Shown here: positions 1 to 64,000 of the stretch, one piece after another | Numbering within the stretch: the first letter of the stretch is position 1 | Layout of the letters: every line of letters starts with the position of its first letter | NCBI GenBank assembly: GCA_021018995.1 | Contig: CM037596.1 | Location: 100,733,416-100,797,415, forward strand | Direction: 5' to 3' | DNA from: Chloranthus sessilifolius | Taxonomy: Eukaryota > Streptophyta > Magnoliopsida > Chloranthales > Chloranthaceae | Length of the DNA stretch: 64,000 nt | Notes under the pieces: model-generated | What the model was told of the DNA's origin: nothing | The model's database searches: none | Seen by the model: only the letters and a program-made list of their open reading frames with translations | Position numbers and translations under genes: made by a program

Positions 1-463
1 CGAGGTGGGTGTCGCGGGCGCGGAGTGGGCAGGTGGCGTCGGTGAGGCTGCTGTGTGAGAGGGAACCCTCTCCACTAAAGGCTCGGCTGGGTGTGCCCCA
101 CCCATGGGTGGGTCCTCCTGTGGTGGTGGGGGTGGTGGCAGTGCTACTGCTGCTGCTGCTGCTGGGGCTACTGGAGCGGGACCCGGAGCCGATAGGGTCC
201 GCTTTAGTTAGTTATAGCTACGGGCCCATGAAGACGTAGAGAATGTCTTCATGTAGTCCATAGCCCTCATCTCGTGAGGAGAGACGGTGTAGGATGGGTC
301 GTCGGAGTAGCACTCCAACATGCTCGATATAAGGCGAGCATAGGGCATCTTCTCCTTGGGCCGTAGATTGCCCTTCATCAGCTTGCCCTTTATGTATCTC
401 ATCCCCTCAAGGATGAGCATGGTGGCGTCAAACCACCGGCCACAGAAGGCCGAGTAAAGTGCC

Positions 464-1156
464 TCACGACTTTCTCCACGCTACTTCGGTGGTCGTATGC
501 ATAGGGTACAAACACATATAGTGGGGAAGGTCAACCCTCATTATAGAGGATCCCGACCCCTTTTTGCTGTTGGTCATGCGGGTCATGACCTCCTCGAAGC
601 GAGGTTCCTCCTCGAAGGGTGGGAATAGGGTAGTCTCGGGGGTGAAATCGAGGTAGCACTCGAGCACCTCGTGTATATGGCGACGAGTGATCGTGTAGTC
701 GCGACCCTCAATAGTGGTCTTGATCACGTCGTCGGTCGGGCCGTCCACGAGCCCTTGATAGAATAATCTCACCAATCTAGGGTAGTAAGAACCCCGGATT
801 GGTTTGAGAAGGTTGCCGAGACCGGCATTATTTAGGTAGTTTCGAGCCCATTGGGTCTCGCCCGGCACATCGGGATTGGTGAAAAGGGTTGGGTCAATGA
901 TATATTCGGCCTCGAAGGTCTTGGCTGCCCACCATTCATTTGGTTGCACCACGTTGATGGGTGGTGGTGGCATGGGTGTGGACTCGCGGGAAGACTCGTG
1001 CCTAGATGCGCTCGTCGAACCGGAGGTGGTCTCCGATGTCGACGGTGACGGAGTCCTCACCGGCGATGGGGTAGGTGGTGGTGGTGCGGCGTTCTTACGC
1101 CTTACCGGCAACTTAGAGGTTGCCTTCTTCGAAGACAACCAGGTTTTGGGCGGCAT
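464..1156 (-). CDS. Accessory ORF of A1, plant transposon-associated protein
   Basis: A 230-residue ORF opening MPPKTWLSSKK, with a Ser/Pro/Thr-rich disordered first 65 residues. A folded part follows, with FEAEYIIDPTLF, ARNYLNNAGLGNLLKPIRG and LVRLFYQGLVDG, and then YTITRRHIHEVLECYLDF. This resembles the 'putative plant transposon protein' type often seen in plant LTR-element derivatives; function is unknown. Coding-like sequence continues toward position 1, including a Pro/Ala-rich low-complexity stretch near 20-200. The ORF lies beyond pol in the same orientation as A1. It has its own TATA-like box and about 220 bp of leader, so it may be transcribed separately. Membership in A1 is inferred from orientation and from element D, which has a similar ORF just before its 3' LTR. 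Confidence 0.5.
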   Translation of the reverse strand: MPPKTWLSSKKATSKLPVRRKNAAPPPPTPSPVRTPSPSTSETTSGSTSASRHESSRESTPMPPPPINVVQPNEWWAAKTFEAEYIIDPTLFTNPDVPGETQWARNYLNNAGLGNLLKPIRGSYYPRLVRLFYQGLVDGPTDDVIKTTIEGRDYTITRRHIHEVLECYLDFTPETTLFPPFEEEPRFEEVMTRMTNSKKGSGSSIMRVDLPHYMCLYPMHTTTEVAWRKS

Positions 1157-1371
1157 GGTTGGTGAAATAACAAAAATCTAGGGTTTTTCTAACTCAAATT
1201 GAAGGGAAAAACACAAATTTAGGGTTTACCGTGGTTTTGGATGCGATTGCGAAAGCGAATCAACGGCAAAACCCAACCCTAGAGCGCCGGATGGTCGGAG
1301 AAGAAGAAGAAGATGAAGCGCCCAAACAACCCCAAGCTAAAAATGATTTCGAATGGGGAATAAAATCCCCA

Positions 1372-1388
1372 AATTTATATATATAGGC
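1372..1388 (-). promoter_or_regulatory. TATA box upstream of accessory ORF
   Basis: On the minus strand the sequence reads CCTATATATATAAATTTG, an extended TATA box about 220 bp before the accessory ORF start at 1156. A palindrome array ends directly upstream of it (towards higher coordinates). The layout suggests a promoter separate from the LTR. Activity is inferred. Confidence 0.5.
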
Positions 1389-1390
1389 CT

Positions 1391-2165
1391 CGGCTCGATT
1401 AATCGAAATCCAGAATCGATTAATCGAGATTCAAAACTAGGTTAAGCCGCGCAAAATCGATTAATCGATTTCCCAAATCGATCAATCGAAAGTTAAATTC
1501 GATTAATCGAAATCGTATCCGTTTAAAAATTTAAGTTTTTGAGCTCACTGGCGCGAGCCAGTCGATTAATCGAAATCCATTTCGATTAATCGAAATTCCA
1601 AAATCGATTAATCGAATTTCACTTCGATTAATCAAAATCGTGCAGTAACTTCTAAATTTCCAGAATCCCTTAAGTATTCGATTAATCGAAATCCCTTTTC
1701 GATTAATTGAAATTTCAAAATCGATTAATCGAAATTCAATTCGATTAATCGAAATCGTCTATCTGACTTCAATTTCTTCCAAGTCCCTTTAGTAAATCGA
1801 TTAATCGAGATCCAGTTCGATTAATCGAAATCCAAAATCGATTAATCGACACTGCTTCGATTAATCGAAATTTCATTAATTTACTCCCAATTCTTCTAAC
1901 ATTCCCAGCATGTTCGATTTAATCGAACTTGCAGTTCGATTAATCGAATCCCCAATTCGATTAATCGAATTCTCAAAATCGATTAATCGATCCCAAATCG
2001 ATTAATCGAAATTATAATTTGATCAATCGAAATTGCATTCTATGCATATTCTAACTCTCATTTCAATTTCCAGTCACTGGCACATGCCAGTCGACTAATC
2101 GAACAAAATCGATTAATCGAAATTCCAAATCGATTAATCAATTTGAAATTCGATTAATCGGTTTT
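1391..2165. repeat. TCGATTAATCGA palindrome array (internal to A1)
   Basis: Roughly thirty copies of the 12-bp palindrome TCGATTAATCGA or near variants, separated by about 4-15 bp of AT-rich sequence with occasional longer gaps. The word matches the one in the A-family LTRs. The array fills the gap between integrase and the TATA box of the accessory ORF. Confidence 0.9.
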
Positions 2166-2376
2166 GCCCAATTTCTGCAGATTTTCTAGTTCTTTGGTTC
2201 TTTGATTTCTTTTGGTAGTTTATGACATCAAGTGGTTCATAGTTCCATGGAATTGCATACACTTGATCATATGCATAAAAAAAACTGTTCGTTAAATCAT
2301 ACTTTGATCAAAACTTCCATTGAATTACAAGTATCGTGGAGATTCCACAAACATGTTTGTGGTTTACATTGAATTC

Positions 2377-5300
2377 TCATGTCGTTGGAAACAAGGCTGG
2401 ATATTGTTCTTTCACATCGGCCTCTCGTTCCCAAGTAGCCTCTTCGTTTGGATGATTGTTCCACCAAACAAGCACTAAGGGAATCACTTTAGTGTGCAGT
2501 ATTTGTTCTTTTCGATCCAAGATTTCCACTGGTTCCTCTATCATGCTCATGTCCTCACACATCTCCATAGGTTGCTTTCCTAACACATGAGATGGATCAT
2601 TCACATACTTTCTGAGCATCGATATGTGGAACACGTTATGTACTCGATCAAACAGCGGTGGTAAACTAATGCGATATGCAACTTCACCTACGCGTCCCAA
2701 AATTTCGAATGGTCCAACATAACGTGGACTTAACTTCCCTCTCTTACCAAATCTCATCACACCTTTCATAGGTGACACTTTCACAAACACGTGCTCGCCC
2801 ACTTTATAGTCGACACTAGTCCGCTTCATATCGGCATAACTTTTCTGTCTACTTTGTGCTGACTTCAGCCTTTCTCTGATAATTCGAACAACGGTAGCGT
2901 TATCTTCAAGTAGTTTTGGTCCTAACATAAATTTCTCACCTGTTTCCTCCCAATTGAGGGGTGATTTGCATCGTCGTCCATACAGAGCTTCATACGGTGC
3001 CATGCCAATGCTCGTTTGGAAACTGTTGTTGTATGCGAACTCGAGCATCGGCAGATACTCATCCCAGTATCCTTGCATATCAAGCATGCACGCTCTGAGC
3101 ATGTCTTCTATTACTTGGTTCACTCGCTCTGTCTGCCCATCAGTTTGAGGATGGAAAGCTGAACTAAAATCTAGTCGTGTTCCCATTCCTTCTTGAAATT
3201 TCTTCCAAAACTTGGACGTATATAGTGGATCACGATCTGAAACTATGCTACTTGGAATCCCATGTAATCTTACAATCTCCTTCATGTATAAGTCTGCCAG
3301 TCTTCCTGCCGTATACGTAGTATTGTACGGCAAAAAGTGCGCTGATTTGGTCAATCGGTCTACGACGACCCAAATGGCATTGTGTCTCTTGGCAGTACGG
3401 GGCAATCCAACAATGAAATCCATCGAGATTGATTCCTATTTCCATTCTGGGATTGGTAAAGGCTGCAATAGTCCAGTAGGATGTCTATGATCAATCTTCA
3501 CTTGCTGACAAGTCAAACATCGTGACACGTATTCGGCCACGTCTTGCTTCAGTCCTCTCCACCAGTATTTCTTTTTCAAATCTTGGTACATTTTGGTGCT
3601 ACCAGGGTGGATAGCATAATTTGACTTATGGGCCTCATCAAGAATCGTTCGTCTTAGATCGGCATTGTCCGGAATGCATAGACGGCCCTTAAACAATAAA
3701 GAACCATCTTCTTTAACCGAAAAGTCTGACCTAATGCCTTCACTCACGTCTTGATGAATCTTTGTTAATGTCGGATCTTTCATCTGTAGATCGTGGATAT
3801 GCTCAAATATCACTGGCTTTACTGATATGTTAGCCAAAAAGGATCCGGTGTCCTTTGACTCAATGTTCGCATTGTAGAATGCCAGGTCTTCCAATAATTT
3901 CCATCGGTGCCTACCCAAAATCAAACAAGCTAACTGAGCTGAACCTTTCCGACTCAATGCATCGGCTACTACATTCGCCTTACCAGGATGGTATTGTATG
4001 GAGCAATCGTAATCCTTGAGGAATTCCATCCACCTGCGCTGTCTCATGTTGAGCTCTTTCTGTGTAAACAGATATCGGAGGCTCTTACGATCGGTGAAAA
4101 TTTCAAAAGTCTCACCATACAAGTAATGTCTCCAAATCTTTAGCGTAAAAATGACTGCTGCCAATTCCAAGTCATGAGTCGGGTAATTTTTCTCGTGTTC
4201 TTTCAGCTGTCTTGATCCGTAAGCTATCACCTTCTTGTGTTGGTTGAGTACACAACCAAGGCCATTATATGGCGCGTCGCTGTACACGGCGTATCCTCCA
4301 CTGCTTGAAGGAATCGCTAGCACTGGAGCCGAAGTGAGTCTCGTTTTGAGTTCTTGAAAACTCTTCTCGCATGCCTCACTCCACTCAAACCTTGAATCTT
4401 TTCGTGTCAGCTTTGTGAGAGGTCCCGATATCTTTGAAAACCCCTCGACGAAACGTCGATAATAGCCTGCTAAGCCCAGAAAACTTCGGACATCGGTCAC
4501 TGTCTTTGGTTGCTCCCATTTAACCACTGCTTCTATCTTTGCTGGATCTACAGTGACACCATGCTTTGAGACGACATGTCCCAAAAAGCTAACCTCTTCC
4601 AACCAAAACTCACACTTGCTGAGTTTGGCGTACAATTGGTGTTCACGTAGCGTCTGTAGAGCAATCCTCAAATGTTCTTCGTGTTCCGTCTTGGATTTGG
4701 AGTATATCAAAATATCATTAACGAATACTACGACGCAGGAGTCCAAGTGTGGTTTAAACACTCGGTTCATCAGATCCATAAACGACGCCGGAGCATTCGT
4801 CAATCCAAACGGCATCACAAGGAATTCATAGTGTCCATACCGTGTCCGGAAAGCTGTCTTCTGAATGTCCTCAGCCTTGACTCGCAACTGATGATACCCA
4901 GATCTCAGGTCGATCTTGGAAAAATACCTTGCTCCTTGCAGTTGGTCGAATAGATCGTCAATTCTAGGCAAAGGGTAGCGGTTCTTCACAGTGAGTTTGT
5001 TCAATTGTCGATAGTCAATGCATAGCCGCATTGACCCATCCTTCTTCTTGACAAACAAGATCGGTGCTCCCCATGGAGACACGCTCGGTCTAACAAACCC
5101 CTTGTCCATAAGCTCTTGTAGTTGTTCTTTCAACTCCTTTAACTCAGCTGGAGCCATTCTATAAGGTGCTTTCAAAATAGGCTCCGTTCCTGGTGCTAAG
5201 TCAATGGCGAATTCTACTTCTCTTTCTGGAGGTAATCCAGGCAATTCCTCTGGAAACACGTCGGTGAAATCTCGCACAACTGCTATCTCAGAAATGACGT

Positions 5301-5517
5301 TCTTTTCTTCCTTGTCCTCCTTTAAGAAAGCTAAGTATCCACTGCAACCCTTTCTGATCATTTTCTTGGCCCTTACTACTGAGATCAGTGGCACAGATGA
5401 CGACCTCACTCCTTGAAACCGAAATGATCTTCTCGTGTTGGGTCTGAAAATGACTACCTTGTTCTTGCAATCGACGGTTGCACAATGCTGCGCCAACCAG
5501 TCCATGCCAAGGATCAC
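2377..5517 (-). CDS. pol: A1 pol region: protease end, RT, RNase H, integrase, chromodomain
   Basis: Pol of a Tekay-type chromovirus, which would copy element RNA into DNA and insert it into the host chromosome. In order on the minus strand: the end of the aspartic protease region ([11 protein letters not shown]); reverse transcriptase with [20 protein letters not shown] and the fingers/palm segment [18 protein letters not shown]; RNase H ([25 protein letters not shown]-type region, near 4150-4230); the integrase zinc-binding HHCC part near 3480-3640; the integrase core starting near [10 protein letters not shown]; and a chromodomain-like end ([12 protein letters not shown], then EEATWERE). 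The segment is long and mostly open but broken. Upstream gag lies at higher coordinates. Confidence 0.9.
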
Positions 5518-5579
5518 ATCAAACCCCTACATGTCTAACAGTATCAACTTTGCTTCCAATTCATGCACCTCTAAGTCTC

Positions 5580-7128
5580 GAACTGCTACAATGATGGAAT
5601 TGCAAGCTAACTCTGTGTCTACTAACTCTCCAGTCGGAATAGACACAGATAGGACGAAATCCAACGTCTATGGAACAATCTTCATCTTCTTGGTGAAACG
5701 TGGAGTGACGAATGAGTGGATAGACCCTGGGTCTATCAACACTCGAGCATCATATCCACCGAAGCATCCTTTTTCATATATATTTAAAGTACCTATAGTA
5801 TACATACGTACATACATATAATAATTTACACATCAATTTACGCCCTTAATTCACATACAGCTTTTGTAAAAAAAGAAAATCTATACAATTTCTAATGCAT
5901 GCTCCTTCTCTATCTAAAATTTTAATGAAATGAAAATTTTCTTTAATTTTAAAAGGGTCTCACCTTGTATGACGTCATGCACGTTCCTTGCTTCCTGAGC
6001 AGTGACTGCATAGGCTCTCCCCTGAACGATCGGCTTCCTTGCTTGAATGGGTCGTGGTGCTGCAACTGAAACTGTCTTTCTCTTATCCGCCTCAGGGCAA
6101 TCCTTGATTAAGTGGCCCACCTTGCCACATCAAAAACAACCCCTAGTTCCCAATCTATAATCCACCGTCCTATGAGGCTTGCCACACTTTGCGCAAGTTT
6201 CCCGAGGTGCGGAAGAAATAGTACGAGAACCCTGTGTGATAGTGGCGCCAGTAGACATGGCAGGGCTCTCATATCGAAAAGGTCTCCCCGACGCAAGTAA
6301 TGGAAACCTCTATTGGTGTTGTTGTTGCGCCGGTCTTTCGAAACCCCCTTGAAACTGTGGTCTCTGATTTTGGGCTACGAACCTCGGCTTTTTATTCACC
6401 GGTTCATAGTGCCCCGATCTTCCTTGTTCATTTCCTCCTCTCTGCTGCTCTCTCTGTCGATATCTATTTGTATTCTCCTCTTCAACCACTAGTGCTTTAC
6501 TCATGACCTCTCCATAGGTCCTCAGCTGAAATGGAGCGACGCTTCCCCTAACCTCAGGCTTCAATCCTTGCTGAAACCTCTTGGACTTCATCACTTCAGT
6601 AGCGTGTCCGAGCAAACAGGCAAGTCGTGAAACTCCACCCCATATTCTCCCACTGTCATTCTCCCTTGCACTAATTGTAAAAATTGTATCTCAAGCTGGT
6701 TCCTCACCACTTTCGAAAAATATTGTTTGTTGAACTCCTCAACAAACTCCTCCCAAGTCCAAGGCAACTCTGGGGTCTCCTGAGCCCAAGTCCGTATCAC
6801 GGACTTCCACCAAGGCCCAGCCTCCCCATCCAACATATAAGCTGCCCATCTCACACTCTCATTTTCCATGCATGTTAGCACGCTAAAGACTTTCTCCATC
6901 TCCATCACCCGGGTCGCATTGTGTCTGCCAAAATGAAGGAGGTCTCATCCTCCCTAAACTCAGAAAGATGAGGGCACAGCAACGCAGTCCTACAGTGGTG
7001 TAGGTGGTCACGTTTCTTGACGCGTGAGCTGCAAAGGATGCGGCTTGTTGTGCCATAGCAGCTGCCATAGTCTCCATAGTGTGCATCATCCTTTGTCGCT
7101 CTTCTCTGTCTTTTTGTCTTTCTCTCAC
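5580..7128 (-). CDS. gag: A1 gag region with zinc knuckle, and start of protease
   Basis: Nucleocapsid/capsid-like region of A1. Recognisable parts on the minus strand are an early helical stretch (MRERQKDREERQRMMHTMETM), a retrotransposon-gag core (EAGPWWKSVIRTWAQ, WEEFVEEFNKQYFSKVVR, QLVQGRMTVGEYGVEF), a downstream MLGHATEVMKSKRFQQGLKPE stretch, and a CCHC zinc knuckle region ending GHLIKDCPE near 6100. Protease-like coding follows below 5900. The region is broken in several places. The order gag then pol on the same strand, behind the primer site, fits a standard gypsy element. Confidence 0.8.
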
Positions 7129-7400
7129 TCTCTCTTGTTCTCTTAGATCTTGATCCTGCCGATCTCGATCCTCTTCATTATGCTGTCTACTACTCGCTTT
7201 GGGCCTCGATACCTCCTAAAGGCACTCTATTAGTAGGAGAGATGTAATCATCTCCACTACGTAGACTCCTCTGTTGGCCTCCCCTTGGTCGGCCTCTTCC
7301 TCTAGATGACATTTGCGGCTGCATTTGAAACTAAAGTTTCGTTAGCAGAAGCCCCTATGTTCTGACGAAAGAACCATTGTCAGAATTGCTAAAAGAAAAA

Positions 7401-7412
7401 GCTTTGATACCA
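7401..7412 (-). other. A1 primer binding site (tRNA-iMet type)
   Basis: The minus strand reads TGGTATCAAAGC two bases inside the LTR end, close to the plant initiator-Met tRNA complement TGGTATCAGAGC. It fixes the strand and the inner LTR edge. Confidence 0.85.
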
Positions 7413-9178
7413 ACTGTGACAGCTCGGATTTTGGTACCCCGAAACCCGTGCCATCAGCACGATCATCTTGACCATGCCCCTTAGCTATGCACGAAACATT
7501 GGTATATCAAGCATCAAATAGAATAATAAACGAAATTGTAGAATTTAAATCTGTATTAAAGCAGTTCTCCAAAAGACAGTTCTACCCTCATGCCTCTGCA
7601 TGAATGGAGAACCGATCCGAACCATCGATGATAGCAATCATCACGGATGGTTCGACCCCAAAAGAATAATCCCAACTCAATAGATACATGGTTACACAAA
7701 ATAAGGCTTGACATACCAAGCCGCACAGATCTCTCTCAAAAACCCTCAAAGTGGCACAACGGAGTCCTCTAGAAGAAGTCCTCAAGAGGTGGCTCCAACT
7801 CTTCGCCGGCCGCAAGGTCCGACTCACCGGGGTCAGCGTCCCCTGAAGCCTCGACAGCTGCTAGTAGTGGACCTGCGACGTATAGTCTATAGGGTGAGCT
7901 ACATCCTAGCTCAATAGGGAACAAACACAGTTGAACATATAAATTACTACTCACATATATTCCATGATATGCCATGCATGATGTGTCTATGCAGTTATTG
8001 ATGAAAACAGTTAAAAAGCATTTCATTTTACTGTTGATTACTTATGTTTTCATTTACTCATGAATGATGCTGAAAAGGCCTAAAGCAAAACTTAAACTTT
8101 CAACTTAAGTAATCCCCGAGCAATATAGCATCGAGCCCCGATGAGATACCCTTCATCGTCATCTATATAGACACTTTTAACGTATTCCCTGGGAATATAA
8201 ATAGTACCCAAGCCCCTTTCCCCTGGGAATTGGTGGCGGGGTTTCACTTATCTCAAATCAACACCCCTGGGGTGTGCTTACTATGTACGGATATGCTTAG
8301 ACCGCCTACGGTTTTCACAGCCACGTGTCACGGATATTCTGGATATCCCGCCACGTCGGTGGGGTACCCTATCAAACCTCAAATAACAAAAATATCGGTG
8401 CGTTACATATAGTTATTCACCGTGTAAGTGTGCTATTTTATATCAGTTAGGCCCTATCAAGCATGATTCAATCCTGGATACATCCCTGGGATGTATCCAT
8501 TTACTTGCATCACACCTGATGCTCTTATCTCTTTACTTCTTCATCCCCTGGGGATGGCTCATTATAATTACTCTTATGGATGTCACACACACACACACTT
8601 TTCACAATTCTTAAACAATAAAACATTTGAATTGAATTTTATATCACTACATACATGCTCTTGTAAAATAAAGTACATGTTCAAGGTGTTCCCTACCTCA
8701 AGTCTTTGTTTGCTCAACGCATCAAGGTCCCACGTGGATCCTTGTGCATTAGTTCACACGTACCACCTATGGTACCACATAACAGGTGAAACATGATGAG
8801 TACTGAAAAATGAGGATATTTCGCCCCTAAATACCTATATTTAGCTGTCCGATGAAGGCTATCTGATAAGATTGATTAGATTTGAAGTGTTTCAGGTAAA
8901 TACAAGCCAAGTATAGAAAACAGTACAAGAATTCTGAATATAATGCCAAAACACTGTAATTTCGGGTAATCAAGAACTTGGTGTGACTTACGGCTAAATT
9001 TGGACCTTCAAGACGGCCGAATTACGAACTTGTCAAAACATGAACGTTGTAGATCTTTTCGTCAGCTTTCCAACGGCGCAAGAATCGTCTCAATCCGAGT
9101 TTAGGACAGAAAGTTATGGCCAAAATACCGAAGCAGTGTCTGAACCACAAGAAAGTGCTGATTTTCACGGATTTCTGG

Positions 9179-9315
9179 GGTCGATGCATCGACCCTACAG
9201 GTCGATTCATCGAGCCAGAGTTTCAGTCTGACACGAATCTGACACTGGAAACGTGATTTTTTGGATTTCTTGTCGGCTCGATGCATCGACAGCCCTGGGT
9301 CGATTAATCGACCCT
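9179..9315. promoter_or_regulatory. B1 palindrome cluster upstream of TATA
   Basis: Contains GGTCGATGCATCGACC, a GGTCGATTCATCGAGCC variant, CTCGATGCATCGACA and the perfect palindrome GGGTCGATTAATCGACCC. The TATTTAAA box follows 37 bp later at 9352-9359. The place in the LTR (about 385-520 from its start) matches B2 and B3 but the words differ. Confidence 0.75.
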
Positions 9316-9834
9316 AAAAAATCGGCTTGGGAGACCTCCGCGCAACGGTTCTATTTAAAGACTCAAACACTTTGGGAAAAAAGGAGATTAGAGATCTTTT
9401 CAGCATTAGAATTACGTAGGAATTAATTTTAGGAGAGAGTTTTAGTTTTTAGTGTTCTTAGTTTTTAGCCATTATTTTTCATAGAAATAGAGAAGTTTTA
9501 TTATTCTTTTTGAGAGCTTTGTTCTTTAATTTTTCCGTACTCATTCCTAAATTTTATTCAAAGTTTATTCCTGCATTAATTTTCTGAAGATCATCCGTGT
9601 GGATCAACGTAATTTATTTTGAAGCTTGAGGTAATTTTAATTAATGTTATTTTCCCGTCTTTATTTATTTATATCATTTACTTATAATATGTGTGGCTAA
9701 ATTTATAGGGATGGGGATCTAATGATTCCCATCCGAGGGATGTACTTTTAATAATATAAATTAGGGATTAAAATATAAGATTTTAATTTATGGTTGTTGT
9801 GTTATCATGAATGGATGAAATCCCCGCCACTAAC

Positions 9835-10165
9835 CGGGATCGCGTGTGCCGAGTCATGCCCGGGATCTCAGATCTGTGACGATAATTTTACCCTATCATT
9901 GCTATGGTCTTTGTATTTTCGTTGTGTGGATTTAATTATGATTATGTTCTGGGATCGAGTGTGCCGAGCCATGCCCTGAATCTTGGTTCTGTAATGGTAA
10001 TTTTATCTTAAATATCCCTAATCTGAATAAAGTGTGCCGAGCCATGCCCTTGATTTCAGATTTGTAAGTGGTATTCTTATTGGAATTTTCACCCACCTTG
10101 GGGATGATTTTTATTTGAACCCGAGATCATGTGTGTCTAGCCGTACCCTTGATCCCAGATCTATA
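9835..10165 (+). repeat. Fourfold block GTGTGCCGAGCCATGCCC in B1 LTR
   Basis: Four diverged copies of a roughly 35-bp block built on GTGTGCCGAGCCATGCCC followed by an AGATCTG-like stretch, spaced about 70-115 bp apart. The same arrangement is in B2 (12935-13265) and B3 (54295-54630), so it is an old LTR feature downstream of the TATA box. Confidence 0.75.
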
Positions 10166-10679
10166 TATGAAAATCATCTAAGTCCTAATTGCAGGGATGC
10201 AACGTGGAACCTATTAGGGTGTTGACTATTGATCTTCCATAAAAGATGTTTGTTATCAATGAAATATCTCATAATTTAATCCTTAGATTTATATTATAGG
10301 AAGAACGGACCAAAGATGGGAGGATTTAGTATCTTCATCTTTATCATCATCTTTACTTTTATTTCTGAATTATCAATTGAATTTTATTTCTGTAGTCATT
10401 AATTACCATCTCATCAACCGCTTAAATCATAAAATTGGTAGAATACTGTTAGATCCATAGATTTCTAGAATTGCTTGTCTCTTTTAGATAGTTCAAAATT
10501 AATCCTCGTGGGAACGATCTCGTACTCCGCACCCACTATATACAAACCGATTCGTGCACTTGGGAGTAAAACATTACATTAAAAATATCACATCAAAACA
10601 CATCACTAAGGATGCAATAAAGAAGGTCCAAGACCCTCCAAGAATCTTAAAGTCAAACTCAAAAGTCAGCATGATTTAT

Positions 10680-11165
10680 CTCAGTCGATTAATCGAACTC
10701 TAAAATCGATTAATCGAATCTGATTCGATTAATCGATTTCCAAAATCGATTAATCGAAAGTCAATATCGATTAATCGATTCTCAAATCGATTAATCGAGA
10801 TTCTCATTCGATTAATCGAATCCTAATTCGATTAATCGAAATTCTCTATTTAACCAAGTCGATTCTCAATTCGAGTAATCAAGTTCCTAAAATCGATTAA
10901 TCGATCCCAAATCGATTAATCGAAAATTGAAATCGATCAATCGAAATCCCATTTCGATTAGTCGATTTTCCACAAGTCATTTCCTCCAGCCCCTGGGGTC
11001 CACTGGAGGTTCCCAATCGATTAATCGATTCTCAAGTCGATTAATCGAAATCCAAAGTCGATTAATCGAACTCCAATTCGATTAATCGAAATCGGGGTCC
11101 ACTGACTTTTCAACTTCTTGGCCAATTTCGATTAATCGAAACCCAATTTCGATTAATCGAAATTG
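10680..11165. repeat. TCGATTAATCGA array in A1 LTR
   Basis: About twenty copies of TCGATTAATCGA and close variants with AT-rich spacers. It lies about 590-1070 bp from the element-sense start of the LTR, the same place as in A2 and A3. Confidence 0.9.
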
Positions 11166-11922
11166 TCAGATTCAGCCCCCTTTTGGCTGTTCTTCTCAAT
11201 CTTTTTCCACACTTTTTCCTCTATTTTTCTAAACCATTTTCCTATGATTTAAACCATTTTCAACTACAATCTAACCCCTACAATCTATGCATTTTATTTA
11301 CAAAAATTTACCTTGAATCAATCTCAAATTGATTTCAAATCAAATAGTTGGAAGGCTAGGGTTCCAGCTTTGGCTTGAACGGATTCCTTGCGCAGAATCG
11401 GCCTCTTTGATACTTGAATCCCCCTTCCAATCACCCGCAATAACTCCTTGCTTAATCACCCTCTTTACTCCTCTCTCTCTCTTCTTTACTTCTCTCTCAA
11501 CAACCAAACTATTGATTTTAGGGTTATTAAACCCTTTTATCCCCCCCCTAGCTTGTGTGTTGAGCACATGCACCTCAATAGGTGTATGTGACTTCAGATT
11601 CACAACACGCATCACATGGTTTCACAAACCATCTCATCTCATTCACTCATCACACTCTACGTTAACTATCGAACTCCTAATTGGTCAAACCTGTGACCGA
11701 TCGGGCACGGATCCCGAGGTCATAGTTTAGCGTGATTTTTCAGGCTATTACAGTTTCTCCAAGATATCAGGCCTGCTTACACAACTTACGAAGAATACTA
11801 AATTTGATTGGACATAGCAATGTGAGCAGAGTTTTCAGTAACTCAAGAAACGATTGACTGCTGCACCAGTACTTGCTCTACCGTCAAGCAGGGGAGGCTT
11901 TGTAGTGTACAGTGATGCATCG

Positions 11923-13709
11923 TGATGAGTAGTGAAATATGATGATATTTCACCCCTAAATACCTATATTTAGCAATTCGATGAAGGCTATCTAATGAGA
12001 ATTACTAGATTTGAAGTGTTTCAGGTAAATACAATCCAAGTGTATAAAACAGGCCAAGAATTCCGAAAATAATGTCAAACACTGCAATCTTGGGTCATCG
12101 AGAACTTAGTAAAACTTGTAGCTCAATTTGGACCTTCCCGACGTCAGATTTGTGAAATTTATAAAACACAAAAGTTGTAGAGCTCATCGTCTTCTTTCCA
12201 ACGCCATAAGAATTGCCTCAATCTGACTTCGAAATAAAAAGTTATGACTAACATACCAAGGCAGTGTCTAATGGAGACTTGGCTGAAGTTTACGAAAATC
12301 TGGGAAGGTCGATCGATCGACCTTCCAGTCGATCAAGCGAGGTAAGCAACAGAGTTTGAGACGAAAAGGACTTCTTAACGCAGATTTTTAAGGAGTCGAT
12401 CGATCGACCTTCTAGTCGATTGATCGACCCTGACTTTTCGAGCCAGGAAAACTGCGAGACTTGGAGAGTATTTAAAGCAAAACCAACAACTCAAGAGAGG
12501 AGTTTTTTAGACGTAGATTTAGAGATTTTATTTTTTGGAGAGCTTTGTTATTCTTTTACCTTCATGTTTTTAGCATTCCTTTCTTGAGAGAATATTATTT
12601 TTGTTAAATTAATTCCTAGTTTAAATTTAGAGATTAATAGAGAGCATTTCTAATTTCGTTTATAAAGATCATCGTACTTGTGGATTCAGTTTGGATCAAA
12701 GAATTGCTATTGAAGGTTGAGGTATTTTTAATTAATTTTATCAATATTATTTTCCAGTTATTACTCTTTTATGTCATTTAATTACAATATGTGTGACTAA
12801 TTTCTTAGGGATTGGGATCTAATGATTTCCATCCGAGGTATGTACTTCTAATAGTATAAATCTAGGATTAAAATATGAGATTTTATTTTATGGTTGTTGT
12901 GCTATCACGAACGGATGAAATCTCCGCCATTAACTGGGATCGAGTGTGCCAAGCCATGCCCTGGATCTCAGATCTGTGACGATAATTTTACCCCAATCAT
13001 TGTTATATAGTCTTTTTGCTTTCATCGTGTGGATCTACTTATGATTATGATCCGGGATCGAGTGTGCCGAGCCATGCCCTGGATCTTAGATCTGTAATGG
13101 TAATTTTATCTTAATTACTCCCTAATCTGAAATCAAGTGTGTCGAACCATGGCCTTGATCTCAGATCTATGGTGGTATTCTTGTTAAAATTTTTACCCAT
13201 TTCAGGGACGATTTTTATTTGAAATCTGAGATCAAGTATGTCGAGCCATGCCCTTGATCCCAGATCTATATATGGAAATCATCTATGAAATTAAGTCCAG
13301 ATTGCAGGGATGCAATGTGGAACTTATCCGAGTTTTGACCACTTATCTTCCATAAAAGATGTTTTTCTTCAATGGTATATCTCATAGTTTAATCCTTAGA
13401 TTTATATTACAAGAAGAAAAAACCAAAGATGGGAGGATTTAGTATCTTCATCTTCTTCATCTTTACCTTTATTTTTGAATTATAAATTAGACCTTATTTT
13501 GTACTCAGTAAGTATTATCTCACAAAATCGCCTAAATCATAATCTTGGTAGGGTACTGTTAAATCTTGGTAGATTTCTTGAATTACTGTTTCATCTTTTT
13601 AGATTTTCTATATTGATCCTCATGGGAACGATCTCGTACTCCGCACCCACTATCTACAATCTGATTCGTGCACCTGCGAGTAAAACGCCACAATTAAAAA
13701 TCCACAACA
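11923..13709 (+). mobile_element. B2: Athila-family solo LTR inside element C
   Basis: A 1787-bp LTR starting TGATGAGTAGTG and ending CCACAACA, flanked by perfect 5-bp duplications CATCG (11918-11922 and 13710-13714). It splits C's RNase H region. It has a palindrome cluster (12305-12430), a TATTTAAA box at 12469 and the fourfold block (12935-13265). No internal sequence remains. Confidence 0.93.
12305..12430. promoter_or_regulatory. B2 palindrome cluster upstream of TATA
   Basis: Holds AAGGTCGATCGATCGACCTT, a GTCGATCAAGCGAGG variant, AGTCGATCGATCGACCTT and AGTCGATTGATCGACC. TATTTAAA follows 39 bp later at 12469-12476. The cluster is in the homologous place to the B1 and B3 clusters but uses a different word. 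Confidence 0.75.
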
Positions 13710-13714
13710 CATCG

Positions 13715-15600
13715 TATGGGGGTTTAGGCTATGTGCTTAACCAGAATGCGAGAGTCATTGCTTATGGGTCTAGACAGCTAAAAGACCATGAGAAGAATTA
13801 TCCGATACACGACCTCGAGTTGGCTGCAGTGATCATTGCCTTGAAGATCTGGAGGCATTACCTTTATGGGGAGAACTTCGATATATTCACCGATCATAAG
13901 AGCCTCAAGTATCACTTCTCACAGAAGGAGTTGAATATGAGACAACGCCGATGGATGGAGTTCTTAAAGGATTATGATTGTACCATCCAGTACCACCCCA
14001 GGAAAGCAAACGTAGCGACAAATACGTTAAGTCGGAAGTTCTCTACTCAATTATCACATCTCACCACAAGATTGTAATGATGGCATCTATTGGAAGATAT
14101 GGCTCTATGCAACACAAGGTTTGATGTGAAAGGTTCAGGTGCGCTAATGGCTACACTTGTGATACGTTCTACCCTCTATGATAATATCCATCAGATGACA
14201 TATTGAGCTTCTGACTATCAGACGGGATGTGATTGGGGGAAGTAAAACAGATTTTTCCATCAAAGATGACGACACTCTATTATTTCGAGTCCGGGTATGC
14301 GTACCAACTAGCACTGAGCTTTGGGACACCATTATGGAAGAGGCTCATAAGCCTATGTATGCTATTCATCCTGGTAGTACTAAGATGTATCAGGACTTGA
14401 AGAAAAGCTTCTGGTGGAGGGGCTTAAAGAAAGATGTCGCTGAGTATGTCTCAAAATGTCTTATATGCTAGCAGGTCAAGGTTGATCATAAAAATTCGAC
14501 AGGTTTGTTACAACCTCTGCCGATACCTAAGTGAAAATGGGAGGCCATTTCTATGGATTTTATTTTGGGGTTGCCAAAGACGTTAAGGAAGCACAATGCC
14601 ATTTGGGTCATTGTGGATCGATTGACTAAGTTCACACACTTCCTGCCGTATAATACGACATATATCGCTAACAAACTCGCAGAGTTATACATCAAGGAGA
14701 TAGTTAGGCTGTATGGTATACCGGTTAGTATCGTTTTCGATAAAGACCCGTTGTACACATCTCAGTTTTGGCAGTGATTTCAGGAAGGAATGAGTTACAG
14801 GCTTGATTATAGTATCGCGTTTCATCCTCAAACTGATGGGCAGACTGAACAAGTGAATCAGATCATAGAGGATATGCTACGTGCTTGCATGTTGGATTTT
14901 CAGGGGTCATGGGACCAACACTTACCACTGATTGAATTCTCCTACAATAATAGCAACCAGGAAAGTATCGGCATGGCACCATACAAAGCTTTGTATGGAC
15001 GGCAGTGCAGGTCTCCGCTTAATTAGGAAGAAGTGGGTGAGAAACTCATTTTAGGCCCTGAGATCGTGGAGAGTACGATCGAGATAGTTCGATTAATCCG
15101 CGAGAGACTACGCATTGTTCAGAGTCGTCAGAAGAGCTACGCTGATCTCAAAAGGAACCATGTTGAATTTAAGGTGGGAGACAACGTATTTGTCAAAATC
15201 TCCCCTACAAAAGGCGTAATGCATTTTGGGAAGCGTGGAAAGCTGAGTTCGCGTTATGTTGGACCTTTTGAGGTATTAGGCTGAGTCGGCGATGTCACTT
15301 ATCATGTAGCCTTGCCACCGCAACTATCAGGCATGCATATTGTGTTTCACGTGTCCATGTTGTGGAAGTACGTGAAAGACCCGACTCATGTATTGGACTA
15401 CCAGCCCATTGAGCTTCAGAAAGATTTATCCTTGGTTGAGGAGCCTGTACAAATCTTGGATCGTAAAGAATAAATCTTACGGATAAAGAGCATTCCCTTA
15501 GTACTTGTGAAGTAGCGGAACCACTCTTCAAAGGAAGCCACTTGGGAGCGTGATGCGGAGATTCGCGAGCAATTTCCATAACTTTTCGAATAAAGGTAAT
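13715..15600 (+). CDS. pol: C pol remnant: RNase H, integrase, chromodomain
   Basis: Recognisable parts in order: RNase H ([40 protein letters not shown]), the integrase zinc-binding part ([20 protein letters not shown], then the Cys pair near 14455), the integrase core ([40 protein letters not shown]), a C-terminal SH3-like part ([15 protein letters not shown]), and a chromodomain-like tail near 15420-15590. The parts match A1's pol closely in order and motif, so C and A1 are related Tekay-type elements. The region is a broken fossil with several breaks. Confidence 0.85.
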
Positions 15601-15724
15601 CACAAACTATGTAGATGTAAAAGAAATATAAGTGCTTTTGACGTTTAAAACTCATTTGTTTTTAAAAACCAACATTACATATATTTATATCGATCACACC
15701 ACAAAATCTTAGATATTGTTACTA

Positions 15725-15790
15725 TTCTGTTATCAGTTAGAACCCGTGTATCAGTTAGAACCCATGTCATCAATTAGAACACGTATACCG
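15725..15790 (+). repeat. Short tandem repeat in C 3' untranslated region
   Basis: Three roughly 20-bp copies of ATCAGTTAGAACCCGTGT and variants lie head to tail between the chromodomain region and the LTR. Confidence 0.6.
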
Positions 15791-16181
15791 AGTATGTGCT
15801 TACGCTTCTGAACAAGTATTCGATTCTGGCATTTAAAATTTCTGCTATAATAATTACCGACATAGTGTATATGGTCTAGTGAGAAAAGGGTGAGGTAGAT
15901 GTGTGTGCTAGGTTGAGTCACGGTAGGTTATGTCTCCAGGCACGTGACACTCGGGAAGGTATGTATCCATATGCGAATGCAATCCTCTATGGCAGTATGA
16001 GATGCCACATGCAGTACATCCAGGTTACTATGGATCCCGACCCTTAAAAAGCGTGCTTAGTGAAGCCTATCGCATCGCGACCCAATTTCTTTAGACTTTA
16101 GACTGTTTCGGTTACGCATTGATAAGGACTTACCATGGACCTGTTTAGCTACCAGTTACATTTTCGAGGACGAAAATTCAT

Positions 16182-16194
16182 AAGGAGGGCAGAA
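16182..16194 (+). other. C polypurine tract
   Basis: AAGGAGGGCAGAA lies directly before the LTR start TGTAAGGACTCG. It fits the plus-strand primer site of a gypsy element and fixes C's orientation. The minus-strand tract beside the D LTR has the same setting. Confidence 0.8.
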
Positions 16195-18390
16195 TGTAAG
16201 GACTCGTATTTCTGAACCCGATCTAGACAGACTTGGGTACGTGTTTGGCTCGGCAACCGATGTCACCATTTGTTTTGGATTACTATTTAGATGTGATTGT
16301 GCGGACGAATTTCAATTTAGAGCTCGATCTAACCCTTGTGTGAAATCTGTGCACCGACTTTCGGTGTGACCGCCCAACACCGGAGTTAAGTCATTGAAAT
16401 TAGAAAGTTTAACACACTTATGAGGTGTGTGTGACTAACACTTTCCACAAACTCATTATAAGAAAGAGGATACCTCCCATATTACACTAGGTTTATATTG
16501 AGAAAAGAAAGGGGGAACGAGTGCTCGCGTTGGAGAACCCTAGCCGAGTTGTATCGTGCAACCCCACACAAACTTCGTTCGCTTTGCCATCAATCCTAGT
16601 AGGAGATCAGTTTCGAAACCCTTTTTCTCTAGAACCCTCTTGTGTTTGAAACCCTTGATCCTAAGGCAAGCTCGGATCGATTTTGGATTCGTTTTATTAT
16701 TTGGGAGAGGTTGAGATCGTGGTGAACGAGTAGGAGTTGTCCTTGTGAACTCGTGGGATCGTTCGCGGCACGAATCGTCGACGAAATCCGACGATTTCTT
16801 TTGGAAACCCCGTTTGCGCAACTTGTTTCAAATCGGGAAATCCTAGGTATGATTTTGATTAACTTTATTGATTAAAATTATTGGATTAGATATGGGTTTT
16901 GCTTTTGGATTTGTGTATGATTCAATTTGGGTGAAAACTAGGCGAAAGATTGCAAATTCTGAAGCTTCGATTGTACAGTTGCTGTAGCTCGCGTGCGCAA
17001 GGATTATCATCGCTCGCGCGAGGAACCATCAGAAGTTTGACTGTAAAGTCGTTTAATCAAAAAAGTGAATGGCACTTTAGTCTCTGTGCTCGCTCGAGCG
17101 AGTTTAAGTTATCACTCGCGTGAGGAATCGGCTCGCTCATGCAAGGATTGTCATCGCTCGCGCTAGGATTATTATCGCTCGCACAAGGACAGAACATGGT
17201 TTGTCTTTGTTTTTTATTTTTCTTCTCAAATATTATGCTACTAGACATGTAATATAAGGTCTGTATAGTTGCTAGGTTATGGTGTGGGTTTTGACACCGT
17301 TCAATAGGCCTTGTTTGGACTTCGATTTGTGTGAAACATCTCGAGGTAGGAGAATCTCATCACTACCACATTTTATTTTAATTCGCATGGATATTTTGAA
17401 TTAGAATCTTTGAACTTGCATATGCCATTGAAATCACGCCTGTAAACTAAAAATCTGATATAAATTCTAAAATTTGAAATCTGAACTATATATAAGAAAT
17501 TCGCATTTGTACCATATTAGTATCTGCATCTGTTTTATGATTCACCTGAACAACACCTCAAAATTTCTGAACAATTTCCTGGCACAAGTTACCCTCCTGG
17601 GTGTAGGAGCTTGTTGCATCCTGAAAAAGGGTTCATGAACTATGATAGTAGGTAGGGGTTCCCATCGGCTATATTCCTGCTCTCGAGATATAGTTAACTC
17701 GAGAGGTATTTTAAGTTGAGGATTAAGTCATGAATTATTGAACTTTACATATAGAAGTTAGAGACACTAAGACGCTGAATATCTGCATCTGCTTTGAATC
17801 TGTTTTCACCTATTTAGAACTTGATCTTATGTATGATTTTCTGCATTTAAATTCAGTCTTTTACCGCATTATCTAGTTCTAACATGTTATATTCCGAAAT
17901 ATGTTTTGAAAAATCATGTTGGTTAAAATACAATGCCGTTGATGATATTTTTCTACTGAGCTTTATTGGTTAGCTCACTCCGACTATACGTCCGCAGTCC
18001 AGTAATCTTGGCGTGGCGATTCGAGGTTCTTGAGACGATCCGATTTTGCAGGAAGAGCCTGAGGTTCCTCCTGAGGAGTATTTTCCGGCTTAGGATTTAG
18101 TTTATTTATTTGCTTTTGGTGAGAGTTTTGGACTTGGTGTTGTGGGCCCATTTGTTGGATATTATGGCTTTATGCTTGACTTTTGTTTACAGTTACGAAT
18201 CATGTTTCGGTGATGGTCGACCATCATCGGTGATTTCGCACTTTAATTGCTTCCGCATTTTTTTTTGCTTTGATTATTTATTGCGCTTTACTCTAATATG
18301 TGCTCTGTTTGTCCGACTTATCGTTTAACCGATAGGTTGGCGAACCGGCCTTTCCTATACCTGAGGGATTGGAAAAGTCGGGTCGTCACA
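16195..18390 (+). repeat. C 3' LTR
   Basis: A 2196-bp LTR from TGTAAGGACTCG to GGGTCGTCACA. Its end matches the D LTR end, so the two are related. It carries a palindrome cluster at 16988-17190 and a coding-free remainder. A (CT)n tract follows directly outside. Confidence 0.85.
16988..17190. promoter_or_regulatory. C LTR palindrome cluster (CTCGCTCGAGCGAG type)
   Basis: Repeated words ATCGCTCGCGCGAGGA, GCTCGCTCGAGCGAG, ATCACTCGCGTGAGGA and ATCGCTCGCGCTAGGA. They lie about 790-995 bp into the LTR. The same area of the related D LTR has AATTCGA/TCGAATT words instead. Confidence 0.7.
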
Positions 18391-20575
18391 ATATCTCTCT
18401 CTCTCTCTAAGTTGGTATTTTCTGTGTGGCTCAAGCACTAAGGGGTCCTTTGAAATAGAGGAGTTAGAAACTTTTATGGGAGGGGACTAAAGTATGAACA
18501 AGATATGTATCAAGACATAGGAGCCAAACTCCAATGCATGAAAATGAAAGGGAAATATATTTATTTTTTTTTAAATAATAGCATTCATTCAGTGTTAACA
18601 AAATATAAAAAGAAAAAATACTACAAAACAATTGTTTCTTAATATATTTAAATTTCTAGTTAATCACCTAACATAAAGGAATCTGATGTTCTTTCGAATC
18701 CTAAAAATCGTCTATAATTGAATTTCTACTAAATTTTGCAGCAATTAGATGGTTCACATCTACTTATTAGCATGTTTCATTGGGCTGAGACATGGCTCAA
18801 AATTTTGGCAAAAATTAATATTTGACTGTTTGATAGTAGGCCATGATCTGAAGAAGAGTGGGTACAAAAGCGATCTCCATCTCTTATTTAAAGCACTCAA
18901 CATAAACGTAGTGTGGTAGTAACAAGAGAGTCGAACAACAACGAGAAGACTCCAACATATATGTTTCTATATAATTGTAGGGGTGGACAAAAAGAATCGA
19001 AAACCGACCCAACAGAACCAATACTAACCGACTCGTGACCTAACTGAAATTGATTTTGGGTGCCAAAAATCGAAACCAATTGAGTAGGAAGAGGAAACCG
19101 ACAAAAAACCTAATCGAAATCGAACTGATTAATTTCGGTTCTTTTTCGGCCTGCTGAACTGAACCAAAAACCAAAATTTTTTGTTTATGTTCGATTCAGG
19201 TACCCTAACTTGCACCTATTGCCTATTTTGGCAACCCGAGTTTTGCTGAAAAACTCGTAAAAAAAGGTTTTTTTTATGGGTCTTAGATATTTCCGTTTTT
19301 TGGGACCACAGAGAGAATAATCATGAAAAAATTTCCTATGAAAAATCTCCTGAAATATTTTTTAGCCCATGTGGTGGGAAAAAGAAAAGGCCCTTCTATG
19401 CTTCCACCTCATTTGGTCCTTGTTTGGAAAAAGATCTGGGCAGGCTGCATAGAATAGCTCATTGAGAAATTGGTCTTTTCACAATTAAAATGATTGATTG
19501 TCTTGATTTAGATGATGGAGATTGTTTATCGTCCCAATCTTCCACACAATAAATCGTCAGGTCTTGATTCTACATAACCTTGAGGCATTAGGCGAGCTGG
19601 CCAGGTACTTGCTTCCAGAAGCAAGAGACCTGAGTTCCAATCCCCTCCCCCCCTTGAGGCCACCCTAGGGATTTATATCCCGTGCTGACCCGACATATGC
19701 TAATTTAGGGTGCGCACGTGCCCCTGGGAATAGGCGGGTGCTCTAAGAGGTCCGGATACTTAGGTTATCAAAAAAGAAAAAGAAAAAAAGGTGTTGATTC
19801 TGCATGGCTAACATCCTCAAAAGTCACCTTGTGCATGGTGTACCATTTTATGACAGCCATTACTTGCACCAAGAAGTTCGTCCTTGCACATGATTTAGAA
19901 GAAAGACTTGATATGTGCAAACTTGTGCCATGTTAAAACACCATCTAAGCCATTTGATTTGAAAGCGATAATCCAAAAATCTTTAGTGAAAAAGATTGGC
20001 AACAAACATGATCTACATCATATTATTCAATGCACTTAAAAGCCGATATTTTATTCAAAAGTTGATTTTATTGAATCATATGATAGAGATTGAGTTTTGA
20101 GCCACTCTTCTGCGTAATAGATCTTTAGATCAATGTCTTCAAATCAAATGGTTTAGTTGTAACCCCACTCAATAAACGTACCCTTGTTCACGCATCATAA
20201 AATTGTAATCTCGTCGCATCTCCTCCGGCGAAGATACATTGATTGCATTGAATCAGACAACGGACATCATTTTTGTCCCAATCTTCCACATGATGGATCT
20301 TGAGATACGAGTGTACCATTAGATGGTCAGTTTTTATTTCATGTGGCACACATTCCAAGAAATTGCATGGATATATGAGCCAGGTGGATTAAAAAATTGA
20401 CTGTTAGATGGTAAGCCTGTGATCTTAAGATCCATCTTGTAAAAGAGTGGGATATAAAAAACGATTTCATTATCAAATAACTAAAAATCAAACCCTTCTA
20501 AGATTCTCCTAAAAAAAAAAAGAACCTTCTAATGAGCTCATTTTTGTTTGACAAACGCATGTGAAGTGAGGAAAC
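18391..20575. other. Spacer between C and the MULE
   Basis: AT-rich sequence with no convincing gene. It begins with a short (CT)n run (about 18393-18410). Near 18978-19200 it has AACCGAAA/TTTCGGTT-rich sequence opening GGGGTGGACAAAA, reminiscent of hAT-type MITE ends, but no matching second end was found. A MITE-like inverted repeat is listed separately. Confidence 0.5.
19945..20157. repeat. MITE-like inverted repeat
   Basis: CTAAGCCATTTGATTTGAA at the left is mirrored by TTCAAATCAAATGGTTTAG at the right, with looser similarity for about 60 bp inward. The total length of about 210 bp fits a small non-autonomous DNA transposon. No clear target duplication was found and the superfamily is unassigned. 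Confidence 0.45.
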
Positions 20576-20584
20576 AAAAAAAAA

Positions 20585-20712
20585 GGGAAATTTACCTGAC
20601 CGGCCTTGTCAGACACACCTTTTACGTCAGAGGCCCTGTAGTTTCACCTTTACCCAAACCGACCAGCTCCAAGCCTAGCCGACCCTAAGGAGAGTAAAAA
20701 GTCCAAATTACC
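20585..20712 (+). repeat. MULE left terminal inverted repeat
   Basis: Starts GGGAAATTTACCTGACCGG and includes TTTTACGTCAGAGGCCCTGT. It aligns strongly with the reverse complement of 31532-31614, and more weakly through ACCCTAAGGAG and CAAATTACCCCC to the sequence near 29845-29886. Nine A precede it (20576-20584). Confidence 0.85.
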
Positions 20713-21091
20713 CCCTTCTATGACTTTCTTTAACCCACAAAGCATCATCTTTTTCGTCATTTGAATCTGCTAAAAAGTTAGAGGTGGGTCAGGTGACGAC
20801 GTCTTCTTCCTTAGTTTGATCTGCTCCGATATGCTATTTCGAAGAAGAAAACAGAGGCTTGGGAGAAGAAGCCCGTGCATTTCTCCATTGTGACAAGAAG
20901 ACCTTGCAGTTTGCCCTTACAACGCAAGGTATCTTACATAAACCTCATTTTCAGTTTATTAGAGTCTCTTAATAGGGCAATATAAAAAATAATTTAAGTT
21001 TATTGGTCTACATTTTCAGTTTGTTAGGATCTCCTATTCATGCAGTATAAGAAAGTCTTTATATCCTTGGATCATTTTTTGAAAAGTATAT

Positions 21092-21385
21092 ATTGATTTC
21101 AAATATAATCGTCATTGACTCTATATACAGTCGATATCGATTGCAAATATAATCGTTATCGACTCTATATTCAATCGATAGCGATTGTCTACAAAGTCGG
21201 TATCGACTCTATATAAAATCAATATCGACTGTATATAGAGTCGATGATGACTCAATATACAATCGATATCGACTGTATATAGAGTCGATGATGATTCTAT
21301 ATACAATCGATATCGACTATATATAGAGTTGATATGACTCTATACACAGTCGATATCGATTGTATATAGAATCGATATCGATTTA
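21092..21385. repeat. MULE 22-bp array 1 (transposase leader)
   Basis: About thirteen units of a 22-bp repeat such as AGTCGATATCGACT plus TATATA-like linker, with A/G and C/T alternating at the palindrome edges. It lies between the left end and the transposase start. Confidence 0.85.
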
Positions 21386-21402
21386 CAATCATCTTTTCTC
21401 TT

Positions 21403-23886
21403 TTGTTTCATCAGTCTTATGACCCCTTCCTTCTCATTCTTAAACAGACGATGACGGATGTGAGGATTCCTCTTCTTTGTCACTATGATGGCCTTCTTAT
21501 AAACGACGATGTCTTGTATGAAGGTGGTCGGCGGAAGGTTATTAACATTTCAAGTGATATTTCTTATGAACAATTCATAAGGCGAATGTCTGCTGTCAGT
21601 TTTGCGAGGGCGGATGAAACAATTTTCACAAAGTTTTATATGAAGATAGTGAATACCCCTGTGGTTGCCGACGTTTTGGATTCTGATGATTTGGCCACTC
21701 TATTTACGTTTTATAAATTCGAGGTGGACGTCATAAAGCTATTCATCATTAAGGAATTGTCATCCTTCTCAGTCGAAGCTGAACAAGTAGATCTCAGCGG
21801 GACTGATTTTGTGACTCATTCATTTTAGCCATGTAAGTTTGAGAATGAAACTATATACGATACTATCCCGTTAGGCGATGACAGCGATATTACGGTGAAC
21901 ATGACTGCCAGGAAAGCAACTGATTTAAACGATGCTCCGATTGAATCGTATGATGACCCACTAAAATATATGCATGGGTCACAACAATGTAGTCAATGGT
22001 TAGACTACACTTCAGAAAGGGTGGTGGATACTGACGATTTCAGTCATATCTTCCCCGGTGGATGGACAACTTGGTTTACTCACGAATTATGTTCTACCAT
22101 GCCATCGATGGGAATTATCAGAGAAACTCAACCCCATGTCCATACACATGAGCACCCCTTTGGTGAACGGCCTAGTCAACCACGCCATTATCGATTCGGT
22201 GAAGGATCTAGTCAATCACATCAGAACCCCTTCGGTGAAGGATCTCGTCAACCACCTGAGAACACCACTAGTGAATGGCGTAGTCATCCTCAACCCACTA
22301 ATGAAAATACCTTAGAAGAAGATTATGAAAGTGAACCGGATGGGTTTATAAAAGAGGATCCGAAAATGTTTGTGAGAGATTGATAATCCCCTAGTAGACG
22401 GAGATTATGAAGTGTCAGAGACATCGGGTGACTCCTCCGATGAAGAGGTGGAAACTGAATATCAGAATTGGACGTTTAAAGTTGGAGAGATCTTCCGAGA
22501 CAAACAAACATTTCAAAGAGCATTGAAAGAGCACGCGGTGGAGAAAAACTTTCAAATTCGGCCTTTGAAAACCGCTAGTTATCGAGTGACAGCCGGATGC
22601 TACGAACCCGATTGTTCGTGATGAATACATGCGTCTAAATTGACTGGGCTCGATTCTCTTCAAATCAAGACATTCAATAGTACTCACACATGCGGGGCGC
22701 TAAGATCAGACTGCACGGTCACCGTAATACAACAATCTCCTTCGTAGCCAACTATGTACGGGATAAACTTTTGGAAGGATTCGACTACACACCGGTGTCA
22801 ATAATATTTGATATTACAAAAGCTTATAATGTGTAAATCTCATATGCAAAGGCTTGGAGGGAAAAAGAACTTGCCCTTAATGATATTAGAGGCAGTTGGG
22901 AAGGGTAATTTGTGGATCTATCGGTGGGTTTCACGAAGATTTCATTTTTATCACGGATAGGTCGAAGGGTTTAATAAAGGCGGTGAAACATATCTTCTCT
23001 AACGCATATCACCACTACTGCATGTAACATATGACACAAAATTTGGCACACAAGTATCCCAGGAATAATGTGAAGGGTCTATGGTGGAAAGCTGCGCGTG
23101 CATATTCAGTAGAGAGATTTGAATATTTTATGAACGAAATAAAGAAAGATTCTGCTGATCCTCGGGCCATAGAGTATATTTTAAAAATAGACCAGAAGCA
23201 TTGAGCACTCGCATATATGGAAGGAAGGCAGTACGATTCCCTGACTACGAATAATGCCGAAAGCTTAAACAACGTACTAAAAATAGCTCAAGAGAGACCA
23301 ATTATCGACTTAGTCAGAACTACTAGAGAGAAAGTCGTTGATTATTTTCAAAAGCGCAGACTGATATATGAGAAATGAACCACCCTCCTCTGCCGGAAAG
23401 CAGATGAGCATATGAAGAAGGTGTTGCAATGGGGCGGTAGAAAGAGAGCTCAACTATACGGGCGCGATCAATTCCAAGTCAACTCTGAAAATTTTATTCA
23501 TCACGTCGACTTGGAACACAAGACGTGTAGTTGTCACCGTTGGCACATTTATGGCTTACCTTGCTCCCATGTCGTGGTGGCCATCAATCGGAGAAGTTAT
23601 GACCACCATAACTTCTGTGAGAAGTGGTTTTTCACCGCTTGCTTTAGACAAACATACGAAGAGCAATGACTTTCCACCCTCGATAAAAGCCAATGGGAGT
23701 TCCAAGCAGAGTAACTCCCTGAAAATATGAAAGTGAGACCACCCAATAATTGTCGAAAGTTAGCCGACCGTCCGAGGAAGAGAAGGATAAGGTCTAAGGG
23801 TGAGGTTAGGGCCCTACAATGTAACAGGTGCAGTGAGTATGGTCACAATCACAAGAGTTGCACGACAGTGGGATCGATGGGTTGAT
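21403..23886 (+). pseudogene. MuDR-type MULE transposase, degraded
   Basis: This would cut and paste the element. A likely start is ATG at 21451 (MTDVRIPLLCHYDGLL), opening a PB1-like N-terminal part usual in plant MuDR proteins. A low-complexity His/Pro/Ser linker follows (about 22130-22310), then the MuDR DNA-binding part (WTFKVGEIFRDKQTFQRALK, 22470-22620) and a degraded YAKAWREKELAL segment near 22845. The DDE region is shortened: after IRGSWEG (about 22910) the first acidic core block is missing. Sequence resumes at FITDRSKGLIKAVKHIFSNA, followed by the TNNAESLNN region. The C end has a SWIM zinc finger (CSCHRWHIYGLPCSH, near 23530) and a CCHC knuckle (CNRCSEYGHNHKSC, near 23820). There are several stops, near 21826, 22381 and 22620 and beyond. 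It is non-functional as it stands. Confidence 0.85.
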
Positions 23887-24043
23887 AGTGTATATTTTTA
23901 ATAATGATTGATGGAATGTAAACGAGACAATATATATTTGCTCAAAAATTCAGAATCCCAATTTTTTTGATTCATAATAGTTGTAATTTTACTGTATAGT
24001 TACTCAGAAAAATGCAACCTAGAATGTACAAATGACCCGTCAG

Positions 24044-24280
24044 CAACTATATATATAATCGTTGACGATTATTTATAGAGTCATCGTCGACTATATAAAT
24101 AATCGATAGTGACTCTATATTGAGTCGCCATCGACTCTCTATAAAATCGATATCGATTCATAGTAGAGTCGCTATCGACTGTTTATATAGTCGATGACAA
24201 CTCTACATAGAGTCGATGACGACTCTATCTAAAGTCAATAGCGACTCTATATAGAGTCGTTAATATAGTCGATGACCACT
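24044..24280. repeat. MULE 22-bp array 2 (between convergent genes)
   Basis: Units like AGTCGATGACGACTCTA and AATCGATATCGATTC between the 3' ends of the transposase and the ULP1 gene. It is followed by copies of AAAATGTTTCATTTA (24300-24375), which recur beside array 6. Confidence 0.85.
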
Positions 24281-24437
24281 GCTACTTAAAAATGTAATCA
24301 CTGCTCCTTAAAAATGTTTCATTTATACTAAAAATGTTTCATTTATATTTAAAAATGTTCCATTTACATTTACAAAATATTATATTTACAATACAACCAT
24401 TGCTACTTCTGCGCCTCCTCCATTGAGTCGTTCTGCA

Positions 24438-25668
24438 CTAACACCAATTCCCCTCCTCCATCGCCGATATATGGCCAATTTCTAACCTAAACCTATCCAT
24501 ATCTAATTGCGTGAAGTCAAATTTATTTCCCATCATGAAGTACTCCACATACTTCACCACAAACACCCCACAATCACTCGAATTGGTCTGTCGAGGAGCG
24601 ACTTTGATCCGGCAGTCACTAGATGACCAAGGATAGTTCTTCGCGTTCAGTGCAGTGGAGTCATCGTACAAATATAAAACCGCGGGAAGGTATTGGGTCT
24701 GTTTCGAAATAGAGGAGTGTCAGATATGCTAAGCTAATAATGATGAAAGATATGCTAAGTAAAATATCTTACCAGCGTTTGCAATTGGGTCGGATATCTT
24801 TCCTTAGAGGGCCTATTAAATATAGGGTCGACGACCATTATCAATCGTTTGACTACCTTCACGATCGCAAGCGCCCAGTGTAATGGTTATTGTGAATGAA
24901 TTGGGATAAATATCTACAATAAAATAATATAATCTCAAAGGGTATGATAGAAAAATTATAAAAAAATTTATAAAGAGGTTAGAAGCATACTATGCTGCAC
25001 TCGTGAGCCCACAGATTTCGAAACTGATTGAAGAAGAAATTTTCCATTAGCTTCTTGCCTTAGCTCTGTTCGCATATATAGGCAGCCCACCGTTCAACTT
25101 GAATTTTGAACGATTCTTCGTATAATTTTTCAGCTAGAAGGAACTTGTTGAAATCGTTCAGTTCAAAGCCCATGTAGGTCAGAGTGGTAGGGCACATAAG
25201 GAAGCTTTTATCCTTTATATCAGGATGAATATTATCATCAATTACTTCCAAGTGTCTCAGGTAGGCGCCCATAATCTTAAACCAATGCAGTTAGAGTAAA
25301 ATATGCAATTAGAGTTAAATAATAGTTATCGACTCTCCAGTGAAACGATATTGATTATATAAATAATCGTTATCGATTCTCCATACAGTCGTTGCCGACT
25401 ACATAGATAATCGTCATCAACTTTATAGTGAATCGATATCGATACTTTATAGAGTCGATAACGATTATATAAAATGAATCGATACCGATTCATTTTAGAG
25501 TCGATAACGACTCTATTTCGAGTTGTCGACCGCTTTAAATTGTTTATTTGTGCCTACAGTAGCTCTACTTTACTTACAAAATTATTCATGTACTGCGTGC
25601 CCGCCAAACATTTGAAAGATTGCACCACCAGCGTATAGTTGCCGACAGTGCTTACGCAGTCGCTGTAT
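24438..25668 (-). CDS. ULP1-like cysteine peptidase exons of the MULE gene
   Basis: The C-terminal part of the MULE-borne gene, in about four exons on -: 25656-25580 (donor GTAAGT), 25276-24987, 24915-24773 and 24700-24438. Signature residues of the C48 (SUMO/ULP1) fold are visible: His in HWALAIV (codon near 24880), Asp in MVVDPIF (near 24838) and Cys in QTNSSDCGVFV (near 24571). The preceding Gln is also present. The family removes SUMO or related tags; what the MULE-borne versions do is not established. Stop codons interrupt the reading after CEQS (near 25060) and before PLHWALAIV, so this copy is probably broken. Exon limits are read from splice-like sites and are approximate. Confidence 0.75.
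25320..25533. repeat. MULE 22-bp array 3 (intron of ULP1 gene)
   Basis: Units such as AATCGTTATCGATTCTCCATA and AGTCGATAACGATTATATAA fill the intron between exons ending near 25580 and starting near 25276. Confidence 0.85.
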
Positions 25669-25744
25669 AAATAAAGGCTAACGTAACTAATCTTCGTAAT
25701 AAATTTATAATAATAAAGTAAAAGATTCAGGCTTGTTCCTGGGA

Positions 25745-27157
25745 AGAATGATTTACTCGTCCTTAGACTCTGGCTTGTTCCAAATATCTTGCATATATTT
25801 CTGCTCCACCGTCAGCTCAGCAGTAGCATCATCAGCCGTAGATCCAGGCTCAGCAGAAACATCAGCCACCAGTCCAGGCTCAACCATTGGTCCTTCAATG
25901 GCCTTCTCGGTTATAGGCTTTTTCACTGTCGCTACCCTTCGCTGTGTCTTAGGTTTGACGGAAGTTGTTTTGATGTGTTTCTCTTGCCTAGGTCTTAAGC
26001 GAGGGTCAATTTGTTGGGGAGGCAATTGGGAAGAGGTTTTCTCTTCACCAGTTGGACCCTTGTCGGATTGAGTCTCAAGCTGCTCGTCAACAGCTGCCGT
26101 CACCTCATCAATGGGAGGATCTTGATACATTTGAGCTGATGGTTCCTTATCGACCACTGTGTCACACACCTTCGATATCAGCTCCTCAATAGCGACATCC
26201 TGAACATCAAAATAATGGTGCAGCATAAGAAATAATTTTTAGTCTAAAAAGTCCAAATCGATTTTAAATTTAATCGTTATCGACTGTATATATTGACGAT
26301 ATCGATTGTACATACAATCGTTATTGACTCTATTAACAATCGATATCGATTGTAAATACAATCGTTATCGACTCTATTAACAGTTGATATTGATTGTAAA
26401 TACAATCGTAATCGATTGTAAATATAGTCAATATCATTTGTAAGTATAATCGATATCGACTCAATATACAGTCGATAACGATTGTAAATATAACCATTAT
26501 CGACTCTATATATAGTCGATATCGATTTATGTTAACAAACCTAAACATCATGTATCAACACATACCTTAGGTCTCGCCTCCAATAAATTTTTAAGAAGTT
26601 CTTTTATATTCCCCTGGCCCTTTCTGACCAACGAGTTGTAGTGATTCAACTTCTGCAACTCCACATCCCTTAAATTTAGCCGCTCATTCAAGGAGTTGCA
26701 CAGTTTCTCTAGGGAGGCACAATGTTTCGCCAGGACCTTATTCTCTCCCTTCAAATGGCTCACTTTTTGGGTGAGCTTCAAGTTCTCCATCGCCAAACCG
26801 TCGACCCTTCTCAACAATGACTCAATGGAGGAGGACAATTCAGCTGGGCTCCCTTTCACAGCTAGGCTCTCCTTCGTGGCCCACTTAGTTTTCGGCCGCT
26901 CTACACGTACATGGACAGGGCCCTCTTTCGAGGATGGTTCTTCGTCCGACATCAACCGGTCATGCGATTCTTCCTCGTCAATATTCTCGATCAGAATGTA
27001 ATTTCTCTTCTTCTTCGGCCGCATCTCTTCCACAACTTTCTTGATCGTGTCATGAGGCTCTTTCCTCTTCCCCCCATCGACATTTCGAACCCGTAGATAT
27101 TCTTTTAAGACTGATATCTCTAATTCAAAGCCAACAGGCATGAGGGGAGAGCGAACC
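25745..27157 (-). CDS. Middle exons of MULE ULP1/PMD gene, coiled coil
   Basis: Two exons on the minus strand. The first starts after TTTCTTTCAAAAG at 27157 (VRSPLMPVGFELEISVLKEY) and ends near the donor at 26566 (EARPK, then GTATGTG). It holds a basic patch (MRPKKKRNYI) and a heptad-like stretch with LLRRVDGLAMENLKLTQKV and onward, probably a coiled coil. The second starts at 26200 after a TTCAG acceptor (DVAIEELISKV) and ends near 25746 with donor GTAAAT. It is acidic then Pro/Thr/Lys-rich, probably a disordered linker (KPKTQRRVATVKKPITEKA). These join the plant-mobile-domain part to the peptidase part. No catalytic motif is seen in them. Confidence 0.7.
26256..26530. repeat. MULE 22-bp array 4 (intron of ULP1 gene)
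   Basis: Units such as AATCGATATCGATTGTAAATAC and AATCGTTATCGACTCTATTAAC fill the intron between the exons ending near 26566 and starting at 26200. Confidence 0.87.
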
Positions 27158-27221
27158 TTTTGAAAGAAAAGGAAACACAATAAATAACAGACTAAATTGA
27201 TCATATATTTCAAATGCAAAG

Positions 27222-27486
27222 TACCGACTATTTAATAAATCATTATCAATTTTATAATGAACCGGTACTGACGATTTAATAAATCGTTATCAATTCTGTA
27301 TTGAATTGCTATCGATTATTTAATGAATCGGTATCAACTACTTAGTAAGTCGTTATCGATTCTGTAATTAATCATTATTGACTTATTAAATAGTCGTTAT
27401 CGATTCTGTACTGAATCGCTATCAACTATTTAATAAGTCATTATCGATTCTGTAATGAATCGATATTGATTCTAGAATGAATCAAT
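27222..27486. repeat. MULE 22-bp array 5 (intron of ULP1 gene)
   Basis: Units such as AATCGTTATCGATTCTGTAATG and AATCGCTATCGATTATTTAATG, the most diverged linker set, fill the intron between 27533 and 27157. Confidence 0.85.
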
Positions 27487-27528
27487 AAGTTATTTTTTGA
27501 ATTATTTATTTAAATTATTTAATATACC

Positions 27529-28311
27529 TCATATCTGTCCGCGAGTGTAACCTTTGATCCTCGATTGCGCCCTGTCCGACCATTTCAGCAATCGTGGGAA
27601 AGGGTCCTCGAGGCCTATCTGAGGAGGCAAAATATATGACAGCATCTCATAGGCCCACCATTGAAGTATACATATGCATCCATATGTGTTGTATGTCTTA
27701 AGGGCTTTATCCATCTCAGCAGTCTTTCTATTTGTCGTGCCCTTCATTATATACTCTAACAAGTCATGGTAGACGTGGAGACCCCACGGAGTTCGGTTAA
27801 AGTCTTCAACATCATCGATGAGGTCGATGTGGTCTTCTGCCAGTTGATGGTGGGACCCGGGAAAAAGAAATATGCACAGTACATATAGAAGGGATAACTT
27901 TATGAAGTCGTCATCACTTTCCGCTCTCCAAATTGCATTATCTATGGGAGATCGGAGAATTTTTCCTTGAGGCGTTCCACGAAAGTATTTGTATCGAATG
28001 GTTTGTTCTTCCAACGGTTTAACGGACGGGGTATACTTTTCTGGGCCAACTACGGTAAGGCCCAGTATCAATGCAATATCCAACTTCCAAAGATAGGCAT
28101 CAGTCTTCTCGATTTGGAAGTGATTTTTTTCAACCCAAAACATCAACATCGCATCGACCACATCAGAAAGAAATCCCACACCCTTAGGCATTTGAAATAT
28201 TCCACTAAAAACTGAATCTCTCAACAACTTCTTTCGAGTTGTGCTAGCATTATCACAGAGATTCAAAATGGCACTGGGGGAACACTTGGCAACAGGTCGG
28301 TGTACAACCAT
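27529..28311 (-). CDS. Plant-mobile-domain exon of MULE ULP1 gene
   Basis: A 260-codon open stretch starting MVVHRPVAKCSPSAILNLCD. It has GIFQMPKGVGFLSDVVDAML, YLWKLDIALILGLTVVGPEK, the segment SDDDFIKLSLLYVLCIFLFP and YEMLSYILPP. This is the DUF1985 / plant-mobile-domain-like N-terminal part that precedes ULP1 domains in Kaonashi MULEs; a role in host DNA or protein binding is inferred only. A splice donor GTATATT lies at about 27531. The frame that matches the next exon (reading DRYE into VRSPLMP) is offset from this one just before it, so a small frameshift near 27545-27560 is likely. The start is the first Met of a long open frame. Confidence 0.72.
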   Translation of the reverse strand: MVVHRPVAKCSPSAILNLCDNASTTRKKLLRDSVFSGIFQMPKGVGFLSDVVDAMLMFWVEKNHFQIEKTDAYLWKLDIALILGLTVVGPEKYTPSVKPLEEQTIRYKYFRGTPQGKILRSPIDNAIWRAESDDDFIKLSLLYVLCIFLFPGSHHQLAEDHIDLIDDVEDFNRTPWGLHVYHDLLEYIMKGTTNRKTAEMDKALKTYNTYGCICILQWWAYEMLSYILPPQIGLEDPFPRLLKWSDRAQSRIKGYTRGQI

Positions 28312-28410
28312 CTTGACAGCTTGTTGAAATAAACTATAATAAAAAAGAAAGAACTGAGTCTCATACTAACAAGGATAGTTTAAATGTTAACTGAACTGTA
28401 ATATATAAAA

Positions 28411-28731
28411 CCAATATCGATTACATATAGGGTCGATATCGATTGTATATGTAATCGATACCGACTCTAAATGTAATCGATATCGACTCCAAACGTAATC
28501 GATATCGACTCCAAATGTAATCGATATCAACTCTATGTAAAGTCGCCATCGATTTTATTTATAGTTGTTATCGATTACATATGAAATTGCCATTGACTAT
28601 TTATAGAGTCAATATCGACTCAATATAAAGTCGCCATCGATTTTATTTATAGTCATTATCGATTATATATGAAATCACCATCGACTATTTATAGAGTCGA
28701 TATCGACTCAATAGGAAGTCGCTATGGGCTC
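28411..28731. repeat. MULE 22-bp array 6 (upstream of ULP1 gene)
   Basis: Units such as AATCGATATCGACTCCAAATGT and AGTCGCCATCGATTTTATTTAT lie about 100-420 bp upstream of the ULP1 gene start. AAAATATTTCATTTA repeats follow (28735-28840). Confidence 0.87.
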
Positions 28732-29122
28732 AAAATATTTATTTACATTGAAAATATTTAATTTACAGACTCAAAATATTTCATGAAGTCGCCATTGACT
28801 CAAAATGTTTCATTTAGATTCAAAATATTTCATTTACAGTTAAAAATGAAATCTGGACACACACTAAACTAAGACTCTGACAGTAACGTCCGAGAGAAGA
28901 TTCTTCCATAAAGATCGGTCATCGGCTTCTAACTAAAATTTAGGAAGATGGTTGATGAGCAGGTGGTGGATGGAGTTAAGAGGTGGGTGGTTCGGTCTTA
29001 ATTTTCTATTTCTTTCTTTTCTTCTTTTTCTTTTCTTCCTTCGCCAAAATTTCCTGCACTTCCTCGTATTCGTCTCATAGGAACTGCAGAGGAACTGATT
29101 CTGGTGGTGGTGGTGGGTCCTC

Positions 29123-29308
29123 CTATACTAGAAAGAGCTTGATTGGGTTATAGTTGGTTTTATCGTCTGTCATGGGGAAAGATGGGCTGGTAGGGATGCT
29201 AGGGAATGATTTTACTAAGGACGAACTAAACTTGTATTTAAAGCGCCTAGATGGTGGAATACAAATCGTTGTATTAAATTTTCTCATCCTTCCAAGCTTA
29301 CTTGCCAT
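29123..29308 (-). CDS. Small ORF upstream of ULP1 gene, unassigned
   Basis: A 61-codon ORF, MASKLGRMRKFNTTICIPPS, on the same strand as the ULP1 gene and about 0.8 kb upstream. Acidic and proline-rich coding-like sequence follows on the minus strand to about 29030. It could be a first exon of the ULP1 gene or chance. No domain is recognised. Confidence 0.3.
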   Translation of the reverse strand: MASKLGRMRKFNTTICIPPSRRFKYKFSSSLVKSFPSIPTSPSFPMTDDKTNYNPIKLFLV

Positions 29309-29459
29309 AATGGTTTTATAAAAGGGTAGTTGGCAATAAATTGAACGTCGACTGAGATAAATATAAAATCTCGTATAATTTATTATGGGTTATGGCATCG
29401 AGGAGTTCATATGATGGGTAATAATTATATTCATATGATGAGCATTAATTATATACATA

Positions 29460-29617
29460 GAGAGTCGATATCAATTTTTTATAGAGTCGCCATCGACTTT
29501 TTATATAGTCGATTACGACTATAAATACAATCAATATCGACTCTATATGTAATCGATAGCGACTCTATATGTAATCGATAACGATTACATATACGATCGA
29601 TATCGATTTTATATAGG
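29460..29617. repeat. MULE 22-bp array 7 (right subterminal)
   Basis: Units such as AGTCGCCATCGACTTTTTATAT and AATCGATAGCGACTCTATATGT, between the ULP1 gene side and the right end. Confidence 0.85.
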
Positions 29618-29844
29618 ATAACCTTAACAAATTATGATAAATTGTGCACCAAAGAAAGGAGAAAAAAAAATCTACAGCAATGGAAGGTAATTTTAATTCT
29701 AACTTACAGATTTGATAGCTTGAAGATTGTAGATCTGAACGCTATCGTCTATGAAGCGACACCACCTCTCCACCGACTTCGAACGAAAAAGTAAAAAGTA
29801 AAAAAGGTAAACAATGAAGAGTTGAAAAAAGGGTGGCTATTTAT

Positions 29845-29886
29845 TACATTGAGGGTAGTTTGGGCATTTCCTAAAGGCAGGCGACG
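29845..29886 (-). repeat. Inner piece of MULE right inverted repeat
   Basis: GGGTAGTTTGGGCATTTCC on + mirrors the left-end stretch near 20690-20710. It was separated from the outer right repeat by the insertion of F. Confidence 0.65.
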
Positions 29887-31515
29887 TGTCACGGGGTAAC
29901 TTTTTTCGACGCCCGTGCAGCACCTCGCTGCTGCTACAGCAATGGCAGCCTAACTCAAATACCATTTTTCACGAGGCAGAACCTGATACTGGCTATCACA
30001 CTCGTGCAACATCTCACTGCCACGCATAGCGAGACAAACTTATCCAACCATCACTCTGATATCACCCGCCTAGAGGACGGGAACTCCCCTCATGGTTGAC
30101 TTCAATCGAGGCCAACCCTCTTAACGCATCGTGTATACTCTCGACATGCATGCCAGCACCTCAGTGCCCCTTGACCTGCCTAGCTTCACCCTGTGCACCG
30201 CACTAGTTCCTCGCTTGTGATAGTGGCATGCATCTCTTCATGCCATTCCAGCCAATCATCGTGTGTGGCCCACGCGACCAGCACACATGGAGTAGCATGC
30301 AGCTCATCATGCTATCCAAACTAGGTATCGTGTGTGGCCCACGTGGCCAACACACGTCCGTATAAAGCCCTCAGCTAGTGCGCACCACTGCGTCCCACGT
30401 AGCCCTTGAGTGCCCTCATGAGGTCACCGACCCATGTGCACCGCGACGTTGACATGGGGCCACATGGTAACCTCACCCCAGGTGACACATGACATCGTCG
30501 CAGCACCGCATCGCTGCAGCAATGTTCTAGGCCCACCCCTAACCTAGAAAGCCCATACGCTCGTCCCACAACGCAAGGCCCCATGTGTGGGAGAATAGCT
30601 CCACAGCTCCCTTCCCCCAAATATAGTCTAAACACCAACCTGGGATAAATAGTAGAAGAACCTCAAACCCCTTGGTTTGACATACCACCATGACACACGA
30701 CCCTCTGCCCGTGACACACACCTGCAAAGGTAGTGTCTTTGGATTAATTAAGGCAAACAAACTTTTGTCTGTGGCACACAGTGCCATCCTCCAAGTCCCC
30801 ATTTCTTGTGAGGCCACACATCAGCATCACTTGCGACCGTGTCGCATCCGCGTCGCGAGGCCCTCATGGTCTCATGCCCACACAGCACCGTGTCGTGATC
30901 ACGCCGCATCCGTGTCGCGATCATGTCACGTCCATGTTGCGACCATGTCGCAAGGCCCTCATGGCCTCATGTCGCGTGCCCTCGTGGCACTACATGGCAT
31001 ACCCTCTTGGCACCGCATCGCGTGCCCTCTTGGCACCGCATCGTGTGCCCTCTTGGCACCACATCACGTGCCATCATGACACCAGGATGTCGTGTGCTCT
31101 CTTGGCACCACGTCGCATGCCCCTACACAGAGCACCACATTACTTGCCTTATGGCACTAAGACGTCGTGTGCCCTCTTGGCACCACGTCGCGTGCTCTGG
31201 TACGAAGCACCGCATTGCGTGCCTTATGGCACCAAGACGTTGCATGCCCTCTTGGCACTACGTCGCGTGCCCCAACGCAGAGCACCGCATTCCAAGCCCT
31301 TCACGCATCTAGTCACCATACTAGATCGCAGCTTAGTTCGAGTCACCGTCGCAGCATGCATAAGGGACACATGCACACGTTGCAGGGCCACCTGCCTCTG
31401 CGCACACACGCTACATAACTAGCTACTTGGCTCACTTTCCTTCTTGCTAGCCAAGTGCCTAGCTCCAAGGTCGTCATGCCTTCATGCTGGCGCACAGATT
31501 AATGAGGTCGTGACA
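29887..31515. mobile_element. F: putative solo LTR inside the MULE right inverted repeat
   Basis: A GC-rich 1629-bp block starting TGTCACGGGGTAAC and ending GGTCGTGACA, flanked by GACG on both sides (29883-29886, 31516-31519). Skipping it rejoins the MULE right inverted repeat so that it matches the left one, which is strong support for insertion. Its base composition is unlike the AT-rich MULE. It has no coding domain; the superfamily is unknown and ORFs in it are shadows of tandem repeats. Confidence 0.7.
30985..31300 (+). repeat. CTTGGCACCACGTCGCG tandem repeats in F
   Basis: Short units of about 23 bp (CCCTCTTGGCACCGCATCG, near 31000-31060) grade into longer 75-bp units. CTTGGCACCACG-like starts fall at 31101, 31176 and 31251. 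Confidence 0.75.
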
Positions 31516-31531
31516 GACGGCTCGGCGCGCA

Positions 31532-31614
31532 GCGGGTTGGTTTGGGTAAAGGTGAAACTACAGGGCCTCTGACGTAAAAGGCATATCTGAGAGGGCCGGT
31601 CGAGCAAATTTTCC
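31532..31614 (-). repeat. MULE right terminal inverted repeat (outer part)
   Basis: Read inward on -, GGAAAATTTGCTCGACCGG and TTTTACGTCAGAGGCCCTGT match the left end. It is followed outside by 10 A (31615-31624). Confidence 0.85.
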
Positions 31615-31754
31615 AAAAAAAAAACTTTCCCATGGTCAATGGGTTGATTCACCTCACCGACACAATATCTTGTTGATAAACCTTTTGTTAGTTTGGAGCC
31701 ACACAATTTTGTCCAAAGTCAAAACCTTATCTTAACTTTAGTTAAGAACTTTTG

Positions 31755-31862
31755 AGCGGGAGAGGGAGAGGGAGAGGGAGAAAGAGAAAGAGAAAGAGAG
31801 AGAGAGAGGGAGGGAGAAAAGGCAAATATCTTTAGCTTTTGGGGAGAGAGAGAGAGAGAGAT
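31755..31862 (+). repeat. (GA)n-rich leader of the resistance gene
   Basis: GAGAGGGAGAGGG and GAGAGAGAGAGAG runs lie directly before the CNL start codon at 31866. GA tracts are common in plant 5' leaders, and this one probably belongs to that gene. Confidence 0.6.
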
Positions 31863-32216
31863 AGCATGGCCGATGCTGCTTTGAGATTGGTAACAACAAC
31901 GTTGGGGTCGCTTCTTGTGGAAGAAGCAGAACTGCTCGCTGGAGTAAAAGATGAGATGGAGTGGATAAAGAGCGAGTTACAGAGCATGCAATCATTCTTA
32001 AGGGATGCCGATCGAAGGAAACACACCAACGAAGGCATTATCACTTGGATTCAATAAGTACGAGATGTAGCATACGATGCCGAAGAAACTATCGACGAGT
32101 ACCTATTTTGAATGAAGAGGCCTCATCGTGTAGAAAGATTTGCGGCTTCTTTGCTTAATTTCCTTCACTGCATCAGCAATCCAATTCCTCATCATCAAAT
32201 CGCAAAAAAAATTCAA

Positions 32217-32288
32217 GGTATCAAGGCCAGAGTAGTTGTACTATGTACATGAGAGAAGCCAGAGATATAAACTACTCTGGCCTTGATC
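32217..32288 (+). repeat. 18-bp inverted repeat in the CNL coding region
   Basis: ATCAAGGCCAGAGTAGTT (about 32219-32236) and AACTACTCTGGCCTTGAT (about 32270-32287) are perfect reverse complements, about 33 bp apart. They fall between the coiled coil and NB-ARC, where the reading frame is disturbed. Confidence 0.8.
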
Positions 32289-33319
32289 GTGTAGAAGATG
32301 TGAAAAGTGTTGATGAGGGAAGTGAAATGGTGCAGAATTACAGAGAACTGCACCCTCTCTTGGTTGAAGAACATGAACTTGTTGGCATAGAGCAGCCTAG
32401 AGAACAATTGCTGAATTGGTTGACAGAGGGAGAACCCGGTCTCACAGTGATCTCCGTGGTCAGTATGGGAGGTTTGGGAAAGACAACTCTTGAGAGGAAG
32501 GCTTATGCGAGCGCCAGAGTTAGGAGCCATTTTGAATGTTATGCATGGACGTCTGGATCTCGTTCGGTTGGGATCCGAGGGCTTCTAATAGAAATAATTA
32601 CAAGATTCTTTGAGGAGGCAAAGATGGGGGTAGCTAACGAAATCGCTGCCATGAACGACGCGGGATTAGTGGAGAAGATCAAAAGTTTCTTAAGCCAGAA
32701 AAGGTATGTGTAATGAATTTTTAGACTTTATTTAACGGTGTTAGATGATGTATCACACTATGTATTGTGTTAACGCTCCATATCGAAATCGAAACCCACC
32801 CTTTAAAATAGAAAATTTCTAATTTTTCTCATATCAAAATTAGACTCATTGCGAAGTGCTTGTCGATACGATTCCAACGATATATAATTTGACGACTTCT
32901 GACAAGAATACAAAAAGTTATGCCCATTTTAAGTGATCAAGCAAGTCAAAGGTTATAATTTCGAGAGAGAAACACCAATTGCTTTGGTGCTTATGCAAAA
33001 CGCTAGAACGAAACCTTTTCTCAAGCTATCCAAGTTACGTACGAATTCTTATTTCGTGTAAAAAATCTCATATTTTATTAAATCTTCTACGAAAAGTGTT
33101 AATTAGAGTTGACCTAAAATTTTATGCCATTATAAATAAAACTTTAAAAGCTCTCTACTCTTTATAATAAGAAATTATTCTCTCTCAAGACTTAGACGAA
33201 CCGACGCCTTGGGCATTGACCTTTTCAACCCGAATCGCCGTTGATCTTTCGTTCACGCTTCAAGAGGTGGGTACCTATCAATCCATCTTGTTCTTCTCAG
33301 ATCCCGTCGCGTAGGATGC

Positions 33320-33359
33320 GGTCGATCGCGCATCGACCGGTTTAAAAATCTTATTTAAA
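33320..33359 (+). promoter_or_regulatory. E palindrome and TATA box
   Basis: GGTCGATCGCGCATCGACC with flanking CGG lies just upstream of TATTTAAA (33352-33359). This repeats the cassette-plus-TATA layout of the B-family LTRs. Confidence 0.6.
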
Positions 33360-34369
33360 CCCAAATATCTCATAAATTAATAGATCTATATATTTAATAT
33401 ATGTTTTTCCTTGAAAGTTGTATATTCTGTAAATTGGGTTTATATGTTATTTCTCTTTTCCTTTCAAAAAGCTTTTTGTTTGGGCCATTAATATTTTACC
33501 CTCTATTAGGTCTGTATATTTAATATGTCTACTTCCTTTTAAATCTACATACTAATTAAACATGAATATCTTTAAGTATGATAAATCTGCATGTTTAGTA
33601 TTTTATTTTTCTATTAAAATTGTATGAACTGTAAATTGGGTTTATATGTTATTTCTCTTTTCTTTTCAAGAATCCCTTTTGTTTGAGCCATTAATATTTT
33701 ACCTTATATGTCTGCATATTTAATATGTTTACTTCCTCTTCTATGTCTGTATAATTAATTAAATTATAATATTTATAAATTTGATAAATTGGCTTAATTG
33801 GCATAATATTATATTAATATTATTTATTTTCAAATCTATATAGTTAGAAAATTATCCTTCTACTAAGACTATAATAATATATATTATTGTTGCAAGTTTA
33901 TATTATTATTTATTTAAAATTAATTAAGCCCAAAAATTAAACTATATATTTATTTTAATTAAAAGAATAATAATCTATACCATCTTAAAGTTTCAGGTCC
34001 GAACCCATGACTGCGAACTCAAATTCGCGTCCACGAACCCGACCTCGCGACCATTGATGCACCTATCCTGATATTATAGTCATAACTTTTTACTCCGACC
34101 TCAGATTAATACGATTCTTATGACATTGGAAAGAAGACAACGAGCGTTACAATTTTATATGAAATAGCCATTTTACGAATCTGACATTTTAGAGGTCAAA
34201 ATAGAGCAACAAGTTGAATTCAATTTTGAATGACTTAAGGCTATTCAAATTTAATATTATTTTCTAATTCTCATGACCAAAGTTCTTGTGTATATTATAT
34301 CGTAAGGTCTTTCGATCGATAGTCATGATAAATCATAACTTAATAATTATAAATATAATTTAATTTAAT

Positions 34370-34575
34370 TATCTAATTATTATATATATATATATATCAA
34401 TTTATCGCTTCAACGCGACCTCTTCGATAACACAAAGTGTTAGGAATTTGATACCTCGTGAACATCGAATCCCAACCTTTCCGTTATCGATAATACACTT
34501 ATAATTATCCTATTCTATGTTGCATTGGAATATATATAAATAAATGTATATATATATATATATATAAATATAAGA
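34370..34575 (+). repeat. AT-rich (TA)n tracts in E
   Basis: Two (TA)n runs (about 34380-34397 and 34547-34565) in an AT-rich part of the E block. Confidence 0.6.
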
Positions 34576-37174
34576 TAATCTAATATAAATCCTTTTGTAC
34601 GTCTGACTTTCTGTATTTCCATCTGAATTACATTATATGAGTTATGAGTAAGTTAGGACATATGTACGAGAGTGTATGAGATCATGCCTACGCTTGGGCG
34701 TGGTGACTCACTGAGATGGTATCGAAGCGAGGAATACACCGTATTCACATGCCTTACAACTCATGGTGGAATGGGACCCATGACGAGTCGGGTGAGTGTG
34801 AATTCAGTGTAACTTCGTATACGGTGGCATATACGGTGATCCTATCACCCCAAGTTTTAATACGAGAGGATAAGATATAAGATATGATATGAGAATCGGG
34901 CTTTGGGCCTTAGCTGTGGTGAGATTTCTTTTACGGTCACGTAAAACTCGGAATATTGGCGTCCATGTACGGATGCAACACCTCTATGGTAGTATAAACT
35001 ATCACACAAAGTACATCCAGGTTACTACGGAACTTTTTCTTTGGAAGCATGAATTAGGAAAGTTGTCTCACTATAGTTTATCCTAAGATTAAGTATAAGA
35101 GTATGATAAGATATGAGTATGAGATAAGATAAGTTATGATATGAGTACGATAATAAGACATCGCTGTGTAGGCCAGTAAAAGATAAATAACTGAAGTCTC
35201 TGTACGTATCGTTCCTTGCGTAGCCACCGTAAGGGCAACAAGGTCTTTCAGCCAAGATGGATCTCTGGGAGAGATTATGAGTATGAGTATGTTATGAGTG
35301 AATTTGGCCATTATGTCTCCCCATTGGCTGGGTGGTGGAGTATGAGTATGACATGAGGACGTTATAATATGGTGGTATGATACTATGTTGACCCTCTCAT
35401 AGTAGCTCGAGCAGCAACTCTGGCACAGGTCGTTTAGGATTTCACTAGTATGTTAGTTACGCTCATACGATGTGCAGACGTATGTGTAAAAATGATAATA
35501 AGACATGGTATGATATATTATGAGATATGATAAGGTACGTTAAGATATGAGTGTCTAGATCATGATCTTACATTTATGATATGATATGAGTTTTACAATA
35601 TGCATGTAATTTTGTCTTCCTTTTGCTATCTGCTTTGAGATATTATGTTTATCACTCACAAGATGCACCCACAATGCACCTGAGTAGTATGGGGTGGATT
35701 GGTGGAGCCTTTGGAGGGCGACGTTGCCGGTTATCAGGAGGACTACGGTGTTGATCTTGATTCGAGTGCCGGTTACTGATCATTGTGGACTTGGTATTGA
35801 GTTCTATCGATACTAGTATTGCGGACTTTATAGTTTATTTTATCAGATTTGTCTCCGACTGAATTTATATTTTATTAGTGGATTTGTGGTTTTATCACAC
35901 TTATTCAGTATATATGATTGCATTTATATTCCACCCTATTTGTTTGATTTCACAAATTTCGTGGAACCTATTTTGCGCGAGAACTCTAAGTAGGTGTATG
36001 TCCGCTTAGCATATCCGGGATATGTGCGGGTCATAACTCAGAATTCTAGGCCCTCGAGATAGGGTAGAATTTTGGGTCGTGACAGTACGTCCTTGTTGTA
36101 GATGATGTATGGAGCTTTAATTTTTGGGGTACACTTAAATATGCTTTGCCACATGATGAATGTGGGAATAGAATTGTAATCACTACGCGTATAGACAACT
36201 TAGCTTCGTCAATTGTAGCTTTCGAGCATGTCTTACATCTTCAATTCTTGCGCTTCGATGATGCTTGGGTGCTCTTTCGTCGAAAAGTATTTCAATTGAC
36301 AGAATGTCCTCAAGAATTAGAGGAATTGTCGAAAACTATTGTCGAAAGATGCGGGCGTCTGCCGCTCGCAATTATTGCTGTAGGGGGTCTTATGGCAAAA
36401 ACAGAGAAAACATTAGTAGAATGGAAGAAGGTGGCGAATAGCCTTAGTTGGGAGTTCAGCACATCTCAAACCCTGGAGAGCAAACCCTAGAGAGCGAAAG
36501 GAGTATATTGTTACTCAGCTACCACAATTTGCCAAATTATCTTAAGCCTTGCTTCTTGTATTGCGGTATCTTTCCAAAGGATTATCAGATTGCTGTGCAA
36601 AGATTAATTAGGCTTTGGGTGGCAGAAGGATTTTTAGAAGCGAGGAAGGGTTTGACAATGGAGGAGACTGGAGAGGTATACCTCAGGGAGCTCATTGACA
36701 GGAGTATATATGCTTCAAATTGTGAAGAAAAATGATAGTGGAAGAGTTGAGGCATGTCGGGTACATGATCTAATGCGTGACCTCGCTCTATCAGTTATAG
36801 CAAAGGAGAATTTTTGTGGGATTTGTGATACTGGTGGCCCAAATGTGTTAACTAAAAGTCGCCGCTTATCAATCCATCAATTCGGAGAGGATGAGTCATT
36901 GAACACAAGCATGTTGAATCTCCGATCTTTCTTCTTTTTCGGGGAACAAATGAGTTCGACATCTTTGCTAACAAACTTAATGTGTTGCAAGTTACTGAGA
37001 GTTTTGGATCTACAGGGGTCTTCAATTGAAAAGTTGCCTGGCGAATTGTTCAAGCTATTCCATTTAAGGTATCTTGGTTTGAGGAAGACTAAAATTAGTA
37101 TGATCCCAAGCTCACTCTCCAACCTTGGAAATTTACAGACGTTGGACATTTGGAAGACAAGTGTAGAGGTATAG

Positions 37175-38025
37175 TCTGATACGGATGATACATTGAAATT
37201 ATGGGACAATAATTTCAATGTAGAGTCAGATAATCTTTTTTTTTTTTTTTAATTAACAAAACAAAATTATCGGACAATACGGGCAAATTATCGCCCGTAT
37301 CGTCCGATAATTTCAAATTATCGGACGGGCCCAGCTATTTGTCTTTTTTGTTTTGTTTTTGTCCTTTTGCTTTTGTTTCTTTTCTTTTTTTATTAATCGT
37401 TGCTTTTTGCAATGAATAGCAGCAACAGATATATTTTTATATCTGTTGCTTTTGTTTTTTTTTTTTTTTTTATATTAAACATTGCAAAAGCGGCAACGGA
37501 TATATTTTTATATCCGTTGCATTTGTTTTTATAGTTTTTTTTAGTAGACGTTGCTTTTTACAACGGATAGTTGCAACCCACCTGAGAATCCCTCTCTTCT
37601 TCATTTGCAAACCACCTAAGGATATTTTCTTTTTCTTCACTTGCAAATCACCCGAGGATCTCTTCTTCTTCTTTACTTACAAACCACCTGAAGATCCCTT
37701 CTTCTACACCACTATACTTCTTCTTTCTTAACTTGTAATCCACTAACTTCTTATTTCTTAGTCATCGGAGACCAAAATCGTAGACACCGGATTGTCACTC
37801 ATATTTTCGCCGGATATTTAAGAGAAGGTATAATTTTTTATCATATAACTTATATTTTTAATTATTTTTTATTAAATCTATCATATTTATTACTTTTTTT
37901 TTTTAATTAGTTTTTATTTATTACTAATTTGATCATTAGATCTATCATACTGCCTGGATGATACTGGTGAGGTGAGTCAAATCTCTTTTGATTTGCTCAT
38001 TCATCCTACAAAACACTTTGAAGCT
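37175..38025. other. Hairpin-rich spacer after the CNL relic
   Basis: No gene. It holds T-runs and a series of strong inverted repeats: TACATTGAAATTAT arms (37189-37222), ATTATCGGAC...GTCCGATAAT arms of 19 bp with one mismatch (37266-37311), and two 28-bp perfect hairpins with arms GCAACAGATATA (37422-37449) and GCAACGGATATA (37493-37520). Such repeats occur near CACTA or MITE ends, but no terminal signature was found, so the source is unassigned. Confidence 0.65.
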
Positions 38026-38030
38026 CAGCC

Positions 38031-40507
38031 TGTAATAGCCCGAAAAATCACACTAAACTATGACCTCGGGATCCGTGCCCAATCGGTCACTGGTTTGACC
38101 AATTAGGAGTTCAATAGTTAGCATAGAGTGTGATGAGCGGATGTGATGCGATAGTTGGTGTAGCTATGTGGTGTGTGTTGCAAATCTGAAGTCACATACA
38201 CCTATTGAGGTGCATGTGCTCAACACGCAAGCCAGGAGAAAGATAAAAGGGCTTAATAACCCTAAAATTCTGAAAATTGGTTGTTGAAGGAGTAAAGAAG
38301 AGAGAGAGAGGAGTGAGAGGTTGAGCAAGTATTATTGTGAGGATTTGGAAGGGGGACTCTAACATTAAAGAGGCCGATTAAGCGAGGAGAATCCGTTCAA
38401 GCTAAAGCTGGAACCCTAGCCTTTCCAACCATGGTTTTGAAATCAATTTGAGATTGATTGAAGGTAAGAGTTATGTAGTTTAAATGCATGGATTGTAAGG
38501 GTAAATAGTGGTTAGAAATAGTGTAAAATATAGGATAAAAGTGTAGAAAAATAGAGGAAAAAGAGTGGAAAAAGATTGGGAAGAACAGCCAAAAGGAGGC
38601 TGAATCTGGCAATTTCGATTAATCGAAATTGAGGTTCGATTAATCGAAATTGGCCAAGAAGTTGAAAAGTCAAGGGACCCCGATTTCGATTAATCGAATT
38701 CAGTTTCGATTAATCGACTTTTGATTTCGATTAATCGATTTGTATATCGATTAATCGACTGGGAACCTCCAGTGGACCCCAGGGGCTGGAGGAAATGACT
38801 TGGGGAAAATCGACTAATCGAAATGGGATTTCGATTAATCGATTTCAAATTTCGATTAATCGATTTGAGAGCGATTAGTCGATTTTGGGAACTCGATTAC
38901 TCGAATTGAGAATCGACTTGGCTGAACAGAAATTTTGATTAATCAAATTAGGATTCGATTAATCGATTTTAGAATCGATTAATCGATATCGACTTTCGAT
39001 TAATCGATTTTGGAGTTCGATTAATCGACTGGGCTAAATTTTGTTGACTTTTGAGTTTGACTTTAAGCTTCATGGAGGGTCTTGGACCTCCTTTATTGCA
39101 TCCTTAGTGATGTGTTTCACATGTTATGTGGTACCATAGGTGGTACGTGTGAGCAAGTGTACAAGGAGCCACGTGGGACCTTGATGCGTTGATCAAACGA
39201 AGACTTGAGGTAGGGAACACCTTGAACATGTACTTTATTTTACAAGAGCATGTATGTAGTGATATAGAATTCAAATTCGAAATGTTTTATTGCTTAAGAA
39301 TGGTGAAAAGTGTGTGTGTGTGACATTAATAAGAGTATATAATAAGCCATCCCCAGGGGATGAAGAAGTAAAGAGATAAGAGCATCAGGTGTGATGCAAG
39401 TGAATGGATACATCCCAGGGATGTATCTAAGATTGAATCATGATTGATAGGGCCTAACTGATATAAGATAGCACATTTATACGGTGAATAACTATATATA
39501 AGGCACCGATATTTTTGTTATTTGAGGTTTGATAGGGTACCCCACCGACGTGGCGGGATATCCACGACTGACACGGCAGGATATCCGTGACCGATACGGC
39601 GGCGAAATCGTAGGCCAGTGCGGAGGCTTATCCGTACATAGTAAGCACACCCCAGGGGTGTTGATTTGAGACAAGTGTAACCCCGCCACCAATCCCCAGG
39701 GGAAAGGGGCTTGGGTACTATTTATATTCCCAGGGAATACGTTAAAAGTGTCTATATAGATGACGATGAAGGGTATCTCATCGGGGCTCGATGCTATATT
39801 GCTCGGGGATTACTTAAGTTGAAAGTTTAAGTTTTGCTTTAAGCCTTTTCAGCATCATTCATGAATAAATAAAAACATAAGTAAACTACCAGTAAAATGT
39901 GATGCTTTTAATTGTTCTCATCATTGATTGCATAGACACATCATGCATGGCATATCATAGAATATATGTGAGTAATAATTTATATGTTCAACCGTGCTTT
40001 GTTCCCTATTGAGCTAGGATGTAGCTCACCCTATAGACTATACGTCGCAGGTCCACTAATAGCAGCTGCCGAGGCTTCAGGAGACGCTAACCCCGGTGAG
40101 TCGGACCTTGCGGCCGGAGACGAGTTGGAGCCACCTCCTGAGGACTTCTTCTAGAGGACTCCGTTGTGCCACTTTGAGGGCTTTTTGAGAGAGATTTGTA
40201 CGGCTTGGTATGTCAAGCTTGTTTTGGTTAAACCATGTATATATTGAGTTTGAGATTATTCTTTTGGGGCGAACCATCCGTGATGATTGCTATCATCGAT
40301 GGTTCGGATCGGTTCTCCATTCATGCAGAGGCATGAGGGTAGAACTGTCTTTTGGAAAATTACTTAATATAGATTTAAATTTCGCAGCTCATTTATGATT
40401 TCATTTTACGCTTGATATGCCAATGCTCCGTGCTTAGCTAAGGGGCACGGTCAAGATGATCTTGCTGATGGCACGGGTTTCGGGGTGCTGAAATTCGGGC
40501 TGTCACA
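38031..40507 (+). mobile_element. A2: solo LTR of the A (Tekay-type) family
   Basis: A 2477-bp LTR from TGTAATAGCCCG to GGGCTGTCACA with perfect 5-bp duplications CAGCC (38026-38030, 40508-40512). It carries the TCGATTAATCGA array at 38614-39030 and a (GT)n tract near 39308. Its sequence defines the uninterrupted state of the A1 LTR. Confidence 0.95.
38614..39030. repeat. TCGATTAATCGA array in A2
   Basis: About fifteen copies with AT-rich spacers at 580-1000 bp from the LTR start, the same place as in A1 and A3. Confidence 0.9.
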
Positions 40508-40639
40508 CAGCCACATAAAATTGAGTGGACTTTGGTAGAGGGCATGAGTCAAAAAAACTCTTTTTTTTAAAACGTAAACTTTTTTTTACTAATTTTATTT
40601 TAAAACTAAACTTTTTTATTCTATGTTACTAATTTTTTG

Positions 40640-40790
40640 ACCCATGCATGTGACACATATCACGTGTGAGTGTCGCGACACATGTGACACGTGTCACATG
40701 TGATGTGTCTCGACACATGTGACACAGTAACACAGGTGTCATGACACATATAATTGATGTGTCACACATGTGACACATACCCATAACATA
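40640..40790. repeat. ACACATGTGACAC palindrome cluster
   Basis: Nested palindromes built from CACATGTG and GTGTCACA words. A 24-bp perfect palindrome lies at 40679-40702 (arms CACATGTGACAC). It abuts the AT-rich tandem array. Confidence 0.8.
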
Positions 40791-41299
40791 TCAATTACAC
40801 TAATTTTTTGTTACTAAATATGTAATATAAAGTTTAGCTTTAAAAAAAAAATTGTAACACAAAAATTACTAATTAGTAACAAAAACTTAGTAACCAAAAA
40901 AAAAAAGTTTAATTTTTTTTTAAAAAGCTAGTTTAAAAACAAATTTAAAACTTGTTTAGTTTTAAAAATTTGTAACACAAAACAAAAATATTTAGTTTTA
41001 AAACAAAATTAGTAAAAAAAAAGAGTTTAGTTTTTGAAAAAATTAGTAACACAAAATTAAAAACAATTAATAACATAAAATTTAAAATAATTTTAAAACT
41101 AAAATTAGTAATAATAAAAGTTTAGTTTAAAAAAGTAACACTAAAATGAGTAACACTAAAAATTAAAAAAAAAGTTTAGTTTAAAGAAAAATTAGTAACA
41201 CAAAACTTACTAATTAGTAACAAAAACTTACTAACAGAAAACAAAAAAAAAAGTTTAATTTAAAAAAAAAAGTTTAGTTTTAAAAGCAAATTTAAAACT

Positions 41300-43565
41300 T
41301 GTGACAGCCCGGATTTCTTCACCCCGAAACCTGTGCCATCAGCACGATCCTCCAGACCGTGCCCCATGGATAACAAGAAGTCCTCATGAGGGGGCTCCAA
41401 CTCGTCCCCAGGCACGTAATCCGAATCACTGGGATCAACGTCTCCCGAAGCCTCAGCTGCTGCTAATAATGGACCTGCGATGTATAGTCTAAAGGGTGAG
41501 CTACATCCTAGCTCAATAGGGAATAGCATAATGAACATATAAGTCAAAATCTCACATATATTCCATGATATGTCTATGCATTTGCTGGAAAAATAGTTTA
41601 AAAGATGGCAATTTACATTCAAATTTACTGGTAGTTTGCATGTTTCACTTTACTGTTAATTTATCATGCATGACACTGAACAGGCCTAAAGCAAAACTTA
41701 AATCTTCAACTTAAGTAATCCCCGAGCAATATAACATCGAGCCCCGATGGGATACCCTCCATCGTCGTCTAAACAGACAGTTGTAAAAATGTATTCCCTG
41801 GGAATACGACCCAAGCCCCTTTCTCAATAGGCGGCGGGGTTAAATCTCATCTCAGCATCCCTGGGATGTGCTTACTGTGTACGGATAAACCTCCGCACTG
41901 GTATACGGATTGGCCGCCGTACCGATCACGGATATCCTGCTGAGTCAGTCGTGAGTATCCCGTCACGTCAATGGGGTATCCTATTCAAACCTCAAATAAC
42001 AAAAATAACATGTGTTTTACATATAGTTGTTCACCGTGTAAATGTGCTATCTTATATCAGTTAGGCCTTAACAGTAGTTATTCAATCTTACTTACATCCC
42101 TGGGATGTCTAAATTACTCGCATCACACTGATGCCTTTATCACTTTCTCATCCCCTGGGGATGCCTCATTTTCATTAACCTACTTGGTCTCAGTTATTCG
42201 CATCACACTGATGCCTTTATCACTTTCTTGGTATCACACACACACCCATTTTTACAAAGATTTACATAGTCAAAACATTTTCAATTTGATCTCTATATCA
42301 CTACATATATGCTCTTGCAATTAAAGTACATGTTCAAGGTGTTCCCTACCTCAGGTCTCTGAAGGTCCAAGCATCAAAGTCACACGTGGCTCCTTATGCT
42401 TGCTTTCACGCGTACCACCTATGTTAGATCATAACACATGCAACACATCACTAAAGATGAAATAGAGAAGGTCCTAGGCCCTTCATGAACCTCAAGGTCA
42501 AATTAGAAAGTCAAGTGAAACTGCCAAAATCGATTAATCGATTCCCAAAATCGATTAATCGATTTTGAGAATCGATTAATCGAACATTGAATCAATTAAT
42601 AAATTCCCAAAATCGATTAATCGAAATTCAAAATCGATTAATCGATCCCAAACCGATTAATCAAAATCCCCAAAATGGTAAAGTCGATTCTCAAATCGAG
42701 TAGTTGAAAGTCCAAAATCGATTAGTCGATCCCAAATCGATTAATCGAAATCCAAAATCGATTAATCAACTTCTCAAGTCGATTAGTCGATTTCCCCAAT
42801 TCCTTTCTCTCCAGCCACTGAAGGTACCCAGTCGATTAGTCGATTTTCAAATCGATTAATCGAACTTCAAAATCGATTAATCAATTTTCAGATCGATTAA
42901 TCGAAATCAGGCATCCTTGCCTTTTCAACTTCTAGACCAGAATCGATTAATCGAATCTCGATTTCGATTAATCGATTTGGCCAAACTCAGCCCCTTTTCG
43001 GGTTGTTCTTCCCAAATCTCTTTCTTTTCTATTTTCTTTCTTTTCTAAGTCTTTAATCTACCTTTTTAACTATATTTGACTAATTTTAACCATCAAGACT
43101 TGTGCATTTAAATCTAACAAAGACTCACCTCAAATCAATCTCTACAAGGATAGATTGGTTGGTTAAATAGCTAGGGTTTCAGCTTTTGCTTCAACGGCTC
43201 CTCATACGTTGAAATCCGGCATTAAATGCTCTAATAAGCCCTTGATTTGCATTAACTCTTAGCTCAATAACTCCTCTTGTTTTCTCCCTCTCTCTCTTCT
43301 TAACTCCTTCACCAATTAAACAAAAGGATTCTAGGGTTATTAAACCCTTATATCCTCTCTCCTGTTTCGGTATTAAGTGAATACACAAGAGATAGGTGTA
43401 TGTGGTTCTAAACTAGCATCATACTCTACACTTAGGTCACACTAATCTTACATTATTACATAACTTCATGAGTCCACTATTTGACCATCACTTGGTCAAG
43501 CCTACGACCAGTCGGGCACGGATCCCGAGGTCACTGCTTAACGCTCAAATTTTCGAAATATTACA
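41300..43565 (-). mobile_element. A3: solo LTR of the A family in the AT-rich array
   Basis: A 2266-bp minus-strand LTR from TGTGACAGCCCGG to AAATATTACA on +, with perfect 5-bp duplications AAACT (41295-41299, 43566-43570). The TCGATTAATCGA array is at 42526-42985. It interrupts one unit of the AT-rich array and so is younger than that array. Confidence 0.95.
42526..42985. repeat. TCGATTAATCGA array in A3
   Basis: About twenty copies or variants (including TCGATTAGTCGA) at the same LTR position as in A1 and A2. Confidence 0.9.
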
Positions 43566-44702
43566 AAACTAGTTTAGTTTTAAAAATTAGTAATACAAAA
43601 CAAAAAAATTTAGTTTTAAAATAAAATTAGTAAAAAGAAAAGAGTTTAGTTTTTTTAAAAAATTAGTAACACAAAATTAAAAACAATTAGTAACACAAAA
43701 TTAAAAATAATTTTAAAACTAAAATTAGTAATAAAAAAAAAGTTTAGTTTAAAAAAGTAACACTAAAATTAGTAACACTAAAAATAAAAAATAAAAAAGA
43801 TTAGTTTAAAGAAAAATTAGTAATAAAAAAAAATTATAACACAAAAATTACTAATTAGTAACAAAAAATTAGTAACAGAAAACAAAAAAAAAGTTTAATT
43901 TAAAAAAAAAAAAGTTTAGTTTTAAAAACAAATTTAAAACTAGTTTAATTTTAAAAATTAGTAACACAAAACAAAAAAATTTAGTTTTAAAACAAAATTA
44001 GTAAAAAAAAAGAGTTTAGTTTTAAAACAAAATTAGTAACACAAAATTAAAAACAATTTGTAACATAAAATTAAAAATAATTTTAAAACTAAAGTTAGTA
44101 ATAAAAAAAAGTTAGTTTAAAAAAATAACAATAAAATTAGTAACACTAAAAATAAAATAAAAAATTAGTTTAAAGAAAAATTAGTAATAAAAAAAATTAG
44201 TAACACAAAAATTACTAATTAGTAACAAAAAATTAGTAATAGAAAATAAAAAAAAAGTTTAATTTTAAAAAAAAAAGTTTAGTTTTAAAAACAAATTTAA
44301 AATTAGTTTAGTTTTAAAAATTAGTAACACAAAACAAAAAAATTTAGTTTTAAAAAAAAATTAGTAAAAAAAAGAGTTTAGTTTTAAAAAAAAATTAGTA
44401 AACCTAAATTAAAAACAATTTTAAAACTAAAATTAGTAATAAAAAAAGTTTAGTTTAAAAAAGTAACACTAAAATTAGTAACACTAAAAATAAAAAAAAT
44501 GTTAGTTTAAAGAAAAATTAGTCATAAAAAAAATTAGTAAACTTTTTTAGGGGGTACGATACAATCATACAATGCCTATGTATCATACCGTCGAGGTCCA
44601 AAACCGATACATATCAAATAAATTTTATTTTCAGGTGTTATCTAAATGTTTTAATTTAGTCCAATCATTTGGTCATTAATGCAGGTGAAAGAAATAAATA
44701 TG

Positions 44703-44905
44703 GTACGATTATCAGATTTAGCCTGGCAATACAGCACAGTAATAGATGGTGATAAACTCCGAATAGAATATAAACATTGTGGAAAAAAATTATTGAGAGG
44801 AGGTATCACACGGTTGAAGGAGCATTTGGCTCACGTAAAGGGAGAGACAAAAGGGTGCCCCAATGTACTCAAAGAGGTAAGAGAAAAAGTCAGAGCCAGT
44901 TTATA
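44703..44905 (+). pseudogene. hAT BED zinc finger fragment
   Basis: The fragment MVRLSDLAWQYSTVIDGDKL is followed by a BED-finger-like stretch with HCGKKLLRGGITRLKEHLAH and a later Cys (KGCPNV). The first Cys of the usual C-x2-C pair appears as Tyr (EYKHC), so zinc binding is doubtful. It ends early with a stop after KVRASL. The finger would contact element DNA. Confidence 0.7.
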
Positions 44906-45116
44906 GGCGACTAAGGAAAAGAAAAAGGTAGAAGCCGACCGAGATAGAGAAATATATGAGAGAATAAGGAGGGGAGATCCATAATTTTCTGCACCTAGAC
45001 GTGGGGATGATGAAGATGAGGATGAGGATGTTGTGACAGCGAGAGTCATGAGAGAGAGTGCTAGAGAAGCATAACAGCGACGAGATCAAGAAGCCGATTA
45101 TCGGTTTCGACCCAGC

Positions 45117-46024
45117 TTGAGGGGCCCATCCATGCCTACTGCTGATGGTCAATCTAGTCATAGGTCACATGTTATTGATGATGATGAGGATATTCATGAC
45201 ACTGTTGGATTGCATAGGTTAGCATCAGTGAGGGACACCAGGTCGTCTACTACAGATCGTACTATAGGTCCAATGGATCCGTTCATACATCAGACAGAAA
45301 GCTCAAAGCAAAGTAAATTGAGCACAATTTCACTGAAAAAATGGAGAAAGAGGCTTGGAAAATCGATTACAAAGTTCGTGATATACAGTCACATTCCGAG
45401 TCAAGTTGTGGAGTCTCCGTACTTCAAAAGTATGATTGATACAAGAAAGCTGGTACAGGAATCAAAAAGTCTTCTGCATACGAGGTATCCGAGCCCCTAC
45501 TAGATGATGAGTACGTAGAGATAGGAACTTACGTGGACAGCTTCCACGAAGTATAGGATGAGAGAGGTTGCACAATTATGTGCGATGAATGGACAGGTCC
45601 CACAAAGAAGAGTTTGATCAACTTTTTGGTCTATAGTGATGTCAGGATAATATTTCTAAAATCAGTTGATGTTTCAAAACACGGGAAGACAGCTAATTAC
45701 CTCTTCCAACTAATGGATAAGGTAGTTGAAGATGTTGGAGAGCACTGGGTTGTGCAGGTGGTAACAGACAATGTCGTAAATTATAAAAATACAGGTCGTC
45801 AGTTAATGTTGAAGAGACGTCACTTGTATTGGACTCCGTGTGCCGCTGATTGCGTAGACTTCTTTCTTGAGAATTTAAGAAAAAGAAGCAAGGCACAGAC
45901 AACTATTCAGAAGGGAAGAACGATTACTTCCTACCTACACAACAGTGACAAGTTGGTAAATTTGATAAGAGACTTCACCAAGAACGAGCTGCTCTGGCTT
46001 GCGATTACACGATTTACGACATAA
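45117..46024 (+). pseudogene. hAT transposase DUF659 region
   Basis: The segment KWRKRLGKSITKFVIYSHIP (near 45340-45410) leads to the DUF659 block: GCTIMCDEWTGPTKKSLINF (near 45570), SVDVSKHGKTANYLFQLMDK, WVVQVVTDNVVNYKNTGRQL and HLYWTPCAADCVDFFLENL. These match the catalytic-core segment of plant hAT proteins in order. Stops separate the parts (for example near 45500 and 46021). Confidence 0.8.
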
Positions 46025-46639
46025 TTTCTAGCCCTACAGAGCTTGGCTAGATATAGACATGAGCTGAAACGCATGGTCTCTTCTGAAGAATAGAGAAAAC
46101 ATGAGTTAGAACTCCCATGAGCAAAGAGACCTGCTTATAATGAAGTTGCTGACCTGATCTACAGTCCCCAGTTTTGGACAGATGTTGACTACCAGATCGC
46201 CGTCACTACCCCGTTGGTACAAGTGTTGAGATTGGTAGATAGTGATGAGAAATCAATGATAGGGTACATTTACGAGTCGATGGCTAAAGCCAAATTGGCT
46301 ATTAAAACTAAATGCTAGATAAAATATAAATGATATTGGGCAATCATCTACAAGAGGTGGGATGCATAATTATACCAGTACTTACATGCCGCATGTATAA
46401 CATGCTAAACTACTAATGTTGTGATATTTATTTATTTATTATTTTTTATATTATTCATTGTTTCCATATATTGATGAGATTGTTCATATTTGATGTATAA
46501 TACACTAGTTAAATCCGGCCTTTCAATATACGCGACCCTTTGAGTTGACTGAGGCCGATGAAGTGTACATTGGTTTGCTCAATGTGATCCAATGAATGCT
46601 CCCTGAGTTGGTAGAGCAAGGTCAAGCCATAAGATATGT

Positions 46640-47030
46640 GAATAATAATACCTTATAAGTAATAATGCAGGTATCATATGATCTGTTTATTGATATGTGG
46701 GTTATTGATATGTAAATTGATATATTCCGCAAGAGACATGGGTCATCTGGGACCCCATTGGTGCAATCTCAAATCAAGTATGATAAATTCGCTGATTTGG
46801 TGGATGCATTATGGAAGCGATGGCCAGATATTAAGGCGAGTTGCCATGAGGGTTTTATCCTAAATTTGTTCCTCATTCAACTATGAGCGAAATTGGAGAA
46901 CATTTTCTCTCATTCACACGAAGACAAGGAATAGGCTAACTATGGAACGATTAGAAAAGTTAGTCTATTACCACTACAACATGAGATTAAGGGTCAGAAA
47001 TATGCAGAGAATCAATCGCGGTAAAATATT
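46640..47030 (+). pseudogene. hAT C-terminal dimerisation region, degraded
   Basis: Near 46885-47020 one frame reads ERNWRTFSLIHTKTRNRLTM and then LVYYHYNMRLRVRN, the conserved end of the hAT dimerisation domain. The preceding tryptophan-rich part is scattered between frames near 46700-46860. Confidence 0.7.
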
Positions 47031-47147
47031 ATATGAAATCTTAGTTCATACAATTTTTATTTGATCTAATTGATAAGACATCAAGCATGTACTAATTCAT
47101 CTATCATATTCTACCTTACAGATAGTGAATATTTTGATCTTATTTAG

Positions 47148-47886
47148 TTGAATTATATATTCATGGAGGATGACCCTTTAAATCAGTGGATCAAAGAGAG
47201 AGAAGAGCCAGTGTTGGATACTGAGGGCAACGCATGGCTGGATAATGTTAAAAGAGCAGCAGATGAGCAGGCTTTCCAACCACCGAGGCGGAAAAGAAGA
47301 TTGAATCGTCCTTTAGTGGTTGGATCTGATGACGAAACACAGCTCGGTAGTGATAATGATGATGGTGGGGGTGGATGATAGAGACGATGAAACCCACGCT
47401 GGCACTAGTGGTGGAGTGGATGATATTGATCCCTATACTTCTGGAGGTATTGCCGCATGGGATGAGGACCCAGTAACAATGTATGACACTCCTATATTTA
47501 GAGGTGGGGGGATTGAAGGAAGAGGAGCGTCAAAATCTTACCAAACACTCCCTCCACCACCACCACAAGGTCCACAAGATGATATGGGTTATATGACTTT
47601 TAGCTTCAGAGAATTTAGTTTGTAAAACACCAAAGATTTAATAGCAAGTAACCCATGCTATCGGCCTCAACCAACCTATCTCGGGCCATATGACTTTGTT
47701 GGTCAAATTTTTGGAAGACCACCCTTCACCTATTACACTGAGCCATATTCATCGCTAATGCCTCAGTTTCAAGGAGGCACACATGATCATGGGTATCAAT
47801 ATGGCCAATATTATAGGGAAAGCTCGTGCACCGATGATGATAATAACGAGGGTCAAGAATCACCACGAAATTCAATGTGGCTTTAA
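47148..47886 (+). pseudogene. hAT C-terminal tail
   Basis: MEDDPLNQWIKEREEPVLD, then a basic PPRRKRRLNRPLV segment and acidic SDDETQLGSDNDD, with a Gly/Pro/Tyr-rich end stopping near 47886 (ESPRNSMWL). Frames change near 47370 and 47625. The sequence type is usual for the tails of plant hAT proteins with a DUF659 domain. Confidence 0.55.
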
Positions 47887-48279
47887 AGTAATTAAGTTTT
47901 TTATTTATAATGTACCTTTTAATTTTGATGATTAGTTATGTATGATGAAATTTTGATCATTAGTCATGTACAATGAAAATTAGCTATATACAATGAACCA
48001 ATTATGTTAAGAGTGATTTTACCTTTGTTGTGGACTTATATCCTAATATATTTTTGTTATCTGTTAATAAAATTTTTATTTATTAAACAATAAAAAAGAA
48101 AGGAAAAAATTGAAAGCTTTTAGTTGTAATTATGCATGGTCGAAAGAAACCATACTTTAGTTAGGGTTCCGTCCTATTATGAAATATGCCAATGCATTGA
48201 ATGTATCGGCCGATACTCGATACGTATCATCCTGAAGGCCAGGACGATACGTATCGGTAAACCGATTTTTTGACCCTTG

Positions 48280-49976
48280 GAGGTAAGTGAAATCCCAACA
48301 TTATAACTTTTATTTATTTATTTGTCGTCACTTATTTTTTTAATGCATTTTACTTAGGCTACCTCTATCACGTCTATCCAATTGCTGAGGATGCGTACAG
48401 TAAAAATCCGTTGACTACCTTAAATGAGACAATGGAGATCTTTTTTCACGAGATACTCCACACAAGGGATCTTGATATCATGCATCACGTATTAGACGGC
48501 CAATTTTTTATTCCACATATCACCAATCTTAAAAAATGCCCCTTGAATCTTATAGCACATATCACACTCAAACCTAAGTTTAGGACCTTTTTTGGGGGAT
48601 CTGCGACATGTGGAATAAAAAGCGGATCGTCTGATGGGCGAGACATGATCTTAAGATCCATTGAGTGGAAGATCTGGGTGAAACACGATCCCCATCATCT
48701 AATCTGAAGTAATCAATGATTTTGAAGGGGTTGCACACGTGAGCGCTACAGTGATTACGTGCGCTAATAGAGGTATCTTATAACTTATATAACTTCATAT
48801 GTAGGCTTAGGGTCAGAGACTCACCCTGGCACAGACAGAATTGCTCTGGTCAATGTTTTTTTTGGATAAAAGTACAACCATTTATCCACATGCACAAAAC
48901 ATTGAAAGTTCTTTGGACCTTCCACTGATTTAGCACTTAAAAATGTCAACATAAATGCCAAGGCTGGCAGCTTGAGATTGACCGTAGTGCTGATGTTGAT
49001 GCTTGGTTTAAGTACCTTATACCAGACGTGGCCCGATCACCATTCATGGTGCTTCGGTCGATCTGGTTCACCGAATATTGTCAAGCTTTGGGAGGTGCCA
49101 TTTATTTATGAGCATAATAATGAGTGAGCGTATACTTTTGACTACTACCGATTTAATATAAAATATCTAGACATTTTTCAAGGTTGGTGGAGGGAGATTG
49201 AATCTGACCCCGTACAATGGGTTACATTTACATTGAAAGGCTCTATGGTTGCATGGGCTGAAGATATTGGAAGGCATGAAGTTTGAAGACTGTTCAATGT
49301 GATGGGCTACAGATGGTGCCACTTGGCATTGAATGGTGGCTTTCTATATGTAATTTGTTAATTCATATTGATTTTGATTAATGAATCGAACAACGAGACC
49401 TAAGTTGTATTGTTTTTTTTTATTCTCTCTTATTTTTTTCATGAGTATTTATTAATGTATTTATTTTTCACCGGCGAAAGACCTTTAGTTGATTAATGTA
49501 TTATTCTTCTGTCTTATACCTTTCTTCTCTTTTCTTTTAGTCTTCCGTTTTTCTATGAACATATAATTTATCGATCAAAATAAAATAAAAACCTTTATAT
49601 GAAAGGATGAATAGATTCTCCTAAGGATGAATAAATTCTCCCACTCCCTTATAGATAGAGAGCCATTAAGCCCATTTTTAAGCCACATGATATGTTTTTG
49701 AGCAATCAGCTACGAGTGATAAACTCATAGATGGTTAGCGTAGTGGGAATTAAAAACTCATTATATACTATATTTTCATTTCTATAGATATATATAAAGA
49801 ATTCATATAAAAACAAAAGGATTCCACTCTCCTAATCGTTATTTAAACACCAAGATGGTGTTTAAATGATCTAATACCATCAATGGTTTAAGATGTGCAT
49901 GATCTGTACCGTTGAAGTGATAGATCATAAATTGACGCGTGCATCATGCCTTAAATGGGGTTTTAGGGAGACTTAA
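48280..49976. other. Spacer between hAT and D, with a possible coding relic
   Basis: No convincing gene. Near 49095-49280 one frame gives an aromatic-rich stretch (FDYYRFNIKYLDIFQGWWRE and on to GSMVAWAEDIGRHEV) that looks protein-like, but I do not recognise it. The rest is AT-rich with short inverted repeats such as TTTAAACACC/GGTGTTTAAA (49841-49867). Confidence 0.4.
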
Positions 49977-52091
49977 TGTGACGACCCGACTTTTTTAATC
50001 CTTAAGGTATAGGAAAGGCCGATTCATCAATTTATTAATTTCTCAATAAGTCGTAAATCAAACAGAAGCCGGCAGCATAAGCAAAGGTCCGAACAGAAGC
50101 ATAGCTAAAATAAGCAAGTACAAAAACTCATATAAAATAATATATCATCCTAAGGAACCAGGAAAAATCACCGGTGATGGTCAATCCAAACACCTAAAAC
50201 AATGGTTCCTGATGATGGTTCCTCAAATGATATCCAAAATGACAAAACAATGGCCTTGGGCCCATAACTCAGAAATAATTCTAAACAAAAGTACCAAAAA
50301 GACAATCCAAATCAGGGAAAAACTTCTCAACTGGGGTCTCTAATTCCTCCTCAGGAATATAGTTGGAGTCCTTCAGATCAAGATCTTCAGCTCCCAGGTT
50401 AGTCTCAGCACCTGTGACGTATAGTCGGGTGAGCTAACAACGAAGCTCAATAGAGGAAACTTATCCATTTATATTTTATTATAAGTAAAGATTTTTCAAA
50501 GACAAAAATCAGATCAGATATGATTTTCAAATGATGCATTGATGTCCAAATTTCAATTCTAAAATAGTAAGCAAAAATGATTCAACAAATCTGAGGTTAT
50601 GATGTTTTCACAATTCTGAAATAAGCATGCTTCTTATCTTAAATTTATAACTTAATTTTATTTCCCAAATTACTTATAGCATGAGAGCGAGAGTATTACC
50701 GATAAGAAACCCTACTGACCATCGTCATTCATGAACCTTTTTTTGGAAAAAGCAATAAGCCCCTACGTAATGAGAGAAACTTATGCAAAGCTGAATTACC
50801 ATCAACACGATTAGTAGGATCTAGGGTTTCGTTCGTATGTGTCTCAAATCAAATGCAAATGCTAAACATATCATATTTTATGTAATTAATACATTTTCGG
50901 ATTTTCAGAGTTCTGATTCAAAGTTCACATTTGAAGATGAGGTTCAGAAGTTCAACTTTCTGAGTTCTTATATCAAAGTTTCAGAATTCTTAATCATGCA
51001 ATGTTTATCAAAATTCAGATTTCATGCTTGCTAACAAAATAACCTAAACTTATAATAGAAAGCAAATTAGGTTTAGGGTTCCCCTACCTCGACTCGAATC
51101 AATTAAAATTTACACCAAGAAGTCCTCACAATGGACTCTTTATCACAAGGCCTATAATGATTAATACTACAAGTGTTAATAGAGGTCCAAAAGTCAAACC
51201 CAAAAGCTTCTCATAATATTTTCCAAAAATTTTCTAAAGTCCAGAAACAGAGCAAAATTCAACCCTCGAATTTCCCAAGAGTGCATCAAGCATAAAAGCC
51301 TAAATTCGACTCTCAAATTGAAATTCGACCCTCGAATTTCTCCAAATCTGTAGTGTTCAAATAGTCCTTCAGATTTGATTTCTTACATTCCAAAGCACAC
51401 ATTCAGTTTATCTTCTCTAGATGCACCATATACCTAGCTAAGCTAGGCATAAATACCTTAATCAAAGGAGTTTAAAGAGCCTACCTTTCACGGTCTACTC
51501 CTAGCTTCCGTTGATCCAAACTCAAGCACAGGATTAAACTGCAAGCCTCAATTAGCTGAGCTCCAATTCAGTCCATCACAAACCTTACTGTTAGAGCAAA
51601 GGCTTAGCCCAGACAACACACAGAACTTTCCACTCTCCCCTAGCCTTCCTTCTAATTATATCAAACTAATCCAAATCCATTTACAAGGCTTTTCAATGGC
51701 CAAGATGGGGAGAGGGAATTCTAATCTCAAGAAATTTGCAAGGAAGTAAAGGGTTCTAAGGCTTCAATTCAGTTCACACGGGAGAGAAGAGTGAAGTTTC
51801 TCCTCTACACTTCTCTCTTTACAATACTAATAAGCAATCAAAACATCTAGATTTTTACCTTAACAATTTTATCCACTCAAATTGCAATTATTTCTAGTGT
51901 TAATCGCATACACACGACTTAGCGTATATGTTATCGAGCATATGACTTCCACAAGTCCAGATAAAAAATCCTTTAACCACATCCCTCATCATACCCTAAG
52001 CTACCCAAATAACCAGACTTGTCTCGTAAACTTTTTCGAGCACGCATATCAAGGTAACCGAAGTCAAGTTCAAAATATCAGGGATATTACA
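49977..52091 (-). repeat. D 3' LTR
   Basis: A 2115-bp LTR; on + it runs from TGTGACGACCCGAC to GGGATATTACA. The minus-strand polypurine tract GGTGGGGAGAA lies at 52092-52102. The palindrome cluster (51253-51341) has AATTCGACCCTCGAATTT-type words. Confidence 0.8.
51253..51341. promoter_or_regulatory. D LTR palindrome cluster (AATTCGA/TCGAATT)
   Basis: Three inverted words, AATTCAACCCTCGAATTT, ATTCGACTCTCAAATT and AAATTCGACCCTCGAATTTC. They lie about 750-840 bp into the LTR, close to where the related C LTR has CTCGCTCGAGCGAG words. Confidence 0.6.
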
Positions 52092-52833
52092 TTCTCCCCA
52101 CCTTGGGAATTTTCGTCCTCGAAAATGTAAAAGACGCACAACAAAGCTACCAGAAAACCCACCCTAAGCAAAAAGTCATAACGGAAATGAAAAAAAATAC
52201 AAGGTGTAAACAAAAAGTACATGGGTCACCATGCGATGGCCTCACAAGGCACGCAAGTCAAGGGATGGGATCCATAGTAACCTGGATGTACTGCATGTAG
52301 ACCTAAAGGGCCAGAGTGGATTGCATCCGTACATGGATGCCGACACCCTGAGTGTCACGTGCCGGGAGACAACCTCACCGTGACTCATGATGAACGAGTG
52401 AGAACGTGATCAATTAAAATTTCCAAAGAATGTAAAGTATCAAAGAGTCAAAGAGAGTGAAGCACAAAACCATGCGTGAAGACGAATAAAAAAACAAAAC
52501 GGAAGGCGATAAGCATAAATAACGTATAGTCGAAATAGCCATATGCATAAACGTATAAACCCACAACAGAGACAAAAGATCTCATCATATAGGCAAGGGA
52601 ACTATACAGCCAATACCAAGCATCTCTTGATTACATGAGGCATAAACTAAATTACAGATCGAACCATCGTATAGCACAAAACAAAAGTATATAATAAAAG
52701 TAACAAAAAGATAGAACCAGAAGGTTTTATAGCATCCATAAAATAAATACAACCCATAAACATGACAAAAGAGAAGCATAACAGCACACTGGCTGATCTA
52801 ATCCTCTCCCTCAACAGCCTGACCAGCCGGAGC

Positions 52834-53326
52834 CTAGTCATCGTCCCCACCATCAGCATCATCTTCATCATCCGTTTCGTCATCACCTGTATCCGGAGGT
52901 ACATTGGAACTTGCTCCCGATGTAGAAGCATGGTAAACCGACGCCCGGATATCTGCCATGTAAGTCGCATAGTCGGCGGGAAACGCGTGCTGCATCAAGT
53001 ACGTCAAAGCCCCGTCATGAACCTCTAACTCTCGACTCATGGAGCTCGTATGCTGAGTCAGCGCCTGAATCTGCTAGCTTATAGAAGTCATCTAGCGAGT
53101 AGACTCTGATAGGGTGAGGACATCAGTAAGTGGGGGCTAGATCGTCTTAGGAGCGACAGGCTTTACTACTGCGTGATCGTCATCCTCCTCATCATCCTCA
53201 TCGGGAACAACCATACCTTTAGGAGCCTTTAACAATTTATTGTAGGTCCTACCCCAATCGACCAATTTATAAATTTTGAGACTAGTGGTGGATCGAGGCT
53301 CAGTAGGACGAATCTCATAAGCTGGT
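52834..53326 (-). CDS. D accessory ORF region, plant transposon-associated protein end
   Basis: The minus strand encodes segments such as IYKLVDWGRTYNKLL, an acidic PDEDDEEDDDHAVV, MSRELEVHDGALTYLMQHAF, and a Ser/Asp-rich end finishing DDADGGDDD. The pattern fits the C-terminal half of the same 'putative plant transposon protein' type as the ORF at 464-1156. It lies just before the 3' LTR. Broken; function unknown. Confidence 0.5.
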
Positions 53327-55058
53327 TGATGAGTAGCGAAATATGATGATATTTCACCCCTAAATACCTACATTAAGCTATCCGATGAAGGCTATCTAAT
53401 GAGAATTACTAGATTTGAAGTATTTCAGGTAAATATAATCCAAGTGCAGAAAACAGCCCAAGAATCCCGAAAATAATATCAAAACACTACAACTTGGGTC
53501 ATTGGGAACTTAGTGCTACTTGCATCTCAATTTGGACCTTCAAGACGTCTGATTCAAGAAATTTCTAAAACACAAAAGTTGTAGGGCTCGTCATCAGCTT
53601 TCTAACTATGCAAGAATCGCCTTAATCCGAGTTCGAAACAGAACATTATGGCCAAAATACCGAGACAGTATCTGATGCAAAGTTTGGCGGGAGTTCACAA
53701 AAATTGCTTTTAGACCTCAATCGATTGAGAATTAAGTCTCAATCGATTGACATGAGAAGACAACTCTTTTTCTACTTAAGAGTCAATCGATTGAGATTTA
53801 AGTCTCAATCGATTGAGGTATTAGGGATAGGGTTTGGTCGACCTTATAAAAAGAAAGCTACGAGTTGTGAAAAGAGAGGATTATTAGTTTTGAAGAGTTT
53901 TTATTTTTGAGAGTAGGTTCTAGAGATAGAGAATTTTTATTTTTCCTTTTTGAGAGCTTTGTTCCTTTAACTTTTCAGTATTCATTCCTTCAGTTTATTA
54001 TTTTTGTTCAGTTGATTTCTACATTAATTTCGTTTATGAAGATCATCGTACTTTTGGATCAAATAATTTTCATTGAAGTTTGAGGTATTTTTTATTCATT
54101 AAATTAATGTTATTTTCTCTTCCTTATTTATTTATGTCATTTAATTATAATGTGTGGCTAAATTCATAGGGATGGGGATCTAATGATTCCCATCTGAGGG
54201 ATGTACTTTTAATAATATAAATCTAGGATTGAAATATGAGATCTTATTTTATGGTTGTTGTGTTATCACGAACGGATGAAATCCCCACCACTAACTGGGA
54301 TCGAGTGTGCCGAGTCATGCCCTGGATCTCAGATCTGTGACGGTAATTTTACCCCAATCATTGTTATATGGTCTTTTTGCTTTCATCGTATGGATCTACT
54401 TACGATTATGATCCGGGTTCAAGTGTGTCGAGCCATGCCCTAGATCTTGGATCTGTAATGGTAATTTTATCTTAATTACTCCATAATCTGAAATCAAGTG
54501 TGTCGAGTCATGCCCTTGATTTTAGATCTATGGTAGTATTCTTATTGGAATTTTTACCCACTTTAGGGATGATTTTTATTTGAACCTGAGATCATGTGTG
54601 TCGAGCCTTGCCCTTGATCCCAGATCTATATATGAAAATCATCTCTGAAATTAAGTCCTGATTGCAGGGATGCAACGTGGAACCTATTAGAGTTTTGACC
54701 ATTTATCTTCCATAAAAGATGTTTATTTTCAATAGTATATCTCATAGCTTAATCCTTAGATTTGTATTATGGGAAGAACAGACCAAAGATGGGAGGATTT
54801 AGTATCTTCATCTTTACCTTTATTTTTGAATTATCAATTAAATTTTAGTTTGTAGTCAGTAATTGTCATCTCATAAAACTAGATCATAATATTGGTAGGG
54901 TACTGTTAAATCTTAGTGGATTTCTTGAATTACTGCCTTGTCTTTTTAGATCTTTCAAAAATTGTCCTCGTGGGAACGATCTCGTACTCTGCACCCACTA
55001 TATACAATCTGATTCGTGCGCTTGCGAGTTAAAAATTACAATTAAAAAAATCATATCA
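53327..55058 (+). repeat. B3 5' LTR
   Basis: A 1732-bp LTR from TGATGAGTAGCG to TCATATCA. It has a CTCAATCGATTGAG cluster (53717-53817), a TTATAAAAAG box (53844), the fourfold GTGTGCCGAGCCATGCCC block (54295-54630), and the end TCGTACTCTGCACCC conserved with B1 and B2. Confidence 0.92.
53717..53853 (+). promoter_or_regulatory. B3 palindrome cluster and TATA box
   Basis: Four near-identical words: CTCAATCGATTGAG, CTCAATCGATTGAC, GTCAATCGATTGAG and CTCAATCGATTGAG. Spacers include AATTAAGT and ATTTAAGT. TTATAAAAAG follows 27 bp later. Confidence 0.75.
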
Positions 55059-55064
55059 AGTTTT

Positions 55065-55083
55065 TGGCGCCATTGCCGGGGAT
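55065..55083 (+). other. B3 primer binding site (tRNA-Asp type)
   Basis: TGGCGCCATTGCCGGGGAT matches the complement of the plant tRNA-Asp 3' end with one difference. Athila elements use this primer. Confidence 0.85.
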
Positions 55084-55237
55084 TAAATTAAGAAAATCTA
55101 AATTTTAGTAGACAGTAAATTTTAGGAATTTTCGAGGATTAAAATAGTATTTCTGCTAATTAAAAAAAAGATTTAAAAAAATAATAATAATAATAATAAT
55201 ATTGATTAATTCGGATAGGAATTTGTGTATTTTTAAC

Positions 55238-55425
55238 AGTCAATCGATTGAGAATTCTTTCTCAATCGATTGACTGTGTTCCGTGGTTGTGAGCACTGCT
55301 TAGTCAATCGATTGACACGAAAAAGTCAATCGATTGAGAATTCTTCCTCAATCGATTGACTGTGTTCTGTGGTTGTGAGCACTGCTTAGTCAATCGATTG
55401 ACACGAAAAAGTCAATCGATCGACT
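55238..55425 (+). repeat. B3 leader: 86-bp duplication with TCAATCGATTGA words
   Basis: Two copies of an 86-bp unit (starting at 55239 and 55325) carry paired GTCAATCGATTGAG and CTCAATCGATTGAC words. These flank a GAATTCTT loop and are followed by GTCAATCGATTGAC. The word is the one used in this element's own LTR. Confidence 0.85.
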
Positions 55426-55492
55426 GTTGTGAGTGTGTTGAAAAAAAAAAAGAGAAAAAAAAAAAAGATATCAGAAATTTCAATTTTAAAAT

Positions 55493-57364
55493 TTGAAAAA
55501 AAAAAATTCTCTCGAGGTTTTCCTGCCTGAAACCTCCACTCTGTGCGTCATTTGCATGCACACTAGATCCTCTAAAGAAAGAACTTTAGAGCCTTTAAAT
55601 TATGAGATCGAACGTGCTTGCCGGTTAAATCGTAAGGACGCTAGATCAAGGCAAAAATTCTCTAGTGAATCATCCACTGAAGTCAATATGACTGACAACA
55701 TGAATGGGCAACTCGAACAAGAGGAAGAACCAACATTGAGAGAACTGTTTTCTCCAATAACTACAAATACCCTATCATGCATTGTATACCCCGCCACACC
55801 TGGTGGCCGGTTTGAAATTCATACAAATGTCATCCAAATCCTTCCAATCTTTCATGACATGGAGAGAGCGAACCCATACCAGCACGTTAAAGACTTCGTC
55901 GAAGTCTACTCATCCATTTACCAAAATTTCAGCGAAGAATCTGTTAGGCTACACTTGTTTCCTTTCTCTATAAAGGATAAAGCAAAAGCTTGGTTAAATT
56001 CTCTACCATCGGGATCTATAACCACCTGGGATCAGATGGTCAAAAAGTTTCTGTCAAAGTTCTTCCCTATAGCGAAGACGAATGTCCTTAGACGTGAAAT
56101 CACGGATTTCACACAAGAGGAAGATGAGAGATTATATGAAGCTTGGGATAGATTCATGGATCTCTTACTCAAATGTCCACACCATGGATACTCAAAGTGG
56201 CGATTAGTCCAGTGTTTCTACAATGGATTGAGTCAACCAAATAGACATCTGGTGGAGTCAATGAATGGCGGAGGATTCCTGAGCCTAAAGGAAACTGAAT
56301 CCTATGCTTTCCTAGAAAAGCTGGCCGAGGATTCTCAGCACTGGGATTTCACAAAGACTCGGGAACAACCAGTCAAAGCTCATGATCAAGCCGGAAGTTC
56401 AACCAAGAAAGGAGGACTATACGTTGTAAAGGATTCCCCAGATCTGATGGATAAAATTGATTTCCTCATTCAACAAGTGGAGGAATTGAAATTAAAGAAG
56501 AATGTGCATATGGTAAATACACAACCTGAGCCATGTTCAATTTGTGCAAGTCCAATGCATATAGCAGATGATTGTCCTTCAATGCAGAACTACCATGAAG
56601 ACACATCTGAACAGCTAAATGTTGTGAATAACTATGGGCAGAATCAAGGAAACATTTTCAATGAGAATAACCCAAATAGTTGGAGAAACCATCCAAATTT
56701 CTCATGAAAATAAGATAATCAAAGAATATAGCCCAGGAAACAGGGGATGAACTTTTATCCCCAACAAAATTTCAACCAAGGATCGCAGCAAAACTATGGT
56801 CAAGGGCAATTTCAACATCAAGGGTTCAATAACCCAAATCAATTTCAATACAATCAAAATCAGATGGGGCAGGCATGGCAATTAAATCAGAATTATCAGT
56901 TTGCACAACCAATGGGAGGTTATCAAAACCAACCACAACAGAACTTTGTGCCAACATTTCCACCACCTGAATTTAACAATCCACTGGGAAATGCTGCCCA
57001 ACGTCCTCATACACAAACTCCTACTGAGGACCTATTGAAACTTATTCATTCTCACACATCCTCAATCTCTAAAATAGAGACCCAAATTGGGCAATTGACA
57101 ACTTTTCTCTGTGAAAGAGAAAAAGGATCGTTTCCTAGCCAACCAGTTCCTAGCCCAAGGGGCCAAATGATTGTTGAACAAACATCAACTTCAACACAAA
57201 ATGATGATCAACAACAAATTCAGGCAATCACAACGTTGAGATCTGGAAAGCAGGTCGATAACAAAGTAGTGTTGCCAGAGGAAGAGGAAAAGTCTGATGG
57301 AGAGAAGCAATCTGAAGAGAAAGAGGAAATTGAAGAAAAAGTACAAGCTAAAGAAATAACATAA
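55493..57364 (+). CDS. gag: B3 gag region
   Basis: Athila-type gag: a basic lead-in, then PTLRELFSPITTNTLSCIVY, the capsid core with FHDMERANPYQHVKDFVEVY, HLFPFSIKDKAKAWLNSLPS, WDQMVKKFLSKFFP and LLLKCPHHGYSKWRLVQCFY, and a zinc knuckle CSICASPMHIADDC. A Gln/Asn-rich part (from MNFYPQQNFNQGSQQNYGQG) and an acidic Glu/Lys-rich end follow. Layout and motifs are typical for the group. The region is broken. Confidence 0.85.
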
Positions 57365-57689
57365 GAAAGGAGTGAACAGAAGAAAAGTTTTGTTCCTAAA
57401 GTACCGTACCCGCAAAGATTGATGGCACCAAAAAAAATTGTGATGTGAAAGGAATAAATGAGATTTTTAAGCAATTAAAAATTAATATTCCCTTCCTGAA
57501 TGCCATCCGACAAGTGCTTGCTTATGCAAAATTTTTGAAGGAATTGGTCACAATTAAAAGAAAGATCAATATTCCGAAAAAGGCTTTCTTAGCTGAGCTA
57601 GTTAGTTCAGTGTTGCAAGCAAAGCTCTCAATCAAATACAAGGACCCAGGTTGTCCTACAGTCTCGATCATCATCGGCGATAACCGTAT

Positions 57690-60600
57690 TGATTAGGCCC
57701 TTTTAGATTTAGGAGCAAGTGTTAACTTGTTGCCTTACTCTGTTTACAAGGAGCTTGAGTTGGGAGAGCTTAAAACCACTGCGATGACCCTTCAGTTAGC
57801 TGATCGGCCTGTAAAGATCTCTCGTGGAATTGTGGAAGATGTCCTCATCAAGGTGGATTCTTTCTACTTTCCTGTAGATTTTATTGTTCTAGACACTGAA
57901 CTGACATCAAATTTGAAGAATAATATCCCAGTGATTCTAGGAAGACCATTCCTAGCAACCTCTAATGTGCTAATCAATTATTGAAATGGGATCATAAATC
58001 TGTCATTTGGGAATATGACAGTGGAACTCAACATTTTTAATATTGCCAAGCGGCTATGGAGGATGATGAACATGTACAAGCATGCATACTCGATGAAATC
58101 GTAGAAGAAATATTTCATGCATTCAAAACTGAAGATCCTTTAGCAGCTTGTCTTGCGCATTTTGGAGAGAATTTTGATGTGGATCAACTGATCCAAGAAG
58201 TGAATCACATGTTGGACTCCACACCACTTCTGGGTGAACTCAAATTGAATTAATCAAGGAAAAGCCGAAAGAGGAGGAGAAAGTGTCCTTAGAACTTAAA
58301 CCTCTTCCGGAAAATCTTAATTATGCCTACCTAGGAGAGAATGAAACTCAACCCGTCATAATCTCGTCAAAATTGGATGCGAATCAGGAAGGCCAACTCA
58401 TGAATGTATTCAAAGAGTACAAAAGTGCCATCGGATGGTCGATAAAAGATATCGAAGGCATTAGTCTGATGGTGTGTATGCACCGGATCCATTTGGAAGA
58501 CAATGTTAAGCCTTCTAGGGAACCACAGCGGAGACTGAACCCTATAATGCAAGACGTGGTCCGAAATAAGGTAATAAAACTTTTAGATGCTGGAATCATA
58601 TACCCCATCTCTGACAGTAAATGGGTCAGCCCCACACAAGTGGTCCCTATGAAGTCGGGAGTCACAGTGGTGAAGAATGAGGACAACGAACTGATTCCTA
58701 TAAAAATTCAAACAGGTTGGACAGTGTGTATTGATTATCGGAAGTTAAATTTGATGACGAGGAAATATCACTTTCAACTTCCGTTTATCGATCAGATGTT
58801 AGAAAGATTGGTCGGGCATGATTACTATTGCTTCCTCAATGGCTATTCTGGTTATAACCAAATAGTCATTGCACCTGAGGATCAAGAGAAAGCCACATTC
58901 ACATGCCCTTTTGATACTTTCTCCTACCGACGAATGTCGTTTGGGCTTTGTAATGCACCAGCTACATTCCAAAGATGTATGCTGAGTATTTTTTCGAATA
59001 TGATTGAACTATTCCTCGAAGTTTTCATAGATGACTTCTCGATCCATGGAAACAGTTTTACTGACTGTTTGAATCATTTGTCGCTAGTGCTTGCACGATA
59101 CCAGGAGAAGAACCTTGTTCTTAACTGAGAAAAATGTCGCTTCATGGTTAAAGATGGCATTGTTTTGGGACATATCATATCGTCCCAGGGTATCAAAGTC
59201 AATAAGGCTAAAGTTGATTTAATTTCCAATCTACCACCACTGAGGACAGTGAAGGAAATCAGATCTTTTCTGGGACACGCCGGTTTTTATCAACATTTTA
59301 TTAAAGATTTTAGCAAGATAGCGTGACCGCTATGCAACTTACTTTCAAAGGATGCCCCATTCCTCTTTGATGATAAATGTTTGCAAGCCTTTGACTCCAT
59401 TAAGGCTGAATTGATAAAAGCTCTGATAATTCAATCTCCAAACTGGGACTTCCCGTTTGAAATCATGTGCGACGCCTCTGATTATGCAATTGGAGCTGTT
59501 CTGGGACAACGAATAGAAAAATTACCGCATGTAATCTACTATGCGAGTCGTACTCTCAACGATGCCCAGTTGAAGTACTCGACCACCGAAAAGAAACTTT
59601 TGGCAGTAGTTTTCGCGTTGGATAAATTTTGATCCTATTTATTAGGATCAAAAGTCGTGAAATTTACAGATCACACTGCTCTGCGTTATCTGTTCGCTAA
59701 GAAAGATGCTAAAGCACGCTTAATCAGATGGATTTTGTTGTTGTAAGAGTTCGATTTGGAGATCAAAGACAAGAAAGGCTCAAAAAATGTGGTGGCAGAT
59801 CACTTGTCACGAATAATTATTGAGAAATCCGACGATCCTGTCTCGATCTTGGAGCACTTCCCGGATGAACAACTGTTCAGAATTGATTGCTCACCTTGGT
59901 ATGCGAATCTTGTCAATTACCTAGTCACCAAGAAATTACCTCACCATTGGTCGAAGAATGAGAAATCTATTTTCTTAGTTCGGGTGAAACACTACTTTTT
60001 CGAAGATCCGTATTTATTCAAATACTGCCCCGATCAAATCATACGAAAGTGTATTCCTGAATCCGAGCAACCACGGATCATCTCGTTCTGTCATGAGTTA
60101 GCTTGTGGAGGTCACTTTAGTTCCAAGAAGACTGCAGCAAAAATCCTCCAAAGTGGTTTTTACTGGCCGACGATCTTTAAAGATTGTCATCAGCATTGCA
60201 AATCTTGTCACAACTGTCAAATGTTGGGCCGAATCTCAAAGCGCAACATGATGCAACTCAATCCAATTTTAGAAGTTGAATTATTTGATGTTTGGGGGAT
60301 CGATTTTATGGGTCCTTTCCCGAATTCATTTGGAAATACGTTCATTCTTGTCGAAGTTGATTATGTCTTGAAATGGGTAGAGGTCGTGGCTTGTACATCG
60401 AATGATCACAAAGTAGTGATCAAATTTCTCAAGGATCAAGTATTTTCACGTTTTGGTATTCCAATGGTGATAATCAGCGATGGTGGAAAGCACTTTTGCA
60501 ATAAAATGTTCACCCAATTAATTAAGAAATATGGTGTCACACACAAAGTTGCCACACCATACCATCCTCAGACAAGTGGCCAAGTTGAAGTCTCTAATCG

Positions 60601-61061
60601 AAAACTTAAGCGGATTTTAGAAAAGACAATCCATCCGAATCAGAAGACGGGTCGCTAAAATAATGACGCCTATATGGGCGATCGATCAAGGCGTTAAAAC
60701 TCCGATTGACATGTCGTCGTATCGGTTGGTTTTTGGTAAAGGTTGCCACCTCCCGGTTGAACTGGAACATCGAGGATTTTGGGCCATTAAGTCATTGAAT
60801 TTCGATCTCCTGAAATCTGGTATCCAAAGGGATTTTCAAATAAATGAATTAGAAGAAATCCGTGCTGATGCATATGACTGTGCTAAATCGTACAAGGACC
60901 GTATGAAACGGGTCATGATCAATCTCTTCTACGTAAATCTTTCATCGTTGGTCACAGGTTCTCCTATACAATTCCCGACTTCATCTATTTCCGGGGAAAC
61001 TAAAAACCTGTTGGAGTGGTCCGTTCAAAATCTCTCGAATACTCCCCAATGGGGCAGTTGA
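57690..61061 (+). CDS. pol: B3 pol region: protease, RT, RNase H, integrase
   Basis: Parts in order: an aspartic protease with active-site [12 protein letters not shown] and later [12 protein letters not shown]; Athila-type RT ([69 protein letters not shown]); RNase H ([39 protein letters not shown]); and integrase, with zinc-binding residues near 60095-60230 and a core from [20 protein letters not shown] to [19 protein letters not shown]. The region is broken in several places. AGCGCTCATTGGGAGGCAAC at 61224-61243 is a sequence known just after Athila pol. Confidence 0.88.
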
Positions 61062-63295
61062 TGTTATCAATCAGAGAAACGGGAATGTTTTTCGAGTTAA
61101 TGGCCAAAGATTAAAATTGTTCCTTGAGGATGCAATTACATTCTCTGACACTCTTTCCTTGGGCGATCCAAATGATCATTCTGACTGAGGAATTCATATG
61201 GTCGAGCTATCGACATTAAACTAGCGCTCATTGGGAGGCAACCCAATTTTGTGTAGGATTTAGGATTTAAGATTTATTTATTTCATATATTTAGTTCTAG
61301 AATATTAGTTTTTTGTTTAGATTAGGTTGTTTTTAATTCCCTAAATAGCATAACCATATTCCCTTCATTAAATTTTTGGTCATGTTCCTATTTGTTGCAC
61401 ATATTCTCTGCACTTGATCTTTGTGTTGAGGTACTTTTCAACAGGTTTGGGGGTGTAATACCTATTTCAATCAATGAGGACATTGTCATCTTTAGGTGTG
61501 AGGGTATGGTTCTTTATTTTGCGTCACTTAATTTTTTTATGAAAAAATAATAATAATAATAATAATAAAGAAAAGAATTCTTTTTTTTTAATTTTGAAGT
61601 CATCATCCACATTATTTTGCGATAGTTTTCAAACTTTAGTTGATGATATATTTGAATTTAATTTTGAGAATATCGATGTCATATTTTGATTACTTGTATC
61701 TAGGATAATGATGCTTAATGTGATATATTATGGGTAATTTTTATATTCATGCTTAGAATTTTTGCACTTATACCAAGCTAAGACTTAGAAATCGATGAAC
61801 TATTTTGAACGTTGAATCTTAGGTTCTTAGTGGAGACTAAACCTGATGAGCTTTAGAGCCAATTTCCGGTCCTTGATGAGTGAATACATGAACTCGGAGT
61901 TTTCTTTGAATACGAATTATTTTGCATGATCTCATACACTTCACTTTGGCTTGTAACTTTCCATGATATTAAATTCATATTATTGTGTTAGAACGTACTG
62001 TATATCTACTCAAGACAAATAGACATAATTTCCATCTTTTAAGGACATGATTGAAGGCCATCTTTGGCTCGTTTGTGCTTAAAATGCCCCACCTCAAATA
62101 AGTTTATCTTTCTAGTACCCCTTTGAGCCTATTGGAAAAATTTACCTTTATACATTCTTTGATAAGCCACGTTAACTTTTAACCCTTCACCATTCTAAAA
62201 ATTCAGCTTTACCCTTCTTATTTCTGAGAAATTAAGAACAAGGGATGAGAGTGAACGAAAAGAGAGTAAGTGGAGAGATACTGAGTTGTGGTGTTTACTG
62301 AGAGTGTATGACAAAAATATAAAAGAACAAAAGGGAGAAAAAGAAAAAGGAAATAGTGAAAAAGATGAGGTGCTTCAAGAAAAGGAAATTCAAAAGAAGA
62401 AAAAAGAGTGAGAAAAGAAAAATATTGAGAAAAAAAATAGTCAGAAATTAGAAAAGAAAAAGAAGAGCAATAAAAATTAAAAAAAAATCAAAAGTTAGTT
62501 TCTTTTCCAATTTCTCAGAAATTTTGAATCCCAACTTCCAATTCTTTCTTACCCTTTCCTGAGCCCCATTATAACCCTACAAAAGACCTTCATGATCTGA
62601 TCTTGCATTGGTAACTGTCTTGTGGAGAGTAAATATGTGATACTTATGACACTTGATATGACATGCTTAGGATATACAAGTATCTTCTTATAAGATTTAT
62701 TATTGTTCATTGATTACATCGTGTTTCATTTATCATGTGAGACTTTTCCTTATTTGCATTGTATTGATCTCTCACATGTATGCGAAAACTTACCCATCAT
62801 CGGTGTATTTATATTTCAAGAGTATACCTAAAGTGAGGATTGAGTCAAAACAACAGATCCGACGATTTCCCGTTTGGACTAGTTCTGAGATGGATGAATT
62901 TTAGTTTGGGTATGCACACACTACACGTTTAGGCATGAATGGATGAGTTATCTAATAATTTGAGCATTAGACTAATTTGAATGGATATTAGTATGATTAG
63001 TATAACATTATTATTTAAAATTGAGAATTCGCATGTTGAATTGATTAATGATTTTGAGTTTTGAAGTTAAAGATATTATAAAAATCATATTTTGAAAACT
63101 CAATTTTGCCGATGGTTTAAAATTTTTTGAAAGTTTGTGGGTAACTTTACTGTAAACCCTCAGGAGACACAATTCCTCCACTAGGGATCACCTATGGGTT
63201 TAAAGGCTTGTTGCACATGCTAAGCGCAATCGTGTTCCCTACGAAAGTGGCATTTATTTTCTTTAGTTTGCTTTGCTCGAGGACTAGCAAAGTGT
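61062..63295 (+). other. B3 3' non-coding region
   Basis: About 2.2 kb with no supported gene. It has (AAT)n near 61546-61567, an A/G-rich stretch at 62215-62490 and a second polypurine-like AGGTTTGGGGGTG at 61443-61455. Confidence 0.7.
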
Positions 63296-63308
63296 AGGTT
63301 TGGGGGTG
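63296..63308 (+). other. B3 polypurine tract
   Basis: AGGTTTGGGGGTG lies directly before the 3' LTR start TGATGAGTAGTG. Confidence 0.85.
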
Positions 63309-64000
63309 TGATGAGTAGTGAAATATGATGATATTTCACCCCTAAATACCTACATTAAGCTATCCGATGAAGGCTATCTGATGAGAATTACTAGATTTGA
63401 AGTGTTTCAGGTAAATATAATCCAAGTGCAGAAAACAGCCCAAGAATCTCGAAAATAATATCAAAACACTACAACTTTGGGTCATTGGGAACTTGGTACT
63501 ACTTGCAGCTCAATTTGGACCTTCAAGACATCCGATTCAGGAACTTTCTAAAACACAAATGTTGTAGAGCTCGTCGTTATCTTTCCAACGCCATAAGAAT
63601 CGCCTCAAGCTGAGTTCGGGACAGAACATTATGGCCAAAATACCGAGGTAGTATCTGATGCAAAGTTTGGCGGGAGTTCACGAAAATTGCTTTTAGACCT
63701 CAATCGATTGAGAATTAAGTCTCACTTGATTGACATGAGAAGACAACTTTTTTCCTACTTAAGAGTCAATAGATTGAGATTTAAGTCTCAATCGATTGAG
63801 GTATTAGGGATAGAGTTTGGTCAACCTTATAAAAAGGAAGCTACGAGTTGTGAAAAGAGAGGATTATTAGTTTAGAAGAGTTTTTATTTTTGAGAGTAGG
63901 TTCTAGAGATAGAGAATTTTTATTTTTCCTTTTTGAGAGCTTTGTTCCTTTAATTTTTCAATATTCATTCCTTCAGTTTATTATTTTTGTTCAGTTGATT
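63309..64000 (+). repeat. B3 3' LTR, cut by window edge
   Basis: The first 692 bp of the LTR. It carries the same CTCAATCGATTGAG cluster (63700-63801) and a TTATAAAAAG box near 63827. Confidence 0.92.

Follow-up and report, generated by a model that had tools for sequence, protein, structure and literature searches.

Rows of short palindromes at the promoters of unrelated transposon families in Chloranthus sessilifolius, candidate sites for element-encoded proteins

The window analysed here, a stretch of 64,000 nucleotides of the Chloranthus sessilifolius genome, belongs to a genome in which unrelated transposon families carry rows of short palindromes at their promoters with one word per family, a pattern that is largely real. 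Tekay element A lies on the minus strand, with gag-pol at 2,380–7,316 (reverse transcriptase, RNase H, integrase and a weak chromodomain; gag start approximate) and a 5' LTR at 7,415–11,753 split by an Athila LTR (8,794–10,596); the matching 3' LTR is located outside the window, at positions 843–3,329 of locus L025, with an identity of 95–96%. The first part of an extra ORF (467–1,154, minus strand) matches the PF20167 profile with an E value of 1.1e-4, under the cut-off; its frame is broken at 467, and it reaches window position 1 and goes on in L025. The interval from the end of pol to this ORF holds 26 sites of TCGATTAATCGA with at most 2 mismatches (1,391–2,165, minus strand), followed by a stretch that is TATA-like in sequence (1,376–1,385, minus strand). 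A leader array of 19 TCGATTAATCGA sites is present in the 5' LTR (10,685–11,165, minus strand), downstream of a TATA-like and a splice-donor-like sequence. Two solo LTRs of the family, at 38,031–40,507 (plus strand) and 41,299–43,563 (minus strand), with target site duplications CAGCC and AGTTT identified by eye, contain arrays at 38,610–39,028 and 42,530–42,985, respectively. The first-pass annotation had taken the A arrays for LTR cassettes, which describes all of these except the one at 1,391–2,165, located between pol and the extra ORF.

The Athila-type copies are all on the plus strand. The solo LTR B1 (8,794–10,596) has a cassette at 9,178–9,314 composed of GGGTCGAT-GC/TC/TA-ATCGACCC followed by TATTTAAA, and LTR B2 (11,923–13,701) one of GGTCGATCGATCGACC type at 12,303–12,430. 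Copy B3 has four TCAATCGATTGA-type sites at 53,716–53,817 and then TTATAAAA in its 5' LTR (53,327–55,047), six more TCAATCGATTGA-type sites within two 86-bp units of its leader (55,235–55,420), and a cassette at 63,699–63,800 in a 3' LTR that is cut by the window end (63,309–64,000). A PF20167 ORF was not detectable in the window copies B1-B3.

In the remaining LTR elements the arrays are weaker. The LTR leader of element C (16,980–17,190, plus strand) contains degenerate CTCGC..GCGAG words and one perfect 14-mer at 17,089, and this weak array is kept although only about 600 bp separate pol from the LTR. Element D, with an LTR at 49,978–52,097 (minus strand, ends by eye), carries 2-3 copies of a word with a 3-bp spacer, AAATTCGA-NNN-TCGAATTT, at 51,258–51,340, as well as a remnant of a PF20167-type extra ORF (52,671–53,340, minus strand). 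Element E had been listed among the clusters and has to be withdrawn, as only one spaced palindrome was detected in it (33,320–33,338). The palindromes at 48,203–48,256 were set apart from E because they resemble repeats in locus L006 and because a DUF659 ORF is found about 2 kb away; they are presumably a hAT subterminal feature.

The MULE encodes, like the VANC/VANDAL system, a Mutator-type transposase (21,448–24,000, plus strand, frames broken), with matches in its second half to Transposase_mut (1.5e-6) and SWIM (1.6e-8), both over the cut-off, and to MULE (1.2e-4, under it), stops being read as X. Its second gene includes a VANC-like exon (27,532–28,365, minus strand) matching PMD (1.8e-7) and DUF1985 (1.2e-4), both under the Pfam cut-off, with further open stretches at 26,551–27,231 and 25,756–26,238; DUF287 is absent from the match list and an Ulp1-type protease match follows (Peptidase_C48, within 24,250–25,280). 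Seven arrays with a 22/44-bp repeat, recognized by periodicity and given without strand, fall in this single copy in non-coding slots: 5' of the transposase (M1, 21,085–21,385), between both genes (M2, 24,040–24,290), in probable introns (M3, 25,320–25,525; M4, 26,245–26,530; M5, 27,225–27,485), upstream of the VANC-like gene (M6, 28,400–28,735) and in terminal DNA (M7, 29,455–29,620).

All the palindrome words listed in the first-pass annotation were found in the window sequence, and its expectation that the clusters exceed dinucleotide shuffles was borne out for part of the elements. Perfect palindromes of at least 12 bp were counted and compared with the largest value of 300 dinucleotide shuffles (observed/largest shuffle). 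Tekay A clearly exceeded its shuffles (21/5 at 1,391–2,165, 16/4 at 10,680–11,170, 13/3 at 38,605–39,035 and 10/4 at 42,520–42,990), as did the B3 5' LTR (4/1) and leader (6/1), and B1 did so just (3/2), while B2 and the B3 3' LTR tied (2/2 each). Element C (1/2), element D (no perfect palindromes) and the MULE failed. In the seven MULE arrays (0-2 palindromes vs largest shuffles of 2-6) this is due to the imperfection of the palindromes, the signal being the periodicity: dyad counts alone did not exceed the largest shuffle, and dyads recur at lags of 11/22/44 bp with a top autocorrelation of 0.40-0.67 in 7 of 7 arrays vs at most 0.14 in 4 controls. Four control stretches were shuffled 30 times each. 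Three gave 0/2, 2/6 and 0/2; the fourth, 31,500–37,500, scored 20/7, owing to runs of TA dinucleotides near 34.4-34.6 kb. Clustered palindromes, announced for every named element, are a property of A, B3 and, marginally, B1 and, by periodicity, of the MULE; they are at the level of the best shuffle in B2, weak in C and D and lacking in E.

A detector requiring at least 3 copies of one spaced palindrome returned 18 palindromic arrays in the window, 15 of them inside the cassettes named beforehand, vs 0 mirror arrays and 9 arrays with directly repeated half-sites. In 20 evenly spaced genome samples of 10 kb each, 7 contained arrays (10 in total vs 0 mirror arrays; 7 arrays with directly repeated half-sites), and four further samples had none. 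With a looser setting (2 copies, spacer up to 8) the window, the 20 samples, L025 and L026 together gave 58 vs 8 mirror regions. GGTCGATCGATCGACC occurs 1601 times genome-wide and its reversed control 0 times; the pattern TYRAT-NN-ATYRA fits many window words. Clusters in other copies of the same families, likewise predicted, were found for A in L011, L013, L024, L025 and L026 and for the B3 word in L022, an element matching B3 at 86% across 2.5 kb. The view that unrelated superfamilies share one format with differing words is supported, and the words are also conserved.

In the LTR elements, arrays are located in the LTR and again after pol, ahead of a TATA box and the PF20167 extra ORF. In three Tekay families a single word per family is repeated at the LTR and pre-ORF arrays; the match was seen in A (window and L025), L013, L023 (the downstream array being assigned to the 3' LTR by position) and the D-type element of L012, with few copies of the word (2 in the LTR, 3 pre-ORF). 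Among 18 PF20167 loci, ORF relatives at 45-96% identity carry a common word and distant ORFs mostly differ: 20 same-word pairs averaged 304 bits and 133 other pairs 24 bits, a separation reached in 0 of 10000 permutations, with the word class of L044 set by eye. The upstream count of the own word exceeded 100 shuffles in 17 of the 18 loci, L044 having no array above chance, and in a word-blind array test 8 of 12 newly fetched PF20167 loci passed. The TCGATTAATCGA core is common to Tekay A and to Athila B1/L037-L039, and the ORFs of Tekay A and L037-L039 are 26-34% identical. Common descent alone can explain why word and protein agree between families, both having been inherited together.

The A-type ORF is under purifying selection, as evidenced by a dN/dS of 0.09-0.10 (0.07 for pol). 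Matches to PF20167 over the Pfam cut-off of 45 bits were obtained in L031, L033, L036, L039, L042 and L043; the A-type ORF (open copy in L026; 33.4 bits, E 5.4e-8) and the L012 D-type ORF (18.8 bits) remain under it, and the open ORF part of L023 had no match to this profile. Of the copia domains, RVT_2 was seen only next to the ORF of L031, and Pol_BBD next to that of L033. Homology between PF20167 and the VANC-like exon was rejected (hhalign probability 0.2%, E 0.33, a weak test with a 4-row alignment and one exon), and no DUF1985 match was present in the scanned PF20167 ORFs. Protein searches of a public collection with either ORF gave 611 and 268 candidates, none at E <= 0.001.

In six copies of family A, with word columns defined from a copy outside the comparison, words diverge by 5-7%, spacers by 20-27% and flanks by 28-32%; words thus change about 3-4 times less than spacers. 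Neutral tandem growth of chance palindromes by slippage or unequal exchange could be invoked for the longer tandem units found by TRF in parts of A (117 bp) and in the B3 leader (86 bp), and arrays of directly repeated half-sites also occur, as counted above; slippage, however, would copy spacers and words alike, and no mirror arrays are present in the window or the samples, which have 18 and 10 palindromic arrays, respectively, so that we regard this origin as very improbable. An improbable explanation too, if less extreme, is that the rows are products of a silencing conflict, in which self-complementary repeats feed or deflect small RNAs and CG methylation with no dedicated binder. The words are CG-rich, and small-RNA mapping hotspots in maize Sireviruses coincide with LTR regions rich in palindromes (PMC5311732). 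Conserved 12-bp words next to freely changing spacers suggest instead a sequence reader, the CpGs being retained: for the A5-S1 pair, 31 CpGs within words are shared and 3 are present in a single copy, vs 3 and 10 outside the array. Neither would RNA processing alone predict a spacing of two helical turns (146 of 187 neighbouring-site intervals within 15-26 bp, mean 20.56, sd 1.08, in 12 partly non-independent arrays), and MULE arrays are also present in probable introns and terminal DNA. Dimerisation of LTR transcripts through the palindromes was rejected, since it leaves the DNA transposon uncovered.

If a reader exists, it could be a host protein, and the first-pass annotation had proposed a common host-side pressure. 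Many window words contain TCGAT half-sites, intact or altered at the CpG, with a spacer of 0 bp in the MULE and of 2 bp in Tekay A and Athila. Several arrays lie directly ahead of TATA-like boxes, and the unrelated Tekay A and Athila B1/L037-L039 have TCGATTAATCGA in common. These features would fit a convergence of superfamilies on strong enhancers bound by host transcription factors, either of one family with TCGAT-like half-sites or of several. A single factor for all words was rejected, as ACGGACGTCCGT, CCTCGCGAGG and AAATTCGA-NNN-TCGAATTT appear too unlike for it; the weaker form is retained as a rival, although an unlikely one. Host factors would leave the link with the extra ORF unexplained, and the word is the same at both promoters of one element and different between families. 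Host-side pressure is therefore not the best reading: the word agrees between the LTR and pre-ORF arrays of an element and mostly tracks ORF relatedness, which points to an element-encoded partner.

Based on this evidence, it appears somewhat probable that the palindromes are sites for sequence-specific, transposon-encoded proteins acting at their own promoters, as VANC does. Points against this reading are the TCGATTAATCGA core common to Tekay A and Athila L037-L039, the copies B1-B3 lacking a detectable PF20167 ORF, the weak array of element C with little room after pol, the lack of detectable homology between PF20167 and the MULE exon, and the loci that failed the array tests. For the LTR elements, the candidate binder is encoded by the PF20167 extra ORF, which occupies the place of an env-like gene and may have its own internal promoter (array and TATA) downstream of pol. 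Each palindrome would be occupied by one dimer, and a spacing of two helical turns would bring adjacent dimers to the same side of the DNA; once bound in the LTR and at the internal promoter, the protein would activate the extra ORF and the element as a whole, or protect them from silencing. As the specificity of the protein shifts, the sites of both arrays would shift along, so that the format stays constant and the word changes. In the MULE, the DUF1985/PMD protein would have the same role, as VANC in VANDAL elements. That the proteins bind, that they dimerise and in which direction they act (activation or anti-silencing) is what we infer from the sequence. In a broader form to which we give even chances, the PF20167 "env-like" genes of Tekay, Athila and probably Sireviruses would not be envelopes but element-specific DNA-binding regulators with their own palindromic operators at internal promoter and LTR, a retrotransposon counterpart of VANC at which a MULE sharing the genome would have arrived separately.

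Parts of this arrangement have been described, in contrast to the earlier statement that no system of this kind was known. Bousios et al. (2010) reported 13 Sirevirus elements with palindromic boxes, their words mostly differing, which form clusters 5' of TATA within the LTR and recur mostly upstream of ENV in the nine ENV-bearing elements, with support for an internal ENV promoter (PMC2829016). Boxes in the LTR and before a post-pol ORF are also found here in A, L013, L023 and the L012 D-type element, and ACGGACGTCCGT has the Sirevirus CGG-CCG core, its ORF relatives L031/L033 being joined to copia reverse transcriptase or gag/pol sequence. There the boxes are confined to copia, are absent from the other Ty1/copia elements compared, and have stress-related factors as suggested readers (PMC2829016). 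The present elements are instead gypsy Tekay, Athila and a MULE, element A having a backbone without Ty1/copia (RVT_1 pol, weak chromodomain); the gene encodes PF20167, the proposed reader, the words track its ORF, and spacing and word conservation were measured.

Hosaka et al. (2017) showed that VANC21 binds a short motif that is specific to its family and forms arrays in the non-coding repeats of VANDAL elements (PMC5735166). VANC proteins are element-encoded and contain DUF1985. The motif arrays lie in non-coding DNA, whether intronic, intergenic or terminal; related families change their motifs in concert, and the unrelated AT9TSD1 bears VANC6 motifs (PMC5735166, PMC10398659). The MULE may resemble this system: its exon matches PMD and DUF1985 under the cut-off, and the one copy compared has arrays in seven non-coding slots. 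VANC21 and VANC6 motifs are non-palindromic and those of VANC21 have one orientation; the LTR elements, moreover, have PF20167, for which homology to the DUF1985 exon was not detectable. In foamy viruses, Tas/Bel-1 is encoded after pol and expressed from an internal promoter, and we know of no family-specific palindrome arrays in these viruses. Tas/Bel-1 regulates both the internal promoter and the LTR (PMC8670036, PMC4929722); these are vertebrate retroviruses, and no homology is claimed.

Regarding plant extra ORFs, PF20167 in sunflower Athila, predicted DNA binding of Retand extra ORFs and family-specific tandem repeats between pol and the 3' LTR have been reported (PMC7264820, PMC11728184, PMC12844716, PMC11963269); the portions of these papers at hand give the functions as unknown, and no link to palindromic sites was found in them. 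Nor was a published account of gypsy arrays, of the role of PF20167 or of the word-ORF link found in the literature. On the extra or "env-like" genes of plant LTR retrotransposons, the sunflower study states that whether such proteins modulate the epigenetic landscape of the elements remains to be investigated (PMC12844716). Since the genes are now paired with concrete family-specific candidate words, binding is testable with one experiment per family. Transposon families may encode proteins that recognize their own copies; if so, plant transposons of both classes would share a strategy of directing the control of transcription or silencing to themselves, and the fast-changing words would offer an extensive natural collection of matched protein-DNA specificities.

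The window, C13:100733416-100797415 of a 2.17-Gb genome, is filled by a nest of plant transposons. The names Tekay (LTR elements A, C, D and E) and Athila (LTRs B1, B2 and B3) are presumed labels that follow the first-pass annotation; in element A, a domain search detected an RVT_1 pol and a weak chromodomain. The annotation had claimed that these elements and a MULE share clusters of short palindromes, each family with its own word, and had proposed shuffled controls. All the words it named are present in the window sequence. When perfect palindromes of at least 12 bp were compared with 300 dinucleotide shuffles per region, an excess was evident for the four A arrays, B3 and the B3 leader (counts far above the largest shuffle) and for B1 (just above it), whereas counts in B2 and the B3 3' LTR only equalled the largest shuffle and those in C, D and the MULE arrays were not beyond the shuffles. 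Three of four control stretches fell within their 30 shuffles, and the fourth (31500-37500) exceeded them (20 vs 7) because of TA runs.

The arrays were also searched with a detector requiring at least three copies of one spaced palindrome, with mirror-symmetric arrays and directly repeated half-sites as controls. It found 18 palindromic arrays in the window (three of them, at 24312, 30976 and 40670, outside the annotated cassettes) vs 0 mirror-symmetric arrays and 9 direct half-site repeats. Contig C1 was sampled at 20 evenly spaced 10-kb stretches, of which seven contained a total of 10 arrays, with no mirror arrays and 7 direct half-site repeats in the set; four further samples from other contigs had none with the same detector. 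A looser setting gave 58 palindromic vs 8 mirror arrays. Genome-wide, 1601 occurrences of the 16-mer GGTCGATCGATCGACC were counted (reversed control, 0).

Other features of the nest include an NB-ARC-like resistance-gene reading at 32159-37171 (a GMGGLGKTTL-type motif, then VLVVDDVW), split by ~3.3 kb including element E; tandem repeats of 23 bp and 75 bp at 30970-31290, rich in GCACCACG and with overlapping open frames; and two related A-rich tandem arrays (40830-41300 and 43565-44540, the second with 363-bp units and 92% matches) on either side of a solo LTR (41299-43563). Clustered GATACGTATCG palindromes of another kind than the cassettes were detected at 48203-48256, ~2 kb from a DUF659 ORF (45557-46021), and at 1508-1675 of another locus of this genome (L006); these are possibly hAT subterminal repeats.

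Element A is whole once the 4 kb to the left of the window are joined. Its 5' LTR (11753-7415) carries an inserted Athila LTR, its gag-pol ends at 2380, and an array at 2165-1391 is followed by a TATA stretch, an extra ORF with a weak PF20167 match and the 3' LTR, which shares 95-96% identity with its 5' counterpart. Sites of the word TCGATTAATCGA number 19 and 18 at the LTR leaders and 26 before the extra ORF. The leader array lies downstream of a TATA-like and a splice-donor-like sequence and therefore may be located in a leader intron. In the Athila-type LTRs a TATA-like box is found shortly downstream of the cassette end, and the paired sites of B1, B2 and B3 lie at a like offset, ~380-510 bp from the LTR start. 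Their words (B1, TCGAT-GC/TC/TA-ATCGA; B2, TCGAT-CG-ATCGA plus imperfect copies; B3, TCAAT-CG-ATTGA) differ though the surrounding LTR parts are 77-86% identical.

The words are better conserved than their surroundings. Among three family-A LTR copies, divergence was 4-10% in word columns vs 13-37% in spacers and flanks. Since this result can be biased when the columns are picked from copies that are themselves compared, the comparison was repeated on six copies, with word columns set by one copy and the other five compared, and divergence was 5-7% in words, 20-27% in spacers and 28-32% in flanks. Most CpGs within words were kept, and most CpGs outside the array had been lost from one copy; in the closest pair, kept and lost CpGs numbered 31 to 3 in words and 3 to 10 outside. 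Across 12 arrays, which are not independent (nine belong to family A, two of those being LTRs of one element), 146 of 187 neighbour-site intervals measured 15-26 bp (mean 20.56, sd 1.08); the longer intervals fell about equally often close to multiples (40-45, 63-65 bp) and away from them (50-56, 72-79 bp).

The family-A extra ORF matches PF20167 weakly (E 5.4e-8 in an open copy, below the Pfam cut-off), and six other loci match above the cut-off. Searching with the window's ORF piece, 150 of 40595 first-look candidates were scored, each at least 90% identical, and ~130 of these 150 lack an internal stop. The family-A ORF is a gene kept by selection rather than debris, as judged from a dN/dS of 0.09-0.10 in three comparisons (230/230, 164/195 and 165/199 codons used; dS 0.53-0.88); the value for pol was 0.07. 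In two PF20167 loci (L031 and L033) the upstream region is lost and copia-type RT or gag/pol sequence directly adjoins the ORF, as would result from an internal deletion in a copia element with this ORF after pol. At another (L043), an LTR-like end and a TGGTATCAGAGCC primer-binding-like site immediately precede the ORF, a placement resembling that of the first gene in a non-autonomous element, with degenerate GTGGTTAACCAC words upstream.

One word is shared by an LTR and the stretch preceding the ORF in L013 (family A, TCGATTAATCGA), in L023 (TTGATCGATCAA, the downstream array being assigned to the 3' LTR by its position) and in a D-type element of L012 (AAATTCGA-NNN-TCGAATTT, with few copies, 2 and 3, and with LTR, pol and ORF joined as one element on order and orientation). 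This D-type element seems to have inserted immediately behind an element whose word is TTGATCGATCAA, and each has its own PF20167-type ORF and word. Fourteen PF20167 loci were picked for diversity among 150 listed, and 12 were usable upstream (all except L031 and L033). Word counts exceeded all 100 shuffles in 11 of the 12, and in L044 no word did. As words 4, 5 and 7 of the set were read from the tested loci themselves, and that of L043 by eye, only the replicates are an independent test (L034, L035, L041 and L042 for ACGGACGTCCGT, L040 for CCTCGCGAGG, L038 and L039 for the Athila word). When the word was not given in advance, 8 of the 12 new loci passed. The Athila-type loci L037-L039 carry before the ORF 12-19 sites of TCGAT-TA/GC-ATCGA, the word of B1, with TATTTAAA also present in L037 and L038; L037 starts with an integrase end that, on visual reading, nearly matches the one in the B3 element.

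Word-by-locus counts were nearly diagonal, apart from the expected TCGATTAATCGA/TCGATGCATCGA cross-matches, hits of the longer B2 word in L037-L039 and, within L037, three sites resembling TTGATCGATCAA. Over 18 loci in seven word classes (L044 placed by eye), ORF identity was 45-96% in the 20 same-word pairs (mean 304 bits) and, where matched, 23-38% in the 133 other pairs (mean 24 bits, no match counting as 0), and 0 of 10000 permutations were as extreme. Inheritance of word and ORF together could on its own give this agreement; yet shared descent by itself does not account for an element having one word at both of its two unrelated promoters, nor for a concerted change of word between families.

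In the MULE (~21.0-29.7 kb) the transposase gene is broken, and PMD and DUF1985 both match, each below cut-off, in an exon on the opposite strand; after this exon come a coiled-coil-like stretch and Ulp1-type pieces. Its arrays occupy upstream regions, probable introns and the end, with dyads every 11 bp and repeats of 22/44 bp; top autocorrelation was 0.40-0.67 in 7 of 7 arrays vs at most 0.14 in four controls, and dyad counts on their own were not above the largest shuffle. VANC contains a DUF1985 domain, and its binding sites are located in introns as well as in intergenic and terminal non-coding DNA (PMC5735166). With its below-cut-off DUF1985 match and this array placement, the single MULE copy analysed here appears to operate in the manner of a VANDAL and is a candidate member of that group.

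For LTR elements, Bousios et al. (2010; PMC2829016) describe palindromic repeated motifs in the LTRs of 13 Sireviruses, mostly different between elements and found again upstream of ENV in the nine elements having ENV, and call such motifs absent from classic Ty1/copia elements. This copia arrangement is the same as here, with arrays in the LTR and before a post-pol ORF. In the accessible text of the open-licence literature, preprints apart, we found no extension of palindrome arrays to gypsy elements, no gene named as PF20167 in this setting, no word-ORF link and no proposal of the "ENV" ORF as reader of the sites. Based on the sequence evidence, self-directed binding is the most likely reading: candidate regulators encoded by the elements would recognize family-specific palindromes at the promoters of their own element, leading to either activation or anti-silencing. 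In LTR elements, such a circuit would be like that of foamy virus, where one regulator acts on an internal promoter and the LTR (PMC8670036, PMC4929722), and like VANC in its specificity for the family's own sites.
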